The position numbers and the translations under genes were made by a program. A stretch of DNA of 64,000 nucleotides from Psychrobacillus sp. FSL H8-0483. GTDB taxonomy: Bacteria; Bacillota; Bacilli; Bacillales_A; Planococcaceae. Shown piece by piece: positions 1 to 64,000 of the stretch (position 1 is its first letter; the number at the start of each line of letters is the position of its first letter). Under the pieces are notes generated by a model that searched no databases, was not told where the DNA came from, and was given only the letters and a program-made list of their open reading frames with translations. The stretch is from NCBI RefSeq assembly GCF_038637725.1, contig NZ_CP152052.1, positions 1,781,501 through 1,845,500 on the forward strand, written 5' to 3'.

Positions 1-186
1 ATGGAACAAGTAAAACAAGGCTTACTTTCGGAAGAAGCAGCATCTATACGAAGTTTACTTTATGCAACTGAACTAGCTCTGTATATGGAACCTCTGAGAG
101 CTATAAATTATGCAATTGCCGAGAAATTAGAAGATGAACAAGAAAAGAAACTTGTACTAGAATTGGCAGCTTCTTGGATAAAGTAA
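1..186 (+). CDS. C-terminal part of a probable MoxR-type AAA+ ATPase
   Basis: An open frame from the window edge to the TAA at 184-186. The ATG at base 1 may only be an internal methionine. The visible 61 residues are helical (ALLYATEL-like) and suit the C-terminal lid of a MoxR-type ATPase such as B. subtilis YojN. The guess rests mainly on the next gene, a vWA protein 14 bases downstream, since MoxR ATPases are usually paired with vWA partners. No Walker motif is visible because the rest lies outside the window. Confidence 0.4.
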   Translation: MEQVKQGLLSEEAASIRSLLYATELALYMEPLRAINYAIAEKLEDEQEKKLVLELAASWIK

Positions 187-200
187 GTGAGGTGATGTAA

Positions 201-2084
201 ATGACTTCGGTCAATCGTTTTATACAGTTTAACAATGAAACAATAGATGCACGACAGTTAATGCATTATGAAAACGTCGCAAAAGCATTAACACAAAACA
301 CATTGTTACTTATTAACGAACGAAAATTAATCGAATTTCAACCTGCAGATCAAGCCATCTCTCTAAGTGTCTTTTGGAGACATAGAGAAGATAAGATTAT
401 GCATGCAGGAAGATTATCAGATATTTACTTGTTAGCAGAGGGTTTTTGGCAGCATTTTAATGTACAAGCATGGAGAGTATTTGATAAAGAAAAATCGACG
501 GATCTACCTAAATTATTGGATCAGCTATTGTTTTGTATCGAAGAATTTCGTTTGATGGAGATTATTCAGAAAAAACGAGTAGGTACGATAAAGATTTTTG
601 ATATCCGAGTACAAACCTATTTGGCTTTTCATAAACAGCAGCTACTAGTCAATACACAAAAAGGATTTTTAGCGGATGCGTTTATTAGCTATTTATACAT
701 TAGTCTTTATGAAGGTACGATACATGTAAAAGGCCCAGAAGCTTTTCAACAAGCTAATGAAATTATTCAAAAAGTGTACGAAAGTACTTCCACACAGACC
801 TCTATAAATCTTGTATATCAGCTTTATTATTTACTAAATGATTATATCAATGCGGATACGCTTCTTCACTATTATGCATTAATTTCGCAATCTATTTTGC
901 CTACAGAAGAGTTTCATTATCACCAAGGTGTGAAAGACTCTGAAGCTGGAGTGGAGGAAGAAAAGGACACCATTGCAGAAGTATTTAGAACGTGGCATCG
1001 TGAAAATGAGCAGGAAAACGGATTACATCTCCAATATGAACTGGAGCATGGACGAGACGGAAAAGCAGAACAGAATATGGATGCAGAAGAAGGTAAAGAA
1101 GGACATGCTATCACTGAAATTGGTCGAGGACAATCAGCTGGAAATAGTAAAGAAGGTCTTTCAGTAGAACGAAACACTGAGAATTCAAATTCGATGAAAA
1201 AAGCAGGAAAATTATTCGGGAAAGAGCATACAAATGTAGTTTTTAAAGAAAACCGTATGGAAGGGTCTTTTAGTAGCCCTAATAAACTGCAGCTTCCGTT
1301 ATATCGACAAGAACAAGCCCCATTTGTGAAAGCCTTCGTGCAAGAAATGAAAAGACGTATGGAATTAAAAAAAGTAGAGAAGCGAATGAATCTGTCGAAA
1401 GGAAGGCTATCTTCTAAACAGACTGTACTTTGGACAGAAGAGCGACCGAAACCTTTTTATAAAAAAAATGCACCAAGCACAAATTTAAATGCGGTGTTTG
1501 GACTTCTTGTAGATGGATCTGCTTCTATGCAGGATAAAATGGAAGAAACGAAAAAAGCTGTGTTGCTATTTCACGATGTGTTAAGACAGCTAAAAATTGC
1601 GCATGAAATTGTTCTTCATTACGAAGATGCCTTTGAAGCTTCCGAAACTATTCAACCGAACACATTTGAGTGGATTCACAAATTAGAGGACGGTACCAAA
1701 GATAGTGGAATAAACATATTGGCTATGGAAGCTCATGAGGATAATCGAGATGGATTTGCATTGAGGTGGATGGGGAAGAGGTTAGAATATCGCCCAGAAG
1801 TCCATAAATTCTTACTTATATTTTCTGATGGGGAGCCATCTGCATTTGGATATGCGCAAAATGGCATAATGGATACTGCAGAAGCAGTCATTGAATTAGA
1901 ACGAAAACATATTTCGGTTTTGCATTTGTTTTTAAATGATGCAGAAGCAACGGAAGAACAACTAGAGTTGTTCCGTTTAATTTTTGGTAAAAAAACAGCT
2001 GCAGCTTCATCTTTAGAGAAGTTTTCAGATGAGACACTTCGCTTACTTCGAAAAATGCTTCATCATGTCTTAAAAAGTACATAA
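201..2084 (+). CDS. vWA-domain protein, YojO/NorD/CobT-like
   Basis: A 627-residue cytoplasmic protein. The first 240 residues are helical. Residues about 250-400 are charged, Glu/Lys-rich and low complexity, like the acidic linker of CobT/NorD proteins. A C-terminal von Willebrand A domain begins near residue 430 with a MIDAS motif DGSAS (Asp438) and a later FSDGEPS segment. Family knowledge: such proteins work with MoxR AAA+ ATPases as chaperones for metal insertion or complex assembly; B. subtilis YojO is the closest I recall. SD GAGGTGATG precedes the ATG. The substrate is unknown. Confidence 0.75.
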   Translation: MTSVNRFIQFNNETIDARQLMHYENVAKALTQNTLLLINERKLIEFQPADQAISLSVFWRHREDKIMHAGRLSDIYLLAEGFWQHFNVQAWRVFDKEKSTDLPKLLDQLLFCIEEFRLMEIIQKKRVGTIKIFDIRVQTYLAFHKQQLLVNTQKGFLADAFISYLYISLYEGTIHVKGPEAFQQANEIIQKVYESTSTQTSINLVYQLYYLLNDYINADTLLHYYALISQSILPTEEFHYHQGVKDSEAGVEEEKDTIAEVFRTWHRENEQENGLHLQYELEHGRDGKAEQNMDAEEGKEGHAITEIGRGQSAGNSKEGLSVERNTENSNSMKKAGKLFGKEHTNVVFKENRMEGSFSSPNKLQLPLYRQEQAPFVKAFVQEMKRRMELKKVEKRMNLSKGRLSSKQTVLWTEERPKPFYKKNAPSTNLNAVFGLLVDGSASMQDKMEETKKAVLLFHDVLRQLKIAHEIVLHYEDAFEASETIQPNTFEWIHKLEDGTKDSGINILAMEAHEDNRDGFALRWMGKRLEYRPEVHKFLLIFSDGEPSAFGYAQNGIMDTAEAVIELERKHISVLHLFLNDAEATEEQLELFRLIFGKKTAAASSLEKFSDETLRLLRKMLHHVLKST

Positions 2085-2117
2085 AAACCGTCCTTCGTTA
2101 AGAAGGGCGGTTTTTTG
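2085..2117. terminator. Bidirectional terminator between vWA gene and telA
   Basis: AAACCGTCCTTC / GAAGGGCGGTTT stem with a five-base loop, A-tract on the left and T-tract on the right. It serves both convergent genes and overlaps the 3' end of the minus-strand telA gene. Confidence 0.85.
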
Positions 2118-3282
2118 ATTGATCTGCTATTAAAAGGAGGCGTTGTTTTAATTCTTCTTCCATTCGTCCAATTTCAATTTCAGCAGCTTTTCGTTTGATA
2201 CGACCGTCTGCTTGGATACGCATTGTTTCTTCAATTGTTTGTAGTAAGTTTTCTTGTGTTTTCTTTAATGTATCAATTTCAACAATTCCGCGTTCATTTT
2301 CTTTAGCTGTTTCGATACTATTAACTTTTAGCATTTCCGAATTTTTTAGCAATAAGTCATTTGTTGTTTGCGTTACTTGTTTTTGTGCAGCAACAGCCTT
2401 TTGCTGCCGATTTAATGTTAATGCAATCGCAATCTGATTTTTCCAAAGAGGAATTGAACTCATAATAGACGATTGAATTTTTTCTGCGAGTGTTTGATTT
2501 GTCTGTTGAATCATACGAATTTGTGGAGCGCTTTGTATGGTAATTTGACGAGACAATTGTAAGTCATATACTCTTTTTTCTAAACGATCGACAAATTGTG
2601 CCATATCATTCACTTCTTGGAACGCCATTTGGTCATTGGATAATTCTGCTTTGCGACGGAGTTCTGGAATTGTAACAGTCAAAATTTCCTCTTTTTTTAA
2701 TTCAGCAGCAGCGATATAGACGTTTAGTGCCTGAAAGTATGTTTTGTTTTGATCATACAGCTTGTCTAGCATTTGGACATCTTCCACAAGACCACGTTTG
2801 GAGTGTTCTAGTTGAATACCAATTCGATCAATTTGGGTGCTGAGTTTCTGGTATTTGGTCATTAGTTCTTGTACGGAACGATTGACACGACTAAAAAGTT
2901 TTTTTATTTTTGATTTTTTTTCTGTCGAAAGCTCTTCTGGATTAATTTCGGAAAGTTTATTCATTAAATCGCTTAAAATATCCCCAACCGGTCCAATGTC
3001 TTTTTTCTGAACATGATCTAACATTTGATGAGAGAATCGAGTTAGTTCGGTTTGCGCATTTGCTCCATATGTTAAAATGGCTTCATAATTTCCTGCAGGA
3101 ATTTGCTCTGCTAATTGTCGTGCTTTTTGTTGCTCAGCTTGTGACAAACGATCCAATAGCTTGGTAGGTGCAGGTTCGTTCGTTTCGTTGGGAACTGTTT
3201 GAGTTGTTGCGGTATTTAATTCGAAGGGGTTTCCTAATAATTCGTCCATTAAAATATCATCATTTATATGTTTTTCGGTCAT
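2098..3282 (-). CDS. TelA-family toxic anion resistance protein
   Basis: A 394-residue, almost wholly helical, coiled-coil-rich soluble protein of the TelA family (B. subtilis YaaN/YceH), linked to tellurite and other toxic-anion tolerance and to envelope stress; the biochemical role is unsettled. The N-terminal 35 residues are disordered, then a 'LAEQIPAGN' region begins the conserved helical body. SD AAAGGAG lies nine bases before the ATG. The start overlaps the end of xpaC by 23 bases, so the two are translationally coupled, as in B. subtilis xpaC-yaaN. Confidence 0.9.
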
Positions 3283-3931
3283 CTTCTGATTCTCCTTTTA
3301 AATATAAAGGTTGTTCCATTTTTCCAACGGATAATTTCGCAAAATCTAATTCCATTTTAAGGTGTTCAATATCAGATGTAAGTACGTTTTTTAGATCATC
3401 TTCCATTACTAAACTAATCGATTCTAGTGTTTCGCGAGTATCTTCTAAGGCCATTTTCATCTCTCTATCCTTTACTGGTTGAGATACTAATAAAGCATAT
3501 TTTGACGTAAGTTCCACAGCAGAGTCAAGGTGTGCATAGAAAAAGTTTTCTGCTTGATAAAATTTACGTGGATTCGTTTTAACCAATGAAATAATCCTTT
3601 TCGCAAGTCTATTCATTTCAAACAACTGTTTGAAAGAGCTTAACGATCTTACTTTTAAGTAGTGACTATTAAGCGTACGAATTTTTTTGTTTGCTTCTTT
3701 TATTTGCCTTTGTATATGGAAATACTCGGAAAGAGTAAGCTGGTGTTTTTTCATAATCCTACGCTGTTGAAATTTCTTTATGCCAAAATTCGTTACTAAA
3801 TAAACACCAATTGCTAAAGCTGAACTTATGAGGAACCCGGTATCAAATGAAAAAAAGAAAACGAACCAGGATGCTATCATAATTGGGATATTTATTAAAT
3901 GGCGAATAATGGACTGGACTATTTCAGACAT
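3260..3931 (-). CDS. xpaC: XpaC-like 5-bromo-4-chloroindolyl phosphate hydrolysis protein
   Basis: A 223-residue membrane protein. Two hydrophobic segments lie near residues 10-55, followed by a helical cytoplasmic tail. Length, topology and position directly upstream of telA match XpaC, named for X-phos hydrolysis in B. subtilis though its real function is unknown. SD AGGAGG precedes the ATG. The xpaC-telA order and overlap suggest a shared role at the membrane. Confidence 0.85.
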
Positions 3932-4003
3932 AGTTACAGACCTCCTTTTATCTACACTACATTATACGAACGAGAGGGAAGAAGGTTTCATTTTTAATGG
4001 TTC

Positions 4004-4285
4004 TTAGACAATATCGGACTCCATTGTCGTATAACCTTTTAAATTATCAAACAATTGAATTTCAAAAGCATTCTTTTGAGTAAAAGGGGATACCCCTTTT
4101 TGAATAAATTCCAGAAATTCTTCTAATCGGTTGAGATCTCCTTCTATTTCTATCGTCATTACTTTTTCCTCATTTTGCGCACAAAACCCTTTTAAAGAAA
4201 GGGATTGGGCTTTTTGTTTCACTAAAAAACGGAAGCCGACTCCTACAACATCACCATTCATATGAATATGAGCGCGTTTTTTCAA
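4004..4285 (-). CDS. acyP: Acylphosphatase
   Basis: A 93-residue protein that hydrolyses acyl phosphates such as carbamoyl phosphate. The signature GxVxGVGFR is present near residues 11-20, with its catalytic Arg, and the catalytic Asn is in the FCAQN stretch near residue 38. Family length is 90-100. Usual positions read Gln (VQGVGFR) and Trp (GWVRN); here they are Val and Phe-Cys, so the enzyme is somewhat divergent. It stands alone on the minus strand. Confidence 0.88.
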   Translation of the reverse strand: MKKRAHIHMNGDVVGVGFRFLVKQKAQSLSLKGFCAQNEEKVMTIEIEGDLNRLEEFLEFIQKGVSPFTQKNAFEIQLFDNLKGYTTMESDIV

Positions 4286-4445
4286 CTCATCTTCTCCCTT
4301 TCTATTATGCGAATTGTACTATGTATAACGTAACTGATTTTTGAAATTTTTTCAATTTTAAAAGTTTTAGTAAGTCATATAAGTAGACATTTTCTCTGTG
4401 AGCAGTACAATATGAATTAACAATAAATGTTAGAGGCGATAAAAA

Positions 4446-4721
4446 ATGTTTGAAATTATTTATATGAAAGCTGATTATGAGCCATGGTGGCAATTTGATG
4501 GATGGGAAGAACATATTGTTGAAAAAGTTACTTTCGATCAGGAAGATGATGCTTTAGTCTATTTAAATAAAACATTGGATGAATTTCGTAATAGATATCC
4601 AAGAGAACAAGTGAAGAAGGATAGATTTTGGGCTTTCTGGTCTGTTAAAGAGCAATGTTTTTGCGAATCTTGTGAGGATGATTTACAAATTTACCATGGA
4701 ATTATTTGGAATTCAAGATAA
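4446..4721 (+). CDS. DUF1033 family protein
   Basis: A 91-residue acidic protein with many aromatics (YEPWWQFDGWE near the N-terminus) and two Cys pairs near the C-terminus (QCFCESC). This matches the DUF1033 family of Firmicutes; function unknown. A GAGGCGA ribosome site lies nine bases before the ATG. Monocistronic, ahead of the cold-shock gene. Confidence 0.75.
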   Translation: MFEIIYMKADYEPWWQFDGWEEHIVEKVTFDQEDDALVYLNKTLDEFRNRYPREQVKKDRFWAFWSVKEQCFCESCEDDLQIYHGIIWNSR

Positions 4722-4747
4722 ACGATTTTGAATTATAAAAATATTTA

Positions 4748-4911
4748 TTGACTATCTTTACCCAAATGTTATAATTTAAGTAACAATTTAAAGTGAAAAG
4801 CCGTAATTATTATTCACATATCCTATGTAGTGATCGATGTGATATCGGTACTTCATGGAATATGTGAATTTTTGTTTTTCACATATTGATAACTATTTTG
4901 GGGGTATTCAA
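4748..4911 (+). promoter_or_regulatory. Promoter and long 5' leader of the cold-shock gene
   Basis: TTGACT (4748-4753) and TATAAT (4770-4775) with 16 bases between make a near-consensus SigA promoter. About 130 bases of untranslated leader follow. The leader holds an inverted pair ATTCACATAT (4812-4821) / ATATGTGAAT (4860-4869). Long structured leaders are typical of cold-induced csp mRNAs; the switching role is inference. Confidence 0.75.
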
Positions 4912-5112
4912 ATGAAACTAGGTACAGTAAAATGGTTCAACGCTGAAAAAGGATTTGGCTTTATCGAAGTAGACGGAGAAAACGATGTATTTGTTCATTT
5001 CTCTGCAATCCAAGGTGAAGGCTTCAAATCACTAGAAGAAGGACAAAAAGTAGAATTTGAAGTTGTTGAAGGAAACCGCGGACCACAAGCTGCAAACGTA
5101 TCAAAACTATAA
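4912..5112 (+). CDS. Cold-shock protein (CspA/CspB family)
   Basis: A 66-residue single OB-fold RNA chaperone. Both nucleic-acid-binding motifs are intact: RNP1 KGFGFIEV and RNP2 VFVHFSA. An in-frame upstream ATG at 4855 exists, but the SD GGGGGT and the family length fix the start at 4912 (MKLGTVKWF). The strong promoter, long leader and codon choice point to high expression. Confidence 0.95.
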
Positions 5113-5119
5113 TATTAGA

Positions 5120-5157
5120 AAAGAAGCTCATCCATATTGGAGAGCTTCTTTTTTTAT
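5120..5157 (+). terminator. Terminator of the cold-shock gene
   Basis: AGAAGCTC / GAGCTTCT hairpin followed by seven T, eight bases after the stop codon. Confidence 0.9.
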
Positions 5158-5159
5158 GA

Positions 5160-5245
5160 TAGAGTCTGTTAAACAATCATGTTGTTTTGAAGAAAATCTG
5201 CTTGCTTTTCGCGGAGGGAAGGTCCAAGCCTCCTCTGATGTATAG
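5160..5245. repeat. GC-rich intergenic repeat, copy 1
   Basis: Begins GTCTGTTAAAC and contains CTTGCTTTTCGCGGAGGG and CCAAGCCTCCTC. The same words recur near 8.1, 10.2 and 16.8 kb. GC content is well above the flanks and no gene fits. Confidence 0.6.
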
Positions 5246-5313
5246 TCCATTCCAAAACAATCTGGAAAATTCCGGGAACAGTTTTTGCATTTAAATGGCA
5301 GTATGTGCTTTTC

Positions 5314-5961
5314 TTACAATAATTTTTCAATCGTTGAAGAGACGATCAATTCTTCTTCATTAGCGTTCATAATAAATTCTCTTTTTATTTCCCCAAAATC
5401 TTTTGCAAAATATTTCCGGGTTACATTTCCTTGTTCTTCCGCTTTTTCTATCACAATAACATTTTCAAAGGTTTGCAAATCCGTTTGAAGAGTATCTGAT
5501 GTAGATGTGATTTCCCAACCATTGAATTTAGTACCCACTTCGAGAGGTGTAGCCAAATAAATATCGATTACTGGCATAGACTCTAATTCTTCAATTGAAG
5601 GTATTTCTGCTTCATACGCCTCTCCGTTTTCAGCAAGTAGGCTAATATTATCTTCTGAAATTTTGTAAATTCTTTGGACAATGGTACCACCATTGTCTTC
5701 ATAAGTAGCTACGTAATTATCGTTTATATACTGTGTTTTTAAACTGTAAGAAGCATACTCATTTCCTTCCCCTTTAAATTGTGCTGTAGATTGATCTGGT
5801 AGAAAAAATTGAGCTAGATTGACTACTTCTTCAACTGGTAATGTTTCTTTTACTGGCTCTTCTTTTACAGGCACTTTATCCGTACTTTCTGTAATAGTTT
5901 TGTTTGTTCCGCAAGCACAGAGAAAGAGTATAGGAATTAAGAGAAGTAACAATTTTTTCAT
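5314..5961 (-). CDS. Secreted lipoprotein of unknown function
   Basis: A 215-residue protein with a lipoprotein signal peptide: MKK, a Leu-rich core and lipobox LCAC (Cys17). A Glu/Val/Pro/Lys linker follows, then a beta-rich domain of about 160 residues. It should be anchored to the outer face of the membrane. SD GGAGGG precedes the ATG. I do not recognise the domain. It is a single gene, convergent with the cold-shock gene. Confidence 0.75.
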   Translation of the reverse strand: MKKLLLLLIPILFLCACGTNKTITESTDKVPVKEEPVKETLPVEEVVNLAQFFLPDQSTAQFKGEGNEYASYSLKTQYINDNYVATYEDNGGTIVQRIYKISEDNISLLAENGEAYEAEIPSIEELESMPVIDIYLATPLEVGTKFNGWEITSTSDTLQTDLQTFENVIVIEKAEEQGNVTRKYFAKDFGEIKREFIMNANEEELIVSSTIEKLL

Positions 5962-6065
5962 GTTTTTCCCTCCTTTTCTTTATTAAAATTAGACGGACAT
6001 AGTAGCTAGTATGTTTCAAAAAGCTTCATTTTTGGTATAGTGAAAGGAAGAGAGGGGAGATTATT

Positions 6066-6554
6066 ATGAGTAAAGATTTAAAGAAAGAGTTACCTTCCTA
6101 TGAGAAACAGCAAGATTTTTACTTGAAATTACGGTCGAATATAACAAGTTACCTAGCTTCAAAGTCAGGAAGTGTAGGGAAATTTACTCCTTATTTACTG
6201 TTTGCACCTGATTTATTTCATTTATTAGTAAAAGCAATGATAGATAATCGTATTGATACAAAGAGCAAAACATTAATTGGAAGTGGAATACTGTATTTCG
6301 TTGCACCAATTGATGTCTTGCCAGAGGGGCTAATCGGACCAGGAGGTTTTATCGATGATATTATTGTTGCCACTTTTGTAGTAAATATGCTGCTTAATAA
6401 ATTTTCACCTGAGATTATGGAAGAACATTGGGCTGGGGATATAAAATTATTAGATGCTTTAAAGAAAATTTCCGAGACAAGTGATACATTACTTGGTAAA
6501 CTTCCGGCAAGGTCATTGCTGGGCCGATTTATGAAAACATCAAACAAAGAGTAA
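6066..6554 (+). CDS. DUF1232 (YkvA-like) membrane protein
   Basis: A 162-residue protein. The core near residues 75-115 has the DUF1232 pattern YFVAPIDVLPE followed by GFIDDI, in a hydrophobic helical hairpin. Function unknown. SD GAGGGGAG lies before the ATG. A single gene with no clear partner. Confidence 0.85.
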   Translation: MSKDLKKELPSYEKQQDFYLKLRSNITSYLASKSGSVGKFTPYLLFAPDLFHLLVKAMIDNRIDTKSKTLIGSGILYFVAPIDVLPEGLIGPGGFIDDIIVATFVVNMLLNKFSPEIMEEHWAGDIKLLDALKKISETSDTLLGKLPARSLLGRFMKTSNKE

Positions 6555-6736
6555 GGGACTAAAGTATCTGTAAAAACTAAACCTTATATAGATATTCTAA
6601 TATGGCGGCAATAAATTCGAACTTTGAATTTAAGCCGTCTTTTTGTTTGCATTTTGTTAATCTATCTTACAAGACAAGCGTCCACACGCTTTGAATCTCA
6701 TCACATATATTATTAAAAAATAGATGAGGTGTCAAA

Positions 6737-8017
6737 ATGCAAGATAAACAAAAAACAGTTATAACACTTCTGGGTAGTGCTGGAGGGGTGGCAAAATCTA
6801 TACTTTCTATATTAAATAAATCAGTTCTTGATAAAAAGGATCCCATTTATCCTATTATCCATAATAGTAAGATTCATTTAATAGATTATAAACAAAAAAA
6901 GAAAACTTACTATATTAATTTATTTCCCAATTTGAAAGATCAAATTGAATTACATCAATTTGATCTAAAAGATACGACTAATTTTGTAAAGTATCTAAAA
7001 AAATCAAAAACCTCTGTTGTAATAGACGTTTCTTGGGGAGATACGGTTGAAATGCTAGAATGCTGCGACCAACTTGGAATCAAATATGTAAACACAGCAT
7101 TAGAAAACACCATGATTGATGAAAATGAAGAATTATATGAAGGATTTGGTTTAATTGAGAGAATGAGAATTTTTGAAAAGAAGAAAAATACTTTTTTAAA
7201 TTCAACTTCAATAATTAACTCAGGTATGAATCCAGGTGTAGTTCAATGGATGGCAATAGAACTACTTAAAAAGGATTCATCAGAGGAGACCCCGCTTGCT
7301 TGCTATATTGTAGAACATGATAACTCTTTTTATAAAAATAAAAAATTAGCTAAAAAGAATGTTATTTATACAACTTGGGCACCTGAATGTTTTCTGGATG
7401 AGGCAATTTTAAGCTACCCGATGTTTATGAAGCATCATACCCCACTATTCTTGTATGAAAAAGTCTATGATGTTGAATTTAAGGTAACGCTGGGGGACAA
7501 AAGGTTTTATGGTTGCTTAATGGCTCATGAAGAGGTATATACTTTAGGCAAGTTATATGACATGGAATTTGGTTTTTTATATAAGATAAATGACCATACT
7601 TCAAAATTGATTCGTTCAAACTTGGAGAATGTGGATATATTGTGGGATTTTGAAATGAAAGTTCTGGATCCTCTTGAAGCGACATTGAGAGGGGAGGATT
7701 TAGCCGGAGTCCTTCTCGTGTATAAAGATAAAGAACGATATATGTATAATGTATCAAGAAATGATTCTATCTTTTCGAAATACAAAACAAATGCTACTTA
7801 TTTTCAAGTAGCCTGTGGTATCTATGCATCCCTATCTGTCCTACTATTAGATCAAGTACCAAAAGGGGCATATTTTGTAGATGAGCTTTTGTTAAAAACG
7901 AACAATCACTATGGAAAATATTTGACTTATTATATGACGGAATTTGTAACAGGGGAAAATAAACATTCAGACGGTCTCTTACATCAAAGGATAAGAAAGA
8001 GTAAAAAATCATCCTGA
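6737..8017 (+). CDS. Saccharopine dehydrogenase / homospermidine synthase-like oxidoreductase
   Basis: A 426-residue cytosolic protein. A Rossmann start ITLLGSAGGVAKSI (residues about 10-23) would bind NAD(P). The DVSWGD and NTALEN segments and the NSGMNPGVV motif (near residue 163) match the saccharopine dehydrogenase fold, closest in pattern to homospermidine synthases. The fold is well supported; the substrate is not, and polyamine or amino-acid chemistry is inference. SD GATGAGGTG lies before the ATG. It stands alone between a DUF1232 gene and a repeat. Confidence 0.7.
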   Translation: MQDKQKTVITLLGSAGGVAKSILSILNKSVLDKKDPIYPIIHNSKIHLIDYKQKKKTYYINLFPNLKDQIELHQFDLKDTTNFVKYLKKSKTSVVIDVSWGDTVEMLECCDQLGIKYVNTALENTMIDENEELYEGFGLIERMRIFEKKKNTFLNSTSIINSGMNPGVVQWMAIELLKKDSSEETPLACYIVEHDNSFYKNKKLAKKNVIYTTWAPECFLDEAILSYPMFMKHHTPLFLYEKVYDVEFKVTLGDKRFYGCLMAHEEVYTLGKLYDMEFGFLYKINDHTSKLIRSNLENVDILWDFEMKVLDPLEATLRGEDLAGVLLVYKDKERYMYNVSRNDSIFSKYKTNATYFQVACGIYASLSVLLLDQVPKGAYFVDELLLKTNNHYGKYLTYYMTEFVTGENKHSDGLLHQRIRKSKKSS

Positions 8018-8028
8018 ATATTATTAAT

Positions 8029-8285
8029 GAGGCTCTGTTCAAGTGCGCCATTGTTTTTAGAAGCATATATTTTGTGACGCAGATCCGCCGGACTCCTGCG
8101 GAAAACTGGCTGCCAAGACCCAGAAACGAGCATGTAGGGACAAAACTGTGGCCACGGGTTTGCGTCTGTCGGTCGCGCCTTTCTACGTAGAATGGGCGCT
8201 GTGACCAATACCCTGTTGCCTTGTGGAGACTTGTCAGTTTGTCCGCGGAAAGCGAGCGAAGAGGAGTTAGTGAACAACCGCTTAA
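8029..8285. repeat. GC-rich intergenic repeat, copy 2 (long, about 250 bp)
   Basis: Read on the minus strand it starts at TTGTTCACTAACTCC and holds CTCGCTTTCCGCGGAC, and it ends at the + strand word GGCTCTGTTCAAG. The termini (TGTTCA / TGAACA) are inverted. Stop-free frames on the minus strand here are an effect of GC content, not genes. Confidence 0.6.
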
Positions 8286-8310
8286 CATTTGTACAATTAT
8301 TATATGACAA

Positions 8311-8353
8311 AAAGGGTATTCCACCTCGATTAAATCGAGATGGAATACCCTTA
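8311..8353. terminator. Bidirectional terminator before the ABC-F gene end
   Basis: Near-perfect stem AAGGGTATTCCA / TGGAATACCCTT extended inward by CTCGAT / ATCGAG, loop TTAA. It lies after the 3' end of the minus-strand ABC-F gene and could stop transcription from both sides. Confidence 0.85.
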
Positions 8354-8404
8354 ATAAATCTACACGAGCTTTTTAGTGTAAACAAAAATCACGCAAGTTA
8401 TTAT

Positions 8405-10000
8405 TTATTTTTGTTCTTTCCACTCAAGGAATTCATCATACGTTAGTTGCTTATCTAAAATGGAACCGTCTTTATTTATTTCGATTACACGGTTTGCAAT
8501 TGTTTGAATGAACTGATGGTCATGTGATGTAAAGATCATGGCACCTTTAAATGCTGTTAAGCCATTGTTTAGTGCTTGAATGGATTCTAAGTCCAAATGG
8601 TTCGTTGGTTCATCAAGTAGTAATACGTTAGATTCCGATAGCATCATTCTAGAAAGCATACAACGAACTTTTTCTCCACCTGAAAGTACTGATGGTTTTT
8701 TCTTCACTTCTTCACCAGAGAATAGCATACGTCCTAAGAATCCTCGAAGGAACGTTTCACTTTCATCATCAGGTGAATATTGTCGTAACCAGTCTACTAG
8801 TGAAGGTTCGCTTCCTTCAAAGTATTTTGCATTATCAAGAGGGAAGTACGCACGAGAAGTTGTTACACCCCAACGAATGGAGCCTTCTTGTGGTTCCTCT
8901 TCTTCTGCAAGTATACGAAGTAAAGCAGATTTTGCTAGTTCATCTCCAAGAAGGATAATTTTATCATCTTTGTTCAGAGTGAAGTTCATTTTAGAGAAAA
9001 GCTTTTCTCCTTCAAATGTATAGCCTAAATCTTGCGCTTGAAATACGTCATTCCCGATTTCACGTTTCATCGAGAAATTAACATATGGGTATTTGCGTGA
9101 TGAAGGACGAATATCATCTAACTCGATTTTATCTAACATTTTTTTACGAGACGTTGCTTGCTTAGATTTAGAGGCGTTAGCACTAAATCGAGCAATAAAC
9201 GCTTGTAGCTCTTTAATTTTTTCTTCTTTTTTACTGTTTTGATCAGAAGCCAGTTTTAAGGCAAGCTGACTTGATTCATACCAGAAATCATAGTTTCCAA
9301 CATATACTTGGATTTTACTAAAGTCTAAGTCCGCAATATGTGTACATACTTTGTTTAAGAAATGACGGTCATGGGAAACAACGATGACAGTGTTTTCAAA
9401 GTTGATAAGGAAATCTTCTAACCATTGAATAGCTTTGATGTCTAAATGGTTGGTAGGCTCATCTAGTAAAAGTACATCAGGTTTTCCAAATAATGCTTGT
9501 GATAATAATACTTTTACTTTTTCAGAACCAGTTAACTCAGCCATTTTCTTTTGATGCATGCTATCAGGGATACCTAATCCTTGTAAAAGAATCGCTGCTT
9601 CTGATTCTGCTTCCCAACCATTTAGGTCCGCAAATTCACCCTCTAGTTCAGCTGCACGCATTCCATCTTCATCGGAGAAATCCTCTTTCATGTAGATAGC
9701 ATTTTTTTCATTCATTACTTCATATAAACGTTTATGACCCATCATAACTGTTTCTAAAACTGTATATTCTTCATATTCGAAGTGATTTTGTTTTAGAATG
9801 GCTAAACGCTCATCTGGATTCATAATAACATTGCCTTCTTGTGGCTCAATTTCTCCAGACAAAATTTTAATAAACGTTGATTTTCCTGCACCATTTGCAC
9901 CGATTAATCCATAACAGTTACCCGATGTAAACTTTATATTTACGTCTTCAAATAATTTACGATCACCAAATCGAAGACTTACATTACTTACTGCAATCAT
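8405..10000 (-). CDS. ABC-F ATPase (YkpA/YbiT-like)
   Basis: A 531-residue soluble protein with two ABC domains and no membrane segments. The first domain has Walker A GANGAGKST, a degenerate signature region (LTGSEKV) and Walker B LLLDEPTNHLD; the second has an altered Walker A (LGDELAKSA), signature LSGGEKV and Walker B LLLDEPTNHLD. The linker holds the charged P-site tRNA interaction motif. Family members act on the ribosome, either resolving stalls or giving antibiotic protection. Length and motifs fit YkpA/YbiT. SD AGGAGG precedes the ATG. Confidence 0.9.
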   Translation of the reverse strand: MIAVSNVSLRFGDRKLFEDVNIKFTSGNCYGLIGANGAGKSTFIKILSGEIEPQEGNVIMNPDERLAILKQNHFEYEEYTVLETVMMGHKRLYEVMNEKNAIYMKEDFSDEDGMRAAELEGEFADLNGWEAESEAAILLQGLGIPDSMHQKKMAELTGSEKVKVLLSQALFGKPDVLLLDEPTNHLDIKAIQWLEDFLINFENTVIVVSHDRHFLNKVCTHIADLDFSKIQVYVGNYDFWYESSQLALKLASDQNSKKEEKIKELQAFIARFSANASKSKQATSRKKMLDKIELDDIRPSSRKYPYVNFSMKREIGNDVFQAQDLGYTFEGEKLFSKMNFTLNKDDKIILLGDELAKSALLRILAEEEEPQEGSIRWGVTTSRAYFPLDNAKYFEGSEPSLVDWLRQYSPDDESETFLRGFLGRMLFSGEEVKKKPSVLSGGEKVRCMLSRMMLSESNVLLLDEPTNHLDLESIQALNNGLTAFKGAMIFTSHDHQFIQTIANRVIEINKDGSILDKQLTYDEFLEWKEQK

Positions 10001-10144
10001 GCTAGTACCTCCTAAAATTCACAATGGTCTTATTATAGCACGAAACTAGTGGATCTTGGTATTTTGAATACATAATAAAACAAGTTTTTTATGAATTATT
10101 TTATTTTGAATAGTCAATAATATTTTTAAGGCAAAAAAATAATA

Positions 10145-10250
10145 AGAAGGCGCTGTTAAACTACATGGTTTTTATTAGGTAGAATCCGCTTGCCTTCCGC
10201 GAGCGAACCGACAAGCCTTTTCGGCTGATCTTGCGTGTTTTCTACCGCAA
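10145..10250. repeat. GC-rich intergenic repeat, copy 3
   Basis: Starts GGCGCTGTTAAACTACATGG, then CGCTTGCCTTCCGCGAGCG, CCGACAAGCC and TTGCGTGTTTTCTACCGC. It shares the start and the TTCCGCG core with the copies near 5.2, 8.1 and 16.8 kb. It accounts for most of the 10001-10341 gap. Confidence 0.6.
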
Positions 10251-10296
10251 ATTATATCCAAATAACGTATCAAAAAGAATAACAACGCAAATAAAA

Positions 10297-10325
10297 AAAG
10301 AGCTAGCAACAATGAGCTAGCTAAA
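10297..10325 (-). terminator. Terminator of msrA
   Basis: AGCTAGC / GCTAGCT stem; on the minus strand it is followed by a run of seven T. Confidence 0.75.
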
Positions 10326-10341
10326 TAATTTTGCCTCTCAC

Positions 10342-10860
10342 CTAATTCCAGTGTTTTTCGATGAATTCATCGCGACCGGATTGTTCTCGGTCCTCTTTAT
10401 AATGAGTTGGGCTCTTCTTATAAAAGTCTTGATGGTAATCTTCTGCTTCGTAAAACGTTTTCGCTTCTCTAATTTCAGTGACAATTGGCTTAGAGAACTT
10501 TCCACTAGCAGCTAATTGTTCTTTAGATTGTTCCGCTTGCTTACGTTGTTCTTCTGAATGCGCAAATATTGCTGAGCGGTAGCTTTCTCCGCGGTCTTGA
10601 AATTGACCACCTGCGTCGGTTGGATCAATTTGCTGCCAAAAAATTTCGAGAAGCTGTTCATAAGAAAATATAGTAGGGTCAAATTGAATTTCTACTACTT
10701 CCAGATGTCCAGAATCTCCTTTTTTTACGTCTTCATATGTTGGGTTTTCTAAATGTCCACCCATATAGCCTGAAGTTATTTTATGTATGCCATCCCAAGA
10801 GTCGAAAGGCTTTACCATACACCAGAAACAGCCGCCGGCAAATGTCGCTTTACCTATCAT
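10342..10860 (-). CDS. msrA: Peptide methionine-S-sulfoxide reductase A
   Basis: A 172-residue enzyme that reduces methionine-S-sulfoxide in proteins with thioredoxin as donor. The catalytic motif GCFWC is at residues 10-14 and GYMGG follows. [17 protein letters not shown] and the C-terminal AEDYHQDFY are family-typical. The start is placed at the second ATG (10860) because the SD AGGAGG is seven bases before it and only one base before the upstream ATG at 10866. A single gene with its own terminator. Confidence 0.95.
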
Positions 10861-10978
10861 TGTCATTCCTCCTAATATAGTAAAATGTATTTTACCATTA
10901 CTTCAAGAGATGTACAAAATTCTGAAACCAATTAAGAGAAAATGCGTTATTATAAGATTATAAGGGAGAGATTACAAA

Positions 10979-11920
10979 ATGGATCAGGAACAAGTAAGAC
11001 CATCGAGAAGATCACGTAAAAGAAGATTGAGATTAGGGAGAGTTCTAGTGTTAGTCCTTGTCCTAATCGTTTTAATTAGCGGAACTTATTCCGTTATTCA
11101 ATACTCTGCTGGATATAAATTGACCAACAATGAGAAAGATCTACCCATAGAATTTGAAGGGGCACAATTACAAGAAGGAGAACGAGAAAATATATTAGTT
11201 CTCGGTGTAGATTCTAGGGGTGAAGAAAAATCACGAACAGACACCATGATGCTTGTTTCATGGGATAAAAAAGAAAATGATGTAAAAATTATATCGTTTA
11301 TGAGGGATATATATGCCGATATTCCTGAGTATCAATCATATAAACTAAATACAGCCTATTATCTGGGTGGAGTTCAATTATTAGCTGATACGATTAATGG
11401 GATGTTCGATCTACCAATTCATCACTATGCTCTAATCGATTTCAAAAGTTTCGAATCGTTAGTTGATATTATTGCACCAGAAGGTATTCCCATTAATGTA
11501 GAGAAGGATATGTCGGAGAAAATTGGTGTTTCATTGACAAAGGGTCAACAAAACTTATCTGGTAAAGAACTACTAGGTTATGCTCGATTTCGTTCGGATG
11601 CTGAGGGAGATTTTGGAAGGGTAGAAAGGCAACAAGTTGTCATGGAGGCCTTAAAGGATGAGCTGCTTTCTATACAAAACTTATCCAAGACGCCAAAATT
11701 TTTAGGAGCTGCGGAAGGATATATTGAAACGGACTATTCGAGAGCAGATAAAGTAAAACGTATTCTCGATGCAGGCATAAGTGGGAAGTTAGAAATGGAG
11801 AAATTGACCATTCCTGTTGAGGGTACATATTCCTTCAAAAGTTATACGCACGCTGGTTCAGTCATTGAAATAGATAAAGAGAAAAATAAAGCAGCAATAA
11901 CTAACTTTTTACAAAAATAA
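10979..11920 (+). CDS. LytR-CpsA-Psr (LCP) family cell-wall polymer ligase
   Basis: A 313-residue membrane-anchored extracellular enzyme. A positively charged N-terminus (SRRSRKRRLRLG) precedes one membrane segment at residues about 22-42. The LCP domain follows, with NILVLGVDSR, SRTDTMMLVS, FMRDIYADIP and YARFRSDAEGDFGRVERQQ, the set of Arg/Asp residues that bind polyprenyl phosphate. The family (TagTUV) attaches teichoic acids or other glycopolymers to peptidoglycan. SD AAGGGAGAG precedes the ATG. Confidence 0.92.
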   Translation: MDQEQVRPSRRSRKRRLRLGRVLVLVLVLIVLISGTYSVIQYSAGYKLTNNEKDLPIEFEGAQLQEGERENILVLGVDSRGEEKSRTDTMMLVSWDKKENDVKIISFMRDIYADIPEYQSYKLNTAYYLGGVQLLADTINGMFDLPIHHYALIDFKSFESLVDIIAPEGIPINVEKDMSEKIGVSLTKGQQNLSGKELLGYARFRSDAEGDFGRVERQQVVMEALKDELLSIQNLSKTPKFLGAAEGYIETDYSRADKVKRILDAGISGKLEMEKLTIPVEGTYSFKSYTHAGSVIEIDKEKNKAAITNFLQK

Positions 11921-11991
11921 TAATGCTTTAAAATTGCTAATCTTTTTATTCGTTCGTAAAATAATAGTATAGGAAAGGAAGTTTGATAATA

Positions 11992-13185
11992 GTGGAGCCA
12001 GAAAAACCTTCTTTTTTTTCAACAAGGTACATAAAATTTTTAGGTGGACGTAATACCGTTTTTACATTAGTGCTTCTATTGTTAATCGGACTTGTCATAA
12101 TGATATATGATGAAATTTCGTTCATTTTCGTTCCTTTAACTGTATTTTTAGGTAACGTTATATTGCCCATTATTTTAGCAGTAATAGCATACTATTTATT
12201 ACGACCTTTATTACGTTTGTTAGAACGAATTAAAATACCTCGTATTTGGGGTATATTAATTATCTTTTTAGCATTAATAGGGTTAGTAACCTTGCTTGTA
12301 TTTTTAGTATTTCCATTTTTAAAGGCACAGTCTTTGAAGTTAGTGGAAGAATTACCAGGCAATTTGATGGTGTTATTAGATAAGTTGGATGGATTCCTAC
12401 GAACATCCTTTTTCCGGGATTTTTATTTGCAAATTGAAAGTGATGTTAACTCCATCTTAAAAGAGTTACCAACAGAAATCGGCCAGTTTTTACAAAGTAC
12501 ACTTACAGGATTAGCAACAGGTATTTCTTCTATTGTTGGTGTATTAACAGGTTTTGTATTAGCAATTGTTACCGTACCATTTATCGTCTTTTACTTATTA
12601 AAGGATGGAGAAAAATTACCCAACTATGTAATGAAATTATTTCCTCCCCGTATGCGAGAAGATTTGCGATCTGTGTTTACTAATATTGATAGACAAATTA
12701 GCTCGTACATACAAGGACAGATTTTAGTATCCATGTGTATCGGTTTTATGATATTTATTGGATTCTCTATTATTGGGATGGATTATGCTATGTTACTTGG
12801 TGTAATTGCTATGGTAACAAGTGTTGTTCCTTATTTAGGTCCGGTGATTGCGATTACACCAGCCTTAATTATTGCGCTAGTTTCTTCGCCATTTATGCTA
12901 TTTAAATTAGCCATAGTTTGGACCGTTGTACAATTAGTAGAAGGGAAGTTTATTTCCCCTCAAATTATGGGTAGATCTCTACATGTTCATCCCATTACCA
13001 TAATATTTGTGTTAATTACTGCAGGTGCACTATTTGGAGTTCCAGGTGTGATTTTAGGAATACCAGGGTATGCAATATTAAAAGTTTTTGTAAGCCACTT
13101 TTATACATTATTTAAAAAGCGTTATAATAAGTATGAACCAGTTGTTGAAAATCGATATGAGTATACAAATCACAAGGTGGATTGA
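11992..13185 (+). CDS. AI-2E family transporter
   Basis: A 397-residue polytopic membrane protein with about seven to eight membrane segments, a central amphipathic region (residues about 110-160) and the conserved core VPYLGPVIAITPALI and GVPGVILGIPGYA. Family members export small solutes; autoinducer-2 export was shown in E. coli TqsA, and sodium/proton exchange in some others. The GTG at 11992 is chosen since SD AAAGGAAG is ten bases away; the TTG at 11983 is too close. The end lies five bases before the next gene. Confidence 0.88.
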   Translation: MEPEKPSFFSTRYIKFLGGRNTVFTLVLLLLIGLVIMIYDEISFIFVPLTVFLGNVILPIILAVIAYYLLRPLLRLLERIKIPRIWGILIIFLALIGLVTLLVFLVFPFLKAQSLKLVEELPGNLMVLLDKLDGFLRTSFFRDFYLQIESDVNSILKELPTEIGQFLQSTLTGLATGISSIVGVLTGFVLAIVTVPFIVFYLLKDGEKLPNYVMKLFPPRMREDLRSVFTNIDRQISSYIQGQILVSMCIGFMIFIGFSIIGMDYAMLLGVIAMVTSVVPYLGPVIAITPALIIALVSSPFMLFKLAIVWTVVQLVEGKFISPQIMGRSLHVHPITIIFVLITAGALFGVPGVILGIPGYAILKVFVSHFYTLFKKRYNKYEPVVENRYEYTNHKVD

Positions 13186-13190
13186 GAGTA

Positions 13191-13586
13191 ATGGCAAAGA
13201 AGTTTGAATCTTCCATAGAAGTACAAACGATAAAAATTGATACGGTAGTTGATCATCCATATATTGAACACGGTATTAACCTTTCTGGGACAATATATAT
13301 TGATGGTGTACACGACGACGAATCAATAGATAATATTAAATTAGAAGTTTTTAAACTAATTAATGGGGAAGATTCCAAGATCGTATCCAAGCATTCGATT
13401 GAACTAGTCGGAGCAGCGGCTTCTAAAGATATGCAAATGATTCCTTTTGAAATCATGCCGGATGAAAGATGGATACCAGACGGTACTGATGAAGTAACAA
13501 AGTTAATCTTAAGAACAACTGTTTTATTTGAAAATGGCTTTGAATACAATGATGAAGACGAAATTTACTTCGACATTGAAGAATAA
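13191..13586 (+). CDS. Spo0M/arrestin-like sporulation-control protein (short)
   Basis: A 131-residue acidic beta-sandwich protein. The segment VVDHPYIEHGINLSGTIYIDGV followed by IDNIKLEVFKL resembles the arrestin-like half of Spo0M, but Spo0M is about twice as long. The assignment is tentative. The ATG at 13191 is five bases after the AI-2E stop and its ribosome site AAGGTGG lies inside that gene, so the two are probably co-transcribed. A terminator follows. Confidence 0.5.
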   Translation: MAKKFESSIEVQTIKIDTVVDHPYIEHGINLSGTIYIDGVHDDESIDNIKLEVFKLINGEDSKIVSKHSIELVGAAASKDMQMIPFEIMPDERWIPDGTDEVTKLILRTTVLFENGFEYNDEDEIYFDIEE

Positions 13587-13596
13587 TCGTTCCAAA

Positions 13597-13633
13597 AAAA
13601 CTCCAACAAATTATTGTTGGAGTTTTTTTATGT
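13597..13633 (+). terminator. Terminator of the AI-2E operon
   Basis: AACTCCAACAA / TTGTTGGAGTT hairpin followed by seven T. Confidence 0.92.
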
Positions 13634-13682
13634 TTATTTTAAAAAAAGAAGAGCAATCTAATGAAAAATGAGGAGTGAAGAT

Positions 13683-13910
13683 ATGAAGAAAAAAATTGTT
13701 GTCGTACTTATAGTTTTATCGTTGCTCATTCTCTCTGCATGTGGATCTATTAGGAATTCTAATGAGCCTCCCACCCCTGAAACTCAAATAGATAACCAAG
13801 AAAAAAATTTACCTAACACAGGAAATGAAGAAGTAAATAAGGAAAATGATATAGGAATTCCTGATACTGGAAATTCTATCAACGATCCAACCATCGAAAA
13901 ATCTAAATAA
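13683..13910 (+). CDS. Small lipoprotein
   Basis: A 75-residue protein with a lipoprotein signal (MKKK, hydrophobic core, lipobox LSAC with Cys20). The mature part of about 55 residues is Asn/Glu/Pro-rich and repeats 'P(N/D)TGN', so it is probably unstructured. The ATG at 13683 is preceded by SD GAGGAGTGAAG. Function unknown. Confidence 0.65.
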   Translation: MKKKIVVVLIVLSLLILSACGSIRNSNEPPTPETQIDNQEKNLPNTGNEEVNKENDIGIPDTGNSINDPTIEKSK

Positions 13911-13980
13911 AAAATCGATTGAATTGTTTGAATTATTGTGATAAGGTATTATTACCAATTAGAACGGAGGTGAGGAAAGA

Positions 13981-14115
13981 ATGAAAAAGGCTGTATGTGC
14001 ACATGGATTTATATTGGAATTTTTATCCATATCTTGTGCGATTACTCATGAAATTGCTAACAACGGGACTAGTCTGTCCATTTTTAGTCAACTAAATGAG
14101 CAACAACACAGCTGA
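13981..14115 (+). CDS. Small ORF of 44 residues with strong ribosome site
   Basis: ATG with SD GGAGGTGAGG seven bases upstream, running to TGA at 14113-14115. The product is cationic at the N-terminus (MKKAVCAHG), hydrophobic in the middle and polar at the end (NEQQHS). A terminator follows within 40 bases. No family recognised; it might instead be a leader peptide for the downstream ABC-F gene. Confidence 0.4.
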   Translation: MKKAVCAHGFILEFLSISCAITHEIANNGTSLSIFSQLNEQQHS

Positions 14116-14149
14116 TAAGTCATTCTTTCTGAACCATTTTTTAATGGAG

Positions 14150-14180
14150 AAGGCTGCTTATATGAGCAGTCTTTTTCTAT
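14150..14180 (+). terminator. Terminator after the 44-residue ORF / before ABC-F
   Basis: AGGCTGCT / AGCAGTCT hairpin with five-base loop and TTTTTCT tail, 49 bases before the next start codon. Its place between a small ORF and an ABC-F gene is the usual layout of a ribosome-sensing attenuator, though it may simply end the small ORF. Confidence 0.75.
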
Positions 14181-14228
14181 GCAGAAAAATGCTTCCAGCT
14201 ATACCAGAGATGAGAGGAAGCGAACGTT

Positions 14229-16097
14229 ATGATATGTACAATACAAGAAATTAGTAAAATGCTCGGAGGAAATACGATTTTTGAAAACTTATCTTTATCT
14301 ATTAAAACAGGAGATAAATTAGGAGTCGTTGGACGAAACGGTAGTGGGAAAACAACCTTATTTAAGCTTATTGCAGGAATCGAAAAACCAGATGCAGGAA
14401 CCATTTATTTTAAAAAAGGTACTAAAATTGGTTATTTAGCACAAATCCCTACTTTTTCAGAGGAAGTAACGGGCTTGGATTTATTAAATAGTGCATTTGA
14501 CGAGTTAATAGCTTTACAAGCTCAAATGCAAGTACTTGAAAATAAATTAGCAAGTGCGAAGCCTGATGACATGGAAAAGTTACTTCAACTATACGGAGAT
14601 ATTCAAGAGGAATTTACAAATCGAAATGGTTATTCGATGGATTCTGAAATTGAAAAGGTTATACAAGGACTTCAATTATCCAACTTTGTTCATCAATCCT
14701 TTTCAAATTTAAGTGGTGGGGAACAGACAAAAATAATGCTTGGAAAATTATTGTTAACAAAGCCTGATTTACTATTGCTAGATGAACCTACGAATCATTT
14801 AGATTTATTTGCAGTGGAATGGTTAGAGCAATATTTAATTGCATATGATGGAACGGTAGTTCTCATCTCGCATGATCGCTATTTTTTGGATCAAGTCATT
14901 TCAAAAGTGGCGGACATAGAGGAAGGCGAGCTTTCGCTTTATCATGGTAATTACTCTTACTTTATGATGGAAAAAGAAGCAAGGCTAATGCGAGAGTTTC
15001 AAGACTATGAGGAACAACAAAAAAAGATTAAGAAAATGAAAGAAGCCATTAAACGGTTAAGAATATGGGCAAATGAAGCGGTTCCACCTAATCCAGGTCT
15101 TCACAGACAGGCACGCAACATGGAACGTGCGCTGGAACGGATGGAAAAAGTAAGAAAGCCTCTAATAGATCCTAAAAAAATGAATTTATCCTTTGAAGCT
15201 GCTCCGAGAAGTGGCAAAGAGGTAGTGGTTATGGAAGAAGCGGGTAAATCATTCGGTGAGAAAATGCTACTGCAACATGCAAATTTACATGTGTACTGGA
15301 AAGACCGTCTCGCTATTGTCGGACGCAACGGAACTGGAAAGTCGACAATCTTAAATATATTACGTGGGGAATTACCAATTGACGCAGGTATTGCACGACT
15401 AGGAAGTAATGTTCGTGTAGGATTTTTGTCCCAGCACTTTGAAATCTCAAATCCTAAAGCTCGACTAATCGACGTATTTCGAAGTGAGGTAAATGTGTTC
15501 GAAGGTGATGCTCGTCACATTCTAGCAAAGTTCATGTTTTATGGACCAGATGTTTTTAAACGGGTAGGGGATTTAAGTGGAGGAGAACGAATGCGTCTTC
15601 GTCTCGCGCAGCTCATGCACCAAGATATTAACCTTTTGATGTTAGATGAGCCAACCAATCATTTAGATATTGATTCCCGTGAAGTTTTAGAAGATGCATT
15701 AGATGACTTTCAAGGCACCATACTAGCTGTTTCACATGATCGATATTTTTTAAACAAATTGTTCCCGAGAACAGCTTGGTTAGATCAGGGACAGCTCACA
15801 ACCTTTGAAGGACCGTACGAATGGGCTCGTGCAAAATGGGATGCGTTACAGTTAAAACAAGTGGAAGTGAAAGAGGTAGTACTAAAGAAAAAAGAGAAAC
15901 CTGTTAAGCATAAAACAAAGCAAGATGAATCACTTGAAAACAAAATCGCGCAACTAGAGGTAGAAATCAAGCTTCTGACAGAACAAATACAATCGGAAAA
16001 TGATTGGGAACAATATGAACAGTTAGTTACAACTAAAAACGAACAAGAACAACAATTAGAAGCATTAGTTGAACAATGGATGGAGAATGAAGAATGA
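14229..16097 (+). CDS. ABC-F ATPase (YdiF/Uup-type or ribosome protection)
   Basis: A 622-residue soluble protein with two ABC domains. Domain 1: Walker A GRNGSGKTT, signature LSGGEQT, Walker B LLLDEPTNHLD. Domain 2: Walker A GRNGTGKST, signature LSGGERM, Walker B LMLDEPTNHLD. The inter-domain linker is rich in Lys/Arg. A C-terminal coiled coil (about 560-620) follows, typical of YdiF/Uup. These proteins bind the ribosomal E site; some give resistance to pleuromutilins, lincosamides or oxazolidinones. A terminator hairpin upstream leaves room for attenuation control. The start is ATG after AGAGGAAG. Confidence 0.88.
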   Translation: MICTIQEISKMLGGNTIFENLSLSIKTGDKLGVVGRNGSGKTTLFKLIAGIEKPDAGTIYFKKGTKIGYLAQIPTFSEEVTGLDLLNSAFDELIALQAQMQVLENKLASAKPDDMEKLLQLYGDIQEEFTNRNGYSMDSEIEKVIQGLQLSNFVHQSFSNLSGGEQTKIMLGKLLLTKPDLLLLDEPTNHLDLFAVEWLEQYLIAYDGTVVLISHDRYFLDQVISKVADIEEGELSLYHGNYSYFMMEKEARLMREFQDYEEQQKKIKKMKEAIKRLRIWANEAVPPNPGLHRQARNMERALERMEKVRKPLIDPKKMNLSFEAAPRSGKEVVVMEEAGKSFGEKMLLQHANLHVYWKDRLAIVGRNGTGKSTILNILRGELPIDAGIARLGSNVRVGFLSQHFEISNPKARLIDVFRSEVNVFEGDARHILAKFMFYGPDVFKRVGDLSGGERMRLRLAQLMHQDINLLMLDEPTNHLDIDSREVLEDALDDFQGTILAVSHDRYFLNKLFPRTAWLDQGQLTTFEGPYEWARAKWDALQLKQVEVKEVVLKKKEKPVKHKTKQDESLENKIAQLEVEIKLLTEQIQSENDWEQYEQLVTTKNEQEQQLEALVEQWMENEE

Positions 16098-16633
16098 AAC
16101 GAATTGCAATCGATATGGATGAAGTGATTTCTGCATTTAGCTCAAAATGTTTACAGTTATTTAACGCTGAATATCAAACAGAATATACACCACAGCATTT
16201 ACAAGGGAAGTTACTCGTGGAACTTGATCCTCGATTTGAAAGCAAGGTAAATTGTTATTTAGCCCAAGAATCTTTTTTTCTTGAGCTAGAGGTGATGGAG
16301 GGAAGCCAAGAAACCATCAGGAAATTGATGGAGCAATACGATGTTTTTATCGTTACAGCTGCAATGGAATTTCCGGCTTCTCTAGCACCAAAATACAAGT
16401 GGCTGAAAAAGCACTTTCCCTTCCTGAATGAAAAGAATTTTGTTTTCTGTGGTGATAAAAGCATTATTTTAGCTGATTATTTAATTGATGACACTCCAAG
16501 TAATTTAGATACATTTACTGGAAAAAGAATTCTGTATACTGCTCCACATAATATATCGGAAACGAAATACAACCGACTAAACAATTGGGAGGAAATTGAG
16601 GAATATTTTTTATCAGAACTTGTAGTCAATTAG
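16094..16633 (+). CDS. 5'(3')-deoxyribonucleotidase (NT5C type, HAD fold)
   Basis: A 179-residue HAD-like phosphatase. Motif I is DMDEV (nucleophile Asp7, acid/base Asp9), motif II is around VTAAM, and motif IV is YLIDDTPSNL with paired Asp. These match the NT5C family, which dephosphorylates nucleoside monophosphates. The ATG overlaps the ABC-F stop by four bases (ATGA), so the two genes are coupled. A terminator follows. Confidence 0.85.
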   Translation: MKRIAIDMDEVISAFSSKCLQLFNAEYQTEYTPQHLQGKLLVELDPRFESKVNCYLAQESFFLELEVMEGSQETIRKLMEQYDVFIVTAAMEFPASLAPKYKWLKKHFPFLNEKNFVFCGDKSIILADYLIDDTPSNLDTFTGKRILYTAPHNISETKYNRLNNWEEIEEYFLSELVVN

Positions 16634-16657
16634 GAAAAGCAGAAAACTTCAAACGAT

Positions 16658-16700
16658 ATCCCTTTCTAGTAGAGAAATTCTATAGAAAGGGATTTTTTAT
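16658..16700 (+). terminator. Terminator after the nucleotidase
   Basis: ATCCCTTTCTA / TAGAAAGGGAT stem with TTTTTTATT tail. Confidence 0.88.
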
Positions 16701-16734
16701 TAAAATGAGTTAATTTCATAAATAAGGAATAAAG

Positions 16735-16825
16735 TATAGTTGAATTCCCGCTCGCTATAGGCGGAGCTTTCCGCGGGGTGAGCGATAACTCATCACCACG
16801 GCTCACGCGTCGTTCGTGATGGCTT
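16735..16825. repeat. GC-rich intergenic repeat, copy 4
   Basis: Contains CCCGCTCGC, AGCTTTCCGCGGGGTGAGCG and GGCTCACGCG. It shares the CGCTTTCCGCG core with the copies near 5.2, 8.1 and 10.2 kb, and lies directly against a decayed glyoxalase gene end. Confidence 0.55.
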
Positions 16826-16840
16826 GGATTAAAAGTATAT

Positions 16841-16973
16841 ACACTCGTACTTCCGAATAAAGAAGCTTTAAAAGAAGTTAAATCAAAATAATGTGGAAGT
16901 GAATGAACTGGAACAGTCATTTACTACAATAGATCCAAGTGGAAATGGTATTGTTTTTGAACTACTTTCATAA
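16841..16973 (+). pseudogene. C-terminal relic of a VOC/glyoxalase-family gene
   Basis: One frame reads TLVLPNKEALKEVKSK, and after a shift near 16888 another reads NNVEVNELEQSF, then IDPSGNGIVFELLS and TAA. IDPSGNGIVFEL is the usual C-terminal strand of VOC proteins with its Glu metal ligand. The N-terminal half is missing; GC-rich repeat copy 4 ends about 15 bases upstream. Confidence 0.65.
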
Positions 16974-17102
16974 GTACAAGAGCGAGCTATCACTTAAAAC
17001 AATGGAAATTAACACATGAAAATAATAGAGATAAAAGAAAGACCTTTCTAGTAGAATATCTGTTAGAGAATTCTTTTTCTTCGTTTTGATTATTTTTAAT
17101 TG

Positions 17103-17328
17103 TTGAAATATTATGTTTAGTGTGCTAATATTTACTAGATTAATAAACCAGTACATAAACTAATACTCTTATCAAGAGAAGCTGAGGGATATGGCCCTGT
17201 GAAGCTTCAGCAACCTCTGACTTAGTCAGAAAGGTGCTACCTCCTACAAGATTTTTTGTCTTGAAAGATAAGAACTGAGTGCGATTCATTTACCCTCTTT
17301 TCTTATCCTTGAGAAAAGAGGTTTTTTA
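17103..17328 (+). promoter_or_regulatory. SAM-I (S-box) riboswitch with promoter and terminator, controlling metA
   Basis: A promoter TTGAAA (17103-17108) / TAATAT (17126-17131) precedes the aptamer at about 17167-17275. The aptamer carries the conserved S-box elements: CTTATCAAGAGAAGC, CTGAGGGA, GGCCCTGTGAAGC, TCAGCAACC and AAGGTGCTACCTCC. An expression-platform terminator CCTCTTTTCT / GAGAAAAGAGG with a T-tail ends at 17328. Known mechanism: SAM binding favours the terminator, so metA is on only when SAM is low. Confidence 0.95.
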
Positions 17329-17354
17329 TTATTTAAATCAAAGGAGAGAATGTT

Positions 17355-18263
17355 ATGCCAATTAATATTCCAAAACGATTACCAGCTGCTGAATTACTGA
17401 AAGAGGAAAAAATATTTATCATGGATGAGGACCGTGCTTTTGGGCAAGACATTCGTCCGCTTAATATTATCATTTTGAACTTAATGCCCGAAAAAGAAAA
17501 AACAGAATTACAACTTTTAAGGTTACTAGGTAATACACCGTTACAAGTGAATGTAACATTCATGAACACTGCCACTCATGAATCGAAAAACGTGAGTAAA
17601 ACACATTTAGACACATTTTATACAACCTTCGAACAAATAAAGCATCGAAAGTATGACGGATTGATCATTACAGGAGCCCCAATAGAGCAATTAGAATTTG
17701 AGCAGGTAAATTATTGGAATGAAATAACAGAAATAATGGATTGGTCGAAAACCAATGTCACTTCTGTATTACATATTTGTTGGGGAGCACAAGCTGCTTT
17801 ATATCATCATTATGGTATTGATAAATTTGAATTACCAAAGAAATGTTCTGGTGTGTTTAGTCACCGTTTGTCTGATCCAACCGTCCAATTAGTTCGTGGA
17901 TTTAATGACCATTTCTATGTGCCACACTCACGTTATACATCCGTTTCTTTTGAGAAAATTAAAGCTGATCCTCGTCTTAATCTCCTTTCGATTTCTGACG
18001 ACGCCGGCGTATTCCTCATTATTTCAAACGATGAGAAGCATATTATGATTACCGGTCACTTAGAATATGACGCCACAACACTGGCAGAAGAATATGTACG
18101 TGATGTGAATAAAGGAATAGAAATAGATTTACCGGTTAACTATTTCCCTCAAAATGATCCGACACAGCAACCTTCGAATTCATGGCGCTCGCACACGCAC
18201 TTATTATTTTCGAATTGGTTGAACTATTATGTATACCAAGCAACACCATATGAGTGGGAATAA
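17355..18263 (+). CDS. metA: Homoserine O-acyltransferase MetA, predicted acetyl-specific
   Basis: A 302-residue enzyme that acylates homoserine at the start of methionine synthesis. The catalytic Cys142 lies in HICWGAQ, and His235 and Glu237 in GHLEY. Residue 111 is Glu (TGAPIE); in Bacillus MetA, Glu111 gives acetyl-CoA specificity while enteric enzymes with Gly there use succinyl-CoA. The product is therefore predicted to be O-acetylhomoserine, despite the usual 'succinyltransferase' label. Controlled by the S-box riboswitch just upstream; SD AAAGGAGAG before the ATG. Confidence 0.96.
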
Positions 18264-18269
18264 TGATGA

Positions 18270-18304
18270 ATGGGGCTATCCGATGTAGGGTAGCTCTTTT
18301 TCAT
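18270..18304 (+). terminator. Terminator of metA
   Basis: GGGCTATCC / GGGTAGCTC hairpin with two G-T pairs and TTTTTC tail. Confidence 0.8.
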
Positions 18305-18309
18305 TTGTG

Positions 18310-18560
18310 TGAAATCTGATAATGGTCTCGATTTTATTTGAATTGGTTGCGGGTTTATGGTATTAGTCTCGATTACGGGTGAATTGGTCTCATTAAGCCA
18401 TTTAATGTAAAAAGTTCAAATGTGTTTATAGTGTAATAGGTTTATTGCTGGAAGAATAATCCTAAATGAGACAAGTGATGCACTTAACGAGACAAACTTA
18501 AGTATGAACGCGACAAAACAAGAGGCCAAGACGACAAACCCCACCGCGAAGACGACAATA
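18310..18560. repeat. Inverted array of GTCTC and GAGAC words
   Basis: The left part repeats GTCTCGATT and TGAATTGGT units (GTCTC at about 18324, 18365 and 18388). The right part repeats the complement sense, GAGACAA (about 18466, 18489) and degenerate (A/C)GCGACAA and AGACGACAA forms up to 18560. No frame is open. It fills most of the 18264-18673 gap between two same-strand genes. Confidence 0.6.
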
Positions 18561-18673
18561 GAGGTTGCCAGTTGGTCAAGTTTGTCAGCAGTAAAGTTTG
18601 TAAGACAAATGATTAGTTAGGTAAATGAACAAAATGCTATGATTAGTTGAATTTAAAAGAAGGGAAGATATAT

Positions 18674-19318
18674 ATGAACACAACATTTACTTATATTCAT
18701 AGTGCACCACAAACGACCGATGAAAATAAAAAATATCCTGCACTATTTTTAATCCATGGCATGGGTAGCAATGAAAATGATTTAGTAGGACTTGTATCGA
18801 GTTTAAAAGAGGAATGTCATATTTTTAGTATTCGTGGGCCAATTAGCCAGCCACCTGGATATGCATTTTTTACAATTGAAGGGTTTGGTAAACCACATCC
18901 TACGGTTTTTGATCAAGTTATCAAAGATCTTCAAACATTTATCCAAGAGGCAATAGAAGAATATTCAGTAGATAGGGAGCAAGTGTATCTACTTGGTTTT
19001 AGCCAAGGAGCAATATTATCTCAAACTTTAGCTCTTGTAATGGGTAAACAAATAAAAGGAATAGTTGCACTAAGTGGATATATTCCAGCCTTTGTAAAGA
19101 AAGAGTATGTAAGACAACCCGTTGATCAATTGAATGCATTTATTTCACATGGTGAATTAGATAATATCCTACCATTTGAATGGGGAGTTGCAAGTAAAGA
19201 CTATTTCACCGAACAGGGAGCGAATGTTACATTTAAAAGCTATCCAATAGCACATGGTGTAGCAGCAGAAAATACCAGAGACTTATTAGCATTTTTAAAC
19301 GAGAACATAGGTGAATAA
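18674..19318 (+). CDS. Phospholipase/carboxylesterase family alpha/beta hydrolase
   Basis: A 214-residue serine hydrolase. The oxyanion region is FLIHGMGSNENDL, the nucleophile elbow is GFSQG (residues about 107-111), the Asp is in HGELDNILP and the His in PIAHGV. This is the YtpP/YvaK-like carboxylesterase family acting on short acyl esters; the real substrate is unknown. The ATG at 18674 follows SD GAAGGGAAG; the upstream in-frame start at 18647 lacks a ribosome site. A terminator follows. Confidence 0.88.
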   Translation: MNTTFTYIHSAPQTTDENKKYPALFLIHGMGSNENDLVGLVSSLKEECHIFSIRGPISQPPGYAFFTIEGFGKPHPTVFDQVIKDLQTFIQEAIEEYSVDREQVYLLGFSQGAILSQTLALVMGKQIKGIVALSGYIPAFVKKEYVRQPVDQLNAFISHGELDNILPFEWGVASKDYFTEQGANVTFKSYPIAHGVAAENTRDLLAFLNENIGE

Positions 19319-19326
19319 AAGGATAT

Positions 19327-19373
19327 ATCACCCCTTATGACGAATAGTATTCATCATGAGGGGTGTTTTTTTA
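19327..19373 (+). terminator. Terminator of the esterase
   Basis: CACCCCT / AGGGGTG outer stem with an extended imperfect middle and seven T. Confidence 0.88.
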
Positions 19374-19466
19374 TGGATTGGAATAGCGAATTTCGTCCTC
19401 ACTATACATATTTGAGACTAATAACAATCGTCAATTTACTCGCTACAAAAGAATCGGGGGAAGAAC

Positions 19467-20303
19467 ATGATTCAATATGACAAAGAGAATATGAGAGTTT
19501 TTCAAAGCTCTCTATATAAAACTACATCCGCTGTAATAGAGCTGAATGAGGCAATTGTGATGACCGATCCGAATTGGCTGCCACAAGAAGTGGATGAAAT
19601 TAAGGCTTATGTAAATCAAATTAGAAAAAATAGAGCCCTATATATCATCTACACACATAGTGATTTCGACCATATTATTGGTTCGGGGGCATTTCCTGAC
19701 GCAATAGTAATTGCTTCTCAAGCGTTTAACGAACATAAACAGAAAGATGAAGCAATAAATAAAGTGCATGCATTTGATCAGCGCTATTATATACAGAGAA
19801 ATTATAAGCCGGAGTATCCTCAGGTGGATTATGTTGTAAGTAAAGATGGACAAAAATTGATCCTAGGAAAGAGCACCTTAACTTTTTATTTAGCACCAGG
19901 GCACACAAATGATGGCTTGTTTACAGTGATAGAGCCTGCTGGGATATTCCTTTCAGGTGACTATTTATCAGATGTGGAATTTCCGTTTATATTTGATAGT
20001 TATCTGGAATATCTTAAAACGATGAATAAGGCTAAAGACATTTTTTCTCTGCATTCTATTTCCGTTCATGTACCTGGTCATGGTCATACAACGGAAGATA
20101 AAACAGAAATGGAAGACCGATTAAAATTTGCACAAGCATATCTGGATCAAATAATAGATATGAAAGAAAATATGGAAGAAATATTGAAGGGTAGATACAT
20201 ATTCTTTCAAGGGATGAAAGATATTCATGTAGAAAACCAGCAGTTGGCTTTCAATGAAATAAAACAATTCACTTTGCATAGTAAGGAGACTCTATATGAT
20301 TAA
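19467..20303 (+). CDS. Metallo-beta-lactamase-fold hydrolase
   Basis: A 278-residue protein with the MBL zinc motif HSDFDHIIG (usual HxHxDH, here first His replaced context THSDFDH), a second His in APGHTNDG, Asp in SGDYLSD and His in VPGHG. These give a complete di-metal site. Substrate unknown; general MBL hydrolase. SD GGGGGAAG. The end overlaps the start of the S66 peptidase gene by eight bases, so the two are coupled. Confidence 0.85.
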   Translation: MIQYDKENMRVFQSSLYKTTSAVIELNEAIVMTDPNWLPQEVDEIKAYVNQIRKNRALYIIYTHSDFDHIIGSGAFPDAIVIASQAFNEHKQKDEAINKVHAFDQRYYIQRNYKPEYPQVDYVVSKDGQKLILGKSTLTFYLAPGHTNDGLFTVIEPAGIFLSGDYLSDVEFPFIFDSYLEYLKTMNKAKDIFSLHSISVHVPGHGHTTEDKTEMEDRLKFAQAYLDQIIDMKENMEEILKGRYIFFQGMKDIHVENQQLAFNEIKQFTLHSKETLYD

Positions 20304-21312
20304 TTATCCTCATTTTGAAAAAGGAGCAACAATAGGAGTAACTGCAATATCATCTGGTGTACAGGCGGAACTGCATGATATGTTCAAATTGGCATGCGAA
20401 CGTATGGAAGCAAGAGGGTTTACAGTTATATGTGGTGATACTGTTTGGACTCAGGATAAAGCAAAATCAGCACCTGCTAAATTGCGTGCAGCAGAATGGA
20501 ATAAAATGATGGTTGACGACAAAATTGATATAATTCTTCCTCCTTGGGGTGGAGAATTACTAATTGAGTCACTGGAATATATTGATTTCGAAAATATAAA
20601 GAATAAATGGGTATTAGGCTATTCAGATGTAAGTTTACTACTGCTAGCCATTACATTGAAGACCGGTATAGCAACAGCACACGGCACCAATTTAGTGGAT
20701 TTAAGAGGGGAAGTTTGGGATGAAACAACAGCAATGTGGAGGGCTGTTTTATCTACAAGTCCTAGTGAATCTGTCGTTCAACACTCTTCACCCAAATATC
20801 AAAAGAAATGGGATCATGCGAATCCTTCAGCCTGTCTATTTCATTTAACCGAACAAACAGCATGGAAATCATTATCAAGTAGGAATGTGAAGATGCAAGG
20901 TCGTCTACTTGGTGGATGTATAGACGTCATTAGACATTTAGTCGGTACTCCGTTCGGTGATGTAGAAAATTTTAGGGAAAAATACATCAAGGACGAGCCA
21001 ATCATCTGGTATTTGGAAAATTGTGAGTTAAACACAACAGATTTACGACGTTCTTTAGTGCAAATGAAATTAGCGGGTTGGTTTGATCAATGCTCTGGTT
21101 TGATGTTTGGTCGAAGTAGCGCGGAGACCGCGGTTGATAATTATTCGGTAGAAGATGTTTATAAAGACATGTCAGACGAGCTGAATATTCCTATTATTTA
21201 TGATATCGACTGTGGCCATGTTCCACCTCAAATGACGTTCATCAATGGTGCTTTTGCGGAAGTAGAGCTGGAAGAAGGGAAAGGAACTATTTTGCAATCC
21301 TTTAAACCGTAA
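20296..21312 (+). CDS. S66-family serine peptidase (LD-carboxypeptidase / MccF-like)
   Basis: A 338-residue cytosolic peptidase. The N-terminal block is GATIGVTAISSG and the nucleophile region is GYSDVSLLL (Ser near residue 117), with C-terminal Glu and His in ENCEL and CGHVPPQ. The S66 family includes LdcA (tetrapeptide recycling) and MccF, which cleaves microcin-C-like aminoacyl nucleotides; length and sequence lean to MccF-like. It overlaps the MBL gene and is probably co-transcribed. Confidence 0.88.
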   Translation: MINYPHFEKGATIGVTAISSGVQAELHDMFKLACERMEARGFTVICGDTVWTQDKAKSAPAKLRAAEWNKMMVDDKIDIILPPWGGELLIESLEYIDFENIKNKWVLGYSDVSLLLLAITLKTGIATAHGTNLVDLRGEVWDETTAMWRAVLSTSPSESVVQHSSPKYQKKWDHANPSACLFHLTEQTAWKSLSSRNVKMQGRLLGGCIDVIRHLVGTPFGDVENFREKYIKDEPIIWYLENCELNTTDLRRSLVQMKLAGWFDQCSGLMFGRSSAETAVDNYSVEDVYKDMSDELNIPIIYDIDCGHVPPQMTFINGAFAEVELEEGKGTILQSFKP

Positions 21313-21479
21313 TGATTTTCAACGAAGTGATATATGTTCGTATTTTAATGACAAAGTACAATTTATGAAATTAACTCAATTACCTCCAGAATTTCACTAC
21401 ATACTAAATTACTTTTCATATTATCTGTGGTTGTTTATTTTGGATAGTTATGGTGTGAACGAAAGAAAGAGGGGAAACG

Positions 21480-22013
21480 ATGATGAAGTTAGGTTTAAAG
21501 AGAGATGAAGTCAAGTTAGTTCCTTATACAAGTGAATGGAACCGTGAGTTCTTAACGGTTAAACAGGAAGTAATAAATTCCGCTCATCTAGAAGGAAATC
21601 GGATAGAACATATTGGCAGTACTGCAATTATGGATATGGATGCAAAGCCGATTATCGATCTATTAATTGGTGTAGATGATATAACGAGTGTGGATGCATC
21701 CATCATAAAAGGACTCCAAACAGTTGGATTCTTACGGCTTCGAGTGGAAAGACCAGGTGAAATCGTATTTGCCAAATTTCAAGATGAGGCATACGAAGTA
21801 AAGACGCATTATATACACTTAGTTGACTATGACAAAGAACTGTGGAGTAATTTAATTTTCTTCAGAGATTATTTAAATGCAAATGAAAGTGCGAGAGAAG
21901 AATACAAAAAGTTGAAAATAGCTTATGCAGAGCGTGAAAATATGAAAATAACGGAATATACCGATTTAAAGGAGCCGTTTGTGAAGAGTATTTACGAAAA
22001 AAGAAAAAGATAG
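21480..22013 (+). CDS. GrpB family (UPF0157) nucleotidyltransferase-like protein
   Basis: A 177-residue protein with the GrpB pattern VPYTSEWNREF, then IEHIGSTAI and KPIIDLLIGV (a nucleotidyltransferase-like GS...D.D arrangement), HTHYIHLV-like segment KTHYIHLVDY and FRDYLNANESAREEYKKLK at the C-terminus. Biochemical role unknown. SD GAGGGG; the start could also be the second ATG at 21483. Seven bases precede the next gene. Confidence 0.88.
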   Translation: MMKLGLKRDEVKLVPYTSEWNREFLTVKQEVINSAHLEGNRIEHIGSTAIMDMDAKPIIDLLIGVDDITSVDASIIKGLQTVGFLRLRVERPGEIVFAKFQDEAYEVKTHYIHLVDYDKELWSNLIFFRDYLNANESAREEYKKLKIAYAERENMKITEYTDLKEPFVKSIYEKRKR

Positions 22014-22020
22014 GAGCTGA

Positions 22021-22899
22021 ATGATGTTGATTACAAATTTGTATTTCGTTAGACATGCACATTCTACTTATTCACCAGACGAACTGGGAAGACCTTTGTC
22101 AGAACGTGGAATGGAAGACGCAAAGTTAGTTACGGAATTATTGCAATTAGAGAGAATAGATCATGTAATTTCTAGTCCCTATCAAAGAGCGATTCAAACT
22201 GTGGAGGGTATTGCTAATTACATAGAACGTGAAATAGAATTAGTCGATGATTTTAAAGAACGGACTTTGTCGGAACATCCTGTAGCGGATTTTAACGAAG
22301 CCATTTCAAAAGTATGGTCTGATTTCAATTTTTCTTTAGATGGTGGGGAGTCAAATAACGTAGCACAAGTAAGAGGCGTTGCAGCAACCGTTGAATTGCT
22401 TGATACATACAAAGGTAAAAACATCGTTATTGGTACACATGGTAACATCATGGTGTTAATTATGAATTATTTTGATCCAAAATATGACGTTCATTTCTGG
22501 GAGCAGCTTGCCATGCCCGATATTTATAAACTGACTTTCTTCGATAAGCATTTAATTGAAGTAAAAAGAATAGATGAAAATGAAAAGAACCCAAGTAACA
22601 GTGGCTATACAATTTTTAAATCTATTGGAATTAAAATAAATTATCCTTCTGTAGATCTTGATAAGGAAACTGTCATTGGGGAAGTGTCATTTGAAAATAA
22701 GGTATACATGACGGTTACAGTGGATTTGCAATCTGATAGGGTAGAAGTGGAAGGATCTGTTATGGATCTTGCCCATTTAATTCCTAACGAACATTTGGAA
22801 AATGAATATATAGATATGATAAAAAATATGGCCAAATTTTTTATAGATAATAAAATAAGTAATCCTAAAGAATACTATGAAAACCTAGCAACTAAATAG
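22021..22899 (+). CDS. Histidine phosphatase family protein with C-terminal extension
   Basis: A 292-residue protein. Residues 1-185 form a phosphoglycerate-mutase-like phosphatase: catalytic FVRHAHST (RHG-type with His11), SSPYQRAIQT, acid/base Glu in FKERTLSE, and GTHGNIM. The last 110 residues form an extra domain I do not recognise, beginning around SVDLDKETVIGEVSF. The second ATG (22024) has better spacing from SD AGGAG. Probably in one unit with the GrpB gene and the hydrolase that follows. Confidence 0.82.
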   Translation: MMLITNLYFVRHAHSTYSPDELGRPLSERGMEDAKLVTELLQLERIDHVISSPYQRAIQTVEGIANYIEREIELVDDFKERTLSEHPVADFNEAISKVWSDFNFSLDGGESNNVAQVRGVAATVELLDTYKGKNIVIGTHGNIMVLIMNYFDPKYDVHFWEQLAMPDIYKLTFFDKHLIEVKRIDENEKNPSNSGYTIFKSIGIKINYPSVDLDKETVIGEVSFENKVYMTVTVDLQSDRVEVEGSVMDLAHLIPNEHLENEYIDMIKNMAKFFIDNKISNPKEYYENLATK

Positions 22900-22918
22900 A
22901 AAGTGAGGTCTTCTATTG

Positions 22919-23650
22919 ATGTTTCTCCATAAATATGCAAATTCTGATGGCATTAAGGTGCATTACATGGATAATGCCTTTGCGCATAGCTTTCCAACTC
23001 CACTCGTTTATGTGCCAGGTGCTTTGAATTATGCAGAACAAACCATTGACTTGTTAAGTACATTTAATCCAAGAAGAATAGTCACCATGAGTTTACGAGG
23101 ACGCGGGAAAAGTGATGCACCACAAACAGGCTACGCCCTAGAAAATCATGTTCAGGATATAGCTGCTGTCATAGAGGAAAGTAAAGTACAGAACTATTGC
23201 CTAATGGCTTATTCAATGGGCGTTCCATATACAATCAAGTATGCTGCTAAAGAAGAGCATATCAAAGGGTTAATATTATGTGATTATCCAGCAACATACC
23301 CAGCTATACCTGAAACCTGGTCCGACAGAATTCTTACTCGGGGATTTATAACAGAAGACAGGAACCATGTAGTGACGGGTATGCAAATAGATTCCAAGCA
23401 AACTGAATTATATCCTGAATTATCCACCCTAGATATACCTGTATTAATCATAAAAGGTGGAGCAGAAGGTTCATTATTAAAAGAGAAAGAAGTAGATAAA
23501 TATAAACGCTTCTTAAAAGATCTAACGATTTGTGAAATTGTAGAGTCTGGACATGAACTGTGGTATCCTGATAAACAGAAATTTATAGATATTATCACTA
23601 TTTTCTTAAGAAAGCTGGATAATTCTGATGAAAGGGAGGGTTTAAATTGA
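22919..23650 (+). CDS. Alpha/beta hydrolase
   Basis: A 243-residue hydrolase. [12 protein letters not shown] forms the oxyanion region, [10 protein letters not shown] the conserved RGxGxS block, AYSMG the nucleophile elbow (Ser near residue 101), and ESGHELWYP carries the catalytic His. Substrate unknown. The start is ATG 22919, preceded by GTGAGG, with a TTG one codon before. It overlaps the fosB start by four bases, so the two are coupled. Confidence 0.86.
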
Positions 23651-24069
23651 CTATAAAAGGTTTAAATCATTTGTTATTTTCCGTTTCAAACTTAGAAAAT
23701 TCTATTACGTTTTATCAAGATGTATTGGATGCAAAGCTTTTAGTGAAAGGAAGAAGCACTGCTTATTTCGATTTACATGGGATGTGGCTAGCTTTGAATG
23801 AAGAAAAAGATATTCCTCGTAATGAAATTAGAGAGTCGTATACACATATAGCCTTTTCAATAGAAGAAACTGATTTTGAACTTACATTTGAGAAACTAAA
23901 TAACTTGCATGTAAACATACTTTCAGGTCGAGATAGAGATGATAGAGACAAAAGATCTATATACTTTACGGACCCAGATGGACATAAATTCGAATTTCAT
24001 ACGGGTACGCTGCAAAACAGAATGGACTACTACAAACAGGCAAAAGAGCATATGGAGTTTTTCGATTAG
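23647..24069 (+). CDS. fosB: FosB, bacillithiol-dependent fosfomycin-inactivating enzyme
   Basis: A 140-residue VOC metalloenzyme that adds bacillithiol to fosfomycin. The metal ligands His8, His67 (SYTHIAF) and Glu116 (HKFEFHTG) are intact, and [24 protein letters not shown] and the C-terminal [13 protein letters not shown] are characteristic of FosB. It starts with TTG after SD GGGAGGG and overlaps the hydrolase. Chromosomal fosB is common in Bacillus and gives intrinsic resistance. No mobile signatures lie next to it. Confidence 0.93.
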
Positions 24070-24102
24070 CTAGCGATTTAACATCTTAGGGGAGGAATAA
24101 TA

Positions 24103-24558
24103 ATGTATCAATATTTCAATGGATTAGTTATAAGAGATGGTACAGAGGATGTTCCAGCAGAAAGCGTAGAACACCTGTTTAAAGACGCAGGTTGGGTAAG
24201 AAATACTCCAGAATGGCAGAAAGAAAAGTTCTCATTAATTTTCCAAAACTCTACATGGGCGTTTACTGTTTGGGATAATAATCAAATGATCGGTATGATC
24301 AGGGTCCTTTCTGACAAAATAATGGCAGCAAACATTATGGACCTGGTAGTCTTATCTGAATATCGCGGGAAAGGAATTGGTAAAAAACTAGTAGCTCTTT
24401 GTCTGCAAAAACTTCCTCACGGAGATTGGTTTGCTCATACTTCTTCCAACAATTTTACCTTTTACGAAAAATGTGGATTTGAGGTTAAAGATTTATCAGA
24501 AAACGGGACTTGTTCTTACTATGGCTATACACAAGCAAGAAAAGATGGACATAGGTAA
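24103..24558 (+). CDS. GNAT family N-acetyltransferase
   Basis: A 151-residue GNAT. The acetyl-CoA loop is VVLSEYRGKGIGKKLV (RGKGIG), preceded by VLSDKIMAANIMDLVV and followed by FYEKCGFEV. Substrate unknown. SD GGGGAGG. The last gene of the core block; the repeat-rich accessory region starts right after it. Confidence 0.9.
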   Translation: MYQYFNGLVIRDGTEDVPAESVEHLFKDAGWVRNTPEWQKEKFSLIFQNSTWAFTVWDNNQMIGMIRVLSDKIMAANIMDLVVLSEYRGKGIGKKLVALCLQKLPHGDWFAHTSSNNFTFYEKCGFEVKDLSENGTCSYYGYTQARKDGHR

Positions 24559-24666
24559 AGGATGCTGGTGAACTAAAAAAGTGCTTAAATATCCAATGAA
24601 AAAGACATGCCAGATTTCCTACTTCTTTAAAGTAATCCTTCTGATGAGCTGTGCTTTTGTTCTTAC

Positions 24667-24756
24667 CTTCTTCAACTAACGAAGGCTTATATTTAAGATC
24701 TAGCTGCCATCGATGCAGCTTTTTTTTATGTGCTAACGAAGCAGGTTAGTTGCACA
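24667..24756 (+). repeat. Palindromic repeat, composite copy (first in the window)
   Basis: Proximal copy TTCAACTAACGAAGGC (24671-24686), then a terminator AGCTGC / GCAGCT with seven T (24702-24727), then distal copy 24729-24756. In the distal copy the arms read TGTGCTAAC / GTTAGTTGCACA: the usual TTCAA/TTGAA arm has become TGTGC/GCACA on both sides, keeping the pairing. A shorter degenerate half lies at 24570-24587. Confidence 0.75.
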
Positions 24757-24783
24757 AATTATAAATTGAATAGTTTAAAGTTA

Positions 24784-24828
24784 TAGAGCATTTCCCTGTA
24801 GTTAGGAATGCTTTTTATTTTGTTTAAA
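24784..24828 (+). terminator. Orphan terminator hairpin
   Basis: AGCATTTCC / GGAATGCT stem followed by TTTTTATTTTG. It has no gene directly upstream, only the composite repeat. Confidence 0.6.
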
Positions 24829-24944
24829 AGTAAAAGGATAATTATGAAACAATAACAATGTAATTAAAAACAATGTTTTTTTATTGCAAAACGATAAAAT
24901 GAGTGTTAAATTAAAATTGACACTAAATATGTGAGGTACTATTT

Positions 24945-25295
24945 ATGACACGTAAACAATGTTCAACAATTTTCTTAAAGGTAATTATTTTTCTTATTGG
25001 AATTACGGTACTTGCTTTGTGTATATTTTGGTTGCCTTGGATAGCCAGTAGAGATGGAGAAGCGAATCCAGAGACTGCTTACTTGCAATATCCCTTTTTA
25101 GTATGTGCGTATGTATTGGCTATTCCATTTTTTGTTGCACTGTATCAAGCATTTAAACTTTTAACCTATATTGATAAGAATAAGGTTTTCTCGGAATTAT
25201 CTGTTAGAGCATTGAGGTATTTAAATCTATTTAGCTACTATACTAAGCAGGACTTACATATATTCAGAAAAAACCTTTGGAGGCACAAATCATGA
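24945..25295 (+). CDS. DUF2975-like membrane protein, C-terminally truncated
   Basis: A 116-residue protein with two clear membrane segments (residues about 9-30 and 48-72). LLTYIDKNKVFSELSVRALRYL is the conserved centre of DUF2975. Full-length members are about 160 residues with four membrane helices; here the frame departs from the family after ALRYLN and ends in a charged tail. The stop overlaps the next ATG (ATGA). A deletion junction near 25220-25260 is likely. SD GTGAGG precedes the ATG. Confidence 0.6.
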   Translation: MTRKQCSTIFLKVIIFLIGITVLALCIFWLPWIASRDGEANPETAYLQYPFLVCAYVLAIPFFVALYQAFKLLTYIDKNKVFSELSVRALRYLNLFSYYTKQDLHIFRKNLWRHKS

Positions 25296-26059
25296 GAGCA
25301 CTAAAACAACTTGTTCGTTTTGGCTGGGAGCAGGCCCTATCCTGTTTGTTTCCTATCGTTATTTTTGCCTCTTTGGCTTTTACACAAATTACGCCACTTC
25401 CCTTTCTACCACGGTATGACTGGCTGCTCATCATCTGCCTTCTAATGCAGTGGTGGATGGTGCATTCTGGGCTTGAAACACGGGATGAACTAAAAGTTAT
25501 CACATTGTTCCACCTTATTGGACTTTCTCTTGAACTTTTCAAGGTACATATGGGCTCCTGGTCTTATCCAGAGGAAGGATATTTCAAATTATTTGGAGTG
25601 CCTTTGTATAGCGGATTCATGTATGCAAGTGTAGCGAGTTATCTTTGCCAGGCGTGGAGGAGGTTTAATGTTGAACTGGTAAGGTGGCCACCGTTTTTGG
25701 TAGTTGTACCTCTTGCAGCTACGATTTATTTGAATTTTTTCACCCACCATTATTGGATTGACATTCGTTGGTGGTTATCTGGACTTGTAATTATCGTCTT
25801 TTGGCAGTCATGGGTCACATACGAGGTTAATGGAACTCGTTACCGAATGCCACTAGCACTTTCTTTTGTGCTCATCGGATTTTTTATATGGATAGCCGAA
25901 AATATCGCAACGTTCTTTGGAGCTTGGGAATATCCAAACCAAACCGATGCATGGAGTCTCGTTCATCTAGGAAAGGTGAGTTCATGGCTCTTATTAGTTA
26001 TTGTTAGCTTTCTTATTGTAGCTACGTTAAAACAGGTTAAAAGAAAAATTCCGCTATAG
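25292..26059 (+). CDS. DUF817 membrane protein (YoaT-like)
   Basis: A 255-residue polytopic membrane protein with about eight hydrophobic segments. Conserved stretches LFKVHMGSWSYPE, GVPLYSGFMYA and IWIAENIATFFGAWEYP identify the DUF817 family (B. subtilis YoaT). Function unknown. The ATG at 25292 is nine bases after SD GGAGG, while a TTG at 25277 would put the SD inside the gene. The start overlaps the truncated DUF2975 frame. Confidence 0.85.
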   Translation: MRALKQLVRFGWEQALSCLFPIVIFASLAFTQITPLPFLPRYDWLLIICLLMQWWMVHSGLETRDELKVITLFHLIGLSLELFKVHMGSWSYPEEGYFKLFGVPLYSGFMYASVASYLCQAWRRFNVELVRWPPFLVVVPLAATIYLNFFTHHYWIDIRWWLSGLVIIVFWQSWVTYEVNGTRYRMPLALSFVLIGFFIWIAENIATFFGAWEYPNQTDAWSLVHLGKVSSWLLLVIVSFLIVATLKQVKRKIPL

Positions 26060-26380
26060 TCAATTTTGATAACTGTTAAGAACTTGATTTTACGTAGGTG
26101 GAGAGGGGACGAGTCACTTTTTTTTTCACTTTTTATAGGACGAGTATAACAGTTGTTCGGCCAAGTACGTCTAAAGTCGTTCTTGATCGAACGCCAATTA
26201 TTCGGCTACTGCCCTACTCACGTTTGAAGATAGAGACTTCTTGTCGAAGAATGGTTATATGAAAAAAAATAATATAATCTAAGTTTACAAATTACATATA
26301 TTATAATTAGTCTATTTATATTGAATATTATGGATATAAAGGTATAATCAAGTAAAATAAGGTTAAGAAAGGTGATGTAA
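26060..26380. other. 320-base gap, no gene seen
   Basis: AT-rich DNA with several stop codons in every frame. The middle (26100-26225) is less AT-rich and holds ACGAG repeats (GGGACGAGTC, GGACGAGTAT) but no recognisable relic. The end carries an AGAAAGGTGATG ribosome site for the next, broken gene. Confidence 0.4.
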
Positions 26381-26824
26381 ATGAAAAAGTAATTAAGTAT
26401 ATTATTGCTATTAGTAGGATTAGTCTTTGTGATTTTTTCATTTTCAACAAATTCTTTTGCTGTCAAGAACGACAAAAGTTATGAAGATGACCAAGTTATT
26501 TCTGTTTCAGATTCTTTAGACGACTCATATGCTGTCGAGAACGACATGAGTTACGAAGATGGTCAAATTATATCTGTCTCAGATTCTTTAGACAACTCAT
26601 ATTTAACAAGGAACGACATAGGTTACGAAGATGGCCAAATTATATCTGTTTCTTCAGAGGACAAAACAATTGAAGTATTTTATACAAATTACTCCGATAT
26701 ATCAGAGACCTATTATTATGAAGAAGACAGTGGAGAAGATTGGTATAGAGTTATCGAAATTGTAAAATCTTTAAATGGTTGGTTTGCTACGTTCAGTGGA
26801 ACAAGTTCTGCATTGGTTAATTAA
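26381..26824 (+). pseudogene. Secreted tandem-repeat protein with a stop at codon 4
   Basis: ATG at 26381, seven bases after SD AGAAAGGTGATG, opens MKK then TAA (26390-26392); the same frame continues as a normal signal peptide (LSILLLLVGLVFVIF...NSFA). The mature part has three 72-bp tandem units (26459, 26531 and 26603) encoding ND.(S/G)YED(D/G)Q(V/I)ISVS blocks, then an EVFYTNYSD tail of about 55 residues. A downstream TTG (26405) lacks a ribosome site. It looks like a recently inactivated secreted protein, unless the base is a sequencing error. Family unknown. Confidence 0.7.
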
Positions 26825-26847
26825 TATATCAAAGGAAAATTTATTCT

Positions 26848-26874
26848 AAGCTCACCTATTTGGTGGGCTTTTTG
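26848..26874 (+). terminator. Terminator after the tandem-repeat gene
   Basis: AAGCTCACC / GGTGGGCTT hairpin followed by TTTTTGC. Confidence 0.85.
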
Positions 26875-27000
26875 CAAAATGGAGAACGATAGATTATGGC
26901 AAAGTGTCAACGGTAAATCGAAACGAAGGAGTTCTGCTTGCAGATTTTCGTAGTGAGAATTTAAGGAGTTGACATCCTACACTAAGTGGAGACGTTTTTT

Positions 27001-27154
27001 CAATAACGTGCAGTTTAACTGAACAAGGTTATTTTATAGTATTAAAAGAATGTTGCCAAAGGGGATGGCTTTAATGGATATAAGTTTAGAAAAAGCAACA
27101 GATGTAGATGCACCAAAAAATGAAATTCAGGTCCAGGCATTTGACTTTTTATAG
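27001..27154 (+). pseudogene. Palindromic repeat half followed by an N-terminal GNAT relic
   Basis: ACGTGCAGTTTAACTGAACAAGG at 27006-27028 is a right half of the palindromic repeat. Then ATG 27074 opens a 26-codon frame ending at 27154: ISLEKATDVDA is the usual N-terminus of a GNAT acetyltransferase (LEKATxxDA), cut off after about 25 residues. The remaining GNAT domain is gone. Confidence 0.55.
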
Positions 27155-27219
27155 TCAAAGGAAAAAGCAATGACATATCACATATGATTGGTTAGCGTTT
27201 TAAAGAAAGGAGCGATTTT

Positions 27220-28041
27220 ATGGATGCAAAAATACCCCTACCAGTCCAAAATATATTAAGTGTGTATATTTCCTTATTTCATGAAAGAATTCCCAATACA
27301 CTTGAAGGATTATATTTACACGGTTCAATTGCCCTTAACGCTTATATTAATGGCACTAGCGATATTGATTTCATTGCAATTTTAAACCGTCATTTATCTG
27401 AAGAAGAGGTAAAAATATTATCTGATACTCATCGAGAATTAAAAAATAAATTTAAAAAAACAGGAATGGACGGATGCTACCTTCTTTGGGAAGACATAGG
27501 TAAGAAACAGACTGAAACAAAAAAATGTTTATGCGTAAACGAAGGTAGAATAGGTTGGAGTAAACACGTTATTAATCCGATTACTTGGTGGATTCTCAGA
27601 GACAAAGGGATCAGCATTATTGGTCCTGAGATAACATCATTCCATTTTGATGTTGATGAAAGTGCTTTGGCTGATTACGTACTAAATAATATGAACAGCT
27701 ATTGGTTGAATCGAATGAATACAATTTCAAGATTCAAAAGAGTAGTGCTTCTATTGCCAAACAAACTTGTGGATTGGGAAGTACAATGGTCTATTACTGG
27801 AATGTTACGCCAATTCTATACACTTAGAGAACATGAAATCATTTCAAAAGTAGATGCGGGCAAAAATGCAATTAATTATATGCCAGAAAGATGGCATAAG
27901 ATTATTAATGAAGCGTTAAGTATTCGAGAAGGATTAAACATACGTTACTGTGAATCTAAAAAACAAAGGATTAATGACACAATTCAATGTATGAACTACA
28001 TACTTGATTATTGTAATAATATGAATAAAAATAAGGTCTAA
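27220..28041 (+). CDS. Aminoglycoside-nucleotidyltransferase-like protein (AadA/DUF4111)
   Basis: A 273-residue protein. The nucleotidyltransferase core is HGSIALNAYINGTSDIDF, with Gly-Ser at 35-36 and metal-binding Asp48 and Asp50. A helical C-terminal domain of the AadA type follows (GKNAINYMPERWHKIINEAL). Family members adenylylate streptomycin, spectinomycin or related hydroxyls; whether this one does is inference. SD AAAGGAG. It behaves as a single-gene cassette between repeats. Confidence 0.85.
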   Translation: MDAKIPLPVQNILSVYISLFHERIPNTLEGLYLHGSIALNAYINGTSDIDFIAILNRHLSEEEVKILSDTHRELKNKFKKTGMDGCYLLWEDIGKKQTETKKCLCVNEGRIGWSKHVINPITWWILRDKGISIIGPEITSFHFDVDESALADYVLNNMNSYWLNRMNTISRFKRVVLLLPNKLVDWEVQWSITGMLRQFYTLREHEIISKVDAGKNAINYMPERWHKIINEALSIREGLNIRYCESKKQRINDTIQCMNYILDYCNNMNKNKV

Positions 28042-28058
28042 AAGTGAGAGTGGGAGTA

Positions 28059-28496
28059 ATGAAAAAATTTTTTTTATTGTTAATTGTTATTTTTATTGCT
28101 GGTTGTAATGGAATACCTCAGACCTCTACTGATTATGTCCAAGCACAGGGCAAAGTTATTGTAGGAAATCAAGATTATTCAATGATGATAGATGAATTCG
28201 TATGGAAAGAAAAAGACTTTGAAACTAGAAAGCTTAATGATTCCAATATTTATGACTTAGCAGATGAATTCAATACATTAGAAGTTGAAAAAGATGATAA
28301 GTTAAAAATAGAAGTTGAACAAAATCCTTCTTCAATAATCGTAAATCAATGGAATGAAGATGGTACAAGTCAGACTGTTGAACTTAATGAAAATGAAATA
28401 ACTCTACCATCGAAAGAGGGCAATTATATTTATGAAGTTATGGCAGAATGGAGTGAAGGGAAAATATCTTATGTTTTTGATATTAATATAGAATAA
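28059..28496 (+). CDS. Small lipoprotein
   Basis: A 145-residue protein with signal peptide and lipobox IAGC (Cys15 of MKKFFLLLIVIFIAGC). The mature domain is acidic and beta-rich; the pattern DGTSQTVELNENEITLPSKEG followed by YEVMAEW suggests an Ig-like or inhibitor-type fold. No function assigned. The ATG at 28059 is chosen over the GTG at 28044 for its ribosome site and because it starts the signal peptide. 17 bases follow the nucleotidyltransferase, so perhaps one transcript. Confidence 0.72.
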   Translation: MKKFFLLLIVIFIAGCNGIPQTSTDYVQAQGKVIVGNQDYSMMIDEFVWKEKDFETRKLNDSNIYDLADEFNTLEVEKDDKLKIEVEQNPSSIIVNQWNEDGTSQTVELNENEITLPSKEGNYIYEVMAEWSEGKISYVFDINIE

Positions 28497-28504
28497 TACA
28501 AAAA

Positions 28505-28545
28505 AGAGGGCGATCTAAACTGAAACTTGGGTCGCCCATCTTCAC
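28505..28545 (+). terminator. Terminator of the nucleotidyltransferase-lipoprotein unit
   Basis: GGGCGA / TCGCCC stem (28508-28537) with a long loop and weak T tail. Confidence 0.6.
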
Positions 28546-28565
28546 TTTTAAAAAAATAAACAATT

Positions 28566-28651
28566 TATTTCACTACGGGGTGCTTTACTTTAGAAGAAGT
28601 AGAGCCTTTTTCTTATTCAAGTAACGAAGCTGTTTAGTTCAATAAGAAATA
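28566..28651 (+). repeat. Palindromic repeat, composite copy
   Basis: Proximal copy CACTACGGGGTGCTTTACTT (28571-28590), spacer with AGAGCCTTTTT, then distal copy TTATTCAAGTAACGAAGC / GTTTAGTTCAATAAG (28613-28647), whose arms pair TTATTCAA with TTCAATAA only partly. Same orientation as all other copies. Confidence 0.75.
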
Positions 28652-28720
28652 AAATTTGCTTTCAGCTTTGCAAATCAATTTAACACTGTCCAATTTTTAA
28701 AATATGAAGGAGGTATTATT

Positions 28721-28903
28721 ATGCAAAAATTAAAGAAATCTTCAAAAGATAGGTTATTACGGGGCGTTTGTGGAGGGATTGCAGAATTTTTCGGTATATC
28801 TACTACAATCGTTAGGTTGATATTTTTCTTTACAAGTCCAGCATCTATTATTGTGTATTTATTTTTAGCAGTGACTTTAGAAAATGATAATAAATTATAT
28901 TAA
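28721..28903 (+). CDS. PspC-domain membrane protein
   Basis: A 60-residue protein consisting of one PspC domain: charged start KKSSKDRLLRGVCGGIAEFF and one membrane helix with LIFFFTSPASIIVYLFLAVTL. Small stand-alone PspC proteins act in envelope-stress signalling. SD AAGGAGG lies seven bases before the ATG. It is a short single-gene cassette between repeats. Confidence 0.88.
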   Translation: MQKLKKSSKDRLLRGVCGGIAEFFGISTTIVRLIFFFTSPASIIVYLFLAVTLENDNKLY

Positions 28904-28910
28904 AACAATA

Positions 28911-29068
28911 CTTGGTAAGCTACCATGGAAGAACGTAAATTTTCTTCCATATTCTGTGGTGAAGCAGGGCTACATGGATGGCTAACGGGGTGCTTTAGCA
29001 GGATAGGGCTGTCAGGAGACAACCTAGAAAGATATTCAACTAAAGGGGTAGGCTAGTTTAACAAAACG
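28911..29068 (+). repeat. Palindromic repeat, long form plus a short copy
   Basis: Long form 28917-29003: CTACCATGGAAGAACG, hairpin ATGGAAGAA / TTCTTCCAT, then TTCTGTGGTGAAGCAGGGC and GGCTAACGGGGTGCTTTAGC. After a spacer, short copy 29032-29068: ATTCAACTAAAGGGGTAGGC / TAGTTTAACAAAA. Confidence 0.75.
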
Positions 29069-29111
29069 TGTGATTCACAGTATATAAAAATATAGGAAAA
29101 GGGGTGTCTTT

Positions 29112-29624
29112 ATGAAAGTAAGAGAAGCTAAATTATCTGATGCAAATGGAATAGCTTTAGTACATGTAGACAGCTGGAGAATTACATACAGAAGTATTCT
29201 ACCTAATGAATACTTAATGAACTTATCCTATAAAAGACGAGAACAATTTTGGGAAGCTAATATTCCAAATGGTAATGTGTTTGTAGCAGAGAATGATGAA
29301 GGAAAGATTGTTGGTTTTGCATCAGGTGGAAAGGAAAGAAGTGGCAAGTATAAGGAATATGAGGGAGAACTAAGCTCTATCTATATTTTAAAAGAATATC
29401 AGGGACAAGGAATAGGAAAACTCCTCGTAAAATCAGTAATTAAGGAAATTCAAAATTCAGGAATAAGCACAATGCTTGTACTTGTATTAGAAGATAATAA
29501 TTCAAGGTGGTTTTACGAGGCTATTGGTGGTAAGCAAATAAACAAAGTTATAGTAGAGATTGCTGGCAAGAAAATAAATGAACTAGTATACGGCTGGGAT
29601 AATATTGGAAATATATTTGATTAA
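29112..29624 (+). CDS. GNAT family N-acetyltransferase
   Basis: A 170-residue GNAT. VREAKLSDANGIALVHVDSWR is the typical start, ELSSIYILKEYQGQGIGKLLV the acetyl-CoA binding block (QGQGIG), and FYEAIGGKQ the C-terminal block. It resembles the RimI-like cassette acetyltransferases of Bacillus; substrate unknown. SD AAAAGGGGTG. The next repeat starts three bases after its stop codon. Confidence 0.92.
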   Translation: MKVREAKLSDANGIALVHVDSWRITYRSILPNEYLMNLSYKRREQFWEANIPNGNVFVAENDEGKIVGFASGGKERSGKYKEYEGELSSIYILKEYQGQGIGKLLVKSVIKEIQNSGISTMLVLVLEDNNSRWFYEAIGGKQINKVIVEIAGKKINELVYGWDNIGNIFD

Positions 29625-29626
29625 TT

Positions 29627-29722
29627 GTTCTTGAACTAACATGGAAGAACGTAATTTTCTTGCATATTCTGTGGTGAAGCAGTGCTTCATGGGAGGCTAA
29701 CGGGGCAGTTTAGTTGAACAAG
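29627..29722 (+). repeat. Palindromic repeat, long form
   Basis: GTTCTTGAACTAAC, hairpin region ATGGAAGAAC...TTCTTGCAT, TTCTGTGGTGAAGCAGTGCTTCATGG split by a GAAGC/GCTTC stem, then GGCTAACGGGGCAG and TTTAGTTGAACAAG. 96 bp, starting three bases after the GNAT stop. Confidence 0.82.
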
Positions 29723-29875
29723 ATCTAATTTCAAATAGAGGATTATGATTTTCTAAGTCGAATAATTTAAGAGGATATATTGAAGCAGAAACGAGATCGA
29801 TTATAAAAAGGGGATTATGGTTTCAACTTTAAACAACAGGAACTTAAATTTAGAATTGAGGGGAGAAAATATAAA

Positions 29876-30467
29876 TTGTTTATTCGTGAATATAAAGAGT
29901 CTGATGAAATAGGTTGGGTTCGATGTAGAACGCTATCATTTCTAAATACAGCTTACTTTGATAATGTTTTAAATAAAAAGGAAAGCTATGAAAATCCTGC
30001 AATCGAACTAGTTTGCAGAATTAAACGGACAAATTATTGGTCTCATTGATGTAGAGTATGAAAAGGAAGAAAAGACAGTTTGTTCAAGGGGAGAAGGTTT
30101 AGGAGGTATGGTCTGGCATATTGCGGTTCATCCAGATTTTTATCGACAAGGAATTGGCGAGCAACTACTTCACGAAGCGGAAAAGCGAGCAATCGAATTA
30201 GGTTTAAATAGATTTGAAGCATGGACTCGAGATGATTTTTGGGTACAGAATTGGTATGAAAAAATGTTTTTTAATAAAGTCGATTCATACTACCATATTT
30301 ACTTTGACGGAAGTGATATGAAAAATCGGATTCAAAGTACCATACCTAAACTCTACTTAGTCAATACATTCGCACATTACGTAGGGGATGAAATTGAGCA
30401 ATTTAAAACAACTAATCAACGAATTTATGAATGTGTTTGCTATGAAAAATATTTGAATAATATATAG
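29876..30467 (+). pseudogene. GNAT acetyltransferase with a +1 frameshift
   Basis: A TTG start after SD GAGGGGAG opens FIREYKESDEIGWVRCRTLS, which runs to residue 46 in one frame; from GCA at 30015 the protein continues in another frame as AELNGQIIGLIDVEYE, then HPDFYRQGIGEQLL (the acetyl-CoA loop) and WYEKMFF. One extra T in the TTT at 30012-30014 explains the break. Restored, it is about 197 residues with an unusual C-terminal extension. The downstream ATG at 30102 could give only the C-terminal part. Confidence 0.8.
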
Positions 30468-30468
30468 T

Positions 30469-30564
30469 GCTTATTCAACTAACGAGTGCTTTACTTGAAC
30501 AGCATAGAGCTGCTTAGACAGCTCTTTTTTTATTGAACTAAAGAATCAGTTTAGTTGAACAAGG
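30469..30564 (+). repeat. Palindromic repeat, composite copy with internal terminator
   Basis: Best example of the composite: proximal copy CTTATTCAACTAACGAGTGC / TTTACTTGAACAGC (30470-30503), terminator GAGCTG / CAGCTC with seven T (30507-30531), distal copy TTATTGAACTAAAGAATCAG / TTTAGTTGAACAAG (30530-30563). It starts two bases after the broken GNAT stop codon. Confidence 0.85.
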
Positions 30565-30626
30565 CAAGTGGAAATGGAATGTCGCATATGACACAAATTG
30601 TGAAGCAGTTATTATCTACAAAATTT

Positions 30627-30830
30627 CTACTTTGTTAGATAAAAATAGATAGCTAGTAAATAAACAATAATATAAAATACAGCCCAAATCCTATAAAAAA
30701 ACATAATGCAACCCTTTTCACTTCTAAAAATTATTAATACTGCAAGAGCTAAGATTACCATTATGATAAATGGGCTAAATGTTAGTTGAGCTAGTATAGT
30801 AGTCAACGGTTGTTCTGCTAATTCAGTCAT
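30627..30830 (-). CDS. Small membrane protein
   Basis: A 67-residue protein with two membrane helices (about 17-37 and 47-65) separated by RSEKG. The ATG at 30830 follows SD GGAGG with four bases between; an upstream in-frame start at 30860 is less likely. It runs against the direction of the surrounding genes. Function unknown. Confidence 0.6.
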   Translation of the reverse strand: MTELAEQPLTTILAQLTFSPFIIMVILALAVLIIFRSEKGCIMFFYRIWAVFYIIVYLLAIYFYLTK

Positions 30831-30946
30831 GTTGCCTCCAACTATAAGTAATAAAATCAATTAATTTTATCAGTATAATTAATAATTAACCTTAGAAGAT
30901 ACTGGAAACAAAATGAAGTTCCAATAGTAAAAAAGAAGAGAAGGTC

Positions 30947-31041
30947 CTTATTCAACTACCATGGAAGTACGTAATTTTCTTGCATATTCTGTGGTGAAGA
31001 AGAGCTTCATAGATAGCTAATGGGTGCTCTAGTTGACGAAG
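30947..31041 (+). repeat. Palindromic repeat, long form
   Basis: CTTATTCAACTACCATGG, AAGTACGTAATTTTCTTGC, TTCTGTGGTGAAGAAGAGC, TTCATAGATAGCTAATGGG, then TGCTCTAGTTGACGAAG. A diverged long-form copy just before the APH gene. Confidence 0.75.
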
Positions 31042-31069
31042 AGGAGTTAATCTAAATGAGGAGGATAGC

Positions 31070-32065
31070 ATGAATAATTATAACGAAAAATTAATTAAAA
31101 ATGCTTTAAGTCAGTATGGGATTTATGATTATAACTCTTTTTTCATAAGACATAATGAAAACATTACTATAAGAATAATAAACAATGTAGATAAAAATAA
31201 ATATTTATTGCGTATACACATACCCATTACTCCTGGACTTCAGGGGGTACAACATACTTATGAAGGTTTAACTGCAGAGATGGAGTTGCTTATTAGTTTA
31301 GCAGATAAGACTTGTTTGCCTCTTCAACAACCAATTAAAAATAAGAACGGCAGTTTTGTTTCAACAATTATTGATTCCAATAATAACTGTTGCCCATTAA
31401 GTACACTCCTTACTTGGAAAGAGGGAGACGTATTCACAGGGGAGGAATTAAATTCTCTGAATATTGCTCATGAAGTAGGTGTTGTATTAGCAAATATACA
31501 TAATTTTTCAAGCAACTGGACAATCCCGCATCCATTTATTCGGCCAAATTATGATATTAATAAGTACACTAATTTAATGGATAGGTTACATTATGGAATT
31601 AAGTTAAATCTATTTAACTCGGAACACTTTGACATAATTTCAGATACTTTGAAATATATACGATTTATTTTTGATGATACACCAAAAAACAAAAATAACT
31701 GGGGAATCATTCACGCAGATCTTCAAGGTGGAAATATTATTGTTAATAACAACATAGTAATTCCAATTGACTTTGGTTTCTCTGGTTATGGTTTTTATCT
31801 ATTCGATATCGGTCTTACTCTTGCTTCCTTAAATACTAATCTTAGAGAAAGAGTCTTAGAAGGTTACAAAACATTAAGAAATATTGATAGTGCTGACGAA
31901 CAACTAATAAGTGCAGGTTTTATCTTGGGTATTATTGGTTCTTTTGGGTTTAATATAAATAATCCAAAATCCCATGAATGGATTCAAAGAAGAATGCCAT
32001 ATGTAATCCAAAATTATTGTTTATCTCTTCTGGAGAAAAAGTCTTTTATTTTAGCAATAGAATGA
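31070..32065 (+). CDS. APH/homoserine-kinase-type phosphotransferase
   Basis: A 331-residue kinase of the aminoglycoside phosphotransferase (APH) superfamily. The catalytic loop is IIHADLQGGNI (His215-Asp217) and the metal motif IPIDFGFSGYG (Asp near 234). The N-terminal lobe has KYLLRIH in the ATP-binding position. Its length and start resemble the SrkA/ThrB-type kinases rather than known aminoglycoside enzymes; substrate unknown. SD GAGGAGG before the ATG. A single-gene unit between repeats. Confidence 0.85.
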   Translation: MNNYNEKLIKNALSQYGIYDYNSFFIRHNENITIRIINNVDKNKYLLRIHIPITPGLQGVQHTYEGLTAEMELLISLADKTCLPLQQPIKNKNGSFVSTIIDSNNNCCPLSTLLTWKEGDVFTGEELNSLNIAHEVGVVLANIHNFSSNWTIPHPFIRPNYDINKYTNLMDRLHYGIKLNLFNSEHFDIISDTLKYIRFIFDDTPKNKNNWGIIHADLQGGNIIVNNNIVIPIDFGFSGYGFYLFDIGLTLASLNTNLRERVLEGYKTLRNIDSADEQLISAGFILGIIGSFGFNINNPKSHEWIQRRMPYVIQNYCLSLLEKKSFILAIE

Positions 32066-32118
32066 TTTAATTTTAATATACTCGCATTTCTTTAACTAAT
32101 AGGGAATGAAAAGTCGAA

Positions 32119-32152
32119 TTTTTACTAACAGGCAGTTTAGTTCAATAAGAAG
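32119..32152 (+). repeat. Palindromic repeat, single short copy
   Basis: TTTTTACTAACAGGCAG / TTTAGTTCAATAAGAAG; the left arm is diverged. A further left-half remnant CTTTAACTAATAGGG lies at 32092-32106. Confidence 0.65.
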
Positions 32153-32282
32153 TGATAAAATAAAAAATCGTGTATTGAGATTGATTAAATGGAAAATCAA
32201 ATTATGAGTAAGCTAAATATTCCTGAACATCCTTGGTAAGATTTAATCAGTTGGTACGTTGTTTATCCATATTTAATGAATG

Positions 32283-32425
32283 TGCTAGTTCACCTACAAT
32301 CAGAACGTATTTTTCTTCCATATTCTGTGGAGAAGCAGGTCTGCATGGATGGCTAACGGGTGTTTTACTTCAATAAGAGTAAAGAATTTTTTGTTCAGCT
32401 AACGAGTCAGTTTAGTTGAAAATGA
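32283..32425 (+). repeat. Palindromic repeat, long form plus short copy
   Basis: Long form 32283-32381: GTGCTAGTTCACCTAC, CAGAACGTATTTTTCTTCC, TTCTGTGGAGAAGCAGG, GCATGGATGGCTAACGGGTG, TTTTACTTCAATAAG. Short copy 32388-32425: TTTGTTCAGCTAACGAGTC / AGTTTAGTTGAAAATGAG. Confidence 0.75.
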
Positions 32426-32795
32426 GACCATTTGGATAATGATTCAATAGGGAATGGCTTACATTTAGTCGTTCTCTTTTTTAGTCCAAAATTTAATATT
32501 GGCCAGAATAATATTGAATTGTGTGACATTTTTTTGTATATTTACTATTAGTGGTCAGACCAATTTCAAAAAAATGGTATTTAATGAGGTAGGTATTATT
32601 TAGGGGTATTGAAATGTTTGTCATATAAAAGAGAGCTTGCTGTAGTTTATATATTTGATTGGATAAGAGGGTTTTATATTTCAGTGGATCCTTTACCGAG
32701 CTTAGGTTTTGACTGTCATATAACATCGTGTGCTTCAAATGTTAATGTGACTAAATCTAAGGAAAAATGATTTTATTGGAATGGAGTGAGATTTT
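32426..32795. other. 370-base gap before the MFS gene, no gene seen
   Basis: AT-rich DNA without an open frame that has a ribosome site. A weak hairpin with a T run lies near 32450-32485. The last 25 bases hold the ribosome site (TGGAGTGAG) of the MFS gene. Confidence 0.4.
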
Positions 32796-34073
32796 ATGTT
32801 CAATAAATTAATGGCCGCCCCTTTAAAAATCAAGAATTTTCGAAGGCTTTATGCTGCACAGGTTATTTCTGATTTTGGAAATTGGATAGACTTCACTGCT
32901 CTATTGGTCCTCATTGCGTATAAATGGGAATTAGGATCAACTGCTTTAGCTTTTTTCTATATTTCCATTGGCTTGCCGTATGTACTTATTGGTCCATTTG
33001 TTGGTGTTTTGGTCGACAGAATGAATTGGAGAAATGTCATGATATTTTCTGATTTACTTCGTGCTGTCATTGTATGTAGTTTTATATGGACCCCTAATAT
33101 CTATATTTTACTAAGTCTTGTTTTTCTAAGAGGGGTATTGAATGCTTTTTTCAATTCATCTCGTCAAGTAACTTTCCGATTAATCGTTCCAGAAAGTTTA
33201 CTTCTTCAAGCCAATTCATTGTCTCAACTTTCGATATATACATCAAAAGTTCTCGGACCAGCAATAAGCGGACTATTATTACTCGTCATGCAACCTTCGG
33301 GAGCATTTATTATTAACGCTATTACCTATATTGTTTCTGCTATTCTAATTTATAGCTTGCCATTAAATCTTAATAACGAACAACAGTCAAATAAATTAAA
33401 GGAAAGTAAGAAACAAAAGAATGCTAAGGGGCAATTTTTTAGAGAGTTTCAAGAAGGGTTAAATTTTATCTTTTCAATACGTATTCTATTTGTAATGATT
33501 GGTTTTAATGCTGCAGCTTTTTTTGTCATCTTTCTCTTTAATAGTTTAGGGCCACTGTTAGCAAAAACAGTTGGTCTAAATGAAACAGTTTTTGGCTTCT
33601 TAATAAGCGCAGTTGGTTTAGGAAGTATAGTGGGTTCCTTACTAATTGGTCAATGGGGAAAGAACGTAAATCATTTGTTATTAATTTGTTTTGCAGCAAT
33701 GGTAACCGGTTCATTAATTATTGTATTAAGTTTTGGAGGATTTGGCATCCTGCCTAATGTTCCTATATTATGGATCTCAATTTGGTTTCTAATTGGAATA
33801 GGTGTATCTTCATTTTCTGTTACCTACGGGTATATATTGCAGTCTAGAACACCTTCAAACTATCTAGGAAGAGTTTCTAGCACAGGTGAAGCTATGATTA
33901 ATGTATCAATGGTTGTTGCTCCATTAGTAGGAACTGTTTTAACAAAGTTTATAGGAGTGGGTGGTGTTTTCCTTATAGCAGGAATATTAATGATTTTATT
34001 AGGAATCGTAGTTGTTCTATCAAAAAGCAAAATACTTGGTCTTACTCAACCATTGTCTCAGAAGAGTTCATAA
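32796..34073 (+). CDS. MFS efflux transporter (MFS_3/EntS-like)
   Basis: A 425-residue membrane protein with 12 predicted helices. DFGNWIDFTALL is the helix 1 signature and GVLVDRMNWRNVMIFSD the helix 2-3 loop motif A (GxxxDRxxRR-like). The central loop (residues about 195-220) is Lys/Gln-rich. The MFS_3 subfamily includes macrolide efflux (Mef-like) and enterobactin exporters; substrate unknown. SD TGGAGTGAG. It has no regulator beside it. Confidence 0.9.
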   Translation: MFNKLMAAPLKIKNFRRLYAAQVISDFGNWIDFTALLVLIAYKWELGSTALAFFYISIGLPYVLIGPFVGVLVDRMNWRNVMIFSDLLRAVIVCSFIWTPNIYILLSLVFLRGVLNAFFNSSRQVTFRLIVPESLLLQANSLSQLSIYTSKVLGPAISGLLLLVMQPSGAFIINAITYIVSAILIYSLPLNLNNEQQSNKLKESKKQKNAKGQFFREFQEGLNFIFSIRILFVMIGFNAAAFFVIFLFNSLGPLLAKTVGLNETVFGFLISAVGLGSIVGSLLIGQWGKNVNHLLLICFAAMVTGSLIIVLSFGGFGILPNVPILWISIWFLIGIGVSSFSVTYGYILQSRTPSNYLGRVSSTGEAMINVSMVVAPLVGTVLTKFIGVGGVFLIAGILMILLGIVVVLSKSKILGLTQPLSQKSS

Positions 34074-34113
34074 TCATCGAAAGTTTAAATTCGCATAGAA
34101 CATCACAAATGAC

Positions 34114-34147
34114 TTGTTCAAATATAGACTTTGTTCAAATATAGACT
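34114..34147 (+). repeat. 17-bp direct tandem duplication
   Basis: TTGTTCAAATATAGACT at 34114-34130 is repeated exactly at 34131-34147, followed by a third partial unit TTGTTTAAG. The unit begins with the TTGTTCAA arm word of the palindromic repeat. The rest of the 34074-34423 gap is AT-rich with no gene. Confidence 0.8.
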
Positions 34148-34423
34148 TTGTTTAAGTAGGACCCCTAGAGAAAAACTTATACTTATTGACCTTAATTCTA
34201 ATTTTAATGTATGTAAACTTATTTGTTGATATTTTTTTGTTATCCTTTCTTAGTTAAGTTTATATAACTTGAAACATAAAGTGTTCTATAAGAATATACA
34301 AAATAAGCGAATAGAAATATACAAACATAAGAAATTCATAATACTCTTAATAAATAATTTGTAATTTTCTCATAAATGATAGAGTGTTATTATATTCCTG
34401 TAAGAGGAAGAGGGGAAATGGAT

Positions 34424-34882
34424 ATGTTTACTATTGAATCAATAGGAGTAAATTATAATGAACGTAAAAATCCAAAAGATGATTATTGGGGAGAAGTGAT
34501 TTCGGAAATAAAGTTAGATAAGACATTGGATGTTAGTTGCCTAGATGGAATAGAGTCTTTTAGTCATTTGGAAATAATTTATTTATTTCACCTTGTTCAA
34601 GAGGAAGATATTCAATATTCTTCAAGACATCCTAGAAATAATAAAGAGTATCCTAAAGTCGGTATTTTTGCACAAAGGGGAAAAAATCGGCCTAATAGGA
34701 TAGGGGTAACAATTGTCGAGCTAATAAGTAAGGAAGGGAACTCTTTATTAGTCAAAGGATTAGATGCAATTGACGGTACCCCAATTGTAGATATAAAACC
34801 TGTAATGAAAGAATTTTTACCAAAAGGTGATATAAAACAGCCTCAGTGGGCAACTGAACTAATGACTAATTATTGGGAATAG
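34424..34882 (+). CDS. TrmO/TsaA-like tRNA methyltransferase
   Basis: A 152-residue beta-barrel protein of the TsaA/TrmO family, which N6-methylates the threonylcarbamoyl-adenosine at tRNA position 37 using SAM. Family blocks visible: GIESFSHLEIIYLFHL, RHPRNNKEYPKVGIFAQRG, NRPNRIGVTIVEL and LDAIDGTPIVDIKPV. The start is ATG 34424, eight to nine bases after AGAGGGG; ATG 34418 is too close. Single-domain, as in many Firmicute copies. Monocistronic, ended by a terminator. Confidence 0.86.
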   Translation: MFTIESIGVNYNERKNPKDDYWGEVISEIKLDKTLDVSCLDGIESFSHLEIIYLFHLVQEEDIQYSSRHPRNNKEYPKVGIFAQRGKNRPNRIGVTIVELISKEGNSLLVKGLDAIDGTPIVDIKPVMKEFLPKGDIKQPQWATELMTNYWE

Positions 34883-34956
34883 CATGCAAAAGAGTTCTTC
34901 ATTTTAACAACTGCAGTAAACTACAGTGAGTAGAAAAAAATTAAATCAACAGCGAA

Positions 34957-34986
34957 GAGCGTTCCGATTGGAGCGTTCTTTTTGTA
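34957..34986 (+). terminator. Terminator after trmO-like gene
   Basis: GAGCGTTCC / GGAGCGTTC hairpin (two G-T pairs), TTTTTG tail. A degenerate repeat half (TACGACTTTACTTGTTCAG) follows at 34997-35015. Confidence 0.75.
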
Positions 34987-35159
34987 TTGAAGAAGTACGA
35001 CTTTACTTGTTCAGTAGCGTTAAATTTTTAGATTTCTTATTGTATTGAGGATTTCTTAATTCAACTCCCATGAAAATTAAATACTCTCGTAAAAGGAGAG
35101 AATTGCATAACAAAGAGACTCAGAAAAAGCTTTTTAAAAATAGGCTGAGCCTTCAGAAT

Positions 35160-35499
35160 GATTATATTGATCGCAACTATTTTTCCAATTCGACAACCGG
35201 TAGAAAACATGAATTCAAAAATCGCTTTTTCCATTGGGAATGACAGGATGAGACCAACGAAAAAACGATTTCACAAAGCGGATACGATGTGCAAGACTGG
35301 CTGGTTTTAACTGCTCGCCCGATATAGCGAGATATTCTTTCAGTTGATTTGTATCCAGCAATTCCATCACTGCATCCTTAAAATAACCAATTAGTAGCAA
35401 AGACTGTAACTGGTATGCCTTCAACGTTTGCAGTGAAAACCCCTCAATTAGTTTATCAGCTTCAAACGAAGACCATGCTTTTGACGGTAACAATACCAT
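35160..35499 (-). pseudogene. Broken tyrosine recombinase (XerC/D-like integrase)
   Basis: Read on the minus strand, residues 1-85 form the SAM-like core-binding domain (IEGFSLQTLKAYQLQSLLL, LKEYLAISGEQLKP, HRIRFVKSFFRWSH). After IPN the frame shifts, and from 35231 down to 35160 another frame reads EKAIFEFMFSTGCRIGKIVA, which is box I of the catalytic domain with its first catalytic Arg. An internal deletion of about 40-50 residues and loss of the rest (box II His-x-x-Arg, Tyr) make it inactive. It lies inside the repeat-separated array and on the strand opposite to the repeats. Confidence 0.82.
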
Positions 35500-35561
35500 T
35501 CCCCCTAAAATAGTAATATTAAATGGATTATTGCCAACTTAAAAGAATAGACATAATTAGT

Positions 35562-35596
35562 GATTTTACTAATATACGCAGTTTAGTTGAAGAAGG
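35562..35596 (+). repeat. Palindromic repeat, partial copy
   Basis: TTTTACTAATATACGCAG / TTTAGTTGAAGAAGG; the right half is well kept, the left is worn. Confidence 0.65.
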
Positions 35597-35641
35597 AAAT
35601 TAAATCTGAATGAAGAATTGTAAAAAGAAGGAGAGTTAGAT

Positions 35642-35872
35642 ATGCGTTTTACTTTAATTTTTGGTGTTGCAGGTATTTTATACTCAATGATTTGACACCG
35701 GCAGTCATTAATACCGCCGACCGATATGTTTATTCCAATTGCAACAGGTGCACTGATTGATATTCTAATTCTATTAAGTATTTCTAAACACTTTAACGGT
35801 AAAGTTGAAGAGATAGAAAAGGTAAGCGGTGAAGAAATTGAACAAGAATTAAAAGATTATTTGAATAGGTAG
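35642..35872 (+). pseudogene. Small membrane protein with a TGA at codon 18
   Basis: ATG after SD AAGGAGAG opens a 76-codon frame interrupted only by TGA at 35693-35695: a helix (RFTLIFGVAGILYSMI), stop, HRQSLIPPTD, a second helix (MFIPIATGALIDILILLSI) and an acidic tail (VEEIEKVSGEEIEQELKDYL). A TGG codon at that site would restore a two-helix protein. No family recognised. Confidence 0.6.
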
Positions 35873-36412
35873 ATAAACTTAATGTGATAATAGAACATTT
35901 TAGAGCAACGTTAGTGAAAAAATGAATTTACTCACTTGAAGGTCAAGAAAGCTCAAAAAACTATTTGACGCTTCACTGAACTTGAGGGTATATAGGCTGT
36001 ATTCTAATCAAAGACTGTTGAGGAATGAATTTATACATAACATATTGATGTCGGATTATGGTGAGTTTTAAGGTAATCAAGAGCGTTATTTGTTAGATTC
36101 TGCGGTTTCCCAGGAAATATTTCGTTGGGGAATTATTCGGGGAAATATTCGCTAATTTCTAAATGAGATAAAAGAAAAGTTTAATATGTTTGTATTGTCA
36201 AAAGGCGTGAGTTGATAAGTGGTACTTCCCGATAGATAGAGTTGTTGTTAAATCAATATTATATAAATGAAGCTAAGATAGTAAACTATTATACTACTTC
36301 TGTAAAAAGAATGAGGGCAATTAATGTATTTAATCTTTTTTGATTCGAGCAAAAAAGACCTTGGCCATTAACTTTTCAATGCAGAAAATATACAGAAAAG
36401 GTCGTGAAGAAG
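35873..36412. other. 540-base gap, no gene seen
   Basis: Stop codons in all frames and no recognisable relic. A GGAAATATT-(T/C)CG word occurs twice near 36114 and 36142. The MFS ribosome site lies at the end. Confidence 0.4.
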
Positions 36413-37666
36413 ATGAATACGGAATATGAAAATTGGAAGAGAAATATTATTATTTTCTTAAGTAGCCAGACGATATCGCTTTTTGGTTCTTCACTGGTTC
36501 AATATGCGATTATGTGGCATATAACACTTACTACACAATCCGGAATGATGATGACACTGTTTATATTATGTGGATTCATCCCTACTTTTATTTTGTCGCC
36601 TTTTGCCGGAGTATGGGCAGATCGATACAATCGAAAGGTACTCATTATCTTATCAGATGGACTGATTGCTGTTGCAACTCTCGTAATGGCAATTGTCTTT
36701 TTAATGGGATACGAGGCTGTTTGGTTACTGTTTGCTATGGCAGCTGTTCGAGCAATAGGAACAGGTATTCAAGGTCCAGCAGTAGGGGCTATTTTGCCGC
36801 AGATAGTTCCAGAGGATAAACTGACGAAGGTAAACGGAACTAACGGAAGTATACAGGCTATTATTATGTTCGTTTCTCCAATGGTGAGTGCTGCATTGCT
36901 GACGATGGCTACATTAGAAATGATTTTCTTTATAGATGTCATTACTGCAGCTATTGCAATTGTAACTTTACTCCTATTTTTAAAAATTCCGGTACATGCG
37001 AAGGCCACCGAGGTACAGACGACAAGTTATCTTAGTGATTTTAAAGCAGGGTTAACCTATATTAATAATCATGCTTTTTTGAAAAAGTTCTTTTTGTTTT
37101 TCGCGTTATTTTTTGTTTTGATGGCACCAGCGGCATTTTTGACGCCACTGCAAGTGACACGTAGCTTTGGTGATGATGTATGGCGATTAACTGCAATTGA
37201 AATTGCCTTTTCGATTGGGATGATGGTTGGCGGAGCTATTATTGCCACGTGGGGAGGTTTTGCCAACAAGGTGCATACGATGACACATGCCAGTATTATT
37301 ATGGGAATTTGTACAATTGCACTAGGAATTATGCCGATATTTTGGGCTTATTTACTCTTTATGGCGATTTTCGGAGTGTCCATGCCGGTATTCAATACAC
37401 CGACAACTGTACTAATCCAGGAGCGAGTTGAAAGTGATTACCTTGGTAGAATATTTGGGGTATTTGGGATGATTGCTACTTCCATGATGCCGATAGGGAT
37501 GCTCATCTTTGGACCTATGGCAGATGTTATGAGAGTGGAATGGATTTTATTAGGTACAGGTTTACTTATGTTAATACTTGGTCTGTTATTAGGAAGAGAC
37601 AAAGTATTATTAAAAGCAGGTGAGCCTGTTGTTGCTCCAGAGTCATCTGATTTAACTTCATCATAA
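36413..37666 (+). CDS. MFS efflux transporter (MFS_3 family)
   Basis: A 417-residue 12-helix transporter. IFLSSQTISLFGSSLVQYAI with MWHITL is the start typical of macrolide-efflux-like MFS_3 proteins, and SPFAGVWADRYNRKVLIILSD is motif A. RVESDYLGRIFGVFGMI near residue 345 is the conserved C-terminal half motif. Start is ATG 36413, twelve bases after AAAAGG; an in-frame GTG lies at 36404. The substrate is probably a drug or toxic metabolite (inference). Its GC content is higher than that of neighbouring cassettes. Confidence 0.9.
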   Translation: MNTEYENWKRNIIIFLSSQTISLFGSSLVQYAIMWHITLTTQSGMMMTLFILCGFIPTFILSPFAGVWADRYNRKVLIILSDGLIAVATLVMAIVFLMGYEAVWLLFAMAAVRAIGTGIQGPAVGAILPQIVPEDKLTKVNGTNGSIQAIIMFVSPMVSAALLTMATLEMIFFIDVITAAIAIVTLLLFLKIPVHAKATEVQTTSYLSDFKAGLTYINNHAFLKKFFLFFALFFVLMAPAAFLTPLQVTRSFGDDVWRLTAIEIAFSIGMMVGGAIIATWGGFANKVHTMTHASIIMGICTIALGIMPIFWAYLLFMAIFGVSMPVFNTPTTVLIQERVESDYLGRIFGVFGMIATSMMPIGMLIFGPMADVMRVEWILLGTGLLMLILGLLLGRDKVLLKAGEPVVAPESSDLTSS

Positions 37667-37675
37667 ATATGAAAC

Positions 37676-37711
37676 CTTGAGACGGTTAGATCGCCGTTTC
37701 AAGTTTTTTTT
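37676..37711 (+). terminator. Terminator of the second MFS gene
   Basis: CTTGAGACGG / CCGTTTCAAG hairpin followed by eight T. Confidence 0.92.
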
Positions 37712-38273
37712 GTTTAGATTACTACGGAGATGTACGCAACCGAACGATAAGCATGAGCCTTCCAGGATGAGTCGAGTTCCATATGAATCCTCATACATCG
37801 TAGTTGATGAAAACAGTTTGTAACAGTGTAAGAAAGCTTTATTTGTAATGAAACAAGTAAAGAAACCCGTTTCAAATATAAATTTATAGAAGGACGTATC
37901 TAATCGACTTAGGTACGTCTATTTTAATTAGATAAGTATCAACTAGTTTTAACCTAAACAAATAATAATTATATGAGGAGCTCTATTTATAAGGCTTTAA
38001 AATAGGTTCTTTCCTATAATTTATAAAAACAATAATATTAGGATAAATGGATTGACATTGAACAATCACTTATGATAAAGTTATCTCGAATTAAAGATAT
38101 ATGGCATGAAGGAATTTAAGGGAATCTTTGAACAGTTAACAGATGAGTAAATTAATATTACCACTGAACTCCTTAAACGAATTAGATATCATGCAGAAAG
38201 AAATATAAATTTTTTTAAATTAATATCTCGAACTTAAGATACTTTAAGTAAGGGTAAAGTAGGAGGGGAAGTT
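37712..38273. other. 560-base gap with one terminator-like hairpin
   Basis: GACGTA / TACGTC hairpin with TATTTTAATT tail at 37894-37923. A loose inverted pair ACTACGGAGATGTA (37720-37733) / TACATCGTAGT (37794-37804). Otherwise AT-rich with no open frame. Confidence 0.45.
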
Positions 38274-38745
38274 ATGAATCATTTATAAGGAATTCACCAC
38301 GTAACAACAATTACAAGTTCTGCAGAAAAAAACGAATTTAAGCGATTAGTTCAATCATGATGATTTACAAACATATCAATAATTGTTTGCGGACGATAAA
38401 GGAAGTGCCAGAACGGATAGACCGTTTTTGATTTCCCGAGCCTTCCAAAGGGTATAGTACAAACGAGATTTATAAAACAGCTTTCCTGAATTCAATGAAG
38501 GTGTTGCATCTGGAACACCTTGGCAAAGTAGTACAGTACCACTTGAATTCGCGATTATAGGTTTAGGACCCATTCATGCTCGTAACGCACAATGTGATTA
38601 TTTTAAAGAACTATTGGAAAAAGTAATGATAATGCGCGAAATCGCAAAAGAGGGTTCACTACGGGAACAAATTAAGGCATCGGTGCGACCAATCAACACG
38701 GTTCGTAGCACACTTAATGGAAAAAGAGTACTTATAAGGAGGTGA
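38274..38745 (+). pseudogene. Decayed ring-cleaving dioxygenase (VOC, MhqO-like)
   Basis: After SD AGGAGGGG an ATG opens NHL, stop, GIHHVTTITSSAEK; further on DDLQTY, stop, LFADDKGSA, then (frame-shifted) GLGPIHARNAQCDYFKELLE-like text and KVMIMREIAKEGSL. These match the two VOC repeats of MhqO-type dioxygenases in order, with several stops, frameshifts and a middle deletion. Its intact homologue lies 1 kb downstream. Confidence 0.78.
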
Positions 38746-38754
38746 AATAAGAAA

Positions 38755-39351
38755 ATGGGATTTTTAAATAGATTATTTGGAACACAACAAGAGGAGGAAA
38801 AAACAATGACAAAATCAAATATAGGTATTATCTTAGGATCAACACGTGAGGGACGCGTTAGTCCACAAGTTGGGAAATGGGTAAAAGAACTAGCAGACAA
38901 ACGTGGTGACGCGAATTACACTATTATCGATATCGCAGATTACAAATTACCGCTTTTAGGTGAAGCAGGCGGCGATGCATCAGGCGCAGCAGCATGGTCA
39001 GAAATCATTGCCAAACAGGACGGTTTCGTATTCATCGTTCAAGAATACAACCACTCTATCACAGGTGCTTTAAAAAATGCATTAGATTACTTACGTGACG
39101 AGTGGAATAATAAAGCAGCTGGTATCGTATCTTACGGTTCAGTGGGTGGGGCTCGTGCAACAGAACATTTACGCGGTATATTAAGCGAATTACTTGTAGC
39201 TCATGTTCGCGTACATCCAGCATTATCACTATTTACTGACTTCGAAAACGGTACAGTATTCAAACCAGCTGACGTTCAAGCAGCTTCAGTAAACCAAATG
39301 TTAGACCAAGTTATTCCTTGGACAACTGCATTAAATACAGTACGTAAGTAA
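38755..39351 (+). CDS. NADPH-dependent FMN reductase
   Basis: A flavodoxin-like reductase. IGIILGSTREGRVSPQVG binds the FMN phosphate, and VQEYNHSITGALKNALDYL with SYGSVGGARATEHLR are typical of the family. Two starts are possible, each with a good ribosome site: 38755 (AAGGAGG; 198 residues with a GFLNRLFGTQQEEEK leader) and 38806 (GAGGAGG; 181 residues). It probably reduces quinones or azo/nitro compounds; it lies between a dead and a live ring-cleaving dioxygenase, a layout like the mhq genes. Confidence 0.88.
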   Translation: MGFLNRLFGTQQEEEKTMTKSNIGIILGSTREGRVSPQVGKWVKELADKRGDANYTIIDIADYKLPLLGEAGGDASGAAAWSEIIAKQDGFVFIVQEYNHSITGALKNALDYLRDEWNNKAAGIVSYGSVGGARATEHLRGILSELLVAHVRVHPALSLFTDFENGTVFKPADVQAASVNQMLDQVIPWTTALNTVRK

Positions 39352-39380
39352 CTTTTAAGTATGTAAATCGTTACAAATAG

Positions 39381-39483
39381 CAAAATGTGCGTGGGCACAT
39401 GCACATTTTGTGTTTTTAATAAAATTTGAACAAATTCTGAGCAAAACGCTATCAAGCGGATTGAAGGTTTTGCTGAGAATTTG
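39381..39483 (+). terminator. Terminator and a second long hairpin before the dioxygenase
   Basis: CAAAATGTGC / GCACATTTTG with a T-run ends the reductase transcript (39381-39417). Directly after it, CAAATTCTGAGCAAAAC (39431-39447) faces GTTTTGCTGAGAATTTG (39467-39483): a 17-bp stem with one mismatch, 19-base loop and no T-run, possibly regulatory. Confidence 0.75.
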
Positions 39484-39535
39484 GAAGATAATGATTAATT
39501 CATCTTGAATTTTTCAAAGAAAGGGAGGAAGCATG

Positions 39536-40477
39536 ATGAACAAAATAGCGGGACATCATCATATTTCAATGATTACAAAAAATGGACAGCAAAATAATCA
39601 ATTTTATCAAAAAGTGCTCGGACTTCGTAGAGTAAAGAAAACAGTAAATCAAGATGATCCAAGTTTGTATCATCTTTTTTATGGTGATTTAACAGGAAGT
39701 GCTGGAACAGAGCTATCGTTCTTTGAAATACCGATGGTAGGCAGAACAAAGCGAGGAACGAATGCCATTACACAAATTGGGCTTTTAGTTCCGTCATATG
39801 ATAGTTTAATATATTGGAAACGACGATTTGAGGTACTCGACGTGAAACATGGGGAGCTGACTATGTATGCAGGACGTGAAGCGCTTCATTTTGAAGATAG
39901 CGAGGGACTACGTCTCGTCTTACTAAATAATAATGGTGACGAGGTACCGGCATTTTGGCAGTCTTGGGAGGATTCAATAGTTGTAAAGGAACATCGGATT
40001 TTAGGAATGGGTGCAGTGGAAATGACCGTACAATCACTAGATAGCTTAGCAAATACATTAGAAAACTTGTTTGGATATGAACTAGCTTTGCGTACAGCAA
40101 ATGAAGCACGCTACCAATCTGTAAAAGGACAAGCTTTTGGTGAAATTGTAATTGTCGAGCAAGCTGGTCCAAATGAAAAGCCTGGAAAAGGTAGTGTACA
40201 TCACCTAGCGATTCGCGTAAAAGACGGTGAGGAACTGCGAGCATGGAAACAGCGAATTCAAAATTTTGGTTTTGAAGTAATGAAAATCACAGATCGTTAC
40301 TACTTTGAGAGTTTATATTTTAGAGAAGAAAACGGTATCTTATTTGAGTTAGCAACGGACGGTCCAGGTTTTACAGTAGATTCACCCATTGAATCACTAG
40401 GTAAAGAGCTCGACTTACCACCATTTTTAGAAGGCAAGCGAGCAGAAATTGAGGCAAAGCTAGCACCCATTGAGTAA
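39536..40477 (+). CDS. Ring-cleaving dioxygenase, MhqO/MhqA-like (VOC)
   Basis: A 313-residue protein with two VOC domains. Domain 1 starts with AGHHHISMITKNGQQN and includes GLRRVKKTVNQDDPSLYHLF; domain 2 includes KGSVHHLAIRVKDGEE and GILFELATDGPGF. The His/His/Glu metal triad is present. B. subtilis MhqA/MhqE/MhqO are induced by methylhydroquinone and catechol and are proposed to open the ring. SD GGGAGG fits ATG 39536 better than 39533. Confidence 0.9.
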   Translation: MNKIAGHHHISMITKNGQQNNQFYQKVLGLRRVKKTVNQDDPSLYHLFYGDLTGSAGTELSFFEIPMVGRTKRGTNAITQIGLLVPSYDSLIYWKRRFEVLDVKHGELTMYAGREALHFEDSEGLRLVLLNNNGDEVPAFWQSWEDSIVVKEHRILGMGAVEMTVQSLDSLANTLENLFGYELALRTANEARYQSVKGQAFGEIVIVEQAGPNEKPGKGSVHHLAIRVKDGEELRAWKQRIQNFGFEVMKITDRYYFESLYFREENGILFELATDGPGFTVDSPIESLGKELDLPPFLEGKRAEIEAKLAPIE

Positions 40478-40893
40478 TGGAGGGGTATCGGGAAAGAAAA
40501 AGTAAATATTCGACGTTATGAGGTTACGTAAGCCTGTAGATGAATTGGTGAAATGTATCTAATTAGGAGGAAACAATGATGAAAAAACAAAAAACAGGGA
40601 TACACCATTATGGGCTGTTATAAATAAGGGAATTGATGACTTTGAAGGAAATAAGGACATTGAAGAAAGGACAAAGGGAAAATATCGTCGGCTATCTATG
40701 TAAGTTAGTAACCGAGTTAGAAACGGAAAATGAGTAATCCTTACTGTACTAACGATCGATGCAGGATAGTTGAATAAAGGTATAAAAAAGAATGCCATAG
40801 TTTTCATCCTACTTAAAACTGTAAGCAGTCTAATTTTATAAAGAATGACACCAATGTAGGCTTTTTTTCATATTATATTTTGGGGGTGGAAAA
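40478..40893. other. Gap with a degenerate small ORF region and a worn repeat
   Basis: ATG 40636 opens a 33-codon frame (MTLKEIRTLKKGQRENIVGY...) ending at 40737 with a weak AAGGGA site; overlapping frames around 40576-40710 look like a shifted small gene after SD AGGAGG at 40565. A worn palindromic repeat GTACTAACGATCGATGCAGG / ATAGTTGAATAAAGG lies at 40746-40780. Confidence 0.4.
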
Positions 40894-41334
40894 ATGCCAA
40901 GAGTTAAATACAGAGATGCAGACATTGATTTAATGGCAAGGATGATGAGAGCAGAAGCCGAGGCGGAAGGAAACCAAGGGATGTTATATGTTGGCAATGT
41001 AATTGTTAATCGTGCTGTAGCAGATTGTTTAGACTTTAAAGATGTAAGAACAATTGAAGATGTCATTTTTCAGGTACAAGGTGGAAATTATTCTTTTGAA
41101 GCTGTTCAAAAAGGAAATTTATTTTATCAAAGAGCGAGATCTTCTGAAAAAAGATTAGCAAAACAGAATTTGGATTATTGGAGAGACCATCCAGCGAAAT
41201 TTGCCCTTTGGTATTTTAATCCATATGCTCCATGTCCTCCAACATGGTACGATCAACCTTTTACTGGTCAATTTAAAAATCATTGTTTTTATGAACCAAT
41301 AGCAGGAACATGTGAAAGTGTTTATAGAGGATAG
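40894..41334 (+). CDS. cwlJ: Spore cortex hydrolase CwlJ
   Basis: A 146-residue Hydrolase_2 (SleB/CwlJ catalytic) protein without a signal peptide, as in B. subtilis CwlJ (142 residues). Conserved blocks: DIDLMARMMRAEAEAEGNQG with the catalytic Glu, GNVIVNRA, FEAVQKG, YQRARSSEK, FALWYFNPYAPCPPTWYDQP and HCFYEP. It degrades cortex muramic-lactam peptidoglycan during germination, in the spore coat. SigE-type control is expected but no promoter was assigned. SD GGGGGTGG. It shows that the host forms spores. Confidence 0.93.
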   Translation: MPRVKYRDADIDLMARMMRAEAEAEGNQGMLYVGNVIVNRAVADCLDFKDVRTIEDVIFQVQGGNYSFEAVQKGNLFYQRARSSEKRLAKQNLDYWRDHPAKFALWYFNPYAPCPPTWYDQPFTGQFKNHCFYEPIAGTCESVYRG

Positions 41335-41558
41335 GTTGTCTGGGAGCTATTATTAATTCTGGAGTTTTATAGAATTTTTTCCTTTTAATGATACGAGTTC
41401 AACATTTTTAGTCGTAGGTTCTGGTTGGTAGCCAACAATATTCATTCGATTCAACTCTTGTAGGTAATGTAACGGTTATCAGTTGAAAAAAGCTTCAAAC
41501 CCTAACCGTAGCCTATTTTTCTCAAACGTTGTTTTGGTGTACTTTTATCTCACGAAAT

Positions 41559-41602
41559 AACAAGGGAACTTCCTGGTTAGCAGGTGTTCCCTTTTTTATA
41601 TA
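41559..41602 (+). terminator. Terminator in the gap after cwlJ
   Basis: AAGGGAAC / GTTCCCTT stem (41561-41594) with TTTT tail. It lies 230 bases after cwlJ; the DNA between has no gene I recognise. Confidence 0.75.
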
Positions 41603-41654
41603 TCAAACATTTAGTAATAGTAATTTATTCAAGGAAGCAAGATTGTGAAATATT

Positions 41655-41688
41655 GTACTTTAACTAAAGAGTGCTTTAGTAAAAAAAC
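41655..41688 (+). repeat. Palindromic repeat, partial copy
   Basis: GTACTTTAACTAAAGAGTGC / TTTAGTAAAAAAAC; same orientation as the other copies, right arm lost. Confidence 0.55.
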
Positions 41689-41774
41689 AGACAGAGAATA
41701 CAATGAGCTTGGAGATACTAGGTAAATCCTCTCTTGAATCATTTGCCCCCGCAACTGATTCAGGAGGAATTATC

Positions 41775-42024
41775 ATGGCAAAGAAAAAAGTATCGCTTGT
41801 TAAAAGCTATACGCTAAAAAATGGCGAGAAAAGATACGAGTTTCCAGTGTATTTAGGTATTGATCCTCTAACTGGTTATACAGAAGCGCACAATGAAACG
41901 TGGCATTAAAACAATCAAAGAAGCGGAATTAGCATTAGCTCGTATAAAGCTTAGGCGTGATGAAGTTAGATGCACTTTGAATATATCGTTACAAAATAGA
42001 CATAAAAAAGAAAATTCGGAGTAA
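41775..42024 (+). pseudogene. N-terminal fragment of a phage/ICE-type integrase
   Basis: ATG 41775 with SD CAGGAGGA opens AKKKVSLVKSYTLKNGEKRY then YLGIDPLTGYTE; after a shift near 41885-41900 another frame reads KRGIKTIKEAELALARIKL. Together this is the arm-type DNA-binding domain found at the N-terminus of Tn916/phage tyrosine integrases. The core and catalytic domains are absent. It is a relic of a mobile element different from the XerC-like relic at 35.2 kb. Confidence 0.78.
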
Positions 42025-42083
42025 TATGTAAATGATATACTAAATTTATAAAGACCAATTATTACAGGAAAGAGGGATTTTAT

Positions 42084-42845
42084 ATGTCCGAAAGCAAACG
42101 ATTTATACAAGATGTTCCTGATGAAGATGTAAAATTTTCCGTTATAATACCTGCTCACAATGAAGAAAAGTACATAGGGGAATGCCTAGAATCAATTGCA
42201 AAGGCCGCACAACCATATAAAAATCAAGTCGAAGTGATCGTTGTGCTAAATCGTTGTACGGATAGAACAGAGGAAATTGCAAAGTCATACAATTGCGTGA
42301 CATTGGAAAATTACGATAAAAATTTATCCAAAATTAGAAATGCAGGGGCTGCACTAGCAAAAGGCGAAATCCTGATTACAATTGATGCTGATACTCGAAT
42401 GACAGAACACTTGTTATCTGAGGTTGAAAAGCATTTAGCATCCAATCAATACATTGGGGGAGGCGTGAACGGAAATTTCGAAAGAATGTCCTTAGGTATA
42501 GTGGTTTCTACCATGCTACTAATTGTTCCCTTACTGTTCAAGTATGGTTTTATCTCTGTAGGAGTTTTTTGGTGCTATAAAAAAGATTTTCAGGCAATTA
42601 AAGGTTTTAACGAGAATATGCTAATGGCAGAAGATGCTGATTTTGCAAAGCGATTAAAACAATGGGGTAAGAAAAATGGTAAAAAATATGGAACGATTAA
42701 GAATGGAATGATTACTTCGTGCAGACGATTTGACCATTATGGGGACTGGGTTTTACTTAAACGGCCTGATCTGATTTTAGCTTATCTCAAGAGCAATAAT
42801 CACAAAGCTGCTAATGAAGCCTATTATGAAGATCAAGTCAGATGA
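42084..42845 (+). CDS. Family 2 glycosyltransferase
   Basis: A 253-residue GT-A-fold enzyme. FSVIIPAHNEEKYIGECLES binds the nucleotide sugar, TIDADTRM carries the metal-binding DxD, and MAEDADFAKRLKQWG is the ED catalytic region. A hydrophobic stretch at about 140-162 (VVSTMLLIVPLLFKYGF) suggests membrane contact. Donor and acceptor unknown. SD AAAGAGGG. A single gene followed by a terminator. Confidence 0.88.
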   Translation: MSESKRFIQDVPDEDVKFSVIIPAHNEEKYIGECLESIAKAAQPYKNQVEVIVVLNRCTDRTEEIAKSYNCVTLENYDKNLSKIRNAGAALAKGEILITIDADTRMTEHLLSEVEKHLASNQYIGGGVNGNFERMSLGIVVSTMLLIVPLLFKYGFISVGVFWCYKKDFQAIKGFNENMLMAEDADFAKRLKQWGKKNGKKYGTIKNGMITSCRRFDHYGDWVLLKRPDLILAYLKSNNHKAANEAYYEDQVR

Positions 42846-42930
42846 TAATGAAGTAAACTCAATTGCTTATATTCCAGATAATAATTCTCAGCTTGAAGGC
42901 AAGATAACGCAAACAAAAAGCAGATAATAA

Positions 42931-42962
42931 AACAGACGATAAATAAAATTGTCTGTTTTTTA
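42931..42962 (+). terminator. Terminator after the glycosyltransferase
   Basis: AACAGAC / GTCTGTT stem, 13-base loop, TTTTTTATTG tail. Confidence 0.8.
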
Positions 42963-43041
42963 TTGTGTACATTTTTCAACTGTTCAAAGGTTATAGTTTT
43001 TATAGCGGCCTATTGATTATTTACTGCTCTAATATGGAGCG

Positions 43042-43066
43042 GAATTGAACTAAAGGCAGTTTAGAC
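43042..43066 (+). repeat. Palindromic repeat, short partial copy
   Basis: AATTGAACTAAAGGCAG / TTTAGAC just upstream of amj; right arm shortened. Confidence 0.5.
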
Positions 43067-43096
43067 CTTTTAAAACAAATAAAATTGGAGTAGGTA

Positions 43097-43918
43097 ATGT
43101 CTTTGGAATTTTTCACAACACAATTAGTAATGATTGGATTATTTATTTTAATCATTCATTCAATTGAAACATTAGCATATTCAGTACGTTTATCAGGGGC
43201 AAGAGTGAAACTATTAGCATCCGCACTTTCTCTTTTTAATGTGATGGTAATGGTTTCAAGGTTAGCGAATATGATGCAACAACCTTTTACAGGAAGTTTG
43301 ATTGATAATGCACCAAAAGAAAATGCATTAGAATTTGTCGAGAGTCAATATCGTATTCTAATTGGTTCTGCTACATTAGGAACAATACTCGGTTTACTTT
43401 TGTTACCGACATTTATTGCTATTTTTTCAAGGGCGATCATTCATTTAGCGGAGGAACGAGGGTCAATTCCAGCGTTATTGAAAAAAGGGTTATCATTACC
43501 TTATTTAAGACGTGCAAAAAAACATATTCATCTACCTAGATATGCTTATTTAAAAAATATGAACTGGCGAGATATACCGGTTAAATTATTTTGCATTAAT
43601 ATGTTGATTACAGCAATTTATACAATAGGAGTTTTATCTGCACTATATGCAGCGTTGATTGCACCTGAACGAGCAACAACTTCTGTTATGGCATCTGGTT
43701 TAATTAATGGTGTAGCTACAATCTTACTTATTGTCTTTATTGACCCAAAAATTTCAATCCTAGCGGATGATGTAATCAACCAAAAGGGGAACTATGTCAC
43801 TTTAAAAAATACATCTATTATGATGGTGACATCAAGATTATTAGGAACACTTTTAGCACAAGTGTTATTCATTCCGGGTGCAAAATATATTGCTTGGTTT
43901 ACGCAGTTCATTATGTAG
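43097..43918 (+). CDS. amj: Lipid II flippase Amj
   Basis: A 273-residue membrane protein with about six helices. IHSIETLAYSVRLSGARVKLLA at residues 19-40, SLFNVMVMVSRLANMMQQPF and the C-terminal VTSRLLGTLLAQVLF match the Amj (YdaH) family, about 270 residues long. In B. subtilis, Amj is the alternate to MurJ that flips lipid II, induced under envelope stress. A weak TTGGAG ribosome site precedes the ATG. Monocistronic. Confidence 0.88.
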   Translation: MSLEFFTTQLVMIGLFILIIHSIETLAYSVRLSGARVKLLASALSLFNVMVMVSRLANMMQQPFTGSLIDNAPKENALEFVESQYRILIGSATLGTILGLLLLPTFIAIFSRAIIHLAEERGSIPALLKKGLSLPYLRRAKKHIHLPRYAYLKNMNWRDIPVKLFCINMLITAIYTIGVLSALYAALIAPERATTSVMASGLINGVATILLIVFIDPKISILADDVINQKGNYVTLKNTSIMMVTSRLLGTLLAQVLFIPGAKYIAWFTQFIM

Positions 43919-44116
43919 TTTAAGAAATTACAAATGTAACACTATCAAACCTCAGATAATAATGAGAAATTGTGAAGAAATATACTTTTAAAATCTCATA
44001 AAATTGAAGATTTTGTTTCCATTTTGATAGAAAAATGCTTACTTTTACTGTTTAGGGGGACTATGTATTTTTTATGTTGATTAATGTACAAATAGTCCCA
44101 TTTATAATCTCTATGA

Positions 44117-44590
44117 TTACCAGACAGGTCTTAATCTCGTTGGTAATTTATCATCATTTGCTTCATAAACTAGTTTTGTTAAATCTTCTTTGAGCATTTG
44201 CAGTCGTTCGGTACCTATGTTTTCAATCCAACGTTGCTCAATCTCAGTTAGTATCTTCTCTTTTGCTTTCACTACTAACCAACCTCGTTCGGTCAAAACA
44301 ATAATTTTTCCTCTCTTATCAGTGGGATGAGTTTTGCGCAATACATAACCACTTTTCTCAAGATAATCCACCATTTTACTCACAGCTTGCTTTGTAATTC
44401 CTAAATATTCGGCTAGTTCTATACCTGTTGCTCCGTTGGGAGTGATGCATTTAAACATAAAACCATGTACAGGTCTAATATCTCCAAATCCCAATTCACT
44501 CAGTCTGTCATGTAGTTCATTAATTGATGTACTCAAGGATAATGATAAAAGTGATGTAAGATCCAATTCACTAAATACTTCATGATTCAT
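44117..44590 (-). CDS. MarR-family transcriptional regulator
   Basis: A 157-residue winged-helix repressor. Recognition region GATGIELAEYLGITKQAVSKMVDYLEKSG and wing HPTDKRGKIIVLTERG are typical. The start is ATG 44590, after SD AAGGAGG; an upstream in-frame ATG at 44617 would sit inside the operator. It is divergent from the DUF3238-like pair and azoreductase, with a strong palindrome over the shared promoter, so it probably represses both. MhqR-like electrophile or ligand sensing is inference. Confidence 0.9.
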   Translation of the reverse strand: MNHEVFSELDLTSLLSLSLSTSINELHDRLSELGFGDIRPVHGFMFKCITPNGATGIELAEYLGITKQAVSKMVDYLEKSGYVLRKTHPTDKRGKIIVLTERGWLVVKAKEKILTEIEQRWIENIGTERLQMLKEDLTKLVYEANDDKLPTRLRPVW

Positions 44591-44605
44591 ACATAAAACC
44601 TCCTT

Positions 44606-44682
44606 AAATAAAGTCAATTAAGTTGACTTTATTTGAAACCCATTGTACTATACACCATGTAGTCAATCAAGTTGACCATAGT
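44606..44682. promoter_or_regulatory. MarR operators and divergent promoter
   Basis: Operator 1 is a perfect 12-bp inverted repeat AAATAAAGTCAA / TTGACTTTATTT with 5-base spacer (44606-44634). Operator 2 is TAGTCAA TCAAG TTGACCA around 44661-44679. A + strand promoter TTGACT (44623-44628), 17 bases, TACTAT (44646-44651) overlaps operator 1, so binding would block it. Confidence 0.85.
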
Positions 44683-44741
44683 TCAATTATAAAAGAAATA
44701 GGATTAACCGAAACAAAATTAATACATTATGGAGGGTTCTC

Positions 44742-45326
44742 ATGGCTAACATCGTTAAAATTAGAGGAAGTGTATTTGCACCGTATGCTTGGTTGGAACC
44801 TATTATAGATCCTGCAACAGAAAAGATATTCGAATACACTGGTGATGCACGTGAATTTACACCAAACGCTGTAAACACTACACGGTCAAGATAAGAGCAA
44901 GAAGTGATCATTGATTTTTATAAAAAAGAAATTTTCACATATACAAATGCTTGTATCGTAACTGTAAAAGTTACAAATCCAGATGGTTCTATTGATTATA
45001 AAAAAGGAAAAACAAGTACAGAAAATATTGTATGTACTAATGTTGTGTGGGGCACTGATGAAGTTTCTTTTGAAATGAGGGCAAGTGCAAGCAATCCTTT
45101 AAATGCAGCAGCACCTGCTGCTGATTATTTATTAACTATACATGTTAACAAGAGTGGTGTTGCACAAATTGAAGGTGCACATGATGGATTCCCCTGCTAT
45201 GAATTTTATAAACAAACAGATTTTGGTCCATTTGAATTAATATATACACATGATTTCAGAAAAACTGGTGACACTCCAGCAGCGCTAGCTGGGGAAATGG
45301 AATACAGTTTTAAAACAACAATCTAG
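44742..45326 (+). pseudogene. DUF3238-like protein, first copy, with a stop at codon 51
   Basis: ATG 44742 (SD GGAGGG) opens ANIVKIRGSVFAPYAWLEP and runs to RSR, then TAA at 44892-44894, then continues in frame as EQEVIIDFYKKEIFTYTN to the end. The tandem copy 143 bases downstream has Ile at the stop position and aligns over the whole length (about 60 percent by eye). A downstream start at 44904 has no ribosome site. I believe the family is DUF3238, of unknown function; this is from memory of the start and the HDGFPCYEFYK core. Confidence 0.75.
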
Positions 45327-45468
45327 ATATAAATACTAAGTAGAAGTTTACAAGCAGCAAATATTAAAGGAAAAGCAATAATTTATACGAAAGAAATTGT
45401 GATCTGTTTTGCTCAATGCTTCAATATTATTATCCAAAATAAAATTAAAAATCATAGAGGTGTGTCTC

Positions 45469-46053
45469 ATGACTAATATCGTTAAAATTAGAGCAAGTGT
45501 ATTTATTCCAATGTCTTGGACTGAACCAAAGAAGGATATTCAAACAGGAAACGTAATCCAATTCGAAGGTGACTCACGTGAATTTACACCTTATGCTGTA
45601 AACGCTATGCGTTCCAGAATTGAACAAGAAGTAGTTGTAGATTTTTATAAAAAAGAAATTTTCACATATGCGAATACTGGAATAACATCAGAAAGAATCA
45701 CAACTCCTGATGGTTCCGTTAATATAAGAACAGGAAAAGCTAGTACAGAAGGTATTTTGTGCATGGATGTTGTATGGGGGGGAGATGGCGTCAAATTTCA
45801 AATGAGTGCTTGTGCTAGCAACCCACTAAATGTATATGCACCCCCTGTTGACTATCTATTAACTGTACATGTCAAAAAAGATGGTACTGTCGATATTCAA
45901 GGTGCACATGATGGATTCCCTTGTTATGAATTTTATAAGCAAGTAAATTTTGGTCCGTTTGAAGAAATTCATACACATGATTTCAGAGAAACTGGTGATA
46001 CAGCTGAAGCACTAGGTGGAGAAATGGAGTATAGTTTTAAAAAGACATTGTAA
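45469..46053 (+). CDS. DUF3238-like protein, second copy
   Basis: A 194-residue soluble, beta-rich protein: TNIVKIRASVFIPMSW start, REFTPYAVNAMRSRIEQEV, and near the C-terminus GAHDGFPCYEFYKQVNFGPF then THDFRETGDT. The ATG 45469 follows SD ATAGAGG. It is the intact partner of the broken upstream paralogue and is probably on one transcript with it and azoR under MarR control. Function unknown; HDFRETGD could be a metal or ligand site (speculation). Confidence 0.75.
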   Translation: MTNIVKIRASVFIPMSWTEPKKDIQTGNVIQFEGDSREFTPYAVNAMRSRIEQEVVVDFYKKEIFTYANTGITSERITTPDGSVNIRTGKASTEGILCMDVVWGGDGVKFQMSACASNPLNVYAPPVDYLLTVHVKKDGTVDIQGAHDGFPCYEFYKQVNFGPFEEIHTHDFRETGDTAEALGGEMEYSFKKTL

Positions 46054-46124
46054 AGATAATATAACGCCCTTTTTAGTGAATAAAGATATAACAACGTAAG
46101 AGTGAGCAACAGGAGGAACAGAGA

Positions 46125-46751
46125 ATGACAACAATTTTATTTGTAAAAGCAAACAATCGCCCAGCAAACCAAGCCGTTAGTGTGAAATTATATGAGGCTT
46201 TTTTAGCAAGCTACAAAGAATCACATCCAAATAATACAGTGATAGAGCTTGATTTATACAAGGAAGAATTGCCATATGTAGGAGTAGATATGATTAACGG
46301 TACATTTAAGGCAAGTAGAGGACTTGATTTAACAGCAGAAGAAGCAAAAGCAGTAGCTGTTGCTGATAAATATTTAGATCCATTCCTTGCAGCTGATAAA
46401 GTTGTATTTGGTTTCCCTTTATGGAATTTAACAATCCCAGCTGTACTACACACATATATTGATTACTTAAACCGTGCGGGCAAAACATTTAAATATACGC
46501 CAGAAGGTCCAGTAGGTCTTATTGGAAATAAAAAAATAGCATTATTAAACGCAAGTGGCGGTGTATATTCTGAAGGACCAAAAGCTGAAGTAGAAATGGC
46601 TGTTAAATATGTAGCAAGTATGATGAACTTCTTCGGTGTAAAAGATATGGAGAAAGTAGTGATTGAAGGTCACAGCCAATTCCCTGATAAAGCAGAAGAA
46701 ATTATTGCTGCTGGGCTTGAAAAGGCTGTTAAAGTAGCAAGTACGTTCTAA
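46125..46751 (+). CDS. azoR: FMN-dependent NADH:quinone oxidoreductase / azoreductase
   Basis: A 208-residue flavodoxin-fold enzyme. FVKANNRPANQAVSVKLYEAF binds FMN, FGFPLWNLTIPAVLHTYIDY is the family signature and LLNASGGVYSEGP follows. AzoR/AzoJ-type enzymes do two-electron reduction of quinones and azo dyes and protect from thiol-reactive quinones; in B. subtilis they are under MarR-type (MhqR/YodB) control, which fits the upstream MarR gene. SD AGGAGG. Followed by a terminator. Confidence 0.93.
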   Translation: MTTILFVKANNRPANQAVSVKLYEAFLASYKESHPNNTVIELDLYKEELPYVGVDMINGTFKASRGLDLTAEEAKAVAVADKYLDPFLAADKVVFGFPLWNLTIPAVLHTYIDYLNRAGKTFKYTPEGPVGLIGNKKIALLNASGGVYSEGPKAEVEMAVKYVASMMNFFGVKDMEKVVIEGHSQFPDKAEEIIAAGLEKAVKVASTF

Positions 46752-46777
46752 TTAACAAAATGCTTGTCACTCTGTAT

Positions 46778-46822
46778 GGCAGTACCAACACTTTTATAGT
46801 GGTGGAACTGCTTTTTTTTTAT
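46778..46822 (+). terminator. Terminator of azoR
   Basis: GCAGTACCAACACT / AGTGGTGGAACTGC hairpin with nine T. Confidence 0.92.
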
Positions 46823-46906
46823 TCTCTTATCTCACTTCTTTTGGGCAATGATTGGAATGGCAATATTTGATACTATGCAACTTAAGAAGGAAGTAAAGCC
46901 TATTTC

Positions 46907-46941
46907 CTTATTGAGCTGACGGAGCAGTATTGTTCAATAAG
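46907..46941 (+). repeat. Palindromic repeat, short copy
   Basis: CTTATTGAGCTGACGGAGC / AGTATTGTTCAATAAG; outer arms pair over CTTATTGA / TTCAATAAG. Confidence 0.75.
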
Positions 46942-47042
46942 CAGCAATGGACTGTTTATAATTATAAATGGTGAAATTAAGTAATAATGGAACTGAAGTT
47001 GGTTTTGAGGTTATTAAAGTTACGGAGCAGGAGGAGGATTAT

Positions 47043-47099
47043 ATGCTTAAAATAATTTTATTTTTTATCGTAGTCATAGGGGCTATGATTTTCTATTAG
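47043..47099 (+). CDS. 18-residue hydrophobic peptide
   Basis: ATG six to eight bases after SD AGGAGGAGG, reading MLKIILFFIVVIGAMIFY and TAG: one short membrane helix. The ribosome site is among the strongest in the window. It may be a real micro-peptide or the first codons of a membrane protein whose remainder has decayed; the following 370 bases are full of stops. Confidence 0.4.
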   Translation: MLKIILFFIVVIGAMIFY

Positions 47100-47471
47100 A
47101 ATCAGCATTTGTAGCTGTGTTTTAATCAATCTTTATTCCAAACCAACAGTAATCAGATTGCCGGAAAGGGAAGAATTATTAAAGCTAGCTTAACTAAAGA
47201 AGCCATCGAAACGAGGGAAATCCAGGTTTCGACAGCATTTGTTTCCATATTTTCCAGTTACAATAGCTAAATTGTAGCAGCAGTTTTAAATATTTCTATA
47301 CCAAAAGTGATGATTACTCCTGCTTTGTGTGGCTCTGCAATTTGGCTTTCAAAGATTACTACGTCAAGTTATTTCATATTGTATATGCCGCAAGCTACGT
47401 TTTTGATGTAGTTGTAAGCAATTTCCATAGGAGCAGTTTCTAGAGTTGATTAGTAAACACTATTTGTTTTA
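47100..47471. other. Degraded region, no intact gene
   Basis: On the minus strand a frame MEIAYNYIKNVACGIYNMK ends at about 47371 and looks like part of a protein, but I cannot place it. No other readable relic. Confidence 0.35.
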
Positions 47472-47840
47472 TTAAGATTGCATTTGTTCTTTGTCAGACG
47501 GATTGTTCTGGGCTTTATTCATTTTATGAAGTGTATGTGCCGTTCCCCATTCATGCATTGCCTCTAAAATGGGTTCTAAACTCTTTCCGTATTCCGTAAT
47601 CGAATACTCTACCTTAGGTGGTACCTGTGGATATACTTTACGAGTGATAATATCCTCCTGTTCTAATTCGCGGAGCTGGTTGGTTAACATTTTTTGTGTG
47701 ATTCCTGGTACTCTTCGTTTGAGCTCACTGAATCTTTGTGTACCTTCATTCAAAATAGTTAATAATATAATTGGTTTCCATTTCCCTACTAATATACCTA
47801 GAGCATCTTCTACACGGCATAATTCCGGTTGTACTTCCAT
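47472..47840 (-). CDS. HxlR-family redox/electrophile-sensing regulator
   Basis: A 122-residue winged-helix protein. The N-terminal Cys ([10 protein letters not shown], Cys8), [33 protein letters not shown] and [12 protein letters not shown] are HxlR signatures. B. subtilis relatives YodB, CatR and HypR use an N-terminal Cys to sense quinones, diamide or hypochlorite. It is divergent from the monooxygenase-reductase pair and probably controls it. SD GGGGGAAG precedes the ATG. GTATACTATAC upstream (47866-47876) is a possible operator. Confidence 0.88.
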
Positions 47841-47955
47841 CTTACTTCCCCCTTGGTATCATTTTGTATACTATACCACTTTAAAGTGCGTTCTTATATT
47901 AATGTTCTATACGATTTATACTAACACTATACCCAGCAACTTGAAAAGTAGGAGC

Positions 47956-48018
47956 ATGGAAGAATATCGTTTAATTGCACGTAAAGGTATGGACTTTTCG
48001 AAGAATCTACTATCCTAA
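47956..48018 (+). pseudogene. Relic of a monooxygenase gene start (20 codons)
   Basis: ATG with GGAGC in front reads MEEYRLIARKGMDFSKNLLS and stops. MEEYR...KGMDF parallels the start of the intact gene 100 bases downstream (MEKYRIDQSKGLEF), so it looks like a leftover duplicate end. Confidence 0.45.
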
Positions 48019-48122
48019 TGCACCTCCGATTCGTTTCAGAGTATAAGGTTTCTACAAAGCACCAATAGTAGAGCAATAATGAAATAGTGAACACACACTA
48101 ATTGATAGAAGGGTTGATAAAA

Positions 48123-49181
48123 ATGGAAAAATATCGTATCGATCAAAGCAAAGGTCTAGAATTTGGACTTTATACATTAGGGGACCATATTCCAAATCCA
48201 CTTACAGGAGAACGTATTTCTGCAGAGCAGCGCATTCATGAAATCATCGATTTAGCGAAGCTAGCGGAGCAAGCAGGCATAGACTTTTTTAGTGTTGGGG
48301 AAAGTCATCAAGAGTATTTTACAACGCAGGCACATTCTGTTGTGTTAGCAGCAATTGCTCAAGCAACCAGTAAAATGAAACTCTCAAGCTCTTCATCGAT
48401 CGTTAGTACTTCAGATCCTGTACGTGTATATGAGGATTTTGCGACGATTGATTTGATTTCCAAGGGACGCGCGGAAATCATTGCCGGTCGTGCATCACGG
48501 GTAGGGCTCTTTGATCTATTAGGCTATAATCTTCGCGATTATGAAGAGTTGTTTGAAGAGAAATTTGAACTATTACTGAAAATAAATGAAGAGGAAGTAA
48601 TCAATTGGAGTGGGCAATTCCGCGCTCCATTAAACAATGCGAGAGTTATTCCGCGTCCGCAAAAGGGCTCCATGCCGATATGGCGTGCAGTAGGTGGACC
48701 ACCTGCCAGTGCGATTAAGGCAGGTTATGCTGGAGTTCCGATGATGCTAGCTACATTGGGTGGACCAGCTTCGAGCTTTAAGTATTCTATTGATGCTTAT
48801 CGTGACGCTGCACAAAGTAGCGGTTTTGATCCAGCGTCTCTTCCAATTGCTACAGCAGGCTTTTTCTATGCTGCCGAAACAACACAACTGGCGCAGAGCG
48901 AGGCATATCCTCATGTTAACCAAGGGATGCAGCTAATTAATGGACGTGGCTATCCGAAGCAACACTTTGCACAGGGGGCAGATACACGTGATGTCATGAA
49001 TGTCGGTAGTCCACAACAAATAATTGAAAAGATTCTTTACCAGCATGAATTATTTGGTCACCAACGTTATATTGCACAAATGGATTTTGGTGGAGTACCA
49101 TATGAAAAATTAGTAAAAAATATTGAACTGATCGGTACTGAAATCCTACCGGCGATTAAAAAATATACAGCCAAAAAATAG
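48123..49181 (+). CDS. Luciferase-like (LLM class) flavin-dependent monooxygenase
   Basis: A 352-residue bacterial-luciferase-type TIM barrel. KLAEQAGIDFFSVGESHQEYF, SSSSSIVSTSDPVRVYEDFATIDLIS and GRAEIIAGRASRVGLFDLLGYN are family blocks, with the last near the flavin phosphate. It needs reduced flavin, which the next gene can provide. The start is ATG 48123 (SD GAAGGG, nine bases); the upstream in-frame start is weaker. Substrate unknown. Confidence 0.9.
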   Translation: MEKYRIDQSKGLEFGLYTLGDHIPNPLTGERISAEQRIHEIIDLAKLAEQAGIDFFSVGESHQEYFTTQAHSVVLAAIAQATSKMKLSSSSSIVSTSDPVRVYEDFATIDLISKGRAEIIAGRASRVGLFDLLGYNLRDYEELFEEKFELLLKINEEEVINWSGQFRAPLNNARVIPRPQKGSMPIWRAVGGPPASAIKAGYAGVPMMLATLGGPASSFKYSIDAYRDAAQSSGFDPASLPIATAGFFYAAETTQLAQSEAYPHVNQGMQLINGRGYPKQHFAQGADTRDVMNVGSPQQIIEKILYQHELFGHQRYIAQMDFGGVPYEKLVKNIELIGTEILPAIKKYTAKK

Positions 49182-49193
49182 GGGGGTTCTAAC

Positions 49194-49760
49194 ATGAAAA
49201 TTGTTGGAATATCAGGATCCATAGTAGGGTCCAAAACACGTACTGCCATGGATTATATGGTAAAAGAAGTCACTGAAAATTATCGAGACGCAGAAGTGAC
49301 ATTAATAGACTTAGCTGATTATGACGTTTCATTTAGTGATGGACGCAGTTATTTGGAATATGAAGGGGATACAGGATTTGTAACAAAAACAATTATGGAA
49401 GCGGATGCTATTATCATTGGGACACCTATTTTCCAAGCGTCTATTCCAGCGACGTTAAAGAATATCTTTGATTTACTACCGGTCAATGCTTTTCGCGATA
49501 AAGTCGTGAGTTTGCTTGTAACAGCTGGTTCACCTAAACACTATTTAATTGTTGAGACACAGTTAAAGCCGATTTTAGCTTATATGAAAGCACAGATCGT
49601 TCAAACATACGTATTTATCGAGGAAAAGGATTTCCATCGAAAAGAAATTGTGAATGATGATGTCCTCTTCCGAATTGACCGTTTAGTGGAAGATACAATT
49701 GTTCTGACAGAAACATATACTAAAATTCGAGGAGAAAAAGAAGCAAATTATGATTTTTAA
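49194..49760 (+). CDS. NADPH-dependent FMN reductase (SsuE-like)
   Basis: A 188-residue flavodoxin-fold reductase: VGISGSIVGSKTRTAMDY binds the FMN phosphate and IIGTPIFQASIPATLKNIFDLL is the conserved middle. It lies 12 bases after the LLM monooxygenase with SD GGGGGG, so the two form a two-component monooxygenase pair (reductase supplies FMNH2), comparable to SsuE-SsuD. Confidence 0.9.
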   Translation: MKIVGISGSIVGSKTRTAMDYMVKEVTENYRDAEVTLIDLADYDVSFSDGRSYLEYEGDTGFVTKTIMEADAIIIGTPIFQASIPATLKNIFDLLPVNAFRDKVVSLLVTAGSPKHYLIVETQLKPILAYMKAQIVQTYVFIEEKDFHRKEIVNDDVLFRIDRLVEDTIVLTETYTKIRGEKEANYDF

Positions 49761-49848
49761 AGGTTAAATACTCGCATGAAAATTTAATTTTTGGAATAGT
49801 TTAACATGCTGGGATTTATGGTATAAACTGTTAGTAGGAGGTGCTCAA

Positions 49849-50085
49849 ATGAAATTAAAAAGTTTTATTATCGCTTTCTCATCACTTGTCTTAACTACTG
49901 GTCTGCTTTTATTAATTGGACATCTGTTTACAATTCCTTGGTTAATGTTTCAACACGAATTTACAGGTAATGCAAATGGATTCACTATCAGTACTGGTTC
50001 GTTCGTTCCTTTAATTATCGGTTTAATTGTCAGTTTTTTTGCGGAAAGAATTTATGTAAATAGGTACCAAAAAAAACTTGGTTGA
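49849..50085 (+). CDS. Small membrane protein
   Basis: A 78-residue protein with two membrane helices (about 5-27 and 50-67) and a positively charged C-terminus (ERIYVNRYQKK). SD AGGAGG before the ATG. Function unknown. The terminator stem overlaps its last codons. Confidence 0.72.
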   Translation: MKLKSFIIAFSSLVLTTGLLLLIGHLFTIPWLMFQHEFTGNANGFTISTGSFVPLIIGLIVSFFAERIYVNRYQKKLG

Positions 50086-50105
50086 TAAAACCAAGTTTTT
50101 TTTAT
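50070..50105 (+). terminator. Terminator overlapping the small membrane protein end
   Basis: AAAACTTGGTT / AACCAAGTTTT hairpin, GATA loop region, eight T. Confidence 0.9.
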
Positions 50106-50301
50106 GTCTTATTAACTTCCATTATAAAGATGTTAAGTTCACCAAATTCCAATTCTCTCATTGCTTCTAACTGCTTTCTTACTAGTTTTGTCCAAAAAAG
50201 TTCCTTAAAGATTACACAAGCACTTGAAATAGAAGAGCTTCTTTAAAGGAATTTTTGTTCGTGTTATAGAAAAGTAAATATAGAGAAAATACTGGAGGTT
50301 T

Positions 50302-51234
50302 ATGATGATCGATCACATACCAACTCTTCAAAAAAAGATAAAACTGCTTCAGAATGCTTCTAAAATAGAAAGACTGACGAAAGGCTACTCACCTGATAAG
50401 AAATTTGTGGTTCATGTAGATGATAAAAAATACTTGTTGCGTGTAGGCAAAATAGAAGGATTTGAAAAGAAGAAGTCAGAATTTAACATATTAAATGAAT
50501 TGCAGCAGTATAATGTTCAATCTTCCAAGCCGATTAATATAGGTGTTATAGATGATTTGGGTGTTTGCTATACGATTTACTCTTATCTTGATGGGATAGA
50601 TGCAAAAGAGGCCATACCTACTCTTACGGAACAAGAACAATATAAAATTGGAATGGAGGCAGGGGAGCAACTAACTAGGATGCATTTATATAAAGCCCCT
50701 CCTACAATGGACACTTGGTATACTCGAGCAATGAAAAAGCATTACAGGTACCTGGAGGCATATAAGACTTGTGGAATAAAAATTAAAAATGATGAAAAAA
50801 TAATTGATTTTATTGAGAGTAATAAGCACAGTTTAAAAAATCGTCCTAATCATTTTCAGCATGATGATTTTCATCTAGAAAATATCATTGTGAAGAATAA
50901 GCGGTATGTTGGGGTTATTGACTTTAATAACTGTGATTGGGGAGACCCACTTCACGATTTTGTAAAAGTAGCTTGGTCTCAAAGAGGGTTAGGTGTTCCA
51001 TTTTCAATCGGACAAGTTCAAGGATATTTTGATCATAATGTTCCAAAAGATTTTTGGCAGCTTTATTCCGTATATGTTGGAATGGTTATTTTTTCATCTG
51101 TTGTTTGGTGTTTAAGATTTTCGCCCGAGCAATTAGATGAAATGATAGAACGCTTATACGTAATATTAGAAGATCACAAAAACTTTGAAATATTAAAACC
51201 TGCATGGTACGAGCCAAACATGTTTTTAAGCTAA
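50302..51234 (+). CDS. APH-superfamily phosphotransferase
   Basis: A 310-residue kinase. The ATP-lobe segment is KYLLRVGKIEGFEKKKSEF, the catalytic loop HFQHDDFHLENIIV (HDD-x4-N) and the metal site VIDFNNCDWGDPLHD. It is related to aminoglycoside/macrolide phosphotransferases and to CotS-like kinases; substrate unknown. SD GGAGG fits the second ATG (50305) a little better. Its last codon and stop (AGC TAA) lie in a palindromic repeat (GCTAACGG). Confidence 0.86.
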   Translation: MMIDHIPTLQKKIKLLQNASKIERLTKGYSPDKKFVVHVDDKKYLLRVGKIEGFEKKKSEFNILNELQQYNVQSSKPINIGVIDDLGVCYTIYSYLDGIDAKEAIPTLTEQEQYKIGMEAGEQLTRMHLYKAPPTMDTWYTRAMKKHYRYLEAYKTCGIKIKNDEKIIDFIESNKHSLKNRPNHFQHDDFHLENIIVKNKRYVGVIDFNNCDWGDPLHDFVKVAWSQRGLGVPFSIGQVQGYFDHNVPKDFWQLYSVYVGMVIFSSVVWCLRFSPEQLDEMIERLYVILEDHKNFEILKPAWYEPNMFLS

Positions 51235-51308
51235 CGGAGACTTTCGGGGAAGAACAGGCATTGCAGCTCTTTTTGCTTGTTCAACTAAAGTTGCAGAATA
51301 GTTAAAGA
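51224..51308 (+). repeat. Palindromic repeat, composite copy overlapping the APH stop codon
   Basis: Proximal copy AAGCTAACGGAGACTTTC, GGGGAAGAAC (51228-51255), a short hairpin region GCAGCTCTTTTTG, then distal copy GCTTGTTCAACTAAAG / TTGCAGAATAGTTAAAG (51275-51306). The TAA of the APH gene is the TAA of GCTAACGG. Confidence 0.7.
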
Positions 51309-51332
51309 AATTATAGAAGGGTGAGGGGAATT

Positions 51333-51944
51333 ATGGGTTCAAGAATAATGCACTTGATAATAGCTAATAGAATTGCAGAGTGTCTGTCGATAGAAGATAG
51401 AACACCGTTTTTACTTGGAGGCATTGCACCAGATGCTGTTTCACCGAAAGACTCATCACATTTCTTTAAAGGTGAAGTACAAGATTATTCAAGAAGCATT
51501 GATTACAAAGGATTTTTACATAAATATAGTTTGCAAGCAGAAAGTCATTATATATTGGGGTATTTTACACATTTAATCGCTGATGATATATGGCTGAAAG
51601 GTTTTTATCTTCCTTGGTTGAAAAACAGAATGGAAGCTAATAAAGAAATATTTAATTTATATCATAATGATTTCCAATTACTGAATGGGAAATTATTAGA
51701 ACACTATGGCTTTACAGATGAATTAAGAAAAATGCTCCGTTATCTTCCTACAATCTTTGATTTGCAAGAGGTTAAGTCCAAAGATGTTGAAGAATTCATT
51801 CCTTATGTATTAGGTGATATGGAGTACGATAAGAAAGTAATAAATGAAAAACTTAATGTATTTACGTTTAATCAAATAGTTGGTTATATAGAGACATCAG
51901 TTGATCAGGGGTTATCGAATATAAAACCTATACTTACTACATAG
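51333..51944 (+). CDS. Zinc-dependent phospholipase C-like hydrolase
   Basis: A 203-residue cytosolic helical protein. LLGGIAPDAV with SHFF, then YILGYFTHLIADDIWL, gives the Asp/His/His-Asp ligands of the S1-P1/phospholipase C zinc-dependent fold used by a family often found in Bacillus cassettes. No signal peptide. The start is ATG 51333 after GAGGGG. Substrate unknown. Confidence 0.68.
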   Translation: MGSRIMHLIIANRIAECLSIEDRTPFLLGGIAPDAVSPKDSSHFFKGEVQDYSRSIDYKGFLHKYSLQAESHYILGYFTHLIADDIWLKGFYLPWLKNRMEANKEIFNLYHNDFQLLNGKLLEHYGFTDELRKMLRYLPTIFDLQEVKSKDVEEFIPYVLGDMEYDKKVINEKLNVFTFNQIVGYIETSVDQGLSNIKPILTT

Positions 51945-52122
51945 GATTTGAAAATGATCATAAACAAAAAGTGAACGAATGAAGAAAAAAATAGTTGCGT
52001 CTTCTCGTAATTGAGTTAGTACTTTTTTTACTTATCTTTTTAGTAAAGTTAAAAATTTGTATGTTACATAGTATCGATAAAAACATGAATACTAAATTTG
52101 AAAGTAAAAAGGAGTGATACTT

Positions 52123-52368
52123 ATGGCTATATGTGCTTTATGTAACTCATTAAAAGTATTAGAACTAAATTGCCCAAAATGTAATGATCGACTAAAAGAC
52201 TCAGGTAAGGCATCCGATTTTTTAGATCCTTACGGTCATTATAATGATGAAGAAACTGTAAAAATGGGTGATGGCTATCCCAATACAGCTAAAAATCAGA
52301 TTTGTCCTCATTTAATGATCTGTATTAATTGCGGACATAATGAAGTGAAGTTCATACAAGAAGAATAG
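52123..52368 (+). CDS. Small zinc-ribbon-like protein
   Basis: An 81-residue protein with four Cys in the N-terminal part (CALC and CPKC) and CPH...CINCGH at the end, a likely pair of treble-clef or ribbon sites. The middle is acidic (DPYGHYNDEETVKMGDGYP). Homologues of this size are common unnamed proteins of Bacillus (from memory). SD AAGGAG sets the start at 52123. Function unknown. Confidence 0.68.
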   Translation: MAICALCNSLKVLELNCPKCNDRLKDSGKASDFLDPYGHYNDEETVKMGDGYPNTAKNQICPHLMICINCGHNEVKFIQEE

Positions 52369-52443
52369 TGTATTATGTAATGCATACGGTAAAACATCTT
52401 TAGGACTCTCAACTACTATCCATTTTATTCAAACAGCTAACCT

Positions 52444-52638
52444 GGAGACAAAATAGTCGCTCGTACAACAGAATTAAAACGAAACTATCGCACAGGTTTT
52501 TATAGAATCGACATCTTACATGAGCAAAATCTAATAGCAACAATGGATGCAGTGTCATATCGAAAGCATCATATTTTATTGAACTTGATGAACAAGTTTA
52601 AGAATACATCCAAACATACTCCCCTAAAAGGAAATTAG
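52444..52638 (+). pseudogene. C-terminal fragment of a PaaI-like thioesterase
   Basis: GDKIVARTTELKRNYRTGFY then RIDILHEQNLIATMDAVSYRK is the second half of a hotdog-fold phenylacetate thioesterase (KRNYRTGFY and YRK are typical). There is no start or N-terminal half. A left-arm-like word TTATTCAAACAGCTAACC (52425-52442) lies immediately before the fragment. Confidence 0.72.
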
Positions 52639-52861
52639 TTTATTTGTGTTTAGCTAAGCCATTTCCAATTTAATAAAGTAACTAAACAGTAAGGAAGTTT
52701 GAAATAGAACTTAATTTATTTTACTAGCGTGATAAGATTAGTATAATAAGTTGATAAAATGTATCCTTTTAAAAGGTATTTATACTTTTCTTCTTGAAAT
52801 AAAGAAGCAGGATTGTTTGCAATAAAAATTTTTGAAATATATTTAATTGGAGGTCAGTACT

Positions 52862-53212
52862 ATGAAAATTAAAGGTTTCGGTGGGATTTTTTTGAGATCA
52901 AAAGATGTGGTTTCATTAGGGAATTGGTATGAAGAAACACTTGGAATTTCGATGGGAGAATGGAATGGCACTGTTATTAAACCAGATGCTGACAACGAGA
53001 CTATCTTTTCTTTGTTTCATAACGATAGTGATTATTTTCCAAAGGAACAATCTGTGATGTTGAATTTTCAAGTGGAAAACATCGAAGCTTGGATGGAGCA
53101 TTTAAGCAAAATTGGAGTTCCACTGCTAAAAGGACCTGAAAAAAGCGAGTATGGAACATTTATTTGGATTTCTGATCCAGAAGGAAGATGGATTGAAGTT
53201 TGGGAGAAATAA
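52862..53212 (+). CDS. VOC family protein
   Basis: A 116-residue single-domain VOC protein: KGFGGIFLRSKDVVSLGNWY start, LNFQVENIEAWMEHL in the middle and FIWISDPEGRWIEVWE at the end, with the usual C-terminal Glu ligand; the first ligand position is Gly/Phe rather than His. Bleomycin-resistance/glyoxalase-like; substrate unknown. SD TTGGAGG fixes ATG 52862. Confidence 0.86.
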   Translation: MKIKGFGGIFLRSKDVVSLGNWYEETLGISMGEWNGTVIKPDADNETIFSLFHNDSDYFPKEQSVMLNFQVENIEAWMEHLSKIGVPLLKGPEKSEYGTFIWISDPEGRWIEVWEK

Positions 53213-53240
53213 ACATATAGTAATACAATTTGACTTACTA

Positions 53241-53275
53241 AGGACTTTCTAAAAAATAGAAAGTCCTATTTATTA
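53241..53275 (+). terminator. Terminator after the VOC gene
   Basis: AGGACTTTCT / AGAAAGTCCT hairpin with A/T-rich tail. Confidence 0.8.
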
Positions 53276-53512
53276 TGCTGGAGGCTATTCTTAGATTGTA
53301 ATAGAATTGATTACCTTTTATTTATGGCGTTTTCTTTACAGGAGGAAACAGAAGAAATAAATTAAAAACCTACTTAAGCAAAAGGTGTAGGTTTGAAGTA
53401 GAAGGATTTAATAGGAAAGTGTAGAAATAATTAAAGATAATAATTTTAGACTATTAATGGAAATGGATACAGGGAAATGATGGATATTTTTACCGTCTTA
53501 AGGGGGCTAATT

Positions 53513-54178
53513 ATGAGAGCAGTAATATTTGATTTTGATGGGACATTGGCTGATACTTTACCCATCTGTTTTTATGCTTTTCAAAATGTGTTTAAAGAAT
53601 TTGATAAAAAGGATCTTACCTCAAAAGAAATAGAGGGAATGTTTGGTCCTTCTGAAACAGGTATTATTAGGAAAAACCTTACGAATCCTAATAAGGAGGA
53701 GGCAATCAAATTTTACTACGAAAAATATTCTGAACAACATAAAAGTTTAGTGGAAATCAATCCTGAGATTCTTAAGTTATTGAAGTCCTTGAAAGAGGCA
53801 GATATTAGAACAGGGATTTTTACTGGAAAGGGAAAAAGAAGCTTAGATATCTCGCTAAAAGCATTAAAAAAGGATGGATTGTTTGACGTTATTATAACTG
53901 GTGATGATGTAATAAATCCAAAGCCTGACCCAGAGGGACTGTTAAAAGCCTTATCTTTTTTAGAAGTAAATAATTCTGATGCAATTTATTTTGGAGATAG
54001 TGATGCTGATGTAATTGCGGGAATACGTGCTAACGTCTTTACTATTGGTGTAGATTGGTTACCAGAATACCAAACAACTAGATTTAGCGAACAACCAAAT
54101 TTAATAATAAAAAGTGTAAATGAATTTAAAAGTTCCTTCAAAATCGGTAATGGTGAAAATTTATTACATGAAAAGTAG
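53513..54178 (+). CDS. HAD-superfamily phosphatase (Gph/PgmB-like)
   Basis: A 221-residue HAD phosphatase. Motif I VIFDFDGTLADT (Asp8 nucleophile), motif II FTGKGK, motif III NPKPDPEG with Lys, motif IV YFGDSDADV. The helical C1 cap matches phosphoglycolate-phosphatase/beta-PGM-like enzymes. SD AAGGGGG fixes ATG 53513; an upstream ATG at 53477 has no site. Substrate unknown. Confidence 0.88.
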   Translation: MRAVIFDFDGTLADTLPICFYAFQNVFKEFDKKDLTSKEIEGMFGPSETGIIRKNLTNPNKEEAIKFYYEKYSEQHKSLVEINPEILKLLKSLKEADIRTGIFTGKGKRSLDISLKALKKDGLFDVIITGDDVINPKPDPEGLLKALSFLEVNNSDAIYFGDSDADVIAGIRANVFTIGVDWLPEYQTTRFSEQPNLIIKSVNEFKSSFKIGNGENLLHEK

Positions 54179-54409
54179 TGGTCCATAACGATTTTTGAAA
54201 GTTTATCGAAATAGTATGGGATGAGATGAAATGGAGATTAATGTCTGTTTTTATTTCTTGGATTACTAATTTGTATATTGTTGTTTATTAGTTATATGGA
54301 ATTTGGTAGCTAATGGTTCTTCAATTAACGAAGGAAGTTGGTTCACTACTATCTTGTAAATATGTTTATTTTTTGAGGATTTTTTCATTATTGTTTGGAG
54401 GAAGGTACT

Positions 54410-54970
54410 ATGAAAAAGTTTGTTTTTATATTTGGTCCACAAGCAGTTGGAAAAATGACTGTCGGACAAGAATTAGCAAAGGTAACAGGCTTAAAGTTAT
54501 TTCATAACCACATGACTATTGATTTACTAGAGCCACTCTTCGGATTTAGTCCAGAAATGTGGCGATTAACACACCTATTTCGGCAGGAAATATTTAATTC
54601 ATTTTCTAAAAGTGATCATTATGGGATGATTTTTACTAAGGTCTGGTATTTTAATAAAAAAGAGGATTGGGACGATATAGAAAATATATGTCAAACTGTA
54701 TCTTCTCAAGGGGCTGATATTTATTTCGTTGAATTAGAAGCCAACGTTGAAGAAAGGTTAAAACGAAACAAGACACCACATAGACTTGAAAATAAACCAA
54801 CTAAAAGAAACATTGAACAATCTGAACAACATTTACTGAGTACTTTAGAAAGTAGTAGGTTGAATTCTAAAATTGGTGAAATTGAAAAAGAAAATTATAT
54901 AAGAATAGATAACACTTATTTAAGTGCTGAAGCAGTCGCTCAAATAATAAAAAAAGAGTTTCAATTATAG
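54410..54970 (+). CDS. P-loop small-molecule kinase (AAA_18/shikimate-kinase-like)
   Basis: A 186-residue protein with Walker A FGPQAVGKMTVG (residues 7-18), HNHMTIDLLEPLF, and an Arg-rich lid LKRNKTPHRLENKPTKR. It resembles chloramphenicol-phosphotransferase-like or shikimate-kinase-like proteins that appear as cassettes in Bacillus; no substrate can be named. SD GGAGGAAGG fixes ATG 54410. A repeat follows two bases after the stop. Confidence 0.8.
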   Translation: MKKFVFIFGPQAVGKMTVGQELAKVTGLKLFHNHMTIDLLEPLFGFSPEMWRLTHLFRQEIFNSFSKSDHYGMIFTKVWYFNKKEDWDDIENICQTVSSQGADIYFVELEANVEERLKRNKTPHRLENKPTKRNIEQSEQHLLSTLESSRLNSKIGEIEKENYIRIDNTYLSAEAVAQIIKKEFQL

Positions 54971-54971
54971 T

Positions 54972-55068
54972 GTTATTTTTCGACTAACTGGAGCTGTATT
55001 TGAATAACATTGAGCTGTTTTATACGTCTCTGTTATCTTGTTGAACTACAGGGGCAGGTTAGTTTAAG
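54972..55068 (+). repeat. Palindromic repeat, composite copy
   Basis: Proximal copy GTTATTTTTCGACTAACTGG / AGCTGTATTTGAATAAC (arms GTTATT / AATAAC), weak GAGCTGTTTTA hairpin region, distal copy TCTTGTTGAACTACAGGGGC / AGGTTAGTTTAAG (55036-55067). It begins one base after the kinase stop codon. Confidence 0.78.
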
Positions 55069-55099
55069 TACAAATCGTTTTAAGAAAGGATAATCAGAA

Positions 55100-56206
55100 A
55101 TGAAAGATGAGGATCTTAAGAATGCCTTTGAGAAGTTAAAAATAAAAAATTTAAAGATGGAACATATTTGGAAAATTGGTGAAGGTGCTTGGCATAATGT
55201 CTATAGAATAGAAAGGAATTTTGAAGAGGACCTTGTACTAAGAATTAGGAAAAAGAATGCTTATGGGCAATTACAAGCATATAAAGAAATTGACTTGATT
55301 ACTGAATATGAATCTTCAAAAGTTTATTACCATCAGGCTAATCAGTGTTCTTTTAACATTTGTCCTCCTGTCTTTGACTATTTTCAAGAGGAATCATTAG
55401 CATTTACCGTAGAAAGTTTTATGGGTGAAGGAAAAAAACTACAATGCCTAAGCCATTATGAAGCGTTTACAATTGGAGAAAAGTTAGGAGAATTCTTTCA
55501 GGTTATGCACAGGAAAAATCCCGATATACAGGGATTTGGTAAGATTATATGGAACGGTAAACTTCTTGAAGGAAAGGTGCAACAAGAAGCTCACTATATT
55601 TGGCAAAATGATAACGACTTTTATTTAAGTATCTTACATAGTTTGACTAGTACTGATTTAACATTTAATCGTGAAAAAGTTGTAGAAAAGATTTTAAAAT
55701 TAATTGAAAACAGGCGGGAAAACCAGCAAAAGATATCATTAGTCAATCAAGATGTAACACCAGAAAATATTATATTTAATGTAGATAATGTTTCTTTAAT
55801 TGACCCATTCCCAAGCTTAGATTTTGATTTGAAATATGCTGGGTATTTTGTTTTTTGTTACAAATTCCTTCTCCCAGCCTATTCTAATGCAGCAAGATAC
55901 CGAAATCATGCTTATAATCAAAATTCTAATATTTTAAATAGAATTGCAGACGGATTTATATGCGGGTACATAAGTGATAATGTGAATTTGAATAAATGTT
56001 TACTGGACGAATACATCTTGTGGATATTATTAGAGGCTCATGAACACTTTGAAACATTAGAAGAAAGTGTATTGGACCCTAAGACACTGCAACAAATGGG
56101 TGATAAGGACATGATTAGAAATAGATTAACATTATGTTTAAACGAATTAGAAAATTTATCTTTAGATAATTCCTTCACCTTATTCAACTACAATGAAAGA
56201 ACCTAA
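55100..56206 (+). CDS. APH-superfamily phosphotransferase (long)
   Basis: A 368-residue kinase. GEGAWHNVYRIERNFEEDLV looks like a glycine-rich loop with ATP lobe, followed by the Lys-bearing LRIRKKN. The catalytic loop SLVNQDVTPENIIF has Gln-Asp in place of the usual His-Asp, and the metal motif is LIDPFPSLDFD. Both core residues (Asp, Asn, Asp) remain, but the His to Asn/Gln change makes activity uncertain. SD AAAGGA. Substrate unknown. Confidence 0.76.
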   Translation: MKDEDLKNAFEKLKIKNLKMEHIWKIGEGAWHNVYRIERNFEEDLVLRIRKKNAYGQLQAYKEIDLITEYESSKVYYHQANQCSFNICPPVFDYFQEESLAFTVESFMGEGKKLQCLSHYEAFTIGEKLGEFFQVMHRKNPDIQGFGKIIWNGKLLEGKVQQEAHYIWQNDNDFYLSILHSLTSTDLTFNREKVVEKILKLIENRRENQQKISLVNQDVTPENIIFNVDNVSLIDPFPSLDFDLKYAGYFVFCYKFLLPAYSNAARYRNHAYNQNSNILNRIADGFICGYISDNVNLNKCLLDEYILWILLEAHEHFETLEESVLDPKTLQQMGDKDMIRNRLTLCLNELENLSLDNSFTLFNYNERT

Positions 56207-56279
56207 TTTTCCATTTAAAAACTATAATTTTGACTTGGCTTTCTTGCCTGTGATAATGTCAACTTGAGGTGATAAAAAA

Positions 56280-56693
56280 ATGGCATTTCAATCCAAAAAT
56301 ATCTTTATCAATTTACCAGTGAAAAACGTGAACAAGTCCACTAACTTTTTCAAGGAGCTAGGTTTTGAGTTCAACCCACAATTCACTACTGAGGACACAG
56401 CTAGTATGATTATCAGTGACAATATCTTTGCTTTGTTAATGATTGAAGAACGTTTCAAAGAGTTTAGTAAGAAGGAAATTGTTGATATTACTTCGGCAGA
56501 AGCGATTTTCTGTTTATCAGCTGAAAGTCGGGTTCAAGTGGATGAGTTGGTAAATAAGGCACTGTCATCAGGTGGTAAATCTTCGAGTGACCCTCAAGAT
56601 CATGGATTTATGTATGTATGGGGATTTCAAGACTTGGACGGTCATTTATGGGAAGTCGCTTATATGGATGAAAGCGCAATGAATCTGGGATAA
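56280..56693 (+). CDS. VOC family protein (glyoxalase/bleomycin resistance-like)
   Basis: A 137-residue protein: NIFINLPVKNVNKSTNFFKELGFEFN start and GFQDLDGHLWEVAYMD near the end with DxDGHxWE, the typical C-terminal VOC block. It resembles the YaeR/'PhnB-like' lactoylglutathione lyase family. SD TTGAGGTGA. Substrate unknown. Confidence 0.88.
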   Translation: MAFQSKNIFINLPVKNVNKSTNFFKELGFEFNPQFTTEDTASMIISDNIFALLMIEERFKEFSKKEIVDITSAEAIFCLSAESRVQVDELVNKALSSGGKSSSDPQDHGFMYVWGFQDLDGHLWEVAYMDESAMNLG

Positions 56694-56738
56694 AATTATG
56701 GTTTTAGAGTTAGTTTATGCAGGCTTTTATTCTAAGGG

Positions 56739-56768
56739 ATGATGTCTTAACAGATATCATCTTTTTTA
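56739..56768 (+). terminator. Terminator after the VOC gene
   Basis: GATGATGTC / GATATCATC hairpin, six T. Confidence 0.82.
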
Positions 56769-56904
56769 TTTACATTTTATCCATTGTAATACGGGAAAAA
56801 AAGAAAAAGTAGACGCTATTTTTACTGATATTGATGCAGATCAATTCCCGGTTTTTACCGTCATACACGGTGAGAGTATATGGGTACTCACAAAAATAAG
56901 AAGC

Positions 56905-56953
56905 GGGCTGTCCCAAATGTCGATAAATTGATTGGCAAAGGAACAGCCCTTTA
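56905..56953. terminator. Hairpin downstream of the minus-strand gene
   Basis: GGGCTGTCCC / GGAACAGCCC stem with 25-base loop; the T-tract is weak. It lies 37 bases after the stop of the 56990-57334 gene. Confidence 0.5.
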
Positions 56954-56989
56954 ATACCTATTTTAACTTCTAATAACTCATATAAGAGA

Positions 56990-57334
56990 CTAAAGTATCT
57001 GTACTAATTCTGAGTGCAAAACCCGTTGAGCAGTAATGACAACACCTGATGCTGTTCTTCCATATGAAGAATATAACCCACCGGTTTGATTCGGAACAAT
57101 TTCAACTTCATATTGAGCAGCTCCTATTTGTAAACTAAGGGTTACAAAAGCAGAAGCATTAGCACCTACGATAAAGTTTGCCGATGAAATTAATTGTCTG
57201 GTACCATTAAGTCTAAAAACTCTGGCTACTCCTGAAAGTACACCTCCAGTACGATTGAGGATTTTAACTCGAACGTTAGTTGCATTAGCAGGTTGATTTC
57301 CTGTGTTTTCAATTGGTCCAGTTGTTAAAGGCAT
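56990..57334 (-). CDS. Beta-rich protein of unknown function
   Basis: A 114-residue protein with no signal peptide: MPLTTGPIENTGNQPANATN start, alternating beta strands, and a C-terminus GRTASGVVITAQRVLHSELV. SD GAGGAGG precedes the ATG. I recall unnamed Bacillus proteins with the same MPLTTGP start and QRV-H-EL end, but no function. Its Ser/Asn/Thr-rich beta pattern would suit a spore-surface or capsid-like role (speculation). Confidence 0.65.
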   Translation of the reverse strand: MPLTTGPIENTGNQPANATNVRVKILNRTGGVLSGVARVFRLNGTRQLISSANFIVGANASAFVTLSLQIGAAQYEVEIVPNQTGGLYSSYGRTASGVVITAQRVLHSELVQIL

Positions 57335-57685
57335 TTAAAATACACCTCCTCGTAATGCAAGATTTATAATCTGCAGATTATCTAATCATTGTATTCATTA
57401 ATCTATTCATGCTCTAAACAAGATTAATTAATTTGTTGTAAATTAGTGTAAATCGAAGCAATTTGAAAAATATTAGGGCCAAAACGGTCAGACAAGAAAG
57501 ATTTCTAATGGAATTTGCAAACTGGCATAAGCCAAAAACTGAATACTTGTTAGTAATCTAATAGTAGATGCTGTCACACTAAAATCTGTCATCAACTGAT
57601 CCGAAAGCTAAGGAGGAAATTCTATCTAAATGTCGAACTGAATAATTTAAGTTTAGGTTAAAAAAATAATTTTTAGGAGGTAATT
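57335..57685. other. 350-base gap
   Basis: Contains a short perfect palindrome TAATCTGCAGATTA (57368-57381). A stretch reading EFANWHKPKTEYLLVI then stop (57509-57560) may be a relic but cannot be assigned. Ends with SD TTAGGAGG of the Nudix relic. Confidence 0.4.
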
Positions 57686-57841
57686 ATGAGGTATATAGAG
57701 GATTTACCCAAATTTGTTGGAAATCAACCTCTGATATTAGTCGGAGTAGCGGTTGCTGTTGTTAATGAAAGTGGGGAATTCTTATTACAAAAACGAGCAG
57801 ATGGACTATGGGGAGTTGGTTTATGTCCGAAGATGAATTAA
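57686..57841 (+). pseudogene. Nudix hydrolase N-terminal relic
   Basis: ATG after TTAGGAGG opens 51 codons: VGVAVAVVNESGEFLLQKRA then DGLWGVG is the start of a Nudix domain, but the Nudix box (GGxxExxE) is missing. The frame ends at TAA 57839. A different coding end begins at ATG 57823 (SEDELRRVMTEVEKIGQ, stop, FGPHIPNLFK), so two gene ends appear fused by a deletion. Confidence 0.7.
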
Positions 57842-57923
57842 GACGTGTAATGACTGAAGTAGAGAAAATCGGTCAATAATTTGGTCCTCATATTCCAAAT
57901 TTGTTTAAATAACACATGGATGT

Positions 57924-57959
57924 TGTCTGTGAACTAACGAACGTGTTACTTAAATAAGG
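57924..57959 (+). repeat. Palindromic repeat, short copy
   Basis: TTGTCTGTGAACTAACGAACG / TGTTACTTAAATAAGG; worn but same orientation. Confidence 0.65.
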
Positions 57960-58006
57960 TCTATTTCTTGTTATATAACTAAAAATATATCTTAGGAGGT
58001 TCTTAA

Positions 58007-58423
58007 ATGGACAACTCATTTCGAACGTTTCTTGATACGTATTTAGATGTTTGGAGAAGCTCATCTTTAGCGGAATTAAAAGACTTGATATCTCAAAACT
58101 ATGAATCAAGAGAGATAACAAGTGGAGATATCGTTGACTTTGCTTATGAAGAATCAGTAAATGGATGGGAACAGGGTTTTAATTTTGTTAAAGGAAACAA
58201 TGCTCAATGGAATATAGAGGTAATTTCGATTCTTCCTTTGAGAGAAGATGAAACTATGGTTATTTTATCAGCCACTATCCTCATTCAAGGAAAGAGTTTA
58301 GAAACAGCAAATTTATTCTTTCAAACGTTCAAAAGATATGGCACAAATGATTGGAAATTAATAAGAAGTTATATAGAAGCAGGAATTCCTAATGTTAATA
58401 TAAAGAGCTTTCTAATCAACTAG
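58007..58423 (+). CDS. SnoaL/NTF2-like family protein
   Basis: A 138-residue alpha+beta protein. FLDTYLDVWRSSSLAELKDL with later AYEESVNGWEQGF, and beta strands ending in DWKLIRSYIEAG, resemble DUF4440/SnoaL-type cone folds. No catalytic residues can be named. SD TTAGGAGG. Single-gene unit. Confidence 0.6.
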   Translation: MDNSFRTFLDTYLDVWRSSSLAELKDLISQNYESREITSGDIVDFAYEESVNGWEQGFNFVKGNNAQWNIEVISILPLREDETMVILSATILIQGKSLETANLFFQTFKRYGTNDWKLIRSYIEAGIPNVNIKSFLIN

Positions 58424-58513
58424 TGGCGTAAGTTACATTGTGACGGGATTTTAGAAGGAGAGAAATAAATAGAGAATCAATAATTATTAATTTTATTAAA
58501 AGGAGAGAATAGA

Positions 58514-58933
58514 ATGAGTGAAAAATTATGGAGGGTTGGAACTACTTATATTCCAGTAGTCAATGTAGAACTATCTTCTAACTGGTATGTGAACAAATTG
58601 GGAGCAGAATTGAGCTATAAAGACGAAGACAAAGCAATTCTTGATCTTGCAAACCAAAGTGTTTTTCTTGTTAAAGCTAATGATAATCAAAGTGCCAATT
58701 TTTATGATATTCACGGTGTAGAGCGTTTTTCTATCACATTTGAAGTTAATGGAATACATGCTTTAGAAGCTATACATAAAGAGTTTATAGATAAAGATAT
58801 TAGAATTGGAGAAATAGAAAATAGAGGACATGCTGGAAGGAACTTTGTATTCTACGATTTAGATGGCAATAAATTTGACATATGGAGCGAATTAAGTCCA
58901 ACTTTCAAAGAAAAATATCAGATATTTGAATAG
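58514..58933 (+). CDS. VOC family protein
   Basis: A 139-residue protein: GTTYIPVVNVELSSNWYVNKLGAEL start, RFSITFEVNGIHALEAIHKEF and GRNFVFYDLDGNKFDIWSEL near the end, with DxDGNKFDIW, the VOC C-terminal block (Asp where Glu is usual). Probably glyoxalase/dioxygenase-like; substrate unknown. SD AAAGGAGAG. Confidence 0.87.
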   Translation: MSEKLWRVGTTYIPVVNVELSSNWYVNKLGAELSYKDEDKAILDLANQSVFLVKANDNQSANFYDIHGVERFSITFEVNGIHALEAIHKEFIDKDIRIGEIENRGHAGRNFVFYDLDGNKFDIWSELSPTFKEKYQIFE

Positions 58934-59062
58934 GAAGTAAAGGTGTTGGTTTGTGACAATGGATTGATTCTTAAAATTGGAGAATTCAAGAGACATCCAT
59001 TAACCAAGTAAAGTAGTTCGAAATAGCATTTAAAATATTTATACAAACTATGGAGGATGTAC

Positions 59063-59275
59063 ATGAAATTAGATTGCTTACACGCCCATCATTCCAATAT
59101 AGCATAAATAGAAACCGCATTAGAACCTTTTGATATAGAATTAGTTCATTTTGTGGATCCAGTCATGAATTGGGTTACTCATGATGATGGCTTTGAACAA
59201 GTAAATGCAGAGCACAAAGTAAAAGAACAAATGGAATGGATGGCGAAATGCAATGAAGAAATGTACTTAATCTAA
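59063..59275 (+). pseudogene. Truncated gene with internal stop, ending in a repeat
   Basis: ATG after TGGAGGATG: KLDCLHAHHSNIA, TAA at 59105-59107, then IETALEPFDIELVHFVDP, HDDGFEQVNAEHKVKEQMEW. It resembles the N-terminus of unnamed Bacillus aspartate/glutamate-racemase-like proteins (LHAHHSNI, HFVDPGL; from memory). The frame leaves the family after KCNE and terminates in the TAA of a palindromic repeat, so the repeat marks where the rest was lost. Confidence 0.65.
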
Positions 59276-59297
59276 CGAGCGGGTTAGTAGAATAAGA
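59265..59297 (+). repeat. Palindromic repeat at the truncation point of the preceding relic
   Basis: ACTTAATCTAACGAGC / GGGTTAGTAGAATAAG; overlaps the last codons of the relic. Confidence 0.72.
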
Positions 59298-59371
59298 AGA
59301 TAATTACTTTTTCTTTTTACAGTATAATTAAATAATAATTTATACACTTAGTATGAAAGTGAGTGAAACTT

Positions 59372-60145
59372 TTGAGATTTGTTTTTGATTTAGATGGAAC
59401 AGTTTGTTTTAAAGGGCAACCAATATCTAACAGGATACTTCATTCATTGTCAGAGTTGACGGAAGTGGGTATTGAAGTCATTTTCGCATCTGCCAGACCC
59501 ATACGAGATATGCTACCTGTCATAGACGAAGCGTTTCATCATTATACAATGATTGGGGGAAATGGCTCTTTAATATCAAAAGAAGGAAAAGTAATCAAAT
59601 CCAATTCGTTTTCAACAAATGAAATTAATGAAATAAAGAATTTTATTAATCAATATAATGCTACTTATCTAATAGATGGTGATTGGGACTATGCTTATAC
59701 TGGCTCAGAAGCGCACCCTATACTTCAAAATTTAGACCCTGCAAAATTAGCGAAAATGGTTAGTTTAGAATCTCTTGATTCAGTAGTTAAAGTTCTGTTT
59801 CTAACCTCAAATAATATGGATGAATTAGCAGAAAAACTTTCAAAACTTAATGTTTATGTAAATAAACATAGTAACGAGAATGTACTTGATATCAGCCCAA
59901 GTGGGATAAATAAATGGAGTGCATTAAAGACTCTTGGGGTAAAAGAAAATACATATATCGCTTTTGGGAACGATGCGAATGATATATCAATGTTTGAAAA
60001 CGCATTGCATACAGTTATGATTGGCTATCACGAACAGTTAGCTCCTTTTGCAAAAGAGACTATTTCATTGAGTGGGGATTACGAACAGGAAATCGAAGGA
60101 AAAATACTTACTCTTTCAAAGGAATATAGACCAATCCAAGTATAG
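59372..60145 (+). CDS. Cof-type HAD phosphatase
   Basis: A 257-residue HAD phosphatase with a C2 cap. Motif I FVFDLDGTVC, motif II FASARP, motif III Lys in SGINKWSAL, motif IV AFGNDANDISMF. Cof/YbjI enzymes dephosphorylate sugar or nucleotide phosphates. The TTG at 59372 is preferred (about 11 bases after GAAAGTGAG; RFVFDLDGT is a normal start); a GTG at 59363 is the alternative. Confidence 0.87.
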   Translation: MRFVFDLDGTVCFKGQPISNRILHSLSELTEVGIEVIFASARPIRDMLPVIDEAFHHYTMIGGNGSLISKEGKVIKSNSFSTNEINEIKNFINQYNATYLIDGDWDYAYTGSEAHPILQNLDPAKLAKMVSLESLDSVVKVLFLTSNNMDELAEKLSKLNVYVNKHSNENVLDISPSGINKWSALKTLGVKENTYIAFGNDANDISMFENALHTVMIGYHEQLAPFAKETISLSGDYEQEIEGKILTLSKEYRPIQV

Positions 60146-60146
60146 T

Positions 60147-60181
60147 TCTTCTTTCACTAACGAGTGCGTTAGTTCTATAAC
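60147..60181 (+). repeat. Palindromic repeat, short copy
   Basis: CTTCTTTCACTAACGAGTGC / GTTAGTTCTATAAC, one base after the HAD gene stop. Confidence 0.7.
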
Positions 60182-60224
60182 TATCTCATTGTTTTCATGC
60201 GAGAATTAAGGGAGGTTTGAAAAG

Positions 60225-60800
60225 ATGGATGAAAAAAATATCAACCTTACAGAAGTATACTCTAGCAATCAAAATTATTGGTCATCCACAGACACAATCC
60301 ATTGTGACCTACTTACCATTAAAGATATTGTCTATAATCCGTGCGGATTTGATTGCTCACTACCAGTTTTAGAATCACAAAATGCTGAATATGGGGCATA
60401 TGTATTTAATTTGAATTCTTTATCCATTAGATTTCGTGTAGCTAAAATCACCCCTAAAAAGGTTGGACAATTTGTGACTTTATGGGAAAGAATTGGGGAT
60501 GGCTCAATCCAACCATATGACATTTCAGAACCAGTCGATTTCTACGTTATTAGTACACGTAATGATGATATATTTGGTCAGTTTATATTTCCTAAAACTG
60601 TACTTTCTGATCAGGGGATATTATCCAATGAAGGTAAAGGTGGTAAACGCGCAATACGTGTTTATCCACCTTGGGACAAGCCTACAAGCCGTCAGGCTAA
60701 AAAAACTCAGACATGGCAGTTGGAATATTTCCTTGAGACAGCTGTAAATAGAGAAATAGATTGTGTTCGTGCTCATAAACTTTATTATAACCAATCGTAA
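60225..60800 (+). CDS. MepB family protein
   Basis: A 191-residue soluble protein. CGFDCSLPVLESQNAEYGAY, SIRFRVAKITPKKVGQFVTL and RAIRVYPPWDKPTSRQAKKT with QTWQLEYFLE identify the MepB family, first seen in the S. aureus mepRAB operon. Function unknown. SD GGGAGG. Here it stands as a lone cassette without mepR or mepA. Confidence 0.88.
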   Translation: MDEKNINLTEVYSSNQNYWSSTDTIHCDLLTIKDIVYNPCGFDCSLPVLESQNAEYGAYVFNLNSLSIRFRVAKITPKKVGQFVTLWERIGDGSIQPYDISEPVDFYVISTRNDDIFGQFIFPKTVLSDQGILSNEGKGGKRAIRVYPPWDKPTSRQAKKTQTWQLEYFLETAVNREIDCVRAHKLYYNQS

Positions 60801-60878
60801 TTTCATGTTTTTCATTATTATTATATACAAATTTGGTTTATAAAAAGAGGACTTTCTAAGTATGAAGATATATTTCTT

Positions 60879-60974
60879 CTTATTGAGCTACCATGGAAGA
60901 ACGTAATTTTCTTCCATATTCTGTGGTGAAGCAGGGCTTCATGGAAGGCTAACGGGGCAGTTTAGTTCAACTAG
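60879..60974 (+). repeat. Palindromic repeat, best-kept long form
   Basis: 96 bp. Outer arms CTTATTGAGCTA / TAGTTCAACTAG. Hairpin I ATGGAAGAA / TTTCTTCCAT (60893-60917). Hairpin II TGAAGC / GCTTCA (60927-60941). Then GGCTAACGGGGCAG. CTTCCAT (60911-60917) could instead pair with ATGGAAG (60941-60947), so two folds compete. Confidence 0.85.
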
Positions 60975-61118
60975 CAGGTATAGAGAACATTAATCTTAAG
61001 TGGGATTAATGATTTATTTCGTTTAATAGATAGAATGGACAAATGTCCTTTCTTTTATTAATTAATACATATTACTATTAATGACAGGAAAGATGATTGT
61101 TAGGTGCAGAGTGTCGAC

Positions 61119-61156
61119 AAAGGGTTTCGGAATGGCCACATTCCGAAACCCTTTTT
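61119..61156. terminator. Bidirectional terminator
   Basis: Perfect 16-bp stem AAAGGGTTTCGGAATG / CATTCCGAAACCCTTT, 4-base loop; serves the minus-strand EamA gene and the array side. Confidence 0.93.
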
Positions 61157-61204
61157 GGCAAGATTGGATTTTGTTATTCTAATAGGGGTCCTATTAGAAG
61201 TTGA

Positions 61205-62122
61205 TCAAGCTTGAAAGCTTTGTTTAGCGAATACATTTTGTTTTGCATGAACCTTTCTTTTGAGGTACGAGAATAAAAAACAACCTGTTATTACAATTGC
61301 ACTTCCTATTCCTTGTATCCAGGTCATTTGTTCTCCTAAAAATAAAAAAGCTAAAATTGCTGTAAAAATCGGATTAAAACTTAAAAAAACACCTGAAGTA
61401 GTGGAGCCTAATTTTTGAATACAAATATTCCAAAGGACCATACATACTACTGTTGAGATAACGCCTGTATATAACATTGCACCTATAAAAGAAAGATTAA
61501 TATTTGAAACAGTAAAATCAGGAAAGCTCAGAGGCAGTAGTACCATTAGTCCAAAAATAGCTGAGTATAAAATAGACATCAAAGGTGAAGTCTTTGTCAT
61601 TGCCCACTTGCTGCAAATCGTATATATTCCCCATACACATACAGCAGCAATCATCCATAAATCTCCTGTATTAAAATCCAATGAAAGCAAATAGACTACT
61701 TTCCCATTTGAAAGTACAAGTATCACACCTAAAAGTGAAAATATCATTGAAATAATTTGCAGGAAATTAATTTTTTCTTTTAAAAATAAAATAGAAAAAA
61801 CAGCGATTGAAATCATATTTAACGTAGAGATTAAGCTGACATTTGTCGCAGTTGTTTGCTCTAATGCTAAAAATTGCAAGATGTTAAATAGAACAACACC
61901 TGTTAATCCCATTAAAAACAAAGGAAGTATTGCATTTCGTGGCGGCAGAATTTTTTTTTCTTTCCACCAAACAAGAGGGAACAGGCAAAGGACTGCAATG
62001 ATCCACCTTAAAGTCGTTAAGGTCATCGGTGAAGAATGTTCAACAAGAGATTTACTAACAACAAAATTCCCTGCCCAAAATAAACATGTTAAAAGTAATA
62101 AGACATAATACTTAAATGACAT
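61205..62122 (-). CDS. EamA/DMT-family permease
   Basis: A 305-residue protein with ten membrane helices formed by two EamA repeats (first: FWAGNFVVSKSLVEHSSP; second: GDLWMIAAVCVWGIYTICSKW). Family members export amino acids and metabolites. The start is ATG 62122, ten bases after SD AAGGAG; a TTG at 62143 would contain the SD. It is divergent from an Lrp-type regulator 240 bases away that probably controls it. Confidence 0.92.
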   Translation of the reverse strand: MSFKYYVLLLLTCLFWAGNFVVSKSLVEHSSPMTLTTLRWIIAVLCLFPLVWWKEKKILPPRNAILPLFLMGLTGVVLFNILQFLALEQTTATNVSLISTLNMISIAVFSILFLKEKINFLQIISMIFSLLGVILVLSNGKVVYLLSLDFNTGDLWMIAAVCVWGIYTICSKWAMTKTSPLMSILYSAIFGLMVLLPLSFPDFTVSNINLSFIGAMLYTGVISTVVCMVLWNICIQKLGSTTSGVFLSFNPIFTAILAFLFLGEQMTWIQGIGSAIVITGCFLFSYLKRKVHAKQNVFAKQSFQA

Positions 62123-62363
62123 ATCCTTTATCTCCTTCTTCAAATTTCACCGATCCAGGTACTGCCCTTTAAGCCGTATGCACGATGAGTTTTAATGAGC
62201 TATAAATAATTTTAACATTTTCCTTTCATTATCAGTATTTCTTTCTGTATAATGAGGTAAATTCGAAATAATGATAATAATTCTTAGGTGCTTACAAAAT
62301 TTTATTTCGTTTTCATGTTTATTTCTTTTGAATTTTTGAAGAATAGAAGGGGAGTGAGAATCA
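62123..62363. promoter_or_regulatory. Divergent control region between eamA and lrp-like genes
   Basis: 240 AT-rich bases. Lrp-type proteins usually bind several loose AT-rich sites; inverted words GAAATAATGATAATAATTC (62264-62282) and AAATTTTATTTCG (62297-62309) are candidates. No core promoter was assigned with confidence. Confidence 0.45.
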
Positions 62364-62852
62364 GTGGAATCAATCGTTAGTAAAATACTTGATGATCTTG
62401 ATATTAAAATCTTAGATATTCTCCAAAAAGGAGCACAGATAAGCAATTCTGAAATTGCTAAACGGGTTAATTTATCTCCACCCGCAACTCACGCACGGAT
62501 CAAAAGATTAGAAAATGAAGGATATATTAATCAGCATGTGGCGATATTAAATCAAGAGAAGCTTGGATTTGATTTATTATCTATTATTTTTATTAGTACG
62601 AACATTCACCAATCTGAGAAGCTGAAATTCTTGGAGGAAGCATTAAAGTCTATGCCAGAGGTTTTGGAGTGTCATTGCTTAACGGGAGAATATGATTATC
62701 TTCTAAAGGTGGCAAATAAAAACCGCAGGGAATTGGAGAGCTTTATAAGAAAATTAAATAAACTTGGCATCACACGTATTCAAACTAGCTTAGTACTAAG
62801 GGAAATTAAGTATTCGACAGTTTTACCCATTTCCCCAAATCACCAAAATTGA
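62364..62852 (+). CDS. Lrp/AsnC family transcriptional regulator
   Basis: A 162-residue protein. The helix-turn-helix is ISNSEIAKRVNLSPPATHARIKRLENEGYI (residues about 25-54), and a RAM/AsnC effector domain follows (LECHCLTGEYDYLLKV). It starts with GTG 62364 after SD AAGGGGAGTG. By divergence it probably senses an amino acid and controls the EamA permease. Confidence 0.92.
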   Translation: MESIVSKILDDLDIKILDILQKGAQISNSEIAKRVNLSPPATHARIKRLENEGYINQHVAILNQEKLGFDLLSIIFISTNIHQSEKLKFLEEALKSMPEVLECHCLTGEYDYLLKVANKNRRELESFIRKLNKLGITRIQTSLVLREIKYSTVLPISPNHQN

Positions 62853-62878
62853 TAATAGGTCCAAACAAGAATAGAAAG

Positions 62879-62915
62879 AGGCTGTCCAATATTTTCACTA
62901 TTGGACAGCCTTTTC
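62879..62915 (+). terminator. Terminator of the Lrp-like gene
   Basis: AGGCTGTCCAATA / TATTGGACAGCCT stem with TTTT tail. Confidence 0.88.
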
Positions 62916-63030
62916 CATATTCAGATATAGTGTCACCGTTTGTATAACCACAATTTCATATAATAAATAAATATTGTGTTTTTATATGAAAGGCTTTATT
63001 ACTTTATAGTTGAAAGTTTGTGAAGTATTA

Positions 63031-63065
63031 CACTTAAACTAACGAAGCAGGTTAGTTGAACAAGA
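63031..63065 (+). repeat. Palindromic repeat, well-kept short copy
   Basis: CACTTAAACTAACGAAGCAG / GTTAGTTGAACAAG; core arms CTAAC / GTTAG perfect. Confidence 0.82.
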
Positions 63066-63116
63066 ATATTGTCTTATCATAAGGAAATACTACCTTTAAA
63101 ATTAGGTAGGGATTAG

Positions 63117-63625
63117 ATGGAAAAAATTTCAGTTATATTTTTGCTATTGCTATTAGGTTTAACAACTTTAATATTTGTAACTTGGGAAAGACCACCAAAA
63201 GCAAAGGCAATAAATGAAGAAAATGAGGAATTATTCGAAGTGATTTCAGTGCCCTGTAGCCTAACATTGGAGTCTGTTGATAAAAGTCTGACGAATACAA
63301 AAGGTGTAGCATTAGTCTATAAAGTGCAATTAAACCCACCAAGTTTTGCAAGAACTAATATAAGTATTCTTGCTGTTCATCTTCCTGAACCGTCTTCTTA
63401 TGGAGACTTCGATAGCTATGAAGGTTTTGCGTTTGTTCCAAAAGAAATAATTGGCGTTTTAAGCTTTATCCAACCCCAGAGGAGAATGGTCCAAGTTGGG
63501 CTGGACGATTTGATTTAATTACAGCAGAAATGAAGAATGTCGAAGTTCAGGTGCGTCTCTCAAATACCAAAACAGGTAAGTTAGGACCAAGTGTTCTAAC
63601 AAACAGTATTAAATATTGTAAATAG
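63117..63625 (+). pseudogene. Secreted or membrane-anchored protein with a frameshift
   Basis: ATG 63117 (site TAGGTAGGGATTAG) opens a signal anchor (ISVIFLLLLLGLTTLIFV) and a beta-rich domain to residue 118; the first frame stops at 63518, but after the run CAACCCCAG (63472-63480) the other frame continues as PEENGPSWAGRF, DLITAEMKNVEVQVRLSNTK to TAG 63623. A one- or two-base change in the C-run explains it. Unbroken length about 168 residues. Family unknown. Confidence 0.68.
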
Positions 63626-63716
63626 TTTCTTCAACTAATGGTTGCGTTGATCCAAGAAGGATTAACGCTTTTTTTGTTGAACTTATTTAACTAACGCAGC
63701 AGCTTAGTTGAATAAG
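63626..63716 (+). repeat. Palindromic repeat, composite copy with terminator
   Basis: Proximal copy TTCTTCAACTAATGG (63626-63640) merges into a terminator GCGTTGATCC / GGATTAACGC with seven T (63644-63675); distal copy CTTATTTAACTAACGCAGC / AGCTTAGTTGAATAAG (63682-63716). Begins directly after the TAG of the preceding gene. Confidence 0.85.
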
Positions 63717-63780
63717 GAATATCATCTCGTTAGGAAGAATATAGAAAGGTATTACTACGACTTTTTTTAGGAGAAAAGGG

Positions 63781-64000
63781 ATGACAATATTGAAAAAGGC
63801 AATAGTCATTGGTGCAAGTTCTGGAATTGGTGAAGAACTTGCAAAGGTTTTATCAAATGAGGGGTATATAGTTGGATTAGTTGCTAGAAGAACAGATAAT
63901 CTACTTGCACTTCAAAAAAATTTACCGCATAAATCATTTATCAAATGTATCGATGTTTCACACATTAATGAAGCGAAGAACCTACTAGAAGAACTTATTG
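63781..64000 (+). CDS. Short-chain dehydrogenase/reductase, N-terminal part (cut by window end)
   Basis: ATG after AGGAG opens 73 residues: KKAIVIGASSGIGEELAKVL is the SDR cofactor motif (TGxxxGIG type, here GASSGIG), then VGLVARRTDNL (Arg suggests NADP preference) and CIDVS with the Asp that contacts adenine. The Tyr-x3-Lys catalytic part lies beyond the window. Substrate unknown. Confidence 0.88.
   Translation, partial: MTILKKAIVIGASSGIGEELAKVLSNEGYIVGLVARRTDNLLALQKNLPHKSFIKCIDVSHINEAKNLLEELI

Follow-up and report, generated by a model that had tools for sequence, protein, structure and literature searches.

Paired palindromic repeats as probable recombination sites of an integron-like gene-cassette system in Bacillales

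Results

Palindromic repeats in an accessory region of Psychrobacillus sp. FSL H8-0483 are probably the recombination sites of a chromosomal, integron-like gene-cassette system native to Bacillales. A preliminary description had likened the region to an integron cassette array or a repeat-driven gene-capture system, and this likeness is supported by gene units that recur with homology ending at the repeats and by a recombinase gene located inside the repeat. In the scheme we propose, a full site would combine two palindromic cores, A and B, whose arms are 13 bp long. Gene units, usually of one small gene, would be delimited on one side by B's right arm and on the other by A's left arm. They would alternate with X units, which lie between the A and B cores and carry either the recombinase gene or a terminator-like hairpin. 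An Xer-like recombinase dedicated to the system would cut at the arm/spacer boundaries (B ...GG^TTAGTT..., A ...TAA^CG...), allowing gene and X units to change places, be duplicated and pass between arrays and between genomes, with plasmids the likely vehicles. The substrate would be either a folded single strand (attC-like) or a duplex (dif-module-like). We infer recombination, cutting by this recombinase and the exact cut points from sequence.

The window, which is the whole stretch of 64,000 nt analysed, covers NZ_CP152052.1:1,781,501-1,845,500 (forward strand) of assembly GCF_038637725.1, from a host placed by GTDB in Bacillota; Bacilli; Bacillales_A; Planococcaceae. With up to two mismatches allowed, TTAGTTGAATAAG occurred 29 times in the window compared to 5.4 (SD 2.3) expected, a count reached in 0 of 100 shuffles, confirming that the palindromic repeat is real; three of the 29 matches, each with two mismatches, lay before 24.6 kb. 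A paired-arm search (≥19/26 matches) hit 21 places in the window, from 28,612 onwards, and none in the reversed sequence; three of these places (43523, 52715 and 59607) look like chance matches. Ten window matches had E ≤ 0.01 by nhmmer, two of them partial. The about thirty copies counted at first were reduced to about 20 sites plus half-sites, and the palindrome itself stood, but the view of each copy as a single palindrome had to be corrected, as the well-preserved copies are composites of two. The sites and genes in the window are as follows.

24667..24758 (+), A-terminator-B composite that opens the array (nhmmer 38.3 bits; R1 36 bits)
27220..28041 (+), AadA_C nucleotidyltransferase-like cargo (Pfam)
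28564..28646 (+), A-terminator-B composite of the short (83 bp) type (nhmmer 48.5 bits; R1 59.9 bits)
28905..29065 (+), composite whose A half contains an additional insert of 60-70 nt, then B palindrome 29031-29065 (paired-arm search; nhmmer 20.2 bits)
29112..29624 (+), GNAT acetyltransferase cargo (Pfam)
29620..29722 (+), extended-type element with B core and right arm at its end
30470..30563 (+), composite, best preserved in the window (nhmmer 76.3 bits; R1 88.2 bits)
30940..31042 (+), extended-type element, A core
31070..32065 (+), APH-family kinase cargo (Pfam)
32116..32149 (+), single palindrome (paired-arm search)
32302..32424 (+), extended-type A half plus B palindrome (paired-arm search; nhmmer 34.2 bits)
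35245..35490 (-), N-terminal relic of the tyrosine recombinase, in antisense orientation relative to the array and absent from the preliminary description (85% identity to the intact copy over 81 aa)
35560..35595 (+), B site adjoining the recombinase relic (paired-arm search)
40740..40778 (+), single palindrome (paired-arm search)
46892..46941 (+), B half of a composite (nhmmer 25.9 bits, model 47-95)
51222..51310 (+), A-terminator-B composite (nhmmer 33.8 bits)
54975..55071 (+), A-terminator-B composite (nhmmer 41 bits)
57925..57958 (+), single palindrome (paired-arm search)
59263..59296 (+), single palindrome, left end of the duplicated HAD cassette (paired-arm search)
59363..60145 (+), HAD-hydrolase gene of the duplicated cassette
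60148..60181 (+), single palindrome with A-type core (paired-arm search)
60225..60800 (+), MepB-like protein cargo (Pfam)
60872..60974 (+), extended-type element, 89% to 29620-29722
63030..63064 (+), single palindrome of the ACTTAAAC type, B core (paired-arm search)
63626..63716 (+), A-terminator-B composite, last in the window, although the array continues (nhmmer 39.5 bits)

The HAD cassette (59272-60175) is duplicated within the same array at L003:12667-13570 (95.9%). GNAT, APH, AadA-like and VOC genes are among the array cargo by Pfam, and four window cargo proteins gave no PHROG match at E ≤ 1e-5.

The array runs about 68 kb beyond the window, to C1:1,913,254. The genome contains about 116 copies in total, strongly clustered, with 39 of them in 107 kb, or 2.6% of the genome. 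At 20/26 matches, the paired-arm search found 14 places in the window (64 kb) and 24 and 8 in the next two 20-kb stretches; the window is the more degenerate end of the array. A simple two-mismatch pattern search of the genome was useless, giving 651 matches compared to 740 in the reversed control. Among the relatives compared, one genome per species, those with a long match were 65-77% alike over 2.6 kb of sequence to the left of the array.

Well-preserved copies are 80-98 bp long and consist of palindrome A (13-8-13) and palindrome B (13-9-13), that is, 13-bp arms separated by 8- and 9-bp spacers, usually with a terminator-like hairpin between A and B. Among 396 near-complete composites, the commonest R'' was AACTAAC (215) and the commonest R' were TTTAGTT (133) and GTTAGTT (102); the strict attC-type R''/R' (RYYYAAC / GTTRRRY) occurred at both positions in a single composite, and a match of at least 6/7 at both in 86. 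When three sites were folded as both single strands, two gave a long imperfect hairpin (z -3.7 to -5.4) and the third did not (z -1.1 and -1.7). Long-range pairing held in 78.9% of cells compared to 73.8% for two local palindromes, and neither arrangement showed covariation beyond shuffles. The 7-base R''/R' complementarity per element was 5.54 compared to 5.53 in shuffles, and pairing of the 13-base arms was 8.48 compared to 8.44 per element (a value reached in 45 of 300 shuffles) and 8.52 compared to 8.50 per gene unit (reached in 88 of 300), while a cruder outer-arm count fell below the shuffled value (5.40 compared to 5.71). Because arm pairing showed no covariation beyond shuffles, we do not claim a folded substrate or hairpin.

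A variant of our preferred reading, with a probability that overlaps it, would make A and B inversely oriented duplex Xer-type sites, and the X and gene units alternating modules as in the Acinetobacter pdif system. The alternation of two module types, the 13-8/9-13 geometry, the Xer-like enzyme and the TGCT common to A and B in reversed orientation are all consistent with it, but pdif sites have a 6-bp spacer and are assumed to be served by two host enzymes, whereas here an extra enzyme is encoded within the site; we regard this variant as a serious possibility, with the balance somewhat against it.

An intact Xer-like tyrosine recombinase is encoded inside the array. It scored 134.9 bits with PF00589 and 222.4 bits with NF040815 (over the cut-off of 220), and had intact catalytic R, HxxR, H and Y motifs by eye, the features of a simple tyrosine recombinase of the Xer type (Xer/XerA-like). 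It was 31-33% identical to the other Xer-like recombinases of the same genome. A classical integron was rejected by the IntI model TIGR02249, which gave 90.6 bits for this recombinase against a cut-off of 265, a score that no protein of the genome exceeded. As the recombinase is Xer/XerA-like and not IntI, we call the system integron-like, not an integron. No attI was recognised by eye in the recombinase flanks inspected. A prophage origin was also rejected, with no close phage recombinase and all 59 matching phage records below 60% identity.

The recombinase unit is about 1.0 kb long and its ends are the two halves of a site. Of the loci inspected by eye, 25 of 26 had a B-like half on the left and 21 of 24 an A-like half on the right, which the remaining three lacked. 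In many genera the recombinase gene lies exactly between A and B halves, forming the loop of its own presumed site, and six loci (L077, L078, L081, L096, L101 and L113), from Peribacillus, Cytobacillus, Heyndrickxia and Bacillus testis, have this between-halves layout in the opposite orientation. Sites with E ≤ 0.01 were present at 71 of 78 recombinase loci, a count that includes some loci overlapping or from one genome, and were all antisense to the recombinase at 55, all co-oriented at 13 and mixed at 3; seven of the 78 had no recognisable sites. No such sites were found near the recombinases of L076, L083 and L085 (Sporosarcina limicola, Bacillus sp. RAR_GA_16 and Pseudalkalibacillus; recombinases 61-65%), which may use a different palindrome. 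Among host-family genomes, all 28 with a close recombinase (≥79% identity, E ≤ 1e-60) had at least four sites compared to 15 of 133 others, a comparison that ignores kinship and uses a four-site cut set after the data were seen. Group II introns, oriented with the array, were found in all five loci searched, and the Psychrobacillus copy of the recombinase unit has its B site split by an intron between GCAGGT and TAGTTGAAGAAG.

Short units between composites contained exactly one ORF (≥60 aa) in 281 of 393 cases. The earlier picture, in which most units have one gene, fits the short units across the whole system but fits the window less well, as several genes there lie between recognisable sites at 36.4-40.7 and 43.1-51.2 kb. 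In 83 unit pairs the match spanned at least 70% of each member, and of these, 38 at ≥99.95% (taken as the same genome twice) and three below 78% were dropped; the remaining 42 were reduced to 37 distinct pairs after removal of duplicates, and the boundary profile used 20 on the left and 19 on the right. Compared over up to 1.5 kb per side, 33 of the 37 recurring pairs had no homology beyond the flanking sites on either side, and in four it crossed or resumed past the site on one side. Homology extended from site to site in 27 of the 37, as in Solibacillus palustris L090 and the Psychrobacillus L127 (97.7%), and in 10 one homology end lay inside the unit, away from the site. On a broader scale, 585 of 2296 homology breakpoints (25.5%) fell at sites in both loci, compared to 3.9% for the intergenic and 0.56% for the random control, in a set freed of 15 HSPs above 99.9% identity and of HSPs mostly in recombinase or intron regions. 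Ends at no site numbered 1131 of the 2296, and both ends lay at sites in both loci in only 10 of 152 and 90 of 1096 homologous segments in two comparisons.

The site interior was mostly not carried along with the gene. Similarity between the two upstream sites exceeded the 95th percentile for random pairs in 6 of the 42 unit pairs, and similarity between the two downstream sites did so in 10 of 42, indicating that X and gene units are sometimes not independent. An X unit was replaced between flanks 97-98% identical, and a search for empty sites returned 42 non-identical places, mostly trivial or multi-copy, with one informative X swap and one doubtful loss. Judged by these alignments, the gene units qualify as mobile single-gene cassettes with precise ends. 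An even spread of the repeat with no link to gene movement, which the preliminary description had named as evidence to the contrary, was not observed, as the copies are clustered and gene-unit homology ends at them.

Alternatively, the composites could be MITE-like (bcr-like), internally deleted miniatures of the 1-kb recombinase element that insert between genes and do not move them. The ends common to the recombinase unit and the composites would suit an autonomous element and its miniature, recombinase copies or relics number several per genome in many genomes and are often broken, the DNA of the close group is mostly 87-94% alike across genera, and bcr1-bcr3 are described as MITE-like. We nevertheless consider this unlikely, because insertion of a miniature would not bring unrelated neighbours to a shared gene unit at the repeat and would not fix one orientation relative to the genes, 323 of 351 of which in short units lie on the array strand; it may still be part of the truth, since X units move. 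It is highly improbable that the repeats are terminators or regulatory hairpins and that genes move by ordinary homologous recombination or transformation with breaks falling in intergenic repeats. In favour of this view, the terminator-like hairpin has a T-run in many composites (by eye); against it, the share of breakpoints at sites is more than six times that of the intergenic control, the gene for the recombinase is located within the element, and sites of which random pairs are only 68.5% alike would be poor substrates for homologous recombination.

Discussion

Beyond the cassette reading preferred here, the system could represent a third bacterial cassette platform beside integrons and dif modules, a proposal that we see as almost evenly balanced, leaning slightly to the negative. 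Its distinguishing features would be two interleaved mobile units with split shared sites, a recombinase that moves as its own site's loop and depends on neither an attI nor a fixed platform, and arrays that total more than 100 sites per genome and shuffle small enzyme genes and resistance-like genes among the genera of Bacillales. If this is true, soil Bacillales own a large cassette system built on a Xer-like enzyme, which would explain the assortment of GNAT, APH, AadA-like and VOC genes across genera; it would provide a second origin of the cassette strategy for comparison with integrons, and hypotheses on how cassettes and attC-like sites arose would become testable. According to the IntegronFinder 2.0 report (PMC9024848), complete integrons are extremely rare in Firmicutes, with a single complete one, in Limnochorda pilosa, plus a few attC clusters. 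A literature search covered integrons in Firmicutes and, for relatives of Bacillus, integrons, cassettes, tyrosine recombinases and attC-like sites; among the matches listed, taken by title and abstract opening outside subscription journals and preprints, there was no description of such a system.

The repeats resemble bcr1-bcr3 and other MITEs in being short, interspersed intergenic elements of Bacillaceae with mobile traits. Unlike the bcr elements as described, they are clustered, mostly in one orientation per locus, bound mobile gene units and have a matching tyrosine-recombinase element. Group II introns inside sites recall the group IIC-attC introns; those are oriented opposite to the cassettes (PMC7923331), whereas the introns here are oriented with the array in all five loci. 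Like integrons, the system strings together compact units on one strand, most of them with a single gene, and has sites made of two imperfect simple sites that may fold into one hairpin. As in integrons, too, the recombinase gene in most cases runs antisense to the array (in 55 of 71 loci), some arrays have no recombinase, group II introns occur in the sites and the proposed crossover lies near G^TTAG. It differs from them in its Xer/XerA-like enzyme, the gene inside the site, the lack of a recognised attI, the multiple recombinase copies and relics, the terminator-like hairpins in the loop and a site interior that mostly stays when the gene travels. With the pdif modules of Acinetobacter it has in common short Xer-type sites, two alternating module types and module shuffling, but in place of sites with a 6-bp spacer it has 13-8/9-13 sites, and it stands apart in its array-encoded recombinase, its occurrence in Bacillales and its chromosomal arrays of tens of units.

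Abundance and orientation of the repeat

The FSL H8-0483 genome is a single contig of 4,136,829 bp, of which the window covers C1:1781501-1845500. The arm motif occurred 29 times in the window versus 5.4 expected by chance (5.4-fold excess), and paired arms were found at 21 places, versus 0 in the reversed sequence of the window. A stricter cut retained 14 places in the window and identified 24 and 8 in the next two 20-kb stretches, where the copies were better preserved than those in the window; six of eight control stretches from elsewhere gave 0 places at this cut and the other two gave 2 and 1. Profile matches in the window and these two stretches all pointed the same way. Searching the whole genome with a covariance model made from 30 composites returned 125 rows at E≤0.1, nine of which were the same copy read on the opposite strand, and thus indicated about 116 copies, a lower bound because the best 150 of 3,474 candidates were scored. 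Thirty-nine copies fell between 1,806 and 1,914 kb, and further clusters lay near 0.33, 1.64, 2.25, 2.47, 2.53-2.56, 3.23, 3.30, 3.33 and 3.46 Mb. Copy orientation mostly tracked GC skew but departed from it at 2.29, 3.28-3.30 and 3.65 Mb.

Other window features were a SAM riboswitch, tandem repeats and a separate ~60-bp repeat (1024-1089 of the query window:20296-22899). The latter had at least 14 further matches in the same genome among the best 15 of 111 candidates scored, and some in three other genomes (G002, G003 and G009).

Window 17166-17274, SAM riboswitch upstream of metA
Window 21319-21384, ~60-bp repeat
Window 26453-26652, tandem repeats of 72 bp, with three starts spaced by 72, within the ORF 26405-26824

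Anatomy of the site

The full-site consensus consists of an A half, CTTATTCAACTAA-CGRGTGCT-TTAGTTNAAGATC (13-8-13 geometry), and a B half, CTTATTGAACTAA-CGCAGCAGG-TTAGTTGAATAAG (13-9-13), separated by a terminator-like hairpin with a T-run. Folded as single-stranded DNA, two of three sites formed one long imperfect hairpin (z between -3.7 and -5.4) pairing A-left with B-right and TGCT with AGCA, and the third formed no long hairpin (z -1.1 and -1.7); covariation backing this hairpin was sought in the site alignments and none was found. Single palindromes composed of the A-left arm and the B core and right arm were also present, for example at window 63,030 and 59,263. Five longer variants carried 60-70 nt extra in the A half, and this insert was conserved (CCATGG...CTTCCATATTCTGTGG...CATGGATGG):

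Window 28905-29007, extended site
Window 29620-29722, extended site
Window 30940-31042, extended site
Window 32302-32379, extended site
Window 60872-60974, extended site

Four loci contained palindromes of a third class, whose core resembles AACAATCGGGCCAG...TTGTTGAATAA and which may serve another clade of recombinases (61-65% identity):

L008:16595-16628, third-class palindrome
L158 near 8190, third-class palindrome
L076, third-class palindrome downstream of the recombinase
L083, third-class palindrome upstream of the recombinase

Units exchanged between sites

At E≤0.01, a survey of 151 loci (2.85 Mb) identified 1,312 matches to the site; consecutive full sites delimited 617 units, of which 580 were distinct. 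Among the 393 distinct units of up to 1,500 bp, 281 contained exactly one ORF of ≥60 aa, 62 two, eight three and 42 none. The longest ORF followed the array strand in 323 units and lay on the opposite strand in 28. One-ORF units on the array strand had a median leader of 57 nt and trailer of 21 nt, taking the longest ORF.

Forty-two pairs of recurring units (37 distinct) shared 78-99.9% identity over ≥70% of both members. Homology extended past neither flanking site in 33 of the 37 (flanks of up to 1.5 kb) and crossed or resumed past the site on one side in four; it ran from site to site in 27, and in ten one end lay inside the unit. A Solibacillus palustris unit (L090) matched an FSL H8-0483 unit (L127) at 97.7%, the DinB unit of the recombinase-bearing array locus L003 was also present in Bacillus sp. 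FJAT-29814 and Neobacillus niacini, and a HAD unit occurred twice within the FSL H8-0483 array (95.9%). Profiling of the unit boundaries over 20 left and 19 right pairs showed above-random identity starting in the B right arm (about -12 to -9), with values near random above -19; at the right boundary it extended through the left arm and core of A, falling off after about +24. The interiors of flanking sites were mostly at random-pair likeness (mean 0.685), exceeding the 95th percentile of random pairs in 6/42 left and 10/42 right cases.

Homology ended at a site in both loci in 54/328 cases versus 0.35% of random points in the first 91 loci, and in 585/2,296 (25.5%) versus 3.9% of random intergenic points and 0.56% of random points in all 151, recombinase and introns excluded. 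Both ends lay at sites in both loci for 90 of 1,096 homologous segments, which are mutually non-independent. At one junction with 97-98% identical flanks, the site interior was replaced between genome G013 and Psychrobacillus vulpis. Comparison of sequences establishes the anatomy, linkage, ends and exchange.

The array recombinase and group II introns

C1:1853420-1854256, (-) strand, intact tyrosine recombinase within the array, antisense to it
Window 35,245-35,490, recombinase relic beside a B site

The intact gene has an open frame of 294, with 279 residues matched. Its product barely passed the NF040815 model (XerA/'integron integrase' label; 222.4 versus a cut-off of 220) and scored far under the cut-off of the IntI family model. 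The best solved relative by sequence was 4a8e, a XerC-like protein; the nearest named relatives were mostly from Psychrobacillus, and the other Xer-like proteins of the genome were 31-33% identical to it.

Among 78 loci fetched for relatives, a conserved block of ~1.0 kb surrounded the recombinase and ended in two site halves, in the order reverse B core, recombinase, terminator-like hairpin and reverse A. Of the 26 left ends and 24 right ends inspected by eye, 25 left ends had a B-like half and 21 right ends an A-like half (absent in L043, L050 and L054). Six loci, from Peribacillus, Cytobacillus, Heyndrickxia and Bacillus testis, showed the same layout in the opposite orientation, with the gene in the array's direction between A-like and B-like halves; in one (L101) the recombinase stretch contained stop codons. 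Whichever way it points, the recombinase gene therefore fills the loop of what is presumed to be its own site.

The B site of the FSL H8-0483 recombinase unit was interrupted by a group II intron (RF02005, RF00029) at GCAGGT|TAGTTGAAGAAG. Each of the five loci searched contained such an intron, always in the array's orientation, and the 5′ junction of this intron recurred in L006 and L043.

L003:8849-9522, group II intron
L006:909-1601, group II intron
L049:6558-8462, group II intron
L109:6052-8878, group II intron
L117:16008-17160, group II intron

Distribution

Every one of the 19 genus genomes contained sites, with 5 to 142 rows per genome at E≤1e-3, as did 65/161 sampled family genomes (E≤1e-4) and 23/299 genomes of a class sample, family members included. 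At least four sites were present in 28/28 family genomes with a recombinase of ≥79% identity (E≤1e-60), compared with 15/133 others, the cut being post hoc, ancestry uncorrected and short recombinase fragments missed by the tally. Four genus genomes (G004, G008, G010 and G016) carried 17-98 site rows each and, at E≤1e-20, lacked a close recombinase. Recombinase and sites were also borne by plasmids, among them those of Sporosarcina and Peribacillus, which are likely vehicles.

Proposed mechanism and relation to known systems

We infer catalysis by the recombinase, as well as the cut points and the substrate form. The enzyme would act site-specifically at the arm/spacer boundaries of A and B, and recombination there would make gene units (B right arm to A left arm) and X units (between the A and B cores) exchangeable separately. 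Its substrate may be a folded strand, as in attC, or a duplex resembling a dif module, with A and B inverse through TGCT. X units may also be described as miniature-element insertions, which by itself leaves the ends of the gene units unexplained.

The proposed integron-like cassette system of Bacillales can be set beside accounts of attC features and the two-simple-site description (PMC3053210), group IIC-attC introns (PMC7923331) and bcr repeats (PMC3446304); two further sources view tyrosine recombinases as subgroups (PMC8138268) and integrons as rare in Firmicutes (PMC9024848). The four genomes with sites and no close recombinase resemble clusters of attC sites without integrase. Acinetobacter dif modules, as described in PMC13141974, alternate in type as do those of the Bacillales system. 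The system works like an integron, yet its enzyme is not that of an integron.
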